From: Panax quinquefolius
Taxonomy: Eukaryota > Streptophyta > Magnoliopsida > Apiales > Araliaceae
NCBI GenBank assembly: GCA_020205615.1
Contig: CM035160.1
Location: 6,550,437-6,614,436 of the forward strand
Direction of reading: 5' to 3'
DNA length: 64,000 nucleotides
Below are positions 1 through 64,000 of this stretch, in pieces. Each line of letters starts with the position of its first letter. The first letter of the stretch is position 1. The notes under the pieces were generated by a model that saw only the letters and a program-made list of their open reading frames with translations, made no database searches and had not been told where the DNA came from. Both the position numbers and the translations under genes were made by a program.

Positions 1-351
1 TTAATGTTAAAAATAAATTTGAAAAGATAGATTTATTTTTTTGTAAAAAAAGATAGATTTGAATGTGGAGTGTATACAGTTGATTGGATGAAACAAGCTT
101 GAATAAAAATTTGATTGTTGGTCAGGCCACCTAAAAGAAAAAGGCCCGTTCCAAATTGCTATTAGTTATTCTCTAAAAGTGTACCCCAATAGTTTAATCA
201 CCGGCCCATTGAGCAGCTTAAGACTAACATGAGAGTCATACGACAGCGTATCAAGGATTTGGGATGAGCGGAAAAGTTGCACAGAGTAAAAAATTTCCCG
301 CTCTACTAAATTAACGCATCTACGTTGGCAATCCTCGTGAAGCCAAAACCA
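1..351. other. Upstream flank of the first H2A.X gene
   Basis: No gene is visible. The sequence is A+T-rich to about 120 and then has mixed composition leading into the promoter. Short open frames on both strands here have no recognisable content. Confidence 0.5.
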
Positions 352-383
352 CCAATCAAAAGCCACATTCCCCTATATATAAA
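352..383 (+). promoter_or_regulatory. CCAAT and TATA boxes of the first H2A.X gene
   Basis: A CCAAT pentamer lies at 352-356 and a strong TATA box (TATATATAAA) at 374-383, about 108 bases before the ATG at 491. The spacing fits a short histone 5' UTR that begins near 405-415. The transcription start is inferred, not seen. Confidence 0.7.
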
Positions 384-490
384 TCTGCCCCTTTCTCATG
401 TTTTCTTATCCACCGCTGAATCCTTAGAAACAACCCTCTGTTTTCTCTCTCCAAAATTCGTAAAATCTCTTCAAAACCAAAGTCACTGCC

Positions 491-1004
491 ATGAGTTCTA
501 CAGCAGGCAAGGGTATAGCCGGAAGAGGCAAATCCAAAGTCACAAAGTCAGTCTCCAGATCCTCAAAAGCCGGCCTCCAGTTTCCTGTCGGCCGAATTGC
601 TCGTTTTCTCAAGGCCGGCCGGTATGCTCAGCGTGTCGGATCTGGTTCTCCGGTTTACCTTTCTGCCGTTCTAGAATACTTGGCCGCCGAGGTGCTTTAA
701 TATTTTATTCTCTCCTCATTTATGTCTCTGATTTGATTATTTGTGGCTGATTTTGTTGAATTTTTTCCCCTCTTTATAATAGCTTTTGGAGCTGGCTGGG
801 AATGCGGCGAGGGATAACAAGAAGACTCGCATAATTCCGAGACATATTCAGTTGGCTGTGAGGAACGATGAGGAGTTAAGCAAGTTGTTGGGATCTGTGA
901 CTATTGCTAATGGCGGGGTTTTGCCCAACATTCATTCAACTCTGCTGCCGATGAAGGCTGGGAAAGGGAAGGGCGAAATTAGCTCTGTTTCTCAAGAGTT
1001 TTAG
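491..1004 (+). CDS. Histone H2A.X, copy 1
   Basis: Replacement-type histone H2A.X, a core nucleosome subunit that marks DNA double-strand breaks when its C-terminal serine is phosphorylated by ATM/ATR-type kinases (known for the family). Exon 1 is 491-691, intron 692-782 (GT-AG, 91 bases), exon 2 is 783-1004, giving 140 aa, close to the usual 142. The histone fold is complete: [18 protein letters not shown] near residues 25-42, then [25 protein letters not shown] and the [15 protein letters not shown] docking segment. The protein ends SVSQEF, and the SQE-aromatic motif identifies H2A.X rather than plain H2A or H2A.Z. The splice yields Leu-Leu where the second copy has Val-Leu. The start is the first ATG after the TATA box and matches the H2A N-terminus. 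The intron sits at the same codon as in the copy at 41176. Confidence 0.95.
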
Positions 1005-1955
1005 GGGTTTCTATGTTATTTCGTTCGTAATTTTTTGCTACGCAGACGAAATGGGCGGTGGAGTTGGGGATTTTGAATTTTGGGTTTCTCATTGGTTGGG
1101 TAATGATGGAATAATAGATTGTTAATAGTGGTAGAGTGTGTAATGAAGTAGATTTTCTGACTTCGATTATGTTCTGTTCTAAGGATGATCAATTAAAATA
1201 CGCCTTTTTTCCAACAGTTTGGTTTAATTTGCAGTGAGTACATTTTATAAGCTGTTATTAGCATTTGTGATGCTTTCTTGTTTCGAAATCGCTTATTCGT
1301 TGGATTACTTTTTGCAATACAATCACTGGTATTTTGATTTTTGAACTTATAAAATTTTCAATACTGATTTAGTATTTGATCTTATTTATATGGAAATCAT
1401 ACTTCCGCAAGTTGAACCCACTTTCCTACCATACCCATCTATCTTGCTGAAGGGAAAACTAACTACGTACGAGTTGTCAAATTGTTTGCCCCCGCATATA
1501 AGCTTAAATTCTTTCTCCATTATCTGGTATAACTATTCAAATTTTAACTTGACCCAATTTTCCCGACTCTTTCAACGAGTCTTCCTCTAATTTTCAACCC
1601 TTGGCCAGAGATCTTGGCCTCAAATCCGTGGTTATACCTGGCACATTGTGGAAAGACAGGTGCTATGTCTCAAAAACCACGAAAGCACCACTGTGGGGAC
1701 ATTCACGCCCACATAATTTGAAATTACTTATATAATCTCTCGACACAATATTTTATTCATCAATTCATCAAAATTATTTTCATAGTAACCATTTTACTAC
1801 TTTGCATATGTAATTAATCATTTAATATGCATAACACATTTTTGGAGATAGTTGGTAGGAGATCCATTTTTCGGGATCATGATCATCTTTATTTCAATTT
1901 AAAATGGAAAGTCTCAATTTAATAGTCACTAACTTAAAAGCCACTAACTTAATTT
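1005..1955. other. 3' flank of H2A.X copy 1, no other gene seen
   Basis: The first 200 bases are probably 3' UTR; A+T-rich candidate polyadenylation sequence lies near 1190. The rest (about 1250-1955) is A+T-rich with one 66-codon open frame that resembles nothing I recognise. Confidence 0.45.
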
Positions 1956-1958
1956 TAA

Positions 1959-2677
1959 GAGCATTCACAACAGTTTCCTTATCTTTATCCTTACTTTGCA
2001 GTGTTATTGGGTCATTTGCAAAATAAAGATTCAATTTTTTCACTATGTACCCAACATGTTCCTTATATTGATTTCTTAAATAATGAAATTTAAAAGTTAA
2101 AAGTTAAAATTTCCAATAGTCAAAATATCAAATTAATAATAATCTTATAATTTATAAAAGAGAGTATAATTTATCAATTATATTTTACTGTAAAATAATT
2201 TTTATTTTATTTTAAATTTTAAATAATTTATGAAGTGAGTATTAATATTAACTTTTAAAAGTTAATTTGTGATATTTTAAATTTAAATTTAATATGATTC
2301 ATTTAAATTTTGAAAATAATAAAATTTATAATAATTATTATTTATATAATATTTATAATTATATTGACATAAATTAAATAAATTTATATCAGTTTTAAAT
2401 TTGAATACGTTTGAAATTAATTTTTAAAATATAAATTAATATTAAGTTTATAATTTGAAAATAAAGTAGTAAAAAATATCAAGATGTGTATGATTGATGA
2501 GTTGTCCACTTAAATGAGGGTGCGAAATGTCATTTTGTATATATAGAGAATGGTCTTTTGACTCCCTCACTTTGGGGAATAAAATCCTATATAGGGATTA
2601 AAATAGAGAGTCAAATAAGGATAAGGAAGCTGTTGGATAATGATTTGTTGATGCATTCTTCAAAATTGGGGATAAAG
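1959..2677. mobile_element. PIF/Harbinger-like MITE, left part
   Basis: The terminal inverted repeat starts GAGCATTCACAACAGTTTC at 1959. Its inverse partner ends at 39842 (CTGTTGTTAATGCTC), and both are flanked by TAA (1956-1958 and 39843-39845), the 3-bp target duplication expected of PIF/Harbinger MITEs. The interior is A+T-rich and non-coding. The element would be about 750 bp, but a solo LTR and its nested cargo were inserted 30 bases before its right end. Family assignment rests on TSD and TIR only. Confidence 0.7.
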
Positions 2678-3359
2678 TGTAAGACCCCAGCTTTTATAAA
2701 TAAAGATGAATTTTCAATAAATATTATTTTTGAATATTATGGAATAAATTTGATATAATGTTATAGTTGTGGGTAATATTTATAAATTTTGCAAAGTAAG
2801 CAAGTTGTTATAAAATATTACGTTTAGTCGGGAATATTCTTTTTGTAGGGGAATATTCGTATGCGACTACTTCAATCGATGGTGGACCCCATAACGGAAG
2901 TATTGTCGTAGTTAAAACGACAAAATTATCTTTCTATAAAAATAACGGCGGAGGTGTTCTGGTTAAAACCGTTGAACTACCCTTTAGTAAAAAATGCGAT
3001 GAATACGCGTGGTTGCATAAGAAGACGCGGTATTGATTATTGATGCTTACGTGAGAAGTCACTTAGCTATACTCAATTATTACTACGATAATTCTTTGCA
3101 TCATATCTCTTATATTATTGATTCAATTATTGTCACAAGATCATTTGTATAATATGTTATATTATTAATTGAGACGACAAGTTATAAATGATTAATAATT
3201 GTTGAAAGATTAAATATGTGTTGATTAAAATAAAATGATTTGTGGTAATATTTATTCAATCCTTGATGTATATAAAGAGTCCATTAAGAGACGTTTGTAG
3301 TAAGTTTGATTATTTTATGGGGCCTCATATGTCATCATCTAAGAGTCTATTCAATCGAT

Positions 3360-3600
3360 AGTATTTACCTTTGTGAATAGTAATTACCTTTGTGAATAGT
3401 AATTACCTTCACAATAGTATTTACCTTCCAATAATAGTATTTACCTTTGTGAATAAGTAATTACCTTCGTCGATAGTATTTACCTTCACGATAGTATTTA
3501 CATTCGTCAATAGTAATTACCTTCTTCAATAGTAATTACCTTCACAATAAGATTACCTTCGTTAATAGGAATTACCCTTCATGAATAGTAGTTGTCCCTT
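3360..3600 (+). repeat. Degenerate 20-24-bp tandem repeats inside the LTR
   Basis: Units of the form GTGAATAGTAATTACCTT recur about ten times with small length changes. The inverse of the same array is in LTR E near 18690-18830, so it is part of the LTR family and not a separate locus. Confidence 0.75.
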
Positions 3601-4094
3601 CAATATTACCAAGAGTTAACCGCCTTTCTTCTGATTGTTCCAAGGGTTAATTACCCCTTCAAATAAATAGTAGTTGTCTCTTCATATTACCAAGAGTCAT
3701 TTTGACCATTCGTTAAGACCAAAGAGCCACCCTCGGTTTTCTATAAATAAAAAGCTCATTCCTTCATTATTTCTTACGAATTCATTGAAACTCTGAAAGA
3801 GAAACTATAGAGAGAAAGAAAAAAAGTATTCTCGCTACTTCACTTTTCCAATATTCAGGTTCTTCTAAGGTAAGGGATATTATTTGTTGTACCTCGTAAG
3901 GGGTGTTATTCTTCTTATTCATGAAGAGAACTTCATTATTCCATTCTTTATTATTACATTGGAATAACTCAGATACGCCAGATACCCTATACTTGGTGAA
4001 ATCCTCTGTTATTCCATTCTTTATTATTCTGCTGAATAATCAGATATCGCCAGATATACCTATACATAATCAGATATCGTGGTTTACCCTATAC

Positions 4095-4375
4095 TTGGTG
4101 ACATTCTTCTATTATTACATTGGAACATCACATGCGTATGTTTTTATACTGGGACTGGTTCCGCTCTTTATTATTATTACATTGGAACATCCTGCATGTG
4201 TTTTACACCGACTGGTTCCGCCTCTTTATCATTCATTGGAATATCCTATCTGTGTGTTTTACACCGGATCCGGTTCCATCTTTATTATTCTGTTGGAACA
4301 TCCTGCTTGTGTGAATTTCACCGACACAGTTCTCATTATTATTATTCTGCTGGAATAACTTTTGTCTACATGCTG
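4095..4375 (+). repeat. Tandem repeat of about 60 bp inside the LTR
   Basis: Four to five units carry TTGGAACATCC, then TTTACACCG, then GGTTCC and TTTATTATT. The inverse array occurs in LTRs E, F and G (about 18000-18310, 23420-23620 and 29240-29420). It produces long but meaningless open frames in several phases. Confidence 0.75.
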
Positions 4376-4779
4376 ATACCGCATGCATGGTGATTTCCTT
4401 TGTTATTCCATTCTTTATTATACCCAAATAGTTAAAACTTTGACTTATACTCCATGAAATTAGTAAAATATTCTTGATATTTGCTTTTCATCCAAGATCT
4501 TTTCATGGAAATATTCTTCCGATCATTCTTGAATTTTACTCTCTAAAAGCAAAGATCATGTTGACAATTTGGACGTTATTAGTTCTGAATAAATTAATTA
4601 AATGAACTTGTTTTATTGAATTATTATGTCATTGTCATCATCCTCATGTTATATTATGTTATCTTTGGCTTACGTGCATAGATGAACTTAGTATGATTAT
4701 GACAATGGATCATTCGGTATAATCATGGCTTGTTATAAATGATGTGATAAAAGTCCTCAGTGGCCTGTAATGCAGTGAT

Positions 4780-7583
4780 TGTGACGCCCCCAAAATAGGT
4801 ATACACAACACCCATTCTGAGTCGCCAAATACATGGTACAGAAACAACTACAACTTTATTATTACAACAGTAAAACTGTGAGTTTGAATACAAATATTAT
4901 CTTCTAGACAATATCTATACTCAAATAAATCCTCATCACATTATTGATTCATTATTTTACAAAAATGGTGAGGACTACTAAACAACTCTCTCTAGAATCT
5001 TCATTCCATACCCACTAGCTAGACTTTCATTACATTCTCGCCTCCCGAGAAGAAAAATGGAACAACAAGGAAAAGGGTGAGCTCAACTAGCCCAAGAAAG
5101 AATATTATGACTAAGATAATATACAACAAATTATCGTTAGTCTTCAACGGAAAAAATCGATAGAATACAATGACAACAAGTTTCGGATCAATATTCGCAT
5201 GAAATAATAATTCATAGAAGAGTTACGTAGAGAATGAAATCTACTATAATCTATGAATTTAACAGTCCATCATCAATATTTTATCCTCGTAACATCAATC
5301 AATATACATCCGAATCAAATATTCATCTTTGCACTACTGAGCCAAAGATATTCATCATTAGGTCATGTATTCATTTAAACACTGTTCATCTTTGCACTAC
5401 TGGGCCAAAGATATTAATCAATCGATCATGTTCATCTCAACACTGCTCATCTTTGCACTACAGAGCCAAAGATATTCTTGAGAAATCATTCATCTTTGCA
5501 CTACGGGCCAAAGATATTCAATAATATCATCATTTAAGACCGAGGATGATGAAAATATTTTTAAAGAAACGAATCCAAAGTGAAACAAAATGACAAGGAT
5601 TAAGGATTAAGGATTACGTGACTTGGTTTTATCCACGCCAAAAAATACCTCAAAAACAATCATAGTGGTGTAAAATTCAAGAATGATCAAAACATGGATA
5701 CAATCGAGTTAGTATCCGAATAGATGTTTTAGACGAAAAGAAAAATTTTATTTTTCTATGAATAATCAGATATCGTGAATAGTGTCAGATATCGTGAATA
5801 GTCTTAGATATCGTGAATAGTAACTCAAACACCAAAAGATAGAAATTCCACAAAAACATCTTCACGCTTACATGAATAGTACTTTCGTGAATAGTAACTT
5901 CGTGAATAAGTAACTCGTGAATAAGAACTCGTGAATAAGAACTCGTGAATAGTAACCCCATACATGAAAAAGTTCCAAATTTGATAAAAACTTCAGATCA
6001 ACATTTGAAATAATGATATTGAAGAAATAATATCATTACAAAAAAAAATAATATCCTTACCTCGAAAGATCGATTTTACAGCTAGAATCTAAGATAATAG
6101 TCTTTGAAGGAACTTGCACCGCATCTAGCAATACTCAAAGTATACTCAAAATACTCACAAGAATACGCTCAAAATATCGAGAGAGAAATAGAGAGAAAAC
6201 TTCAGTTTACGGTGTGATTTTCAATTAAACCTAAGCACCCTATTTATAGGAAAATGCTTAGAACACCAAAAGCGAAAATTTAATATAATATTAATATAAT
6301 TATATAAATTTTCCTTAGCCCTACTTTTGGTCAAAACACCAGCCACACATGTTAATGATGTCCAAAAAATACAAAAACGTTTTTCTTAACAAAAATAATT
6401 TAAACTCCCAAAAATCAATTATTTGAAGCTTGAACTTCAATAATTCATAATAAATAGCCCTTTCATCAGAAAATTCAATCTCATGAGTTTTTATAGGAAA
6501 TTCAATTCTCTACAACTTTGCAGAAGAAAGTTTTCCAAATTCCAAACAAAAATCGACCGAAATCCACAAACGGGCGATTTTACAGTATAATCAAATTTCT
6601 ATCGAATAATTGTGTCCACCAACACACAAAACATGTGTTAAACATTTAATGCCACAAAATACTCTTCCTCCTCATATACTCATATATCCCACATTCATTG
6701 TAAAAATATCACCGTTAATATATTATTAAAATAATATATTTAAATGAATTATTTTATCGTAAAAGATAAAATATTAATTTTCAACAATTGTCATTTTAAA
6801 ATTTTCTCCATCTATATCCACATAAAATCAATATTTTCCTCATCATATAAATCAATAATTAATTATTCACAAATAATATTACGAATCACAATATTGACAA
6901 ACTGCATAGCCTCCCAGAAGAGGGGCTTTCCAATAAGAATTTCTTCTTCTTTGGCGCAATTAGATGACCAAACCTCTCCTTGAGCGAACTTTCTAGACAT
7001 TGCCAATAATGTTATCTAATAATATTATTCAGATAATATGAATTATTGCTTCGATAATGAAAGATCTTGTGTAATGACAATTATTGAAACAACAATAATA
7101 TAAAATATAACACAAAGAATTATTAACTCAATAAAATATCGAACAATAATTATCGTAACCATTATTGAGTAGTGCCTTCTTACGTAAGAATCAATAATTG
7201 GTGCAATACTGGTATCTTCTTTGTTGAACGCGCATTATTGGTGTGTTTTAACCACCGGGTATTCCAACGAAGGGCAACAACTACGCCTGTTATTTAAAAA
7301 CAACTTATATTTGTCGTTTTCTTCATCCAATCGCTTTCAGTTATGGGGCCCACACATGGTCTGGTTGCGATCGCATTTAATATTCCCACGAAAGCGATCA
7401 CGAATATTCCACGACCAAACGAATATTCCCCGACAACAATGAATATTTTATAACCACTTGCTTATTTTGAAATATTTGCGTGATTTAACCCTTAACTATC
7501 CACATTAATCAAATCAACCCTTACTATTTCAAAATAATAAATAAAGGAAATTCCTTTTTATTTAAAAAAATTCGGGTCTTACA
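4780..7583 (-). mobile_element. Gypsy LTR A
   Basis: A 2.8-kb LTR read on the minus strand, starting TGTGACGCCCC on the + strand and ending GGGTCTTACA. The left flank is GTGAT (4775-4779) and the right flank is CATAT (7584-7588). These two do not match each other, but they match the flanks of LTR D in crossed fashion. In sequence subtype it pairs with D (both have ACACAACACCCATTCTGA near the start), not with B or C. Confidence 0.85.
5324..5521 (+). repeat. Four tandem units inside LTR A
   Basis: CATCTTTGCACTAC followed by GGCCAAAGATATTC recurs, with starts near 5324, 5387, 5448 and 5490. The same array occurs in LTRs B, C and D. The bases just before GCCAAAG vary between units (TGA, TGG, AGA, GG). 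Confidence 0.75.
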
Positions 7584-10500
7584 CATATAATGCTTGAATG
7601 GAGCCACACCTATACTTGCTGATAAGCTGTTGTTGTAGGAGAATTCCACCAATGGTAAATACTTATCCCAACTACCCTTGAAGTCTAGGACACAGTAGTC
7701 TTAATAGATCTTCAAGAGTTTGAATAGTCCTTTCTCGAATGTCCGTCTGGTTTGGGGATGGTATCTTAACTAAATCGCAAACTGTGCCCATAGCTTTTTG
7801 CAAGCTAACCCAAAATCTTGAAGTGAATCTTGGGTCACGATCCAAAACTATGGATACGGCATGCCATGGAACCTCACAATCTCATTCACGTATTACACTA
7901 GCAAGGACGTTCGAGGAATAAGTCTCCGTGACGGCAAGAAATGAGCGGACTTGGTTAATCTATCAACAATAACCCAAATAGCATTGATGCCTTGAGAAAC
8001 CGTAGGAAGACCCGTAACGAAATCCATAGTAATGTGTTCCCACTTCCATTCCTAATCTCAAGTGGTTGCAACGGACCCTTTAGGTACAAGATGCTCCGCC
8101 TTTACACGTTATTGAAGTTAAACACATCGAGATAAACTTTGCAATCTCTCTCTTCATATTGTTCCACCAAAATGTATGTCGAAGATCACGATACATTTTA
8201 GTACTTCCGAGATGGATTGCAAATGGCGTATTGAGTGCCTCCATCATAATCTTGTACTTCAAATCGTAGTCGTTAGGAACACAAAGTCTAGTGGACTCAA
8301 GTATTCCTTCTTCATCAATTCTCGCTTAGGAATAGCTCCTTCTTGTACTTTCTTCTTCATACGCATCGGTTAAAGAATTCGGTGGCTTGAAAGCAACCTT
8401 AACTTTTCTATTAAAGTTGGCTCTGTCGTATACTTGACATCATCGCTTTCGTTCCGCGATATGATCTTCTACTCAATGCGTCGGCTACCACGTTAAACTT
8501 TTACCGGGATGGTATTGAATAGTGTGGTTGTAGTCTTTCAATAGCTCGAGCCAACGTCGCTACCGCATGTTGAGTTCTTTTTGAGTGAAGAAATATTTAA
8601 GGCTTTTATGGTCCGAATATATCTCCACTTTCTCCCATATATAGATAGTGCCTCCATATTTTTAGCAAGGAAAACGCAATTGCTTACGCTAACTCTAGAT
8701 CATGAGTAGGATAATTCCTCTCATACTCTTTAAGTTGTCATGAGGCATAGGCTATGACTTTCCCACGTTGCATGAGAACACATCCTAACCCTTTGCCCTC
8801 GAAGCATCGTTTGTGAGATAACAAATCCATCCAACCATTGGTATTGTTAGAACAGTCGAAATAAGTCTCCTCTTAAGCTCTTGAAACTTTTCTCGCATTC
8901 TTCGCTCCAAGCGAATTTTGTATCCTTAAGAGTTATTTGAGTTAATGGAGTAGCGATTCGAGAAAACCCTTCCACGAATCTCCGATAATAACCAAATAAG
9001 CCCAAAAAACTACGTACTTGATCCACCAGACTTGGTTGCTCCCAACTTTGTATTGCTTGATCTTCACGGATCAACAGATACTCCATGTTTCGACACCACG
9101 TGCCCAAGGAATGCTACTTCCTCGCCGAACTCGCATTTCTTCAATTTGGCATATAGTTGGTTTTCACGAAGCCTTTGGAGTACCGAAATAAATGGTGCTC
9201 ATGATCTTCACTTTTGGAATATATGAGGATGTCATCAATAAAGACAACAACGAATTGATCCAAATATTCCTTGAATACTCGGTTCATCATATCCATAAAG
9301 CCACAGGAGCATTAGTTAGTCCAAAAGACATGACTAAGAATTCATAATGCCCATACCGAGTTCTGAAAGCGCGCCTTTGGAATATCCTCGATTCTAATCT
9401 TGGTGATGATATCCGAATCGAAGATCGATTTTGAAAAGAATTGTGCCCCTCGCAATCGGTCAAACAAGTCATCAATACGAGGTGAGGGATACCTATTCTT
9501 GATGGTGACATGGTTCAATTCCCGATAGTCAATACAAAAGTCGCATACTCCGTCTTTCTTCTTTACAAATAAAACAGAGCACCCCGAGGAGATGTCTTAG
9601 GGCGAATGAAACCGATGTCCAACAATTCCTGTAGTTGGACCTTTAACTCTGAAGTTCAATAGGAGCCATTCGATATGGGGTTTTAGAAATGGGCTTTGTA
9701 CTAGGTTCAAGATCAATAAAGAATTCACTTCACGCTACGGGGGTAGGCCAGGAAGTTCTTGAAATCGTCGGAAAGTCAATAACAATGAATATTATTCAAA
9801 TTTGACGTGTCTTTATTCAAATCCATAACATGGGCTAAGAAAGCTTGACATCCGTTTTTAATAAGCGAATAGCTTTATGATTAGATATGACGGTGATCGA
9901 TTTTAATGGTTTAGTTGAATTGAATTACAGTCAAGTTGGTTAGGAATATGAAAACTAACAACCTTACGAAAACAATCAATTTTGGCATGATGAGTAGTTA
10001 ACCAATCAATCCCTAAAATCACATCAAAAGCAAGTATCTTTAAAGAGATAAGGTCAATGGTAAGGTAATGGTGTCAACTTGAATCAAACAAGATTTATAA
10101 ACGATGGATGTGATGAAAGTTTCTCCTAACGGAGTTTCCACGAGATAGGTCAAAGTCTAATTTCTCCGAGAGTCAAGTTTAAACGTTGAGCACATGCGGG
10201 AGAGATAAATGAATGGGTAAAGCCGGTATCAAGTAAGGTATAAACTTCGCAAGAATTTATAAATAAACTTACCCGTGATCACCTCGTTTGGGTTCTCGCA
10301 TTATGACCATCAATACAACAAACGCTTCTTCCGGAATCGTTGACTTTGACTTTTACGGGACGATCTTTTGAGTCACCGTCCCCATTGAACTAGGTTTCGC
10401 CATCTTTGTCTAATCTCGAAGCGATATGTCCTTCCTTTCCACAATTATAGCATACCTTGAACTGTTGTGGGCGGTTTGGGTGATATGTCCCTCTTTTCGC

Positions 10501-11684
10501 ATTTGTAGCATATAATGGGTGGTCGTTCTCCTCCCTTAGAACCGATTCTTTGCAAGACCGCCATCTTCACATAGTCGTTATTAAATCTCCTCTTTTAAAA
10601 TCTCCTCCCCGACTTCCGCTTCTTCTATTTTCATGGCCATGATTACCACCGAGTGGTTACCATTTTGTCCGTCTGTTTCTTTCTCCGCAGTTATCATTAT
10701 TCATTGCTGACCGCTATCTCCGATACGATCCTGGTTGTGGTCCTCAACAGTTGGTAGTACTCGTTATCTCGCTTCTAATAATTGAGCCACATTTACAACA
10801 TCCGAATAAAGAGAAAATTTATGAGAAATGAGATCTTGATGTATCTTAGGGTTTCAAACCTCTAAGAAACATCCGCGTCATAATGTTCCTCATTCTCCAC
10901 CGAATGAGGTGCAAACAGATAACTCGCGCAAACTTTGCCTCGTCTTTGAGACACACGCCATGTTGTTTTGTTCCAATCGATGAACTCCACTTCCTTCATA
11001 TAACGAACACTTTTAGGAAAGTATTTGTCATTAAATAAGCTTCAAACGTCTCCCAAGACATCTTTGAGTCATGGTGGATGGAGTACGCTTCACGAGACTC
11101 CCACCAGATGATACGCTCGCCACGGAACATAAAGGTGGCGAATGGAACCTTCTGTTCTCCGTGCACCCCAAGACATCGAATATCTTGGTAATTTGCTTGA
11201 TCCATGTTTCCGCCATGGCGATCGGATCTGGCTTTCCCTTAAATTCGTGGTCCCAACTCTTTGAATCGCTTGGCGTGACAACCCGTGAATTGCTATCATT
11301 TCCTCTCAGATTTTGAACACGAGTCTCCTCGTGCGATTTTGCATAAACCGCAAAAAACTTCTAAACATCCCTCGTTTATCATCGCTCAATGGTGTTGTTC
11401 ACGGGAGGAACATTGTCACTGTTGCACGTTCTCCTCGTTGGTGAGTCTGAGGCATCTCCACGGTCTCATTTCCATTGTTAATATTCTCAATCGACATTAT
11501 CAAATCTTGCCGTAAAACAAGGGTTAATTAAGGAAATCAATATATCACATAATATCCCTATATCTTGACCAACTAACAAATAAGCTTAGGTAGGACACAC
11601 TAGCGAAGGATTTACTCGTCTCTCCTCCTAGTTCTATTCCCCGATCTCCGCCAGGAGATCATATCCCTAAGCTCGATACCAACC
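7584..11684 (-). pseudogene. Ty3/gypsy chromovirus pol-gag remnant (element X)
   Basis: Decayed retrotransposon coding region read right to left. Integrase-side sequence lies near 7584-8260. An RNase H motif DHKSLKYFF is near 8580-8640. The RT to RNase H hinge FLGLFGYYRRFVEGF is near 9000, and the RT active-site motif FIDD is encoded at 9231-9242. Protease/gag sequence follows, with a CCHC-type zinc-knuckle trace near 10430-10560, and gag continues to about 11500. Many frameshifts and stops break it, so no intact ORF remains. The C-terminal integrase part of the same element is displaced to 35714-36374. The stretch starts inside integrase at CATAT. Domain order and the tRNA primer site place it in Ty3/gypsy; the chromovirus (Tekay/Del-like) assignment comes from the sister copy at 19449. 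Confidence 0.8.
11668..11681 (-). other. tRNA primer binding site next to LTR B
   Basis: On the minus strand the sequence just inside LTR B reads TTGGTATCGAGCTTAGG. This is near-identical to the initiator-Met tRNA primer site TGGTATCAGAGC used by many plant LTR retrotransposons. It shows that B is the 5' LTR of the element on its left. Confidence 0.75.
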
Positions 11685-14470
11685 GTGACGCCCCCAAAAT
11701 AGGTATACATCACCTATTCGAGTTGTCAATACATGAGTACGAAAACAACTACAACTTTATTATTACAACAAGAAAAGCGTGAGTTTGAATACAAATATTA
11801 TCTTCTGCATAATATCTATACTCAAATAAATCCTCATCACATTTATTGATACATTATTTTACAAAAATGGTGAGGACTACTAAACAATCCTTTCTAAAAC
11901 CTTCATTCCATACCCCACACTAAGCATCGCTTATATTCTCGCCTCCACGAGAAAAATGGAACAAAAAGGAAAAGGGTGAGCTCAACTAGCTCAAGAAAAG
12001 AATATTATGACTAAGATAATATACAACAAATTATCGTTAGTCTTCAACAGAAAAAAATCTAATAGAATACAATAGACAACAAATTTTAAATCAATATTAG
12101 CAATGAAATAATAATTCATTAGAAGAGTTAAGTAGAGAATGCAAACTACTATCTTCTATGTATGAATTTAAAAGTTCATCGCTCATCTTTTATCCTGTAA
12201 CATCAATCAATATACATCCGGAATCAAATATTCATCTTTGCACTCTACAGCCAAAGATATTCATCGATTAGTCATATTCATTTAAACACTGTTCATCTTT
12301 TCTTCTACGGGCCAAAGATATTCTTCAAAATCATTCATCTTTTGCACTACACGAGCCAAAGATATTCTTAAGAAATCATTCATCTTTGCCACTATGTGCC
12401 AAAGATATTCCATAATATCATCATTTAAGACCGAGGATGATGAAAAATATTTTTTAAAAGCGAATCCAATGAAACAAAATGACAAGGATTAAGGATTAAG
12501 GATTAAGTACTTGGTTTTATCCACGCCCAAAAATACCTCAAAAATAATCATAGTGGTGTAAAATTCAAGAATGATCAAAACATGGATACAATCGAGTTAG
12601 TATCCGAATAGATGTTTTGGACGAAAAAGAAGAAATTTTATTTTTCGGTGAATAAGATCAGATATCGTGAATAGTCTTAGTATCGTGAATAAAGAACTCA
12701 AACACCAAAAGATAGAAATTCCACAAAAACATCTTCACGCTTCATGAATAGTACTCGTGAATAAGAACTCATGAATAAGAATCTCATGAATAGTAACTCG
12801 TGAATAAGAACTCATGAATAAGAACCCATGAATAGTAACCCCACATGAAAAAGTTCCAAATTTGATAAAACTTCAGATCAACATTTCAAAGATAATGATA
12901 TTGAAGAAATAATATCATTACTGAAAAAAATAATATCCCTTACCTCGAAAGATCAAGATTTACAGCTAGAATCTACGGTATAGTCTTTGAAGGGAACTTG
13001 CATGATCTAGCAATACTCAAAGTATACTCAAAATACTCACAAGAATACGCTCGATAATATAGAGAGAAAACTTGATTTACGGTGTGATTTTCAATTCTAA
13101 CCCAAGCACCCTATTTATAGAAAATGCTTAGAATACCAAAGCGAAAAATTTAATAAAATAATAATATTTCTTAAAAATATTCAAGCCCACCTTAGAAATC
13201 TGATTTCAGATCATTTATAACACATGTGAGCCACTCAATTACAACAAAAAACGTTTTTCTTACACAAAAATATTTTAAACTCCCAAAATCAATTATTTGA
13301 AGCTTGAACTTCAATAATTCATAATAAATAGCCCTTTCATCAGAAAATTCGAATCTATGAAGTTTTTATAGAATTTCAATTCTCTACAACTTTGCAGAAG
13401 AAAGTTTTTCCAAATTCCAAATAGAAATTGGCCAAAATCCACAAACGGACAATTTTACAAAATTATAATCAAATTTCAAATCAATAAATGGGGTCCACCG
13501 ACATGTTTAACATGTTTTAAACATTTATTGCAACAAAAATACTCTTCCTCCTCAGATACTCATATATCCCACATTCGTTGTAAAAATATCACCGTTAATA
13601 TATTATTAAAATAATATATTTAAATGAATTATTTTATCAAAAAAGATAAAATATTAATTTTCAACAATTGTCATTTTAAAAATTTTCTCCATCTATATCC
13701 ACATAAAATCAATATTTTCCTCATCATATAAATCAATAATTAATTTTTCACAAATAATATTACGAGAATCACAATATTGATGACCAGTGGGTTCCTGAGG
13801 AAGGGGGCTTTCCAATAAGAATTTTTCTTCTTGGCGCAATTAGGTGACCAAACCTCTCCTTAGATGAACTTTCTAGACATTGCCAATAATGTTATCTAAT
13901 AATATTATTCGGATAATATGAATTATTGCTCGATAATGAAAAATAATGTGTAATGACAATTATTGAAACAACAAGAATATAAAATATCAACGCGTGAATT
14001 ATTAACTCAATAAAATCTTTGAGCGATAATTATCAGTAACCATTATTGAGTAGTGCCTTCTACGTAAGAATCAATAATTGGTGCAATACTGGTAATGCTT
14101 CTTGTTCAACAATGCGTATTAGTGTGTTTTAACCACCGGGTATTCCAACAATGATAATTCAGTAACTACGCTACTGTAGTTATTTAAAAACAACTTATAT
14201 TTGTCGTTTTCTTCATCCAATCGCTTTCCGTTATGGGGCCCACACATGGGCTTTAGCGCCGAGTAAATGCGAATATTCCCCGATAGTACGAATATTCCAC
14301 GACCAAACGAATATTCCCCGACGATAATGAATATTTTATAACCACTTGCTTATTTTGAAATATTTGCGTATTTAACCCTTAACTATCCACATTAATCAAA
14401 TCAACCCTTACTATTTCAAAATAATAAATAAAGGAAATTCCTTTTTATTTAAAAATTTCGGGGTCTTACA
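11685..14470 (-). mobile_element. Gypsy LTR B (5' LTR of element X)
   Basis: Full-length LTR ending GGTCTTACA at 14470, followed by ATATT (14471-14475). The matching ATATT lies just before LTR C (32931-32935). B and C share a subtype, including a CACCTTAGAAATCTGATTTC stretch that A and D lack. They are therefore the two LTRs of one insertion (X) although C is 18 kb to the right. Confidence 0.85.
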
Positions 14471-16817
14471 ATATTCATGGTTGGTCTAAATTAAAACTAG
14501 AGGGCTTAACGGACTCAAGTTTTTCAGACATACCAAGATGACAGAAAAAATCCACTTTAAGGTAAAGCGTTATCGTGAATGAGCGGTGCAGCGTTGAATT
14601 GGAAATGTTCCAAACAAAGAAAGAGTTCTTTGGTTTTAGTGATAAAGACAAAGTATATAGCTATAAATGAAGTCGCAAGTTGATTGTTTGGATTAAAAGT
14701 TCATTACGTAAACTAGGAATAGTTCTAAGTCTCATCTTGGATCTAAACATGTGTTTGTGGCACTTTCATTTAATTATTAGAATCATTGAAAGATGGGAAA
14801 TCACTATAGAGATAGTGGACTCTCATGAACAACATTACATATCCATTAACTAAAGCTTATCCAACAAAGCAGGATAATCGTCACTTAGAGAAGAAAAGAG
14901 TATAAGATACAATGATTTGGCTTTAGTGCAAGTGGGAGATTGAAAGTAGTATGCACACAAAGCCAATCATGTTTGATGATAAAGCATATACTTTGTAACA
15001 ATCTTATTCATTTATTAATAAAAAGTATTAATTTATTAAAGGCTTTTAATTATCTACATGATCTTTGTTTTATAATATGTGATAAACCCATAGTTTTAAG
15101 CAATGCTTTTAGAATAATGATGATGATCATTCTAATGAGATCTAAATTCTTAGAAAGCTTAAAACTAAAATAGTTCCCAATCGTTGGATTACTAAATTGG
15201 GGATTAGTGAATCCGGATAGATTGGTACATACGTTGCTTGCTTTCATTGGATGAGGATGATTGATCTCATGATCATTTGTGTGGAGACACTAAAGCAAGT
15301 ATGTAGGTGCTTATTAGAGAATAAGTTCATTTGAGCGTGGCTCGCTAAGGAATACCTAATGGAGTTTTATTTGCTGTCATCAATAGAAATTCTCAGTAGT
15401 GATAGTAGTCAAGTAATCCTTGGACTTGAGATCATCATAGTATCTTGTGTATGATGAGTTATACTTTGACTTATTCCTTAAGACCCTTAGGGTATATCAA
15501 AGGGTATATGCTTGGGTATAATAAGTTGTACATGGAGATAATGTATGATCAATAAAGAATCTACCACTTCAATAAAGAAGAGAAAATGTCCTATGTGATT
15601 CGATAAATGACAACCCGGTAGTCCTCGGTGGCAAAGCGAATGAAATTAGAAAGGAGTTTCTAATTTGCATTATTTGAGTTGTGCATTTAAGGATCGAAAT
15701 ACATATAATTAAATAAAATAAGACTTGACAAGAATTCCATGTCTTATATTTAATTGGGACATTGTATGGTGGAAGGATTGAATTGTCATTTTAACTATTT
15801 ACTCAAAGGTTCTTTAATGATTAATGTTGAAATCAATATTATCCGGAAAGTCGTTGATCATTGGGAGGCTTATCCTTATTGTAGAATAAATATTATTTAT
15901 TTAAATAAATTAATTGTTTAATTTATTTATTTAAATAAGATTAGAATTGTTTTAATTGATTTATTCACAACCTATTTTAATATGGAGAACCTAAAGGGTC
16001 ACACCATAAAAGGAAGAATATTTATTTAAGAAGTTAATGGCATAATCGTAATAATATGTTAAGTATATTTAATTTAATCTATGGTGATATAATAAATTAA
16101 ATAGCTTAATATTTATTATTTAATATTTTAGAAATATTAAATATAAATTAATAAGAGGAGTCTTATTAATATTATTACAATTATTATTATTTTAATTTCT
16201 AAAGAGTTTAGGAATTAATTTAATATAAAATACTCTCATTTATTCCTAATAGGATTAGGAGGAAAAATTAGTTAAAGGAGTTTAATTAATTATCCCTAAT
16301 AAGATTAGGGAGCTTAATTAATTAAAAGAATTTAATTAATTAAATAAAACCCAATTCCTTAATTGTTAAGGTGGGTTGCCCACATCTATAAATAAGAGGA
16401 GTCTTATTATGGGTGAAGGGTTGTTGACTTTTACAACATCGTAATTCCAATAGTTGGGAGAAGACGCCCCTTTTTTCTATCTGAGATAGAAAAAACTAGG
16501 GTTTGAGCGATACCCCATCTTCTTGAATCTTTTTCTTTCTTGGTGGATCACCTCTGAGGCCAAACACTTGGGTGGCTAACGTTGATCAAAGGAAGGAACC
16601 AAACCCGTGGATTCAAGTTGAGCGAAAAGGATTTGGAGGTGAACTTGTGAGGAAGCTTCGATCTTCAAGGGTAAGATTTTATTCTTTATCTTTTCGTTTA
16701 ATTAATAATTGTGCATAAAGGGTGATCCGGGTTTATGGTTTGTAAATTTTTAAACTCGATTTTACACGTTTAGCACTTTTATGCAATTTGATTGCGTTCA
16801 TGAATATTACAAACCTA
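14471..16817 (+). mobile_element. Copia element, 3' part with 3' LTR
   Basis: Ty1/copia RNase H remnants are readable near 14582-14680 (SGAALNWKCSKQ and later KYIAINEVA), and the pol 3' end runs to about 14930. A polypurine tract GTGGGAGAT (14932-14940) is followed by an LTR starting TGAAAG at 14941 that continues to about 16817. The reverse transcriptase region is missing. The upstream half of the element lies at 31396-32935, and the two halves meet at the ATATT target site of element X. The exact 3' end is uncertain, set where gypsy leader sequence starts. Confidence 0.7.
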
Positions 16818-16894
16818 ACGGTATTCCCGTCTCTCTCCTCCTAATCTTATTCTCACATCTTAGCCGGGGATCATACCTAAGCTCGATACCAAAC
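16818..16894 (-). other. Gypsy 5' leader and primer site of element Z
   Basis: This short stretch matches the leader next to LTRs B and G (TATTCCCGTCTCTC, then CTAAGCTCGATACC). The Met-tRNA primer site reads TTGGTATCGAGC on the minus strand at about 16880-16892. It marks LTR E as the 5' LTR for sequence to its left, yet only about 77 bases remain before copia sequence begins. Confidence 0.7.
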
Positions 16895-19448
16895 TGGCCG
16901 CCCCCAAAATTAGGTATACATCACCCCATCTTGGGTGCGCCACTTACATGGTACGTAATTTAAATACAACTTATTAACATAAGCATAAGTGTGCAATACG
17001 ATATAAACCGTGAGTTTAAATACAAATATAAATCTACTAGATATTATACAAACTCAAAAAAAAAATCCTCATTAATTATTATCACACTATTTCACGAGAA
17101 TAGTGAGGACTACTAATCTTATCTTCGGACCATCACTCGTTTCCCAGACTCGTCCCGGCTATATTTCTCATTTCACGAAGAAACGGTGAAAGAAAGGGTG
17201 AGCTCAACTAGCCTAGTAAGAAATATTATGACTAAGATAATGCGAGAATAAATTATCAATAGTCTTCAACAATGTTAAACGATAAAATACAATAGATAAC
17301 CCGGTTTAAGCTGCGGTGAATAAGCAATCCATTAAAAGAGTCAAGTAGAAAATAAAGTCTACTATCTTTTAGGTTTTAAAAGGTTTTCATCATTGTTATA
17401 AATGAGACTCGACTTTAATAAATATTCCACATCATCGAATCACCCCCTGCTTCTACTGCCGAGGATATTCTTTAGTATCACGACCACAATTATTCATGCA
17501 CTACGGGCGAGAATATTTGTGTATTCATTAATAGTCATGATCATCGTAACAATCATGCACACCAATGCACTACTGACCATTGAGGATTTTTATCACATCA
17601 TTTGTAACATTACGGTCATGATTACAAGAATAGTCTCTAAATCATAATCATACCAAGTCCATCTACTACACTTTCTGAACCGCAGATGACTTTCAACATA
17701 ATATAAACATGAGGATGATGACAATGATATAAGAATTCAATAAAACAAGTTCAAGAATTATTTTATTCAGAATTATTAACGTCCAAATTATCAACATGAT
17801 CTTTGTTTTGTAGAGTAAAATTCAAGAATGATCGGAAGAATATTTCCATGAAAAGATACTGGGATGAAACGCAAATAATATCGAGGATATTCCACTAATT
17901 TCATGGAGTATAGAAGTCAAAGTTTTAACCATTTGGGTATAATAAAGAATAGAATAACAAAAGAAATCACCATGCATGCGATAGACCGCAGACGCAAAGT
18001 TATTCCATAGAATAATAAATAACGGAACCCGGTCCCGTAAAAGCGCGCATGCGGGATGTTCAACAGAATAATAAAGAATGGAACCAGTCCGTAAGCGTAA
18101 AACACACGAGCGGATGTTCCAATGAATAATAATAAAAAGCGGAACCGGTCCGTAAAAACATGCATGTGAGGATGTTCCAACGAATAATAATAAAAAGATT
18201 TTAACCGTGTGCGGTGTAAAACACACGAGACGGGATGTTCCAATGTAATAATAAAAAGATTTTAACCGAGTCCTGTAAAACACATGCAGACAGGATGTTC
18301 CAACAGAATAATAGAAGAATGTCACCAAGTATAGGTAAACTGCATTATAAAAGTTATTCCAATGCATAATAATAAGCGATGGAATAACAACAGATTCTCT
18401 TCATGAATAAGAAAGAATAACACCCCTTACATTTGGTAGGAGATTGAATCTTTACTGACGATTAGTAATAAAAAAATCTTCTTCTTTCTCTCTTATTCTC
18501 TATACTTTCTCTCTCTATAAGCTTGAATGAATTAAGTGAAAATAATGAAGCCCTAGGCCTCTATTTATAGAAGATTTCTAGCTTAGCACCGCTTAGTGTG
18601 AAAAGGCAAGTGGCTTGACGACTAATGATGTGAAAAGAAAAGTGGTTTGGCCTTTGTAATGTGAAACGACAAGTGGTTCGACGTCTGGTAAAGGTAATTA
18701 CTATTAACGAAGGTAAATACTATTAAAGAAGATAAATACTATTCACAAGGTAATTACTATTGTGAAGGTAATTACTATCGATGAAGGTAAATACTATTCA
18801 CAAGAGGTAATTACTATTGTGAAAGAGACTCTTAGATGATGACATATGAGCCCCCATAAAATAATCAAACTTACCACAAATCATTTTTTTCATCATCACA
18901 CATATTTAATCTTTCAACAATTATTAATCATTTATAACTTGTCATCTCAATTATTGATTTAATACTATAACATATTATACGAGATGATCTTGTGACAATA
19001 ATTGATTCAATAATATAAGAGATATGATCGCAAAATTCTTGTGAGAATAATTGAGCATAGTGAGTGACTTCTCACGTAAGCATCAATAATCAATCTGTGT
19101 GTCTTCTTATCAACCACGCGTATTCTTGTACTTTTTACCACCGGGTAGTTCAACGGTTTTAAAGGTAACACCTCCGCCATTATTTTTATAAAATATTTTT
19201 TGTCGTTTTTCTCGATCCGACAATAATTACATTATGGGGGTCCACCAATGATTGAGTAGTTATCTTAATATTCCTAACAAAAAAGAATATTCCCAGACCA
19301 AACGAATATTTTATAACAACTTGCATACTTTGCAAAATTTATAAATATTACCCACAACTATAACATTATATCAAATTTATTCCATAATATTCAAAATAAT
19401 ATTTATAGAAAAATTCATCTTTATTTATAAAAGTTTGGGGTCTTCTGA
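16895..19448 (-). mobile_element. Gypsy LTR E
   Basis: LTR of the same type as the outer solo LTR but in opposite orientation (outer LTR and E are reverse complements over their length). On its left is a primer site, and on its right integrase C-terminal sequence. It therefore acts as both 5' and 3' LTR, as in a one-LTR circle or a tandem array. The open frames at 17822-18367 on the minus strand come from its 60-bp repeats. Confidence 0.8.
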
Positions 19449-22350
19449 CCTCCCTTCTTATGAAATTTAAGCCCTCGAAATTAGGGTGCGTATACTGGTA
19501 TGTCGAAGAGGTAAGGATACCTTGATTTCATTTGATTCTAACTCCCAAGTCATTTCCTCAACATCGTGGTTCCTCCACAAAACTTTGACTTGAGGTATAA
19601 CCTTGGAGCGTAGAATATGTTCCTTCTTATCCAAAATTTGAGCAGGAACCTCTTACATACGTCAAATCTTCCATTATTTAAATGCAGAATTAACTTTCGA
19701 TAATATGGTTCGGGTCTTTCACATATTTACGTAACATAGATATGGGAAAAGCGTTTTGAACATGAGACATATTTGGTGGTAAAAGCGAGTCTATAGCCCT
19801 GATTCCTACTCGATCGAGGATTAAAATGGACCAGATGAATCGAGGATTAAGTTTTCCTCTCTTTCCAAATCTTGTAACTCCTTTCCATGGAGCAACTCTT
19901 AACAACACATGATCTCCTATATCTAATTCCACGTCCTTTCGATGAAGATCGGCAGATAACTCTTTTTATCGATTTTGTGAGGTTTTTATCGTTGTCGGAT
20001 CTTTTGAATCTTTTAGTAGTCATACGTACCAACTCCGGTCCCAACAACGTTGCTTCACCCACCTCATCCCGGCATCTTTGAAGCGACACTTTCTTCCATA
20101 CAATGCTTGAATGGAGCCATGCCAATACTTGCTTGATAACTTTGTTGTTATAGGAAAACTCCACCAATGGTAAGAACTTGTCCCAACTCCCTTGAAATCA
20201 AGGACACGAGTCTTAATAGATCTTCAAGAGTTTGAATAGTCCTCTCCATTGTCCGTCCGTCCGAGGATGATATCTGAGAGCTAAATCGTAAGTCTGTGCC
20301 CATAGCTTTTTACAAACTAACCCAAAATCGTGAAATGAATCTTGGGTCTCGATCGAAAACTATGGATACCCCAGCATACCATGCGATCTTACAATCTCGT
20401 TTATGTACATTTGAGCAAGGCGTTCAAGTGTATAAGTTTCTCGTGTCGGTAAGAAATGAAGCGGACTTGGTCAATCTATCAACAATGACCCATATCGCAT
20501 CAATGCCTTGAGAAACCTTAGGAAGGCCGGTAATGAAATCCATGGTAATGTGCTCCCACTTCCATTCCGGAATTTCAAGTGGTTGCAATGGACCTTTTGG
20601 TACTTGATGCTCCGCTTTAACTTCGTTGACAAGTTAGACACCTTGAGATAAGCAGTATTTATCTCTCTCTTCATATTGCTCCACCAAAATGTATGGCGAA
20701 TATCATGATACATTTGGTACTCCCGAGATGGATTGTAAATGGTGTGTTGTGCGCCTCCATCATGATATTATACTTTAAATCAAGGTCGTTAGGAACACAA
20801 AAGTGCGAGTTGACTCAAGTATTCCTTCTTCATCGATTCTTGCTTGGCGATAGCACCTTCTTGCACTTTCTTCCTCATCGCGCATCGGCTCCAGTGCATA
20901 GATTGAAAGCGACTTTAACTTTATCGATTAAAGTCGGTTCTACTCAGATACTCGCTATCATCACATGCATCCACAGAGTCTTTAACTCTATCTCCATCCT
21001 TTGCAAGTCACACAAAATGGGCCTTTGCGTTGACAATATCGCACTCGTACTTGCATATAATTTTCTACTCACTCGATCGTCTACCACGTTCGCTTTTCGA
21101 GGATGGTATTGGATGGTATGATCATAATCTTTCAATGATTCAAGCCAACATCGTTGTCGCATGTTGAGTTCCTTTTGAGTGAAGAAATATTTGAGGCTTT
21201 TATGATCCGTAAAGATCTCCACTTTCTCCCCATACAAGTAATGCCTCCAAATTTTAAGTGCAAAAGACAACATTTGCTAACTCTAGATCATGAGTAGGAT
21301 AATTCCTCTCATATTCTTTGAGTTGTCATGAGGCATAAGCTATAACTTTTCCATGTTGCATAAGAACACATCCCAACCCTTTTGCTCAAGCATCACTTGT
21401 AGATGACAAATCCTCTCCGAGCGGATGGTATTGTCGAGCAGTCTTTGAAATAAGTCTCTCTTGAGTTCTTGAAAACTCTTCTCACATTCTTCGCTCCAAC
21501 CGAACTTTATATCTTTCAAAGTCAAATTTGAGTCGATGGAGTAGCGATTAGAAAATCCTTCCACGAATCTCCGATAATAACCAAATTAAGCAAGAAAAGC
21601 TACGTGACTTGGTCACTAATTTAGGTTGTTCCCGGTTTTGAATAGCTTCAATCTTTCTTTGGGTCAGCGGATATTCCATGACTTGATACCACGTGCCCAA
21701 GGAATGCTACTTCTTCAACGAACTCACATTTCTTCAACTTGGCATAAAGCTTATATTCACGAAGCTTTTGGAGTGTCGACCTCAAGTGTTGCTTTCATGA
21801 TCTTCACGGCTTTTGGAATAAATAAGGATGTCATCAATAAAGACGACCACAAAGTGATCTAAATATTCCTTGAATACTTTCTGGTTCATCATATCTATGA
21901 AGGCGGCGGGAGCATTAGTCAATCCAAAGGACATGACTAGGAATTCATAATGCCGTCTGGGGAGTTACGAAAACCGTCTTTGGAATGTCGGTGGTTCTAA
22001 TCTTCAATTGGTGATATCCTAACGAAGATCAATCTTTGAAAAGAATTTGGCTCCTTGCAATTGGTCAAACAGTCATCAATACGTGGCAATGGATACCTAT
22101 TTTTGATGGTGACATGATTCAACTCCCGATAATCAATACAAAGTCGCATACTCCCATCTTTCTTTCTTCACGAATAGAGCAGAGCACCCCAAGGAGAAGT
22201 ACTTGGGGCGAATAAAGCCAATGTCTAACAATTCCTGCGGTTGGGTCTTTAACTCCACGAAGTTTAATAGGAGCCATTCGATATGAGGCTTTGGAAATAG
22301 GTTTTGTATCGGGGTTCAAGGTCGATATAAAATTCAATTTCACGCTCTGG
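19449..22350 (-). pseudogene. Ty3/gypsy chromovirus pol remnant (element Z)
   Basis: Read right to left. The 3' end (19449-19690) encodes a chromodomain-like tail (VPAQIL, then ILRSKVIPQVKVLWRNHDV in frame). Integrase C-terminus with MSHVQNAFPISMLRKYV is near 19720-19780, and integrase core lies to about 20700. RNase H ([18 protein letters not shown]) is at about 21180-21245, and the RT motif FIDD is at 21830-21841. Stops and frameshifts are frequent. The chromodomain and motif set fit the Tekay/Del-like chromovirus group. The unbroken sequence near 20095-20115 shows what X looked like before its CATAT interruption. Pol is interrupted at 22350 by the F-G element and resumes at 30522. Confidence 0.82.
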
Positions 22351-24698
22351 TGTGACGCCCCCCAAAATTAGGTATCGTCACACCCATCTTGGGTCGCCAC
22401 TTACATGGTACATAAATTCAAATACAACTTACTTAATATAAGCTGCTGTATGCAATCGACAAAAATCGTGAGTTTGAATACAAATATTGTCTACTAGATA
22501 TTATACAAACTCGAAAGGAGTCCTCATTACAACTATTATCACACTATTTCATAGAATAGTGAGGACTACTAATCTTATCCTCTGGACCATTACTTACGTT
22601 CCCGACTAAATCCCCAATTATATGTTCTCATTTCACGAAGAAACGCAGTGAAAGAAAAGGTGAGCTCAACTAGCCCAATAAGAAATATTATGACTAAGAT
22701 AATGCAAAATAAATTATCATTAGCCTTGACGATGTTAAACCGATAAAATATAATAGACAACCCGGTTTAAGCTGCGGTGAATAATAAGCAATCCATTAAA
22801 AGAGTCAAGTAGAGAATAAAGTCTACTATCTTTTAGGTTTTAAAAGGTTTTCATCAATTTTTATCACCGAGACTCGACAATAATAAACCACCACATCTAA
22901 TCATCCACATACCACGGTCGAGGATTTTCATCAAATTATCAATGGTCATGACTATCTTAGAATCACCACGGGTCATAATCATACCAAAAACTATCCATCA
23001 TTGCATTCACGTGCCACCGAGGACTTTTGTCACATCATTTATATCAAGTCGTGATTATACCGAATGATCCTCGGTCATAATCATACTAAGTTCATCTATG
23101 CATGTAAGCCAAAGATAACATAATATAACATGAGGATGATGACAATGACATAGTAATTCAATAAAACAAGTTCAAGAATTATTTAATCCATGACTTATTA
23201 ACGTCCAAATTGTCAACATGATCTTTTTTTCGTAGAGTAAAATTCAATAATGATCGGAAGAATATTTCCATGAAAAGATCTTTGGATGAAACGCAAATAT
23301 CGAGGATATTCTACTAATTTCATGGAGTATAGAAGTCAAAGTTTTAACCAAGTGGGTATAATAAAGAATGGAATAACAAAAGAAATCACCATGCATGCGG
23401 TTGCTTAGCATGAGCGAGTTATTCAACGAATAATAATAACGGAACCGGTCGGTGAAATTCACACCAAGCGGGATGTTCAACGAGAATAATAAAGATGGAA
23501 CCGGATCCGGTGTAAAACACACGGATAGGATATTCCAATGAGAATGATAAAAGACGGAACCGGTCCCAGTAAAACACATGTAAACGAGGATGTTCCAACC
23601 GGAATAATAGAAGAATGTCACCAAGTATAGGGTAAACCGTATATCTGAGTTATTCAATGAGAATAATAAGCAATGGAATAACATAAGGATTTCACCAAGT
23701 ATAGGGTATCTGCGTATCTGAGGTTATATATAGGGTATGCCACTTTTACGGAGTTATTCCAATGGAATGATAATGAATGGAATAATGAAGTTCTCTTCGA
23801 AGAAGAAAGAATAACACCACTACTACCGTAAAAAAGAACCGAATATAGAAGTAGTGAAGTAGCGAATACTCTTCTTCTTTCTATAATCTTCTCTCTATAA
23901 ACTTCTCTACTATAATTTCTCTCTCTGAGTTTGATGAATTACGTAGAAAATAATGAAGGAATGAGCTTATTTATAGGAAAATGGAATGCATAAGTAACTA
24001 ATCCATGAGCAGTCCAGTTGATTTACTTTAATCGGCGGTCCATATTTAAAAGAAAAATCTTTTAAATAAAATATAATATATTCTATTTATATAAAAACAT
24101 TTTACTATGCAACACACTATGCAATCTTATGCAAAACACTATGCAACACTATGCATAATAAAATATAATATATTATTTATAAAATAACTTTAATAAAGTA
24201 TTCTATTTTATATAAAAGATGTTTCGTTTTATTACGTTAATAATCTGAATAAAACAAAAGCGTCATTATCGCTATAATAATTCATATTATTAATCGTGAT
24301 AATGGAATCAAACCGGTGACTTCTCACATAAGCATCGATAATCAATACCGGTATTATTCTTGTGCAACCACACGTGTTATTCTTTATCTTTTACTACTGA
24401 GTAGTTCAACGGTAACCACGCAGTAAAACTTCCGCCGTTATTTTAATAAAATATTTTTGTTGTTTTCTCAATCAAACAATAATTACATTGTGGGGTCCAC
24501 CAATGATTGAGCTGTTTATACGAATATTCCTGCTAAACCTAATATTCCCCACCAATCGAATATAATATAACCACTTGCATACTTTGCAAAATTTATAAAT
24601 ACTACCCACAACTATAATATTATCTCAAATTCACACCATAATATTAAAAATTATTTCGACAAAATTTAAATCTTTATTAATAAAATCTGGGTCTCACA
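22351..24698 (-). mobile_element. Gypsy LTR F (3' LTR of nested element FG)
   Basis: Starts TGTGACGCCCC after TCTGG (22346-22350) and ends GGGTCTCACA at 24698, followed by integrase-tail sequence. With LTR G at 28165-30521 it bounds a complete insertion. The right flank after G is TTTGG, a 4/5 match to TCTGG. Confidence 0.8.
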
Positions 24699-24785
24699 TC
24701 TCCCTCCTTATGGAATTTAAGCCCTCGAAATTAGAGTATGCGATACACAGTATGATAAAGAGATGAGGATACCTTGAATACCTTT
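24699..24785 (-). pseudogene. Integrase tail remnant of element FG
   Basis: Matches the start of the internal regions at 19449 and 35714 (CTCCCTCCTTATG, then TTTAAGCCCTCGAAATTAG) and breaks off near 24785. The rest of pol is gone from this element. Confidence 0.65.
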
Positions 24786-26890
24786 ATCGTTTAAAAATAT
24801 TAAATTCATCTTTGAAATCGCCAAAATTTATTCATTAACAATTCATCTTTTGCACTACTGGTTAAAGATATACAAGCTCAGTAAAACCAATAATCTTTGA
24901 GACGCGACTTAATAGTATCACGACCACGAATTATCCATGCACCAATCGGCCAAGGATATTCGTGTTTTTCAATCTGATCGTGATTATCCGAATAATCCTT
25001 GGTCATAATCATACCAAGTCTATCAATGCACTACTACCAAAGATGACTTTTACCACATCCGAGAATTAATATTTCATTCTTTGAGACTCAAATTCAATAA
25101 TTAATCCATATCATCGAATCATCCACGCACTACGTGGCCGAGGATATTCATTAGTATCACGACCACAAATTATCCATTGCACTACGGCGAAAGATAATTG
25201 TGTATTCATTAATATCACGGTCACAAATTATCCAAGCACTACGACGAAAGATAATTGTGTATTCATTAAGATCACGACCACAAATTATCCATGCACTACT
25301 GGCCGAAGATAATCGTGTATTCATTAGTATCACGACCACAAATTATCCATGCCTACTACCAAAAGATAACTGTGTATTCATTAGTATCACAATGGCGAAA
25401 GATAATCGTGTATTCATTAGTATCACGACCACAAATTATCCATGCACTACTACGGCGAAGATAATCGTGTATTCATTAGTATCACGACCACAATTATCCA
25501 TGCACTACTACTGACCAAAGATAATCGTGTATTCATTAGTATCACGACCACAATTATCCATGCACTACTACCAAAGATAATCGTGTATTCATTTACGATT
25601 ATGATTATACCGAACAATCCACAGTCATAATCATACCAAGTCCATCTCTGCTACTACTGATACGCGAGATGACTTTCAACGTAATATAAGCGTGAGGATA
25701 ATGATATAAAGAATCAATCGAATGAGATAAAGGATAAATATTAAACATTTATAATATAATTTATCCGAGGATTCAAGAATATCCCCATGTTATCAATCAC
25801 TTAATAATCTCATAATCTAATAACATTAATATTATAATAATATTTTAATCGATTCTTAAATTTATAAACAATTTATCTCAATTGTTTACGCTTTACCATA
25901 TAATGCATTTAATCATTCAAAATGCCATACTCATAAAATATCATCACCAATTATCAAATCCTCATCAAAAAAAATATGCATATACTACTATATAGGATTC
26001 TTTAGCCATAAAATCCTATTTTCAACTTTGTTACTTCACATAACATATTTAACTCATATGTTCAGTAACTAAACTATTTTCATGAAAAATACCAAATCAG
26101 TCCCAAAATATTTCTTTTAAGGATTTAGCATAATATAGTCCCATAATGAAAATATATTTTCTCTGGAATTTTTAAAATTCATTTACTATTTTTCAAAAAT
26201 CAATTTCCACTTAATTCCTTAAGAAATTAGCTACCTCAAGTTTAACTCCAAAAATTCCCAAATCTTGGCAGTACCTTACACATGTTAACGTGAGCTTCCA
26301 GTTTAAATTTCATGGTCATCGAGAGTTATAGAACTTGGTTATAGCATTTTTCATTCGGAAAAACCTAAATATTGAAATAGTCATAACTTGCTCATTTTAA
26401 GTCAGAATGAGCTCATTTTTGGACAGGAGGTACTTTATACCATATACTTTCATGTCCCAAAAGGTCAGAATTTTTCTCATAATTTAAGTGGCCGAAACAG
26501 CCCCTTAAAGTTTCTGGACAGTAGCATTTTCGAAATTTACATCTTTGGCCTCCTTTGCTAAAATCAGTCCACACAAAAATCTACAACACCTTTTCCAGTA
26601 ATTCCACTTGGATTAGTTAGGTAACTCATAGATCTAACTCTAGGACTTGACCACACTCAAAAATTCAAAATATAATAAGAGATATGGTCAATTGAATTTC
26701 ATGTTACGTTTTTCACCAAAATCTGATTTTCAACTCTTTGTGATTTTTAAGAAACTTTCATGTTTTTACATACTAACCAACATAACTCATCATAAAACTT
26801 ACTAATACCACGAATACCCATGATTTTCATTAGTACAATGCTTTTATTATGACTTTCATCATAAACCACGTAAACTGTTCATTTTAGTTG
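24786..26890. mobile_element. Unassigned LTR-like insert within element FG
   Basis: This A+T-rich stretch replaces most of the expected pol of FG. It opens with a minisatellite whose units resemble sequences inside LTR E, then runs through low-complexity DNA to about 25900 and sequence near 26280-26640 that reads like a gypsy LTR or leader. Neither end shows TG/CA LTR termini, so it is either a truncated LTR of a third family or a deletion product. Confidence 0.4.
24890..25625 (+). repeat. Minisatellite, period about 58-60 bp
   Basis: About nine to ten units carry CGTGTATTCATTAGTATCACG, then ACCACAAATTATCCATGCAC and a short variable segment before AAAGATAAT. Unit length varies by a few bases, mostly at the variable segment. 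Frames 25200-25514 and 25442-25630 (+) and 25157-25339 (-) are translations of this array. Confidence 0.85.
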
Positions 26891-28164
26891 AAGAAATATT
26901 TGAGGTTTTAAGAAATGGGTTTTGTCTTTGGGGTCAATACAAAATTCGATTTCACGCTCTAGGGGCGAGCTAGGAAGTCTTCAAGAATACGCCAAGAAAT
27001 TTATTAATGATAGAAATATCATTCAAAGCATTACTTTCGTCCCAAGACTTGGATAAGACATCGATTAATACCAATTGTGACTTTTCATCCCTTAACTGGA
27101 TAAGACCTCACAATGATACCTATCAACTTGCCATCTTGATCACGACGTCGCCTCTGAAAGTCCGCTTGGTGCATTCCACAGGAAAGTCAACAACGAAAGG
27201 ATCGGGCTCTTTACTTATGGCTTGATATAACGGTGATTAACTTTAGGATTTGGTTACTTTGAATTAAGTATAACAGGTTGGTTAGGAATATGAAAGCTAA
27301 CAACCTTACAAAAAGAATAATGAGTAGTTAATCAATCGTTTTCAAAATTACCTCAAAGGCAAGTATTTTCAAAGAGATAAGATCGACGAAATTAACGTGA
27401 AAGTGTTTATTTGAAACAACAAGATTAAGCAGTTGGAGTAACGAAGGTTTCTCCCAACGAAGTTTCAATAGATAAATCAAAGTCTAATTTCTCCTGAGTC
27501 AAATTTAAGCGTTGAGCATAAGCAAGAGAGATAAAAGAATGGGTAGAACCCAGATTCTAATAAGGTATAGACTTAGCAAGAATTTATAATTAACTAACCC
27601 GTGAGTATAACTTCGTTCGGGTTACCCACTTTTGAAAGTCACGAAAACGCTCTTCACGAAACCACCGACTTTGTTTTGTCCGTATCCGCCTTTGGTGCCA
27701 CTTATCCCAAATGGACTTGACTTCACTATATGACAAAATCGAGCTAAATGACCTTCTCTTCTTGAAATTTCCACTTATTATCTTTGCCATGATTACCAAT
27801 CAAGTGGTTACCATTCTTAGCATGATAATTTCCCCGATGGTTATCATTGTTACGATGGCCGTTGCCACCATATGATTATTATGTCGTGTTGTTGGTCGTT
27901 ACCTTTTGTTTGAAATTTGAATCAACACTCTCATGTGCTTCATTGCTTATCTCAAAGATTTTCAGATGCCATTCTCAAACATCTTTGTCACAAAACAAGG
28001 GTTAATTGACATGTAACAAATTATCCCTATATTACATGACCGACCAATAAAATAGCACATAAACTTAGGTAGGTCATTCTAGCGAAGGTATTCCCGTCTC
28101 TCCCCTCCTAGTACTATTCTCACCTCTTGGCCGAGGATCATATCCCTAAGCTTTGATACTGTTG
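26891..28164 (-). pseudogene. gag/protease remnant and primer site of element FG
   Basis: Homologous to the gag side of X and Z, beginning in the RT-protease region (CACGCTCTAGGGG near 26950) and running to the leader. A primer site on the minus strand (CAGTATCAAAGCTTAGG, about 28145-28162) directly abuts LTR G. Heavily broken by indels, no ORF. Confidence 0.7.
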
Positions 28165-30521
28165 TGTGGCGCCCCAAAATTAGGTATCGTCACCCATCTT
28201 GGGTCGCCACTTACATGGTACATAAATTCAAATACAACTTACTAATATAAGCTGTGCAGTACAATACAACAAAAAGCGTGAGTTTGAATACAAATATTGT
28301 CTACTAGATATTATACAAACTCAAAAGGAGTCCTCATTACAACTATTATCACACTATTTCACGAGAATAGTGAGGACTACTAATGCTATCCTTTGGACCA
28401 TTACTTACCGTTCCAGACTCATCCCAAATTATGTTCTCATTTCACGAAGAAACGGTGAAAGAAAGGTGAGCTCAACTAGCCCAAGATGAAATATTATGAC
28501 TAAGATAATGCGAATAAATTATCATTAGCCTTCAACAATGTTAAACCGATAAAATATAATAGACAACCAGTTTAAGCTGCGGTGGAATAAACAATCCATT
28601 AAAAGAGTCAAGTAGAGAATAAAGTCTACTATCTTTTAGGTTTTAAAAGGTTTTCATCAATTTTTATCATTTGAGACTAAACAATAATAAACCACCACAT
28701 CTAATCATCCCCGTACCACTACGGTCAAGGATTTTCATCAAATTATCAATGGTCATGACTATACTTAAATCACCACCGGTCATAATCATACCAAAACTAT
28801 CCATCAACGCATTACGAGCCACTTTGAGGACTTTTGTCACATCATTTATATCAAGTCATGATTATCTTAGAATGATCCTCGGTCATAATCATACTAAGTT
28901 CATCTATGCTTGCGTAAGCCAAAGATAACATAATATAACATGAGGATGATGACAATGACATAGTAATTCAATAAAACAAGTTTAAGAATTATTTAATCCA
29001 TGACTTATTAACGTCCAAATTGTCAACATGATCTTTGTTTAGTAGAGTAAAATTCAATAATGATCGGAAGAATATTTCCATGAAAAGATCTTTGGATGAA
29101 ACGCAAATATCGAGGATATTCTACTAATTTCATGGAGTATAAAGTCAAAGTTTTAACCAAGTGGGTATAATAAAGAATGGAATAACAAAAGAAATCACCG
29201 TAAATGCGGTGCTTGCGATGTAAGCGAGTTATTCAACGAGAATAATAATAACGGAACCGGTCGGGTGAAATTCACACCTACGGGATGTTCCAATGAGAAT
29301 AATAAAGATGGAACCGGATCCGGTGTAAAACACACGAGATAGGATATTCCAACGAGAATGATAAAGAAGGCGGAACCGGTCCCATTAAAACACACACATG
29401 TGATGTTCCAACGAATAATAGAAGAATGTCACCAAGTATAGGGTAAACCCGTATATCGAGTTATTCAACAGAATAATAAGCAATGGAATAACATAAGGAT
29501 TTCACCAAGTATAGGGTATCTGGCGTGATCAAAGTTATGTATAGGGTATGCCACTTTTACAAAGTTATTCAACGTAATGATAATGAATGGAATAACGAAG
29601 TTCTCTTCAAGAAAGAATAACACCCTTACCGTAGTAAAAAGAACCTGAATATAGAAGTAGTGAAGTAGCGAATATCTTCTTCTTTTTCTATAATTTTCTC
29701 TCTATAAACCTCTCTATAATTTCTCTCTCTAGAGTTTCAATGAATTAAGTAAGAAAATAATGAAGGATTGAGCTTATTTTATCTGAAAATGGAATGCGTA
29801 AGTAACTAATCCATGAATCGGTCCAGATTGATTTACTTTAATCGATGGTCCATATTTAAAGAAAAATCTTTTAAATAAAATATAATATATTTTATTTATA
29901 TAAAAACATTTTACTATGCAACACACTATTATGCAATACTATCTGCAAAACACTATGCAACACTATGCATAATAAAATATAATATATTCTATTTATAGAA
30001 TAACTTTAATAAAGTATTCTATTTTATATAAAAGATGTTTACATTTTTATTACGTTAATAATACTGAATAAAACAAAAGCGTCATTATCGCTATAATAAT
30101 TCATATTATTAATAAATGATAATGGAATCAAACCGAGTGACTTCTCACATAAACATCAATAATCAATCTGGTATTATTCTTATGCAACCACCACGTATTC
30201 TTCGTACTTTTACTACCGAAGTAGTTCAACAATAACCACTACAGTAAAACTTCATAGATTATTTTAATAAAATATTTTTGTCGTTTTCTCGATCCGACAA
30301 TAATTACATTATTGGGGTCCACCAATGATTGAGTAGTTGTACGAATATTCCCTGCTAAACCGAATATTCCCCAGGCAATCGAATATAATATAACCACTTG
30401 CATACTTTGCAAAATTTATAAATACTACCCACAACTATAATATTATCTCAAATTCACACCATAATATTAAAAATTATTTCGACAAAATTTAAATCTTTAT
30501 TAATAAAATCAGGGTCTCACC
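28165..30521 (-). mobile_element. Gypsy LTR G (5' LTR of element FG)
   Basis: Close copy of LTR F, starting TGTGGCGCCCC and ending GGGTCTCAC. Its left side carries the primer site and its right side resumes pol of element Z at the point where F broke it (GGGGGTAGGC). F and G therefore delimit one nested insertion of about 8.2 kb. Confidence 0.8.
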
Positions 30522-31395
30522 TTTGGGGGTAGGCGGGGAAGTTCTTGAGGGAATCGTCGGAAATTTATTAACAATAGAAATATCGTTCAAAACCGGCGTA
30601 TTTTTGTTTAAATCTGTGATACGAGCTAAGAAAGCTTGACATCCGTTTTTCAATAAGCGAATAGCTTTATGGCTTGAGATGGCCGTGATTGATTTTAATG
30701 GTTTGGTCGTTTGAATTAAGCATAATAGGTTGATTAGGAATATGAAAGCTAACAACCTTACGAAAACAATCAATTTTTGCATGATAAGTAGTTAACCAAT
30801 CAATCCACAGAATCGCGTCAAATCTGAACTATTTTAATGAAATAAGATCGACCGAGTAATGTGAGAGTGCAGGAATTTGAACCAAACAAGACTTATAAGC
30901 GATGGATGTAATGAAGGTTTCTCCCAACGGAGTTTCCACGAGATAAGTCAAAGTCTAATTTCTCCTGGTCAAATTTAATCAATGAGTGCAAGTAGGAGAA
31001 ATAAAAGAATGGGTAAACCGGTATCAAATAAAGTATAGACTTCATTAGAGTTTATGATAAACTTACCCGTGATGACCTCATTCATTCCTTTGCTCTTTGG
31101 GAGGTCACAACAAACGCTTTCTCCACTTGCACTTCTGGGTTTTGAATTTTACGGGATGGCCTTTGGTGCCTCCATCCTAGTTGAATTTGTCTTGATGGCA
31201 ACAAAATCGAGCTAAGTGACTTTTCTTCCATAATTATAACATGCTTTTGACTGGCATGGCGCATTTGATGATGTGTCCTCTCCTCCGCATTTGAAGCATA
31301 TGATAGGTGGTCTTTCTCCTTCCTTAACAATGGGTCTTTGGTCTTGGCGTCTTTCCATCATTGTTGAATCTCCGTTTCTTGCAACATTAGCCATG
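30522..31395 (-). pseudogene. protease/gag remnant of element Z
   Basis: Continues the Z coding region interrupted at 22350. A zinc-knuckle relic is seen on the minus strand near 31230-31330 (CFKCGGE and ACYNYGRK fragments, second Cys changed to Tyr). Homology to X ends near 31395, where copia sequence begins, so about 1 kb of gag is missing between here and the leader at 16818. Confidence 0.7.
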
Positions 31396-32935
31396 AAACT
31401 TATAGTTTAACATCGCTTACTGAGCCAAATCTATTAAGTCGATAAGTTGTTATTGTATTATAGTTCTCGTTGAAAACATTATTTCCATTTTATTGTTGGA
31501 CAATGAAATCTTTGGTATTATATTTAAGAACAATTGTTGTTCTATTTATAATAATAATGTTTTGTATAGAATGAAATATTACTTAATAGATTTTGTATAC
31601 TTGACTTACGTGAAAAAAAATATTTTGTAAATTGAACAAACTAGTATAAGAAAAGGAGATGATCATTCAAAGAGTTGAATGTATGTATTTGTTGAAATCT
31701 GAAGTGTGAATTATTTGAAAGGTTCAAAGAATTGAAAGTGAAACAAATTGGCAATGTATTAAGATTTTTGATTAGATCGAGGAATAAATACTTGTGCAAT
31801 AAGTTTCGGATCATCTCAAATGGTTTTCTCATAATGGACACATCCTCGTCTGTGATAATTGATTGATGTATCCGAAAGGAAAAATCATACCTTGTTGGAC
31901 ATGGTACGGTCCATAATGATTTTACCGACATTCCATATCCTTCAGGATCATGTCCTAGAAATGGTGCATATATCTATGAAAAGGTAACCTCAAAATCGAG
32001 GCCCCCAAGACTCCATAAAAGTTATGGACGGGGAGGATTCCTAATCTTAAGTATGTTAAGATAAGGGGTTGTCGAACTTATGTGAAAAGGTTTCAAAGGA
32101 TAAGCTTGGGACAAGATTTTATAAGTGTCGATTTGTGGGACATCCTAAAGTAAGTTTAGGGTATATGTTCTATAATCCTACTTAGCAAAAGGTGTTTGTT
32201 GCAAAACACACACGCCTTACTAAGATAAAGGTGTTTATCATTGAAAGAGCTAGTGGGAGGATAATAGATCTTGAAGAGTTCAAGAACCACAAAACACTAT
32301 AAATCAAATAAGAGGAACCTATAGATATACTATTGTACCACAAATAGAATCGTAAATGCTGAATAATCTCAAGATACCTAGGAGGTATGGATTCATCATG
32401 GATGATGATGATGAGGTATGCATCATAGAAGATGATGATCCGAGTTACATACGATGAGGTAAGAGTTCTAGTGTGTATGAAAAAGGGTCGAGATGGGGCG
32501 TCGTGACATTCTTAATATTATATGTTGATATACTACGGATAAGGAATGACATACTAATGCTACAATCGATGTAATGATAAAGTTGTCTAAACATTCCTCC
32601 ATGAATGATTTGGAAGAGTATCTTAGTTGGGGATATAAATCTATATAGATAGATTTAAGAGGATGCTCGACTTAACCCAAAGAACGTATATTCATTTGAT
32701 GCTAAAGTCGTTTAGCATGGCAAACTCAAGAGATGTCTCATCTTGATGAGCCGTGGAGTGTATCTCTCTTAATAGTCCCCACAGACTCACGAAAGAGAGG
32801 TCGCATGAGTAACAATCATGTATGCAATGAAATGTCAGACCTGATGTTGATCGGTCATATTCGGAGAAGTTCACTATGAGTCGGTGAAAAACATCTTAAA
32901 GTGCTTAACCCAAGCACTAAGGATGTGATCATATT
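31396..32935 (+). mobile_element. Copia element, upstream part
   Basis: Integrase C-terminal sequence of Ty1/copia type is readable on the + strand near 32020-32175 (ELWTGRIPNLKYV, then after a frameshift KLGTRFYKCRFVGHPK and YMFYNPT). Upstream of about 31960 it is A+T-rich and unassigned. The 5' LTR is not seen. It ends with ATATT at 32931-32935, the duplicated target of element X. Confidence 0.65.
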
Positions 32936-35713
32936 TGTGGCGCCCCAAAATAGGTATACATCACTGATTACGAGTTGTCGATACATGGTACGAAACAACT
33001 ACAACTTTATTATTACAACAATAAACTGTGAGTTTGAATACAAATATTATCTTACAGATAATATCTATACTCAAATAAATCCTCATCACATTTATTGATA
33101 CATTATTTTACAAAAATGGTGAGGACTACTAAACAATCCTTTCTAAAACCTTCATTCCATACCCCAGACTAAGTACTCGCTTATATTCTAGCCTCCACGA
33201 GAAAAATGGAACAAAAAGGAAAAGGGTGAGCTCAACTAGCTCGATAAAGAATATTATGACTAAGATAATATACAACAAATTATCGTTAGTCTTGAACGAG
33301 GAAAAATCTAATAGAATCTGATAGATGACAAATTTTAAATCAATATTCGCAGAAAATAATAATTCATTAGAAGAGTTAAGTAGAGAATGCAAACTACTAT
33401 CTTCTATGTATGAATTTAAAAGTTCATCGTCTATCTTTTATCCCCTCAACATCAATCAATATACATCTGGAATCAAATATTCATCTTTGACTACTGGGCC
33501 AAAGATATTCATCGATTAAGTCATATTCATTTAAACACTTGTTCATCTTTTTGCACTACGGGCCAAAGATATTATTCAGAAATCATTCATCTTTGCACTA
33601 CGGCCAAAGATATTCTTAAGAAATCATTCATCTTTTTTACTGGGCCAAAGATATTCCATAATATCATCATTTAAGACCGAGGATGATGAAAAATATTTTT
33701 TAAAGAAACGAATCCAAAGGAAACAAAATGACAAGGATTAAGGATTAAGGATTCGTACTTGGTTTTATCCACGTCCAAAATACCTCAAAAATAATCATAG
33801 TGGTGTAAAATTCAAGAATGATCAAAACATGGATCTGATCGAGTTAGTATCCGAATAGATGTTTTGAGACGAAAAGAAGAAATTTTATTTTTCGATTGAA
33901 TAAGATGCAGATATCGGAATATAGTGCCGTATCGTGAATAGTAACTCAGACACCAAAAGATAGAAATTCCACAAAAACATCTTCACGCTTCATGAATAGT
34001 ACTGTGAATAGTAACTTCGTGAATAAGTAACTCATGAATAAGTAACTTCGTGAATAAGTAACTCATGAATAGTAACCCATGAATAGTAACCCAGACATGA
34101 AAAAGTTCCAAATTTGATAAAAACTTCAGATCAACATTTCAAAGATAATGATATTGAAGAAATAATATCATTCTGAAAAAAAAATAATATCTCTTACCTC
34201 GAAGATCGAGACTTACTAGCTAGAATCTAGGGTATAGTCTTTGAAGGAACTTGCCGATCTAGCAATACTCAAAGTATACTCAAAATACTCATAAGAATAC
34301 GCTTCGATAATATAGAGAGAAAAACTTGATTTACGGTGTGATTTTCAATTCTAACCTAAGCACCTATTTATAGGAAAATCTTTAGAATACCAAAGCGAAA
34401 ATTTAATAAAATAATAATATTTCTTAAAAATATTCAAGCCCACCTTAGAAATCTGATTTCAGATCATTTATAACACATGTGAGCCACTCAATTACAACAA
34501 AAAACGTTTTTCTTACAAAAAATATTTTAAACTCCCAAAAATCAATTATTTCGGAACTTCGGAACTTCAATAATTCATAATAAATAGCCCTTTCATCAGA
34601 AAATTGAATCTCGCAAGTTTTTATAGAATTTCAATTCTCTACAACTTTGCAGAAGAAGTTTTTCCAAATTCCAAATAGAAATTGACCAAAATCCACAAAC
34701 GGACAATTTTACAGGTATAATCAAATTTCAGGTCAATAAATGGGGTCCACCGACATGTTTAACATGTTTTAAACATTTATTGCAACAAAAATACTCTTCC
34801 TCCTCGTATACTCATATATCCCACATTCGTTGTAAAAATATCACCGTTAATATATTATTAAAATAATATATTTAAATGAATTATTTTATCAAAAAAAGAT
34901 AAAATATTAATTTTCAACAATTGTCATTTTAAAATTTTCTCCATCTATATCCACATAAAATAAATATTTTCCTCATCATATAAATCAATAATTAATTTTT
35001 CACAAATAATATTACGAAATCACAATATTGACAACCAGGCGGTTCAGGAAGAGGGGCTTTCCAATAAGAATTTTTCTTCTTGGCGCATGATTAGGTGACC
35101 AAACCTCTCCTTAAGATGAACTTTCTAGACATTACCAATAATGTTATCTAATAATATTATTCAGATAATATGAATTATTGCTTCGATAATGAAAATAATG
35201 TGTAATGACAATTATTGAAACAACAACAATATAAAATATCAACGCAAAGAATTATTAACTCGATAAAATCTTTGAGCGATAATTCTCATAACCATTATTG
35301 AGTAGTGCCTTCTTCGTAAGAATCAATAATTGGTGCAATCTGGTGCTACTCTTGTTCAACGCCGTATTAGTGTGTTTTTTAACCACCGGGTATTCCAACA
35401 AGATTAACGGTAATAACTACGCCAGTTATTTAAAAACAACTTATATTTGTCATTTTCTTCATCCAATCGCTTTCCAGTTATGGGGCCCACACATGGTCTT
35501 GGCACCGTCGTCATTTAATATTCCCAACAATCTGAATATTCCACGTCCAAACGAATATTCCCGAAGCGATAATGAATATTTTATAACCACTTGCTTATTT
35601 TGAAATATTTGCGTATTTAACCCTTAACTATCCACATTAATCAAATCAACCCTTACTATTTCAAAATAATAAATAAAGGAAATTCCTTTTCCTTAAAAAT
35701 TTCGGGTCTTACA
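32936..35713 (-). mobile_element. Gypsy LTR C (3' LTR of element X)
   Basis: Starts TGTGGCGCCCC after ATATT and ends GGTCTTACA at 35713, followed by integrase-tail sequence. Same subtype as LTR B. Contains the CATCTTTGCACTAC unit array at 33480-33660. Confidence 0.85.
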
Positions 35714-36374
35714 ACCTCCCTCCTTATGAAATTTAAATCCTCGAAATTGACGTCGTACGTACTGTGTTTTTGAAAAGGTGAGGATACCTCGCTTTCATTT
35801 CCGTTTCCAATTCCCGTGTCATTTCCTTTATAGCAGCATGATTCCTCCACAAAATTTTAACTTGTGGTATGACCTTTCTTGCTGAAGGACATGCTCCTTC
35901 CTATCCAAGATCTTGACAGTACCTCCCTCATACGTTAAGTCTTCTACTATCTCGTCCTGGATTCTAACTTTCGATAACGTGGTTCGGGTCTTTCACATAT
36001 TCTGAAGTACAAATATGTGAAACACATTATGAACACGAGACATACTTTGAGGTAACGCAAGTCTATAGGCTACATTTCCTACTCGGTCAAGAATTTGAAA
36101 TGGACCAATAAATCGTGGATTGAGCTTTCCTCTCTTCCCAAATCTTGTAATTCCTTCCACGAAGCGACTTCGCATGATATCATGATCCCTACACTAAATT
36201 TCACGTCCTTTCGATGAAGATCCGCGATAACTCTTTTTAGTAGATCTTGTCTTGTTTGTATCGTTGTCGAATCATTTGGATCTTTTCGGTGATCATACGT
36301 CTTATTTTGGGTCCCAACAATGTTGCTTCACCCACCTCATCCCAACATATTGAGAACGACATTTTCGTCCATAT
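35714..36374 (-). pseudogene. Integrase C-terminal remnant of element X
   Basis: Matches 19449-20100 of element Z, including the minus-strand segment with MSRVHNVFHIFVL. It stops at CATAT (36370-36374), exactly where the X remnant at 7584 starts with CATAT. The two parts are halves of one integrase gene separated by a solo-LTR insertion, now lying at opposite ends of the block. Confidence 0.8.
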
Positions 36375-39149
36375 TGTGGACGCCCCAAAATAGGTATACA
36401 CAACACCCATTCTGAATCGCCAAATACATGAGTACGAAACAACTACAACTTTATTATTACAACAAGAAAAGCGTGAGTTTGTATACAAATATTATCTTCT
36501 AGACAATATCTATACTCAAATAAATCCTCATCACATTATTGATACATCATTTTGCAAAAATGGTGAGGACTACTAAACAATCCTTTCTAAAACCTTCATT
36601 CCATACCCAGACTAAGTACTATTGCTACATTCTCGTCTCCCGAGAAGAAAAATGGAACAACAAGGAAAAGGGTGAGCTCAACTAGCCCGAGAAAAGAATA
36701 TTATGACTAAGATAATATACAACAAATTATCGTTAGTCTTGACGAGGAAAAATCGATAGAATCTGATAAACAAAGTTTCGGATCAATATTCGCGGTGAAA
36801 TAATAATTCATAGAAGAGTTACGTAGAGAATAAAATCTACTATAATCTATGAATTTAACGATCCATCATCAATATTTTATCCCCTCAAACATCAATCGAT
36901 ATACATCCGAATCAAATATTCATCTTTGACCACTACTGGCCAAAGATATTCATCGATTAATCATGTTCATTTAAACACTGTTCATCTTTGCACTACAAGC
37001 CAAAGATATTCTTCAGAAATCATTCATCTTTGCACTACTGAGCCAAAGATATTCTTCAAATCATTTCATCTTTGCACTACATGGGCCAAAGATATTCAAT
37101 AATATCATCATTTAAGGTAGAGGATGATGAAAATATTTTAAAGAAACGAATCCAAAGGAAACAAAATGACAAGGATTAAGGATTAAGGATTAGTACTTGA
37201 TTCTATCCACGCCCAAAATACCTCAAAAATAATCATAGTGGTGTAAAATTCAAGAATGATCAAAACATGGATACAATCGAGTTAGTATCCGAATAGATAT
37301 TTTGACAAAAAAGAAAAATTTTATTTTTCTATTGAATAGTCAGAGTATCGTGAATAGTCTTAGTATACGTGAATAGTAACTCAAACCAAAAGATAGAAAT
37401 TCCACAAAAACATCTTCACGCTTCATGAATAGTACTTTCGTGAATAGTAACTTTCGTGAATAAGAACTCATCTGAATAAGTAACTCGTGAATAGTAACTC
37501 ATGAATAATAATCAGATGAATAAATAACCCCCAGACATGAAAAAAGTTCCAAATTTGATAAAAACTTCAGATCAACATTTCAAAGATAATGATATTGAAG
37601 AAATAATATCATTACAAAAAAAATATCCACTTACCTCGAAAGATCGAAGATTACTACAATTTAGAATCTACCGGTATAAGTCTTTGAAGGAACTTGCCAC
37701 CGTCTAGCAATACTCAAAGTATACTCAAAATACTCACAAGAATACGCTCAAAATATCGAGAGAAATAGAGAAAACTTGAGTTTACGGTGTGATTTTCAAT
37801 TCTAACCCAAGCACCCTATTTATAGGAAAATGCTTAGAACACCAAAAGCGAAAAAATTTAATATAATATTAATATAATTATACAAATTTTCCTTAGCCCA
37901 CCTTTTGGTCAAAACACCAGCCACACATGTTAATGATGTCCAAAAAATACAAAAAAACGTTTTTCTTAACAAAAATAATTTAAACTCCCAAAATCAATTA
38001 TTTGAACTTGAACTTCAATAATTCATAATAAATAGCCCTTTCATCAGAAAATTCGAATCTCTTGAGTTTTTATAGGAATTCAATTCTCTACAACTTTGCA
38101 GAAGAAAGTTTTTCCAAATTCCAAACAAAAATCGACCGAAATCCACAAACATGCGATTTTACGGTTATAATCAAATTTCTTCGATAATTGTGTCCACCAA
38201 CACACAAAACATGTGTTAAACATTTAATGCCACAAAAATACTCTTCCTCCTCATATACTCATATATCCCACATTCATTGTAAAAATATCACCAGTTAATA
38301 TATTATTAAAATAATATATTTAAATGAATTATTTTATCGAGAAAAGATAAAATATTAATTTTAACAATTGTCATTTTAAAATTTTCTCCATCTATATCCA
38401 CATAAAATCAATATTTTCATCATCATATAAATCAATAATTAATTATTCACAAATAATATTACGAGAATCACAATATCGACAACCAGGCGGTTCCTGGAAG
38501 AGGGGCTTTCCAATAAGAATTTCTTCTTCTTGGCGCTGCAATTAGATGACCAAACCTCTCCTTGAACAGTAACTTTCTAGACATTGCCAATAATGTTATC
38601 TAATAATATTATTCGGATAATATGAATTATTGCTTCGATAATGAAAGATCTTGTGTAATGACAATTATTGAAACAACAAACAATATAAAATATCAACGCA
38701 AACAATTATTAACTCGATAAAATCTTTGAGCGAATAATTCAGTAACCATTATTGAGTAGTGCCTTCTACGTAAGAATCAATAATTGGTGCGTCTGGTATC
38801 TTCTTCGTTCAACAACGCGTATTAGTGTGTTTTAACCACCGGGTATTCCAACAAAGGCAACAACTACGCCAGTTATTTAAAAATAACTTATATTTGTCGT
38901 TTTCTTCATCCAATCGCTTTTCAGTTATGGGGCCCACACATATGGTCATAGTCGTCGTCTTAATATTCCCCGACGATCACGAATATTCCACGACCAAACG
39001 AATATTCCCGACAACAATGAATATTTTATAACCACTTGCTTATTTTGAAATATTTACGTATTTAACCCTTAACTATCCACATTAATCAAATCAACCTTCT
39101 TATTTCAAAATAAAGGAAATTCCTTTTATTTAAAAATTTAGGTCTTACA
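36375..39149 (-). mobile_element. Gypsy LTR D
   Basis: Starts TGTGGACGCCCC after CATAT and ends GGTCTTACA at 39149, followed by ATGAT (39150-39154) and the rest of the outer solo LTR. Same subtype as LTR A. No primer site adjoins its left side, so it is not the 5' LTR of an intact element. Confidence 0.85.
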
Positions 39150-39807
39150 ATGATGGATAGTTTTTGGTATGATTATGACTGTGGGTGATTCGGTATAGTC
39201 ATGACCATTGATAATTTGATGAAAATCCTCGACCAGTGAGTGCAGGGGATGATTAGATATTGTGGTTTATTCATTAAACCGAGTCTTAGTGATAAAAATT
39301 TATGAAAACCTTTTAAAACCAAAAGATAGTAGACTTTTATTTTCTACTTGACTCTTTTAATGGATTAAGATATTCATTGTAGTTAAACCGTTTGTCTATT
39401 GTATTTTATCGGTTTAACATTGTTGAAGACTATTGATAATTTATTACGCATTATCTTAGTTATAATATTTCTTCTTTGGACTAGTTGAAATTTCACCTTT
39501 TCTTTCACACCGTACTCTTGAAATGAGAAATATAAATTTGACGAGTCGGGAAAAAGAGTGATGGTCCCAAGATAAGCATTAGTAGTCCTCACTATTACAT
39601 TAAATAGTGTGACAATAAATGTAATGAGGACTCCTTGAGTATGGATATTGTCTAAATGACAATATTCCTATTAGAACTCTCGATTTATGTATTGTCGTAT
39701 GTTACTGCCTACGGATGTATAATTAAGTTTGTATTTGAATTTATGTATCATGTATGAAGTGGCGGCATTCAAGATGGATGGCGTATCACCAATTTTGGGG
39801 CGTCACA
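39150..39807 (+). mobile_element. Solo gypsy LTR (outer), right part
   Basis: Continues the LTR broken at 4779. Comparison with the inverse of LTRs F and G near 22900-23040 shows that the two parts join at one ATGAT. Ends GGCGTCACA at 39807, followed by the TAAAG duplication. Confidence 0.85.
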
Positions 39808-39812
39808 TAAAG

Positions 39813-39842
39813 AGTTAATTAGAGAAACTGTTGTTAATGCTC
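39813..39842. mobile_element. PIF/Harbinger-like MITE, right end
   Basis: Right terminal repeat (GAAACTGTTGTTAATGCTC, 39824-39842), inverse of the left end at 1959, followed by the TAA duplication. Confidence 0.65.
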
Positions 39843-39872
39843 TAACTAACTCATTTAAAACTAATTAACCTA

Positions 39873-39938
39873 ATTCTAGTCACTTCATTTAAAAGCCACT
39901 AACCTAACTCTAGCCATTAATTTAATATAGCACTAATA

Positions 39939-39974
<36 letters not shown>

Positions 39975-40624
39975 GAACACTTTGTTATGTCCCTCATTGG
40001 TTTTTTTAATAATAATTTTATTATTATTATTATTATTTTGTATTCTATTTTTTTCTTCTTTGTTTTTTTTGTGTGAAAGTTATATAGCTATTTTGGAGTA
40101 TCATTGACTGTTCACGTGGAGCTTGGACGGTGGTTTTGAGAGGGGACAAAACATAGGTTTGGAGTTTTTTTAGTATGGTGTGTTGAGAATAATTAATTAA
40201 TCAAAAATAATTCTAACATAATTCACGTCATTCTTTATTGGTTAAAAATAATTTAGAAAGCCACCTCAAATTAAATAAATGGTCAACAAACTTCTGTTAA
40301 AAAAAGAGGTGAAAATAAATTCACTTTTTTGACTTTAATGTTTAATTGAGAAAAATTTAACCTGGTTGTTTAAAACAAAAAAATAAATTAAAGTTTATTA
40401 ACCCTTTATAATATATGTATGTACAATCTTAAAATAATACTACATGATAAATTTTTTTTTGACATATTATTCTTTTTTTTTTGTCATTCATAATCTTAAC
40501 ATGATAAAGTGCTCATCACAAAGCTCCACTCAATAAATATTTAGACAAAATATGTATATAACTTTCGCACATAAAAAACAGAATACACAATAATAAATAA
40601 TTATTAAAAAAATCAATGAGGGAC

Positions 40625-40669
<45 letters not shown>

Positions 40670-40735
40670 TTAGTGTTATATTAAATTAATGACTAGAGTT
40701 AGGTTAGTGACTTTTAAATAAGGTGGTTAGAGTAA
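39873..40735. mobile_element. Long-TIR non-autonomous element with microsatellite arms
   Basis: About 120 bases at 39873-39998 are repeated in inverse at 40613-40735: shared ATTTAAAAG, CACTAACCTAACTCTAG, ATTAATTTAATATA and CACTAATAT, then an (ATT)n tract, then TATGTCCCTCATTG. The interior (39999-40612) is A+T-rich and non-coding. The ATT tract in each arm has expanded, which lengthens the TIRs. TSD is not clear and the superfamily is unknown. Confidence 0.65.
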
Positions 40736-41001
40736 AATTAATAATTTTAAAATGAGATAACAATTTCTAAATTAAAAATTTAATAATTTTAAATCTGAAA
40801 CTTTAAATAAGCGCTCTCTATTTAAAATTGAGATTTTTCAGAAATTTAAGTATATGAATCAAATTTTGGAGGGTGGATTTTGATGGACGGGAGGGGATAT
40901 CAAAAAAGGACCTGAAAATATCAGTTCTCAAAATAATTAGGGGAAATTTTTTAGGTACTATTCTTTATTGCCACGCTGGCTGTCCGTACCGCTTGTATCA
41001 A
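40736..41001. other. A+T-rich spacer before H2A.X copy 2
   Basis: No gene, repeat or structure stands out. Confidence 0.5.
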
Positions 41002-41053
41002 CCAATAAGAACAAAGATTTCGAAACCCCCGTCGCTCTGAAGTCCTATATAAA
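41002..41053 (+). promoter_or_regulatory. CCAAT and TATA boxes of the second H2A.X gene
   Basis: CCAAT at 41002-41006 and TATATAAA at 41046-41053, about 123 bases before the ATG at 41176. Layout and spacing mirror the promoter at 352-383. Confidence 0.7.
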
Positions 41054-41145
41054 CCAAGCTTCCCCTCCATTTTTCTCTCATCATCCAACAATCAAAAACA
41101 TTGGCATATAGTACTACCTTATATTTTCTCTCTCCTAGGGTTTGA

Positions 41146-41873
<728 letters not shown>

Positions 41874-44800
41874 GATTATAGCTTTGGGAGGTTTTTGTTG
41901 TCTGTTGATGTTTAAGTATATACAAGGGAGGGTGTGGTTACAAGTTGTTGGTTATGACTTCAACTGATGTATAACCCCATTTTTGGGATTTGTGATGAAA
42001 TGGATACACAAGAAATACAGTAACTTATGTTTATCTTAATTTCTACTATTTGATATAATTTATTATTCTCATTTTTTACCTTATTCCATTTTTTGAGATG
42101 ACATGGAATTGTTTCTGGGTTGATTGTTTGATTTGTGCATTATTCGGGCGCATAAATGAATGGCTTTTCTCACTAGTGTGAGTTGATACATCTCAAGAAA
42201 AGGTAAATCATCTTTGAAGAATATTTGATTGTTTGTTTTGTGAGTGAGTTGATTAATCTGATTTAGTTCTGCTTCGTGTGAGCTGATATAGATAGTCAGA
42301 ATGATAGTTAACTGGAAGCAACTTTTTGAGCGACAACGGTTTTGTCTAGATTCATAACTATGATCACTTATTGCAATTTCTGTTAGAGTCGTGCTTTATG
42401 TGTATATCATTATGCCTTACACTCTATTCGACTGCTTCATCTTAGTTTTACTCGTGTTGTTTCATTTTTCCTAGGTTTTGTGGTATTGTTTTCGTTTTCT
42501 TGATTAATGAGGAATAATTGTACTTCTTGTTGCATGTAGTATGACATGAAAATATGCTTATTTCATGACTATTTTACTATTAATAATTTTTCGTCCTTAA
42601 TCTTAGATGTCAAATGTGTCGAGTGTTTCCATGGTGAGCATAAACTTTGGAACATGCCTACGGACTTGTATGGAAGAATATGGATCTTGCTGAACAGGGA
42701 TTGCAGGAATGTTACTGTATGGTTTTATATCGGTTTGTTTGAGATGGGTATGGATGGATCATGCTAACCTGGTTATTTCAGGAAACATCTTGTATGTTTT
42801 TCATCTTTGTTGTTACCTTAGTTGGTGAGGTGGTTCTTGGTGCACCACTGATTGCCAAAAAAAGTTCTTGTTGGGCTTACTATCTTGGAGTTCATAAATT
42901 GGTCAGTTTCTCTTATTTGTTTAACTTCAATTGTTTCTGTATGCCCTTTTATGTGACATTTTTGAAACTAGACTATTCATTTTTTGGCTGCATTTCTAGT
43001 TTGCCAAACAGAAATTATTACTCCTAATTAATTTTGGCTTTAGTTTCTGACATAAAATGTCTACAAAAAGGATTTGATTCAGGTGTCTTCAGCGCACTTT
43101 CAAGTGGAAGATATTACACTTAATCAAACTTTTAGTTGATTTTGTGATACACATATATAGGATGGAGTTATTGGCATGCCATTCTATGTTTTTTGTCTAG
43201 TTTTGCTTATAGTTTTGGTGCTGATGCTAAATATCTGTAAGTTTGTGAGGTGTGTATTATTGAAGCTTGAAGAATGTCATATGTATACAATAGGAGCTTG
43301 GATTCACCTGCATATGGAGATATATTGACTTGGCTCTAATGTAACCGAATGAATACTAACTACATCTGCATGTGGAGATATTATGTTTTAATGTGTGGGG
43401 GCTTTAGGTCCATGAGTAGTAGTAGTTTAATTGTACCTTATCTAGTACCAGAAGTAGTACCCTTTCCTTGTCTAAACTCTTTTTAAGCAGCCTTTTGTCT
43501 TGAGGCAACAAATTAAGTTGAGGCATGCAGCTCGCTCAGTTATTATCCCGCAAAATTAGGACAAGGTTCCCAAATTCCCTGTCCCTCAGCAACATTCATA
43601 TTATCCCGCAAAATAATTGCATGAATTTTGACTATCCATAAAGACAGACAGAGAGACAAATTATGTACTACTACTATTATTCTATTGAATTTTCTTAATT
43701 TTGTTTTTTTAAATTTGTTGAATCTTTGACTGGGCACGAATTCAAAGTGAAGACAGACACTGAAGATACAACATACCTTTGTGCTAATCTGTCCTCATTT
43801 CTTTCTAGTAGGCAGCTTGTAGCAGATAACTTTTTCTTAAAGAGCCACAAGGAAAAATGGATATCTTTTTGGTTTTTGTCTTTTTTTTTTTCGTGGGGCA
43901 GGGGGAGAGAGAAAATGAAAAAGTTGATGGTGGATCACCTTTTCACTTTAATATTCATGGAAGAAGAAGATTTTAGTAACTTTATTATTATCATCTTTAT
44001 CACATGAAATAATTTATTTTTTATGAAATAATAAAGGCTACTAAAAAAATGTTAAATGCTAAATAAATCAATTAGTCAAACTAAATGAGTTAAATCGCTA
44101 ATAGCTACTATACTATTTGAGAAATCTAACTACCTTATTCAACAATGAGTCAAATTAAAAGCTTAAGCTTACTATAAATGTGATTTAGTATAAGTTATGA
44201 TTAACAAGTAAAAGATAAATTGAAATTAAGTTAAAATAAATTATGAATGTATTCATTAATAATGACATTAATTAAAGAGAAACAAAATAGAAAAGCAAAA
44301 AATATACATTATATTTGGTAAACTAACTTATTTAAAAATGACTTAAATCACAAATAATTAATTATTTTTTAAATTTAAAATTCAACTTATAAGTCAAAAA
44401 ATAAATGACATGTTAAGAATAAAAAATAATTTATAAGTTGGTTTGTTCCCGAACAGGGCCTAATACTAATTAAGGAATTATCTGGAGAACGTTGGTCGAT
44501 GTCTGTCAACGTTCGTAAAACTGTAATAATCCCTCGTAACAGTTGACTGCCACCACCAAAATTCAATCTCCTCTTTTTTAATTTCTCTCTCAAATACCAA
44601 ACCTGAGCTCTTCGTACACCTCAACGACTCAAACCAAAGAAACAAACTCAGTGTCCGATCCCGGTGGCAGCCCCACCGCCGATTCTGGGCCCCACCGTCC
44701 ATCTCCACCACTAGGGTGGAGTTGCTATGATATTCCCTCTTGCCCCCACATACATTCTCTTTCTCTCTATGTTTTAATTAATAATAATTACTCTCTCTTT

Positions 44801-44905
44801 ATTTGTCTTCCATATAATATTAATCTCAATTGCACTGTATATTTATATATAAATCAGTATATATTTTTGGGTAATTAAACCATCAATTTTAGCGGCTGGG
44901 TGGGG
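41874..44905. other. Intergenic region between H2A.X copy 2 and the BSL1-like gene
   Basis: The first 150-200 bases are probably 3' UTR. From 42050 to 43500 the composition is even, with scattered short frames (42546-42767, 42761-43027) that resemble no known protein. ATTATCCCGCAAAAT occurs twice at about 43540 and 43603. The sequence near 44395-44460, ending GTTCCCGAACAGGGCC before TAA, looks like the right end of a common plant MITE, but its left end was not found. The 5' UTR of the next gene probably starts in 44600-44740. An AG at 44891-44892 could be the acceptor of a 5' UTR intron. Confidence 0.45.
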
Positions 44906-47900
44906 ATGGCTTCTCCCAAGCCGTGGCTATCTCCGGCTCCGACGTATCAGCCCTTCGAAAGCTATTGGGACACCGACGATGACAACCCCGGTCCCCGTTG
45001 CGGTCACACTCTCACTGCCGTCGCTCCCACCAAATCTCACGGCCCTCGCCTCATCCTCTTCGGTGGTGCCACCGCCATCGAAGGCGGCGGCGCCTCCTCC
45101 GCCCCCGGAATCCGTACATACCCTTCCTCTTCCCTCCTCTCTCTCTGTCTGTCTGAGTTGAACTGAACTGTTTGTGTGATTTTGTTCTTTTTTTAGGGTT
45201 AGCTGGTGTAACGAATACGGTTCATTCCTATGATGTTGTCACTAGGAAATGGATCAGGCATGTTCAATTATACTACTTGTTATTTCATTAATTCAGTAGA
45301 AAGACTTTGAATTTAATTATACATGTTCTCTCTTTTGTTAAATTGATTTCAAATTGAATGTTATTGATATTTTCTTGTTTTTCCGGTGTTCCAATCACTC
45401 AGAATAAGACCAGCTGGTGATCCACCTTCTCCTAGGGCAGCTCACGCAGCTGCAGCTGTTGGCACCATGGTTGTCTTTCAGGTGATTAGAACTTCACTTG
45501 TAATGAGAAAAGATTGGCTTTTTATATAGTTCTTTTGGTTTTATCTTTGATGGGTTCGTGCTGCATTGTTAGGGGGGAATAGGTCCTGCTGGTCATTCAA
45601 CTGATGATCTTTACGTGCTTGACATGACCAATGACAAATTCAAGTGGCATCGGTAGGCTTCTGGAATTGCCATCTTTTTCGGCCTGCTTGTTGAGTTTTC
45701 TTTACATTCGACTTGACTACTATTGTTTCAATGTAGAGTTGTCGTTCAAGGACAGGGTCCTGGGCCTCGATATGGTCATGTAATGGATTTGGTTGCCCAA
45801 AGATACATTATTACTGTCAGTGGCAACGACGGTGAGTCCAGTTTTCCTGTTTAGCTTATCATTTGGGTTTGTTGTTTTTCTTCTTCTCGTTTTTGTGATA
45901 GCTATTGGTTTCTTACTATCGTAAGAGATATTAATTATGGTTACCAACTACACTATTAAGTTACGTGTTAGATAGTAAGTTACAATGATTTACTTAAATA
46001 AATTTCTAGGTTAGCAATCCCATCTTAAGGTTTGGTAGCTTGTATCGTGCTGTTTTATATATATATATATCAAATACGTCATAAAGCGACATAGCAGTTG
46101 GAGTTGTAATGGTTGTATGCTGCAATTATACAGTCAATGGCTGTTCTTCTTATTGTAGGCTAAATGAGGTAATTATCCTTGATAAACCTCCCTTCTTTCT
46201 TTAAGTGTTCAATATTAATAGGAATATATAACTCCATGGGAGTCTCATTGATAAAGTTCCTCTAACCTTTTAGACTAAAAGACAATTTGCACCCCAAACC
46301 AATGTTCTAAAAGGCGGGAGGTGGGCGGCCGCGGGGGGCCTAGCATCTAGGGGGCCTAGCGCCTATGGGGCTTAGGCTGGGCCTGGGCGGGAATTTTTAT
46401 TGTAAGTCAATTTTAATATTTTATCTTACATTTATCCAAACAAAACAATAATATAAAGCAAAACAATCTATAATAAAGATAATAAAAGCATTTGCTTAAA
46501 GTTTAAACACATCCATATTGTCAATGTCAAATTCAAACGCAAACATGCAATTGTTGAAAGTTCAAACATATCTTTAACGTATTAGTTTTATTCATAAACA
46601 ATATTGCTATTAAATAATAAAATTTAAAATTCAAGAATTCAATTCAATATTAAAACTTAGGAAATTAAACATAAATTTAAGAATTATATTGAATTAAACT
46701 AAATATTACAAATGTATCATTATTTATATAATTTGAAGTTGAGTACAAGTTAAAAAATTACAACTATAATAAAATTATTCATTTTGACTTGATATTGTTC
46801 ACTACTTGTTGATTTGATATGCTACAACATGCATTATGAATATGGTAAATCATTAAAAAAATAAATATATCAAGATCTGGTTTGAGTAGTTATTAAAGTA
46901 AAAAAAAAATTCTCCGCCTAGACCCCATCTAACTCGCCTAAGCCCCACCTAATTTTTTAGAGGATTTTTGCATACAGGTGCAGTGAGGCGCCAGGGGACT
47001 AGAGCCTAGTGGCGCCAAGGAGGCTTAAGCGCTGGCGAAGGATTTTTAGAACACTGCCCCAAACTTTACATAAATGTTGACGTTTGGACCCCAAACTGAA
47101 AAATATGTCTAAGTACACCCCAAACTTCAGTTATACATAATAAAAAACACACTTTCTTCAGTTAACCAGTCAAAAGTGACCGGCTAAGCTTGTAATGTTT
47201 ATTACAGAGGGGTACTTTTGGTAGTTTACATTTATGCCAAATTTGTGTCCTCCTCATCGGTGTCTCCGTCCTCTCTGTAAATCCCACCACCACTCCTCTC
47301 TTCAATCCCACCATCATCTCCCACCCTAGCAACATCACCCACCTACTCCACGCCTTCTCCGCCACCACCACCCCAAACTCCCCTTCCGTCCCACACTCCC
47401 ACGGTGCCTCCATCACCTCCTTTTCTCTCTCCTTTGACCTACACACATGCAAAACTGCCATCATTGTCGCCTGCGACACCTCCCCAACCTTCATCCTAAC
47501 AACCGTAACCCTCACTCCTGCAACATTCTCTTTACCCACCACATCCCCATCTTTCCTCTCCAATTCCTCCAAAACCTTACTTTTAGTCCTATTTGAACCC
47601 ACCATTACCAAGGCCTTTTCCAACATTCTTCACCTCCAAATCCTGATGATCAAGTGCTTGTCTATAATACATAAACGATAAACAATCATGCGGAACAATA
47701 TAATCAAAGCTCTCCCACCCCCGTTCCTTTCGCCGGCGAGGAAAATCCTTAATAGCTTGGGCAAGTTACTGTGCCCCCTTTCCATCAAATTTCTCCTCCA
47801 CAATCAACCACGCCGCGCGCCGCGTGATGCTCAGCAAACGAATTTCATACAACAATGCATCGCCACCCAAATCAAAATAACATAAAATTTTAGGGTCGAT

Positions 47901-50900
47901 TTCAGACTGAACTAACGAGTCTCTAACTTGAACGGTGACTACAAGGCGGTTCTGTTCAACGCCAAAAATTCCAGTGATTTCTTTAATGGTGGGAGGGCTG
48001 AATCCTTCTGGTAAGGAGGAATTAAAGGGTGTAATCAAACCATAGGTAGAAGCGATTAGCGAGGATTTCAAGCGACCATTGGTGTCGAGGAGCGGAATTG
48101 GGACGAGAATAGGAGAGGGATGATCGAAAAATTTGATAGAATTTGTTGTTGTTGATGTGTGTTTGATTTAGATGGGATGATTGTGGCTGAAATTGGTTTG
48201 GTACAATGGAATTTTTGTGGGGGAAATTGGGGATTGAGAGCAATTGCCTGGTGGCGAAGAGAAGGTGAAGAAACAGGAGAGGAATTAGTTGATGAAGAAG
48301 ATATAGAAAAGACTTGAACATCCTTCCAAATCCATACGTGTGCCTTAGCCGGTCACTTTTGACCGGTTAACTGAAGAAAGTGTGTCTTTTGTTATGTATA
48401 ACTGAAATCTGGGGTGTACTTAGACACTTTTTTTAGTTTGGGGTGCAAACGTCAATATTTGTGTAAAGTTTGGGGTGCAAAGTGTCTATTAGTCAACTTT
48501 TTAATTTATAGCAACCAGGATCGCATCCTATAGGGATCATCGAGTCAATAGCAATAAGTCCCATTTGAAGAGACTCATCATATACTAAACATCGTAAAAT
48601 AATATTGAGAGTGGGAGATTTAATTAACCGATATTCAGAAGCTGAAATTTCACCAATACCATCAATAGGTTTAACCAAGGCATTTACAATTACAACACTA
48701 CCCAAATAGGCCTCACTCACGGGTATCTGAGCAATTCTTGTTGTTACTTTTACAGAACTAACTTGTATCAGCAAATCATCGCCCATTAATACAACGATTG
48801 AGACGGGGTAATTCATATATTTTAGTCATGGTTCGAAATTGCGTTCGAGGCGTAAGCCTCGAGACGCGCCTCAAAGCGAGACGGTAATTTGCTATGGCGA
48901 GGCTTAGGCCTCAAAGGAAAATCTGAGCTTCATACTCGTTAAGTAGAGGCTTACGCGTCAATCGTTTACGCTCAAGCGTGTAGCCTTGATTTGAATTAAA
49001 AAAATCCCAAGAAATTGTGAATCTCTTTTAACTGTGAAACAAATGTTAATCTATAGTTGCTTTAAGGATTATATGAAATTTCAAAGTGATGGATATTCGT
49101 TTGGTTGATGAATGGAAGGACACTTATATGCAAAACAAGTGAAGGAGGTGAGATAATCTGTCACTCGTCGTTCATTGATCGTGAATGTTCTAGTAGCACT
49201 TGTTCATTTCCTTGATCCTTCTTTTGAATATTAAAAGACATACTTTGGCATAATATTTTTTGATTTTGTAAGTAACAAATTTTAATATTTGATACTACAA
49301 CATGATATTTTTAATTTTATTTATCTATTGGAAAAAGCACCTTTTCCCCACTGTGGTCGTCGTGTTTTAAGCATTGAACCACTGTACTTTAAAATAATTC
49401 AATTGGCGCACTGTGTTTTTAAAAAATTGTTAATCAAGCCATTCTGTCCAATTTTGTTCACGGGCGTTAAGAAATTGGATCAATTTTTTTACGTGATGTT
49501 TGAAGAAAAAAACAAGTTATTTCCTACGTTGCAAGCCAGTCAATCAAATTCCTAGTACTTGAAAATTTGTGGGATCCAACAAGCGAACTTACTCATCTCC
49601 GCCTTCACTTTCTTCCTCCCTCCGCTTAGCTTCACTTTCTACCTCCGCTTTCTCTTCTTCATTTGGTTTAAGCGTTGCGATATCTCTCATACAGCCGCCC
49701 TCATCACCGCCCTTTGCTCCTCCTCCTCCGCTTCACATCCGCTTAGGTGTCCTTCACGCCGCTAGCTTCGCTTGATCTCGATATCCCGATCGTCACATGT
49801 ATTTACCTAGTGGAGAGTAATAGACCTTGCCTAGAAGCGAACATAAGGAACAAAAACTTCGGCCATCATTGGAAGGGTGAGATCAAGTCGAATAGTTGGG
49901 CTTTTTTTCAATTCCTCGGCGAGGAGTCAGGGGCGGGAGGAGGCGGCGGCGCCGATGGTGGCGAGGAGGTTGCGTGATGAGGAGAGAGGGAGGAGTTTGG
50001 TGGGGAGGGAGTTTGGGGAGGGGATTTTGAGTATTTCAACATGTAGTCGTGTTTTTTGTTTTTGTTTTAGCTTAATAAAGTAGCGACAAGAATCGCTCCA
50101 AAGAACCACCACTCCATTCCATTCTAACTACCGAAAAGGGTGTTCTTCATCTTCTTCATCTTCTTTATCTGTGTACGCTGTATTAAAAGATTAAAGGTGT
50201 GTGTATCTATCTATAGATCTAGTTTTCCTTTACGATAACTACATCTTTTTTGTTTTTTTTTGTTATTTGGTTTGTTTTAGGTTTTATTTTGTTTATATTT
50301 TTTTGTTTTAGTAGGTTTTAATAGGGTTTTTTTTTGTTTTATGTTTTAGGTTTTAATAGTATGTTTTTTTTAGTTTGTTATGTTTTAGTATGATTTGGGT
50401 TTTTGATTTAGTATGTTTTATGTTTTGTTTTTGGGTTTTTTATTTTTGTTTGGTTATGTTTAATGATTTAAAGAGATAAAGGAATAGAAAAAATTATAAA
50501 GAAAATGAATTAAAATATTTATTTTAATTTTATTACTATTTTAATCATTTTTTGCCACATAATTAAATTTTATTTTATTTATTTTTTGTGTTTCCACGTA
50601 AGAAAATAAATATTTTTTGATTTTTTTTCAATGCCACATCTGAAAATATTTGACGTTCTTGGACGGAATGACCTAATTATTTTTTTTTTAAAAACAAAGT
50701 GGTCAAATTGAATTTTTTAAAGTACAGTGGCTCAATGTTTAAAACACGACGAACACAGTGGGATAAAGGTGTTTTTCCCCATTTATCTATCTATTATATA
50801 ATAGATAATGGGTGAGGAATAAAATTAACTGTATTCTTAAGACGGTACCACATGTAACTTTCTTTTTCGCTCCTATATTTTATTTTATTTTAAAAAATTC

Positions 50901-53900
50901 TCACATTTTATAATTTAATTTATTGTATATATGTGTATCACAAATACTAGTGGATTTAAATCAAAGTGGCGAGGAGCGAAAGGCGCAAAAATGTAAAAGA
51001 AAAGGACAAGATTGTAGAAATAGGAATATGCCTCCTCCCATAAGAAGATGCGGGCCTCATTTGGTTATTTATGTCTTTTATAACCTTGATTATAATGATG
51101 GATTATTTTATGATTTTATTAGCATTTTTTAATAATTTTTTGAGGACTTTTAGGTTTTCAAATCAAGGTTTACGCCTCGTCTTGTATGGAGAAAAACATG
51201 GCGTACTGTTTTTAGCTTTTTCGAACATTGATTTTAGTCACTTTATGTCAAGATTGCAGGAAGATTACTTAATTCCAGGTTAAAAAAAATGGCAAAACTA
51301 AAATCCCTTTGTAGTTGACACGTTTTACTTATTACACCATTAAACTTTTAAAAATTCAAATTAGCCTATTGAACTTTGTAGTTGTCCGTCGAATTTGTTC
51401 AGATTATTTCAAACAAAACTAAGGAAAACCCCATTATAGTTGGCATGTTTTACTTATTACATCCTTAAACTTTTAAAAATTGAAATTACCCATTGAACTA
51501 ATTAAAATTTTGAAATTACACCATTACGTTAATAAGATTGGATGGACGTCTATTATTTATCTATATGGCATCATGAAGAAAATAATAATATTAAAAAAGA
51601 GCTTAGAACAGTGACACTTGAAAGCAAATACTTTTTCTCCCATTCTTTTCTTTCTACATAATTAAGAAACCGCCTTCTTTGTCATCCACCATCACTATTG
51701 TAGACCACCACCACAGTAAGCCACCACCATCGACACCAACATAGAAATAATTGAACTAACTAACTTGGTAGAACCTTTAGTTCATAAACTTAACATCTCA
51801 TGGACTCCAAAGTGAAAACATTAGTTAAAATTTACAAACTAACCGGAATTATCCTATAGATTTGTACTTCAGATTTATGAAATTGATGAAATTAATGATG
51901 TTATTTGGCCAAATTAAATATACCCAAATTTGATTCTTTTTCTTGATATTCAATTTATTCAAATTACATCATTAATTTGATAAATTATATACACCACCAT
52001 TTTTATAGACTAGATAGAGGCAGAGGAGGGGTTTAGAACCCTAACTTCTTCATTTTATCAATTTTCTCTTCTCGATCCTCCTTCGCCTACTTTTTGCAAT
52101 CACAATTTCAAGCCCTAGTTGCCTCTATCAAAGGCCCGATTCTATTTACCAAAATATATCCCCAACATCCCAAATCAGCCTCTATTTGCCCAATCCAATT
52201 ACTAGCCCCAACCCCGTTGCAATATCAACCCATATAGCATAGATCAAAAAAATTGAGAAGAAGTGAACCAGCTAGCAGCGCACCTCACACCGTCGTTAAA
52301 AGCTTCAACACCAAAGGGGCTACCGCCACCATCCGCCAACGTCGCCACCACCACAATTGGCCTCCATTGTCGCCTCCGCCGCCGCCACATGGAGCCTCCA
52401 CCGTTGCCTCACCTTGTGCCACCGCCTTCTCCTACACTTGGTAGGTTTTCTCTCTCTGCTTATTTTATTTAGGCTTTGGAGACATGCTTGGGAGATGGGT
52501 TGATTTTACTGCCTAATCCACGTAGGAATGACACATGCCATTTTCTTTTCTTTTTTTCACTAGCCACGTCTGAAAAAATCTGAGTCAATTTGACAGACAT
52601 CTAATCTTATTAACGAAATGGTGTAATTTCAATTTTTAAAAGCTTAATGGTGCAATAAGTAAAAAGTGTCAACTATAGTGAGATTTTCCTGAAAAAAGCC
52701 AATTTGACGGGCGTCCAATCTTATTAACAGAATGGTATAATTTTAAACTTTTAATTAGTTCAATGAGGTAATTTGATTTTTTAAAAGTTTAATGGTGTAA
52801 TAAGTAAAACGTGTCAACTACATTGGGATTTTCCTTAGTTTTGCCCAAAAAAATACATATAAAATGAGGAAATGCTTAATTTAAATTAATATGTAATATA
52901 TATGTATTGTTATTATTCAATTTCGTTCTATTTCAATGACAACGTACAGTGACAAAAACCTTTCGATTTTTATGAAAAAGAAATGTAATCCCTTAAATAT
53001 TTCAAAATTCTATTACCCAGTAGATAATAGCCAAAAGCTACGTGAGCTATTTTGGAAAAGAATGAAAAGATTAAATAATAATTTCCAAGGTTTGACACTG
53101 TTTATGATGATCTTAGCCGTCCAAAAGTAACCCTCGATATCCCGATTCCTGTGAGCGAACTGGTGGCAGAAGAGAGTTTTGGAGTAATATTTCATTGATG
53201 CACCTTGGCTAGTAAAACACCTAGCTAATGCTTATCTAGTTTGAGGTCAGGTGACCACGTCACTTATCAAGAAAAAGGAAAAAAAAATCAGGTGACCACA
53301 AATGGATCCTGCACAACACAGGAAAGAGTTTAAGAAAGAAGGTAGAAGGGATTTATTGCTGTTGTGTAGTTTATAAATTCAGGTCATTGTTCACTTCTTG
53401 TTAGTTGGGATCTTATGGTCTTAATTGCACAATGGATTAATTGCCACGATCATTTCTCCTGAGTGGTTGATGGTCCCTTCCTTCTTTTCCTATTTTCTGG
53501 TATTTTCGGGGATATAGTTACGTGTATGGTAGGTCTCATTTGTATCATTTTTGTAACCTATAGTTGGATTCAGAAGAATTTTTCCATGTTGGCAATAATC
53601 ATATGTCACTTGAACTATCTAAGGTAGGTTTCATGGATTAATTGTAATCAACCCAGGTTTCGCATTGTCTACGATGGTTTCTCCTGCGCTAAAGTCAGTT
53701 CCCCAGTGTGACCCTATTTTGTGAGTCAGCTGGATGTTGGTGGCAGAAGAGGTTTCGGGGTAAAGCATCACTGACTCTCCTTGGTTTGTCAAACATCTTC
53801 GTTATTGATTATGTAGTTGAAGGTCACTTAATGACAGAATAACCCCACTCAAAATAGGAAGAGTCTTACGAATGAAGGTAGAAGGTAGATTGATACAGGG

Positions 53901-56900
53901 TTCTATATTCATCTATAAAAAAAATTCCAAATTTGATTTGATTGATTGTAACAGACCCCTTCAAGTATTAGACTATTCCTCAATCTGATATCAATCTTAT
54001 AAGAATCAGTGCGAAAAGTAGGGAGGAAAATTGCTGACAGGAGATGGTCGCATGGTCCTATTATGAAGCTCATCCAATACCTTTCGGTTGTTGATGTCAT
54101 GGACAGATTCACCATGATACCTTGCTATAGTCGACGGTGCAGCCAGATTTTCTGTTTAGCTTCTCGCTTGAGATCATTTGTTCACATTTCGTCAATTGGG
54201 AAAAGCTAGTGGTCATACTCTCTTGAAAGAAATCAATCAGGTTACTTGTATGAGGTTACCTCTCAGAGAGTAACTAACAACAATTGACTTGGTAGTCTGA
54301 CTTATATGATATGTTCTTATATTGCAATGGAATGAGGAATGATTATATTTATTACTCACTGATGATGAGATAGTTTCCAAGATCATTTCTCCTCCGAATA
54401 CAGGTCATTCCTACTTTTGTATGTCCTTTGGTGAATATAGTTACTTGCTTGATGGGTCACATTTATTTTTGATTGAACTCACTAATTTTGTTTTATAATC
54501 ATTTTTAGTGTATATTGCCAAAACTAGCAAACCCAACTAGTTTGGCACAAAAAGGCATTTTTTGAGTTGAGTTGGGTATTACCAGATCCACCAAAGTTAT
54601 GATTTATCAAGGTTTGAGATTGTTTATGATAATGTCCCCATCCTAATATCAAACCGTTTTTTGTGTCCATTCTTATGATTGAGCTGGTGGCAGAATAGGT
54701 TTTTGTAGGAAAACTATTTGATACCCCTAGTTGAGTATAAAAGATGTGCTTTATTGATTGAAAAAGAAGAGGGAGCATGTTACCGTAGAATCCTACTAAG
54801 AAGCCAAATGTGATCTTTATGAAATCATTGACGGCCTCTTGTAGTATAGTATCTTCCCTCAACTTGATATCAGTAGTCCTGTCGTGAAGCTTAGCGAATA
54901 GCTTTTGCTCCTTAAAACAAGGATATATTTTGATTTGATGTGCTCTTTCAGTTGAATTGGAATTGATTTTTTTTTGTAATTTTTTGGTCATATTGGATAA
55001 GTTCTAGTTATTTTAATTGTTCCTGGAATGGAAATGTTTTGAAAGAAAATTTCTATCCTTGTCATAACATAAGCTCCAGGAAATGGCGGTATTAACCTCA
55101 TGTGACCATGGGATTACCCTACACACGTTCTCTATTTCAGGGATTACCCTACACGTTCTCTATTTCAGGGGTTACCCTACACACATTCTCTATTTCAGGG
55201 GTTACTCCAGAAGAAGTAGGTTGAAGGACAATCAGTTTGGGGCCTTGCATTTACCTCTGGTTCATAGGGACCACCTTTTAGTTCTCATTACAGTTGTGCC
55301 TTTTATGTCTATGATTAAGGTTGAAACGAGATAATCTTTAGTAGATACTGGCTTGTCTCAGCACCTATTTCCTCAACGCAAACATAAAGTAATGCATGCA
55401 CATAATAGAAGTATGTTTGTACATCTTTGTCATAGTTAAAAGTAATTTATATTTTTCTCCAGGAAAAAGAGTGCTCTCAGATGCTTGGGCTTTGGATACT
55501 GCTCAGAAACCATATGCATGGCAGAGGCTCAATCCCGAAGGCGATAGACCTTCTCCTAGAATGTGAGTTATATTCTGGTCACGAAGTTACTGTTTGCTTT
55601 GCCGAATGGTGTGCTGAGAAAACTGTTTTAATTTAGAATTTCTCTTTTGTTGACTTGCACATGGAAAATGTAGGTTACCTAGTGACTTGTTAGGCACTTA
55701 TTCTAAGGTAGAGTGTAGATTTTTAATAGCTAATCTAATGTAGAACGTAGAATGTAGATGTTTAATACCTAATCTTTCTTTGATATTTTAACACCTTCCT
55801 TATTCTAGGTAAAACAAATTAAAGTGAAGTTGTCATTTCTCAAAGAGCTTCGTGTTCCTTACTGATCATCATTCTTTTTTTCCTCACAGCTTAATCTTTC
55901 TTTTCGTGGTCATAGCCTGTATCATGCACATTATCCCCAGAAGGAATAATATATCTCAATATTTACTCTAGAGGAACCTGAATTAGATATTTTGGTTGTA
56001 TGTAGCTGTGCCCTTTAATTTTCTAATATTTGTCCAGATTTTTGCTGTAATGTTCTAATTTGAGTGTTTCTCTGTTTCCAAATGGTATCAAACTTCTACC
56101 CCTGGCTGTGATGGCAAATCTTCAGTATACAATTCAATTCTTTCCCTTCTTCTTTCGTGCTGTACAATATTTGCCACTGCCAAACTTTAATTCATTTGGT
56201 CCACCTGGTAGCAGTTTTAGAGACTTAGCACACATCATTGATTTGTGTTGGAGTTACACAGTAATAAATTGCAGTGGTTCGGTCATTTGAAACTTTAATA
56301 GATCTGTAATCACTTGAATTAAATTTTTTCTCATGTCAACTACAAAATTATGAACACCTGTATTCTTACCAGCATACACTGTTAAGCTCTTTATGTTATT
56401 TTTTGTAGGTATGCAACAGCCAGTGCCCGTTCGGATGGCATGTTTTTGCTTTGTGGGGGAAGAGACACCTCCGGCATGGTATGGTTTATGGAAATGATGG
56501 ATTTGGCTCCCCTCCAGTACATTTTTCCATCAATTCTATCCCATTAGCTATTATTTTTATCTTAATATTTTTGTTAGTAATGATCAAACTGTAAATAGAT
56601 ACTTCATGATAATGAGATCAGTTTTACAAAAAAATAGAATTATTGAATGCTTTTTTACGGTTAAAAATGAACAAGAAATTTTAACCATTAAAATTGTAAT
56701 GAAAAATGTTTATATTCATCAAATGTTGAAAAAGTGTCTGATTACTTATATTTTGGAGTAATGATACAACTCAATACTATAAATCAAATGATAGGTGTTA
56801 TTAAATATATAAATTTTTGGTGTATTGGATGAAATTGGAGGGAAGCCAAGCCCTGAAATGATGATCCTTCCTAAAGAAACCTGACTGTGTTGAATCAACT

Positions 56901-59900
56901 TATGATTTCATAAATATGCTCAACAGTATATTTATTTATTTTTGGATTGAAATTATATATTACAGATATTTTACTTGATATGATTGTCTGTGACTGCTGA
57001 TTGTATATGCCCATCCGCAGCCACTGGCGGATGCTTATGGACTGCTTATGCATAGGAATGGCCAGTGGGAATGGACTCTTGCACCTGGGGTTTCTCCTTC
57101 ATCAAGGTATCAACATGCTGCGGTAAGTCTTGCTTGCTCATTTAGCAAGTTCTTTCGGCTTTCTTTCTTCTTCTTCTTCTTCCTCTTTTCTGCAGTTTTT
57201 GTTTTCTGTATGGATGTAATGTATTCTGACGATGTTCTTGAGGGGGTAAACTTTCTATAAATTGGGTATTATATAATAATGACTTCAGGTCCTGTTCTGT
57301 TAGGTTGACAGTTTAATCTTCTATTTATAGTTTTCGCTACCCAACTTCAGTTTACTTTGCTGGTATCAGGTATTTGTGGGTGCTAGATTGCATGTTACTG
57401 GAGGTGTTCTTAGGGGAGGACGAGGAGTTGACGGTGAAGCCGCTATTGCAGGTAAATATTTGGGATTAGGTTTTTAGTTAATTAGCATTGATGCTTGTGC
57501 ATATTGCTATTTGATAAATCCTAAACCATTCTCTTGTCAATGATATTTATGTTATGGAAGTATTGGATACTGCTGCTGGAGTTTGGTTAGATAGAAATGG
57601 ACTGGTTACTTCTCCACGCACCAGTAAAGGGCAGACTGAGCAAGATCCTTCTTTGGAGCTCATGCGTCGTTGTCGCCATGCAGCTGCATCTATTGGTGTT
57701 CGTATATATATTTATGGCGGTCTCAGAGGAGGTACTGTCTGTTAGTAGTAAATGCAGACGTGGATTGTCTAACTAAAACCTTAACTACATAAACAAGTAC
57801 TTCCTCCGTTTCTCAGAGTGCACCTTTTTTGGAGCGTTTTGGCACAGATTTTATGATGTGCCAAAAACATAATTTATATATATTTTACGGTCGCAGTATA
57901 TATGTATATTATATTTTCCATTATACTAAAGGTAGTTTAAGATATAATGTATCAAAGCATGTTGGTTTGTCTTAAAATCTTTGCAAAAAAGAAACAAAAG
58001 CAGGACACTTAGCGAAACGGAGATGGTATTCAAGGATGGAAGCAACAACTGTGTTGACTATTTTTTCTGTTAATATCTGTATGACCGTACTATTCCATGC
58101 TCTTGCAAGTTGTATCCTGTCCAGTTGATAGTAATAAAAGTTGAAGGGACTGATTTCAATTAGTTATCTAATCATATGGAAGCATTGTTACTATGATGTA
58201 ATCCATTTGATATTGTATCTACTGCCAACCCATTTACTTCCCAAATGTTTATTGATTGTTGATTGTTTTACAGGTTGTTTATATTTACTAGAATTGAAAC
58301 TATTTGAAGAGCCCATATGCTTATTGAAGTGAATCAAAAGGCATGCTTAGTTTAACATTTCTGTAACAGTATATTAGATTTTTTTTATAATAACGATAAC
58401 GTACAATTTAATCAGCTAAATAAAATTTAAGAATATTAGGTAGTAGTTGGGTTTTGGGAAAAGTTAGAAAGAGGTTGAAGGAGAAAGATGGTGTTAACTA
58501 AACATCCCAGATTCGGAGTGGCTCTTTACATGGTAAATGAACCGCATTAATAGGTTTCGAAATTTATAGGTGACATTGTAGGTAATTTTTACATGAAAAG
58601 TTACGGAAGTGTTTTTATGTACAGCTTAAGTGAAGCACCATGCCTTATCCACAAAACACTTCTCATGCGGCAATATAGTCCATTTAAGGTCAATTGTTTT
58701 ATAGGCTACATACATCCTTCCAGCTTTAAATCCAGACTTTAAAGGAAAAATATTAATATTATTCCTTATTATCTACTTAACTGGGTGAAAACCTAAGTAG
58801 TAATTATAGGGGTGTAATTAAGTTGATTTTAAAATTTTGGGCAAAGTGTAATAACTTCAAAAAATAGGGAATAAAAGGTAACATCTTTACAAATCTACTC
58901 AAGTTCTGTCATAAGAAATTCCCTTCTTCGGCCTTCAATTTTATTCGCTATACAGAAAGTGCTGATATTATTAATTATTTTCATTCTTTGGATTGATATC
59001 AATTTCCTCACATTTTTAATATAGGTCCTAGTTATTATCATCATGATCGAACTTAACCCAGCCTATTGTATCTCCATTGAAAAAAATATTGGAGATGATA
59101 ATCTGTTAGTATCTATAATTAAAGAATAACCGGTGGTCTTCAATTCATATTTCATATAGTAGAAAGCAGAAAAAAGAGAGAAGTACAACTCAAAAAATCA
59201 ATTAAGCTTGTACCAAAAAACCTTTTCTTTTCTTTTATTGTTCTTTTCTTTCTGTACTCCTTGGAACAGAATGCATTCAAACATTTCTTTGTGAGTATTT
59301 CATTCGTATGTTTCTGGAGTTCCTTTTTTTTTGTAGTGTACAAATATTAAAGAGTGGAGAAGAAATCATCTTCTAAATTAGGTCTGATGGTTTATGCTTT
59401 GAAATGGTATTCGGATGTTATGCATTTAAATTGTAATGGAATCTGGCATCTGGCATCATACTTACATTGTAGTGATAATACCGCCACTACATTTTCCCCC
59501 CTTCTTAGTTGGTTTCTTTCTTTGAATGATTGATGAGGCTTAGAAGAGTCGAGAGCAAGTTATGTGTGCTTCATTTTCCTTTTCCTTGTTTTGAGAAATA
59601 ACACGAGCTTTACTTTCCATGGTGCAGATGTTTTGTTAGATGATTTTCTTATTGCAGAAAATTCACCATTTCAGTCCGACACTAATTCTTCTGGCTCAAC
59701 TATGACAAGCCCCATAGTGAACCATTCCAATTCCACACTTAGTCCAGATGGCAGATCTCAGATTCCCTCATCTGGTGGCTCAAGGTTTATTATTATTACA
59801 TGTTTTAATTATAATTTTGACTTTTTTCTCTCTTTAATATAATGATGTCTTCATGTCAAAGAATCTTAACGTTCTTCATGGATTATTCTTCATTGGATTT

Positions 59901-62900
59901 TATTGTTGTAATTTTAGATTACTGGGGATTATAAGATGACTAGCTTAATTTTGTTATCTGAGTATATATGGTATCTACATTCTAGCATAAATTTGTTTAG
60001 GTAATTAAAATTATTTTTTATGCTATTTGTGGTAGCCATAGTTCAAAGTTTTGGCGTATCGGCCAATATTTGGCGTATTGGACTGGTTTCAGCCCTTGCC
60101 GAACTGCATCATGTAAAGGCATATTTTGGTGTTGCATAACGGTTCAGACCAAATCGTGGTAGTAATTTCAACGTAAAGGGGAGAAACACAACACACACAA
60201 AAAATGTATTTAATACATTTTAAGTAGTACTTAATTGGTATTAAAGAATAAAATAAACCTAGTATTCAAGTTAACTACAACTTATAAAATTGTACTTAAA
60301 CTAGTGAGCAAAAAAACAATTATACATACTATATAGTACCTAACTAGAGCTTAAAAAAATTGTAGCCATTTTACTTTGGAAATAAAAATATATCTATATA
60401 TATTTATACATATTAATTGAAAAAAGTTGTACCTATATATTATCTAGTTAAGTATAACTTGAAAATATCTTAAGAAAATTTTGGCATCTTCGGTTGAGGA
60501 ATTTGTTTTAGATAACCAAAAGGAATCATTGATTTTCAAGGCATAACAGACGTTGACTGTCTTCCAACCAAATTTAAAGACAACAGAAAATCAGGAATCT
60601 TTCGTCTTCAATGATTGAAGAAAATGCGTCCTTGGGAACATCTTTCTTGAATCAATGTTAAGCAATAAGTATTTGGTTATTCTTTAATACCACTTCAATA
60701 CTCGACGGCGAGTTGTTCTCAATGGTGGGAAGAATAATCGGGATGCATATCAAAAGATCTTAGCATTCTTCATGGATTATGATAGATTAGTTATTTAATT
60801 AATTTTGACAACAAAGTAAGTCTTTGAATTCCAACCAAACACATAAATACTTAAGGTTAGTTTGGAGAGTATGTTTGGTATTTGCTTTCTAGTATAAGTT
60901 GGTTTAGGTAATTAGATTTCTTTCCTAAACTGTGTACTTGTCCTTGTGTTATTAGGGTTTTTATTACTTTGTAAGTATTGTATATCCTACAAGTTTAATG
61001 GAGCTTTTTATAAGTAAATAGTTTTATTAAAGCGTCAAGAGGGGGCATCGCGGATCTCGCTTGAGGGTGAAGCACTTTTTTTCACCTGTTCTTATCTATG
61101 TGTTCTTACACTTTGTCACTTATGCTATATTTTTGTATGACATTTCAACACTGCTTCCTAATAATTGAGTGCCATTCACCTTTGTCAGCATGAACAGAAA
61201 TTCTATGGAGAAACTGGCTGAGGCTTCTGCTGCGGAAGCTGAGGCTGCTACTGCTGTCTGGCAAGCTGTACAATCATCATCTGGCACTCCTGAAGAAACA
61301 TCTGTGTCAGATGACAACTTACAAGCTCATGGAGACTACTTCAGAGGGTAGTGACACTGAGGCAGATGTTCGACTTCACCCTAGAGCTGTATGTATCTTC
61401 TGAACTTTTGTTGTAATATAGGGTTCATTCCCTCTACAAGCTGAAAAATTCATGCTGTTGTTTATTCTGCAGGTAGTGGTTGCCAAAGAGACTGTAGGGA
61501 ACCTAGGCGGAATGGTAAGGCAGTTATCCCTGGATCAATTTGAGAATGAGAGTAGACGAATGGTACCATTGCAAAATGACTTGTCATATCCTACCAAAAA
61601 GTTCACAAGGCAGAAATCTCCGCAAGGCTTGCATAAGAAGGCACGCAACACTAAACTGCTATGCTACTGTCCTTTTCTTCTTTATCTTTTCCATAGGAGA
61701 AAAGATATGAATTGTTCTCGGGTTATTAATTTATTATATGTTTTCTTGGCAGATTATATCTAATTTGCTTAGGCCTCGAAATTGGAAACCACCTGCGAAT
61801 AGGAGGTTTTTTCTGGATTCTTATGAAGTGGGTGAGCTTTGTTACGCTGCTGAGCAGATCTTCATGCATGAGCCTACAGTTCTTCAGTTGAAAGCTCCTA
61901 TCAAAGTTTTCGGTGATCTTCATGGACAATTTGGTGACTTGATGCGGCTATTTGATGAATATGGATTTCCTTCCACGGCAGGGGATATAACGTAAGTTGA
62001 AACTGGAGTTTATGCTGTAGGAATTTATATCTTCCAGGCTTCCAACTTTATGAGCTTGTGAAGCATAGAATTGTGTTTACTCAGTTATATTGTTACAGTC
62101 TAGTCAGTAGACTGGTGGATACATCCTGGTGCACATGCATAGATTCACAGTGATTGTGGGCCTAGAAGCCCTAACTCAGCTTCCATCTGACAAATATTTT
62201 AGAGAGATGTACCAGGTCTGTAAACCCCCCCCCCCCCCCCTGTTTTATGTGTTTGGTGGGTAGACGACTAAGATGAGCAATGGAGTATAGTTTTCTGTAC
62301 TCTACAGTTTACAAAAGCAGACCTGTTATATTCCATGGCCCCTCAGATTTAGATCATCTCTATGTAATCGTTTGTATTACAATTTAACTGGTACTCTGTT
62401 CTCTATTTGCTGATAAAGTTTCTAAAAGCAATTCTATCCAATTTGTTATATACCTTTTTAGAAGTCCCTAATGTTTTGAAGTATTTCAATGTTGACACAC
62501 ACATTATTGATTATTTTAAAATCGCTCGTGTTTAGCCCATCCCTTTCCCCCAAAAAATAAAAGAAAAGAAAAATCTCTTTCCATATAACCAAAAACTTTA
62601 ATTCCCAAAATTTAATTCAAACAAAATTGCATATATCCCCTAATTCAATGTTTCACACTTAAATTTTCACTATGTTCTTAATTGTTTTAGTTGGATATAA
62701 TGTTATTTCCTAACTGAATTCTCCCTGCTGCATTGATCAATTAACTGAATTCTCCCTGACATATACTTTATTTCTTCAATTTGAAACTGAGATTTTGAGC
62801 GAACTTTGTTATCCTTCTGCTGTTGAGTGTTTAATACCAACTTTGTTCTATGTTTCAGTTACATTGATTATTTGTTTCTGGGAGATTATGTTGATCGAGG

Positions 62901-63552
62901 ACAACACAGCTTGGAGACCATCACTCTGCTCCTTGCTTTAAAGGCAAAGCTTCTTCCCTAATAATTCTATTACTTGGTACCAGTTTCGGTGTTACTTTAT
63001 TTGATGGTGTTGGCCCTTGGTTGTAATATTCAGATCGAGTATCCTGAGAATGTTCACTTGATACGTGGGAATCATGAGGCTGCGGATATAAATGCACTCT
63101 TTGGTTTTCGTCTTGAATGCATCGAGAGAATGGTATGAATTAATGTATGCTGTCATTTGTTATTTTGAAGATGTTTTTCTGTTCTAATGGTGAATCGATG
63201 TGTAGGGAGAGAATGATGGAATCTGGGCATGGACGCGGTTCAATCAACTTTTTAACTATCTTCCACTTGCCGCCCTTATTGAGAAGAAAATTATATGTAT
63301 GCATGGAGGCATAGGGAGGTCAATACACTCAGTAGAACAGATAGAGAAACTAGAGAGGCCCATAACCATGGATGCGGGATCTATAATCTTAATGGATTTG
63401 CTGTGGTAAGTTTTAGTTCATTTGCACATTTAGATTGCGTTTCAGTTCTGTTTACACTACTTCATGTTCTTTGCAGGTCTGATCCCACAGAAAATGATAG
63501 CGTAGTGGGTTTGAGACCGAATGCTAGAGGGCCTGGCCTTGTCACCTTTGGG
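44906..63552 (+). CDS. BSL1: BSU1-like Ser/Thr phosphatase with Kelch repeats (BSL1-like), partial
   Basis: PPP-family phosphatase with an N-terminal Kelch propeller. In Arabidopsis the BSU1/BSL family dephosphorylates the kinase BIN2 in brassinosteroid signalling. Exons: 44906-45113, 45197-45257, 45403-45481, 45573-45652, 45737-45831, 55463-55562, 56409-56478, 57021-57122, 57370-57451, 57561-57731, 59628-59784, 61189-61388, 61473-61640, 61753-61991, 62859-62943, 63034-63132, 63206-63405, 63477-63552. Kelch Gly pairs: LFGGA, FQGG, LCGG, VTGG, YGG. Phosphatase motifs: GDLHG (about 578), GDYVDRG (612), RGNHE (643), HGG (698). About 757 residues are visible of the usual ~880; the C-terminal motifs lie past the window. 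The short N-terminus (MASPKPWL) favours BSL1 over BSL2/3. Odd points: 9.6-kb intron 5, three GC-AG introns, a +1 frame break in exon 12. Confidence 0.93.
46300..47056. mobile_element. hAT-like non-autonomous element inside MULE-1
   Basis: Termini CAATGTTCTAAAA and TTTTTAGAACACTG are imperfect inverses. Flanks are identical 8-bp CCCCAAAC (46292-46299 and 47057-47064), the hAT duplication size. The ends are very G+C-rich (GGCGGCCGCGGGGGGCC near 46325), the middle A+T-rich. Non-coding. Confidence 0.82.
47162..48321 (-). pseudogene. Possible captured gene fragment in MULE-1
   Basis: The MULE-1 interior has coding-like sequence unlike the surrounding intron. On the minus strand a hydrophobic start ([20 protein letters not shown]) opens a 99-codon frame at 48321-48022. 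The reading shifts by one base into a 101-codon frame (48071-47766) with [19 protein letters not shown] and [20 protein letters not shown] further 154-codon frame spans 47626-47162, but the opposite strand is also open there and equally plausible ([31 protein letters not shown]). I do not recognise the protein. Gene capture by a MULE (Pack-MULE) would explain non-TE coding sequence between TIRs. Confidence 0.45.
48504..48818 (-). pseudogene. Plastid-derived atpA fragment (NUPT)
   Basis: Minus-strand translation matches the chloroplast ATP synthase alpha subunit: [11 protein letters not shown], then [29 protein letters not shown] and [15 protein letters not shown]. It covers about 100 residues from the N-terminal beta-barrel into the start of the nucleotide-binding domain, just before the P-loop. 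Small insertions and many substitutions mark it as an old, non-functional nuclear copy. It lies between MULE-1 and hAT-2, abutting the target duplication of each. Confidence 0.85.
48827..51230. mobile_element. hAT-like element hosting MULE-2
   Basis: Termini CATGGTTCGAAA and TTTCGAACATTG are imperfect inverses (the right end reads TTTTTCGAACATTG). Flanks are identical 8-bp ATTTTAGT (48819-48826 and 51231-51238). The ends carry GAGGCGTAAGCCTC-like palindromic sequence. Net length is about 0.94 kb without MULE-2. Non-coding. Confidence 0.82.
49329..50780. mobile_element. Long-TIR Mutator-like element (MULE-2) nested in a hAT-like element
   Basis: Ends TGGAAAAAGCACC and GGTGTTTTTCCCC open inverted repeats of about 120-140 bp (shared CGTCGTGTTTTAA, CCACTGTACTTTAAAA). 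A perfect 10-bp ATTTATCTAT flanks both sides (49319-49328 and 50781-50790). The interior at 49560-50100 is G+C-rich, with open frames (49569-49775 and 49877-50083) rich in Ser, Pro, Ala and Gly, possibly captured exon sequence. 50220-50460 is T-rich and G-containing low-complexity DNA. Confidence 0.85.
51291..52845. mobile_element. Long-TIR Mutator-like element (MULE-3)
   Basis: Starts GGCAAAACTAA and ends in the inverse TTAGTTTTGCC. The inverted arms exceed 200 bp (GTTGACACGTTTTACTTATT, ACCATTAAACTTTTAAAAA, TTAATAAGATTGGA), and the right arm is internally duplicated (about 52590-52700 versus 52700-52840). Flanks are AAAAAAAAT (51282-51290) and CAAAAAAAT (52846-52854), 8/9. The interior has a CCACC-rich tract at 51690-51740 and a 63-codon frame (52253-52444) rich in Ala, Pro and His that may be captured sequence. 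Confidence 0.83.
53070..54800 (+). repeat. Diverged internal duplications in intron 5
   Basis: Related blocks start near 53085, 53655 and 54610. Each has a TTTG-CATTGTTTA-GATG-type lead, then GAGC-GCTGGTGGCAGAA with small changes (53155, 53735, 54680), followed by a TTTTGG/GTAA segment. Blocks one and two also share GGAAGAGT-TA-GAA-GAAGGTAGAAGG. Non-coding. Confidence 0.55.
55111..55198 (+). repeat. Tandem repeat, three units of 28-30 bp
   Basis: Units at 55111-55140, 55141-55168 and 55169-55198, each GGRTTACCCTACAC with variable AC, then TTCTCTATTTCAG. A fourth partial unit follows. Lies about 260 bases before the exon 6 acceptor; each unit ends in a CAG preceded by pyrimidines. Confidence 0.85.
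57800..58026. mobile_element. Stowaway-type MITE in intron 10
   Basis: Ends CTTCCTCCGTTTC and GAAACGGAGATGG are inverse to each other and carry the CTCCGTTTC core typical of Tc1/mariner Stowaway MITEs. TA flanks both sides (57798-57799 and 58027-58028). 227 bp, non-coding. Confidence 0.8.
59850..60925 (+). repeat. Direct duplication flanking an insert in intron 11
   Basis: CAAAGAATCTTAACGTTCTT at about 59857 recurs as CAAAAGATCTTAGCATTCTT at about 60750. TATATGGTATCTACATTCTAG near 59965 recurs as TATGTTTGGTATTTGCTTTC near 60870, with TTTAGGTAATTA after both. Between them (about 60030-60740) lies unassigned A+T-rich sequence. Confidence 0.5.
62225..62240 (+). repeat. Poly-C run of 16
   Basis: Uninterrupted C tract in intron 14 between exons 14 and 15. 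Length is uncertain, since homopolymers are prone to sequencing error. Confidence 0.8.
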
Positions 63553-64000
63553 GTATGCGTGTTATTATTCTTGCATGTATACATTAAATGCTACTATTAT
63601 TTCCTTCGTTAAAGACTTAAAGATCCATAATGATTGGTGGTGTTCCAGCTTGACTACAAAACAGTATAATTGTACTCTTTTAGTAATTAATTTCATTGGT
63701 AAAGTTTTTAAAATATATTACAAAATTATGAGCAAAAGTTAAAACTGCTACCAAAATTATGTTGACGTTGCAAATAAAATTTATTAGAGATCTTTCTGTA
63801 AAAAAATATTTTTAACTTTTGTTCACAATTGTGTAATATATTTTAGTGTTTTTATCCTGATTTTAATAAACCTATTTACTAATTAGTAAATATATTTTTA
63901 TATTTTTGTAATATAAAAACACTAAAAATATATTTTATAAAATATAAATATATTACAAAATGACAAAAATATATTTCAGTTTTAACTTTTGTTCATAATT
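63553..64000. other. Start of the next BSL1-like intron
   Basis: A GT follows exon 18, and the rest is A+T-rich with an inverted A+T segment near 63690-64000. No further exon is visible before the window ends. Confidence 0.7.

Follow-up and report, generated by a model that had tools for sequence, protein, structure and literature searches.

A probable recent, circularly permuted copy of a neighbouring retrotransposon nest inside a solo LTR of Panax quinquefolius

A 28.8-kb block at positions 7584-36374 of the DNA analysed here is probably a recent second copy of a retrotransposon nest lying upstream, which would have been put into a solo family-1 LTR 11 kb to the right of that nest by homologous recombination between LTRs. 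The analysed stretch, called the window throughout, comprises 64,000 nucleotides of Panax quinquefolius (C10:6550437-6614436), and the genome searched amounts to 3.57 Gb in 821 contigs; negative coordinates denote positions upstream of the window, counted in window coordinates. The flanks of the LTRs involved are crossed, both target sites occur empty, a source nest is located upstream, the two LTRs of the outer element Z appear as a single fused one, and the two copies are close to each other. We infer that the event occurred in the living plant rather than during assembly, whereas for its physical route a circle and a linear exchange or templated repair appear about equally plausible.

Self-comparison of the window revealed four LTRs of ~2.8 kb (A, B, C, and D; Table 1) which belong to one family (family-1) and share the same orientation. 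LTR A is flanked by GTGAT on the left and CATAT on the right, LTR D by CATAT on the left and ATGAT on the right, and ATATT is found to the left of LTR C and to the right of LTR B; these flanks agree with those given in an initial annotation of the window. The outer host is a Z/W-type solo LTR in inverted orientation, labelled O, and the same label is used for the family-1 LTR at its ATGAT site. O is framed by its own target site duplication (TSD), TAAAG, on both outer sides, and therefore the two outer pieces belong together. For the sequence hosting C and B, a copia-type assignment is supported weakly by SH3_retrovirus (E 7.4e-5), a match below the curated cut-off. Beside the TAAAG site, inverted-repeat DNA of foldback or MITE-like appearance is present at 39847-40759 and 1956-2680, with at least 56 genome matches from 40 scored candidates, and the left of these flanks (1956-2680) also matches the flank of the upstream nest, inverted, at 89%.

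Table 1. Features of the permuted nest and of its host LTR, in window coordinates
Feature	Position	Strand	Remarks
Left part of host solo LTR O (Z/W-type)	2673..4779	- (relative to other LTRs)	TSD TAAAG 2673-2677; LTR piece 2678-4779; ends in TSD GTGAT 4775-4779
LTR A	4780..7583	+	Alleles common to D, A', and D' are lacking in the left part, interpreted as the LTR of O itself; CATAT in X pol adjoins the right end
X pol/gag part	7584..11684	-	Starts with TSD CATAT 7584-7588; matches upstream -18097..-13996
LTR B of element X	11685..14475	+	~11685-14470 by self-comparison; TSD ATATT 14471-14475
Copia-type host piece, right part	14476..16819	+	Matches upstream -11225..-8868
End of Z internal region (5' UTR side)	16820..16893	-	Adjoins Z LTR, as at upstream Z-right LTR
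Single fused Z LTR (ends approximate)	16894..19447	+	Left flank like upstream Z-right, right flank like upstream Z-left; ring closure point
Z internal	19448..22346	-	RNase H domain PF17917 at 20944-21273; holds uninterrupted sister of CATAT site
Element W, nested in Z	22347..30525	-	LTRs at about 22347-24698 and 28159-30525, each a sister of the O site
Z internal, continued	30526..31406	-	Zinc-knuckle-like Cys motif 31212-31406 recognised visually in the translation, without a Pfam match
Copia-type piece, left part (left end approximate)	31410..32935	+	Ends in TSD ATATT 32931-32935
LTR C of element X	32936..35713	+	Self-comparison
X tail, putative integrase side (name from the initial annotation)	35714..36374	-	Ends in TSD CATAT 36370-36374
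LTR D	36375..39149	+	E alleles common to upstream A' and D' are present in the left part; ATGAT adjoins the right end
Right part of solo LTR O	39150..39812	-	Starts with TSD ATGAT 39150-39154; LTR piece 39150-39807; closing TSD TAAAG 39808-39812

The pairing of these flanks was examined by joining short flanks and running BLAST against a 264-kb C10 stretch and 28 loci (L001-L008, L029-L048), a match being counted as spanning when it reached no less than 30 bases past the join in both directions; because the C10 stretch belongs to the search set, sister sequences within the window and the copies upstream of it are among the spanning matches. It had been proposed from the letters of the window that the flanks of A and D should be re-paired, and the joins bear this out. 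The left flank of D joined to the right flank of A (CATAT) is uninterrupted in 15 of 25 BLAST matches, one of which, at 19983-20220, crosses the join where the initial annotation had claimed an uninterrupted sister (20095-20115), and the left flank of A joined to the right flank of D (ATGAT) is uninterrupted in 9 of 29, whereas the pairings as found in the window were spanned in 0 of 44 matches for A's own flanks and 0 of 34 for D's own flanks across the C10 stretch and the 28 loci. For the copia-type host of C and B (ATATT), 1 of 6 matches runs through the join. Each TSD half fits the half beside the other LTR, with one mismatch between GTGAT and ATGAT, and the re-paired flanks occur as empty sites; such crossing of target duplications is far beyond chance. 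We rejected A-D as an intact LTR retrotransposon, given that the inner sides of its LTRs fall within X pol and that the re-paired CATAT site is uninterrupted in more than half of its matches. It is likewise highly improbable that integrase inserted a giant LTR-ended molecule, reaching from A to D, at ATGAT: such an insertion would explain why the left side of A and the right side of D form a 5-bp duplication, but not why A and D are both bordered on the inside by CATAT, within a pol region whose join is uninterrupted in other copies.

BLAST of the window against the 264 kb around it identified a nest in ordinary order at -47098..-6232 (C10:6503338-6544204), which ends 9-11 kb before the insertion site. 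From left to right it consists of the Z-left LTR, Z internal with W, the left copia-type piece, C', the X tail, D', E internal, A', X pol/gag, B', the right copia-type piece, and the Z-right LTR. Upstream, Z is the outermost element, with two LTRs and the TSD TCTTG on both sides, and an element E, with CATAT on its outer sides, has D' and A' as its two LTRs. The internal part of E (-24849..-20890, ~4 kb) is without ~1 kb that is present in X. Two arms are colinear between the copies, window 16899-39150 with -47098..-24850 and window 4783-19444 with -20889..-6232, and the window has its CATAT|D and A|CATAT junctions in common with upstream E, from which the exchanged LTR would come and whose internal region is absent from the window nest. 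The single Z LTR of the window has Z internal sequence on both flanks, on the left as at upstream Z-right and on the right as at upstream Z-left; since the two upstream LTRs of Z are one in the window, the ring is closed at the Z LTR. The window copy is circularly permuted relative to its linear source, with an identifiable closure junction. Simple tandem duplication by unequal crossing-over was rejected, for the copy sits 9-11 kb off in the solo LTR O and has different outer flanks.

According to the origin we favour, the source nest would have been copied locally, with the solo family-1 LTR in host O as the target. A first switch would lead from the O LTR into E's right LTR, a second from the right Z LTR to the left Z LTR, and a third out of E's left LTR and back to O, with the result that the order becomes circularly permuted, the two LTRs of Z merge into one, and the internal region of E is left out. 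The ring-type topology suggested by the initial annotation, an LTR exchange with the LTR at ATGAT, is upheld by the empty sites, by the fusion of the Z LTRs, and by the ordinary order of the nest upstream; the circle itself is one possible route, and linear routes are equally economical.

Among the linear routes, unequal exchange between the LTRs of O and E would give duplication and deletion products, followed by an exchange of right Z with left Z, or alternatively one templated repair would make three LTR jumps. Either would yield the observed order with the donor staying in place, over a short distance of 9-11 kb, and with the right LTR of E on one side and its left LTR on the other, E internal would never have been included, without an extra step. 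No intermediate haplotype is seen in this assembly, however, and three jumps in a single repair event would be unusual. A linear route is best regarded as a serious possibility short of being probable. A circular route is also possible, though with some doubt: recombination between the Z LTRs on one chromatid would free a circle carrying one Z LTR and all nested DNA, and a single crossover would bring it into the O LTR on the sister, with E becoming solo before or after. In its favour, the permutation closes exactly at Z's own LTR, and the movement of circles to a genomic solo LTR has been proposed, as speculation, for yeast Ty elements (PMC4751563), but the loss of E internal would then require a further event. 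The donor nest is intact and in ordinary order, and the circle would therefore have to stem from the sister or the homologue.

The origin by copying a neighbour agrees with the divergence between the two nests once the error-like part of that divergence is set aside. Raw differences range over 3.4-11.2% in 21 pairs, with transition:transversion ratios of 0.95-2.1 and 15-25 gap events per kb, and the eight LTRs (A-D, A'-D') differ by 5.5-12.8% unmasked, values that would point to an old event. In unmasked LTR distances A'-D' reaches 5.3% and B'-C' 6.4%, whereas the window LTRs differ from their upstream counterparts by 10.2% (A-A' and D-D'), 8.8% (B-B'), and 9.0% (C-C'); distances within the upstream pairs are smaller than those to the corresponding window LTRs, which, taken literally, argues against a recent copy; we attribute this mismatch to errors or to gene conversion. 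The differences are clustered in patches rich in small gaps, and such patches also occur between the unrelated loci L003-L008 (L002 being the upstream copy itself). In six window-upstream blocks, among 850 columns with a gap or transversion, 448 are near CG as against 3434 of 14064 identical columns, and 318 are near CHG as against 1676 of 14064. The unmasked differences (3-11%) look like consensus errors at methylated CG/CHG sites, and their cause might be methylation-linked nanopore base calling; base errors at bacterial Dcm methylation motifs have been described (PMC6591954). These differences, clustered at CG/CHG and resembling consensus error, date nothing and do not behave as age, and LTR dating was rejected.

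Divergence was accordingly compared after masking the neighbourhoods of CG and CHG and restricting the count to isolated columns, leaving out the row of E internal against X (4/190). Window and upstream nests then differ at 15 of 6193 isolated columns (pol 7/1152, copR 3/1488, Z internal 3/1036, W internal 1/1394, copL 1/931, tail 0/192), against 1.4-3.2% in nine other pol pairs and 18/917 for the W internal region of another copy, where only the contrast between pairs counts since the isolation filter lowers all values. Omission of that filter, with unmasked non-motif columns used and gaps counted, gives 2.0-4.4% for window against upstream and 6.1-7.9% for the nine other pol pairs, a contrast in the same direction and smaller. 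Most simply, these comparisons suggest that the window nest is a recent copy of its upstream neighbour.

The same data bear on the assembly, in which an erroneous path through the O LTR, one arm, the Z LTR, the other arm, an LTR, and O again would have used one nest twice. We consider this unlikely, though not to be dismissed, because base quality in the repeats looks poor and the masked nests are nearly identical: the repeats hold many clustered, apparently erroneous differences that are CG/CHG-linked between window and upstream, the copies are almost the same after masking, and each switch falls at a repeat. Against it, three wrong switches plus a second copy of both arms would be required, and the sequence between -100 kb and +139.7 kb is free of N bases. 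Long reads are moreover long in comparison with LTRs of 2.8 kb. The misassembly suspected from the outset would need all three switches, more than the misjoining at one and the same LTR that had been envisaged.

The composition of LTRs A and D was compared under two allele criteria. The strict one takes columns at which A' and D' share an allele while B, C, B', and C' all carry the other, dropping columns 257 and 1273, where neither A nor D matches E; D then has E alleles at 8 columns in the range 115-1918 (two of them adjacent), and A has them at columns 62 and 2267, of which 2267 is where a switch would place it. With a looser criterion based on 31 other copies, for which 80 sites were collapsed to 38 and 5 mixed clusters dropped, D and A match E at 23 and 9 in the left part and at 2 and 4 in the right part. 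The change point between A and D is not significant, being reached by 4497 of 20000 permutations, and the mosaic of the Z LTR is mixed. The left part of A does not resemble the LTR of E and looks like an independent one, as expected if O was present beforehand; it is read as O's own LTR. That it lacks the alleles shared by D, A', and D' at the 8 columns is a further point against insertion of a single giant molecule.

Copies of the junctions were also sought across the genome. A probe over O|A matched well across the join in the window alone, among the best 40 of 771 candidates, apart from one 74% match on C4, and for the O flank no other match among the best 40 of 361 candidates reaches the LTR; the O flank is a repeat, and hence the O site was not found elsewhere. 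A downstream junction at 117944 appeared by BLAST to be the same as O|A and was rejected, as it is rather an independent LTR ~25 bp away in a W-type LTR. The C10 region at 112-151 kb in window coordinates is dense in broken family-1 and W-type LTR pieces, many of them inverted, with a 100-N gap at 139708. The A|CATAT junction recurs on C18 at 89% (best 40 of 1157 candidates), where another X-type element (C18:28174023) has an LTR ending at the identical CATAT position in pol in different surroundings; this copy (L043) adjoins a mixed-type LTR with 24 E-type and 33 X-type alleles, on a site list that counted A and A' among the other copies. The probe 36300-36380 includes six bases of D only and says little on the CATAT|D junction.

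Both copia|LTR junctions were found on C8 (C8:120581202-120586433; best 40 of 1846 and best 40 of 707 candidates), apparently around a solo LTR to judge from their 2.8-kb distance, and the left one also at C20:37974367, C18:11702280, and C22:44283166 among the scored matches, with one uninterrupted copia-type site coming from the join test. The X site is common to more loci than this nest, as if the copia-type piece (window 14473-16819, 31410-32935) had spread with a family-1 LTR already inside or the ATATT site had been hit repeatedly. Elsewhere in the window, at 47057-48475, 132-nt inverted repeats (92% identical) 1155 nt apart flank pieces matching Rubisco accumulation factor 1, whose Raf1 HTH and C-terminal domains score above the cut-off and whose N-terminal domain scores below; a DNA transposon appears to have captured part of a gene here.

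In the serial translocation at cattle KIT, a reshuffled segment has been ascribed to circles (Durkin et al., 2012, as reviewed in PMC3927395), and the resemblance lies in a copied segment whose order differs from its source and from which circles are inferred; according to the review, however, the cattle segment measures 492 kb, moved between chromosomes, and was joined in the first step by microhomology, whereas here 29 kb lies on the same chromosome as its source, with the switch points inside LTRs. Extrachromosomal circular DNA (eccDNA) of yeast Ty elements likewise involves one-LTR circles made by LTR recombination, and docking at solo LTRs is speculated upon there (PMC4751563), but in the present case the outer element carries nested elements and the event is known from its chromosomal end product alone. 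The solo LTRs and complex LTR elements treated for plants in PMC5379124, whose main text has 0 occurrences of the word "circular," differ from the permuted segmental copy with crossed TSDs presented here.

For this C10 stretch, the results suggest that the ages of LTR pairs are unreadable until the CG/CHG-linked differences are dealt with. The return of eccDNA to solo LTRs has so far been a speculation, as put in PMC4751563, and the idea of a circle entering a solo LTR becomes testable here, because a single stretch of chromosome contains the source together with the closure point, the target, and the two empty sites. A tentative and rather doubtful extension would be that a circle of nested elements, formed from the LTRs of one retrotransposon, re-entered the plant chromosome at the solo LTR of another family, in which case LTRs may serve as docking sites for movement at the DNA level.
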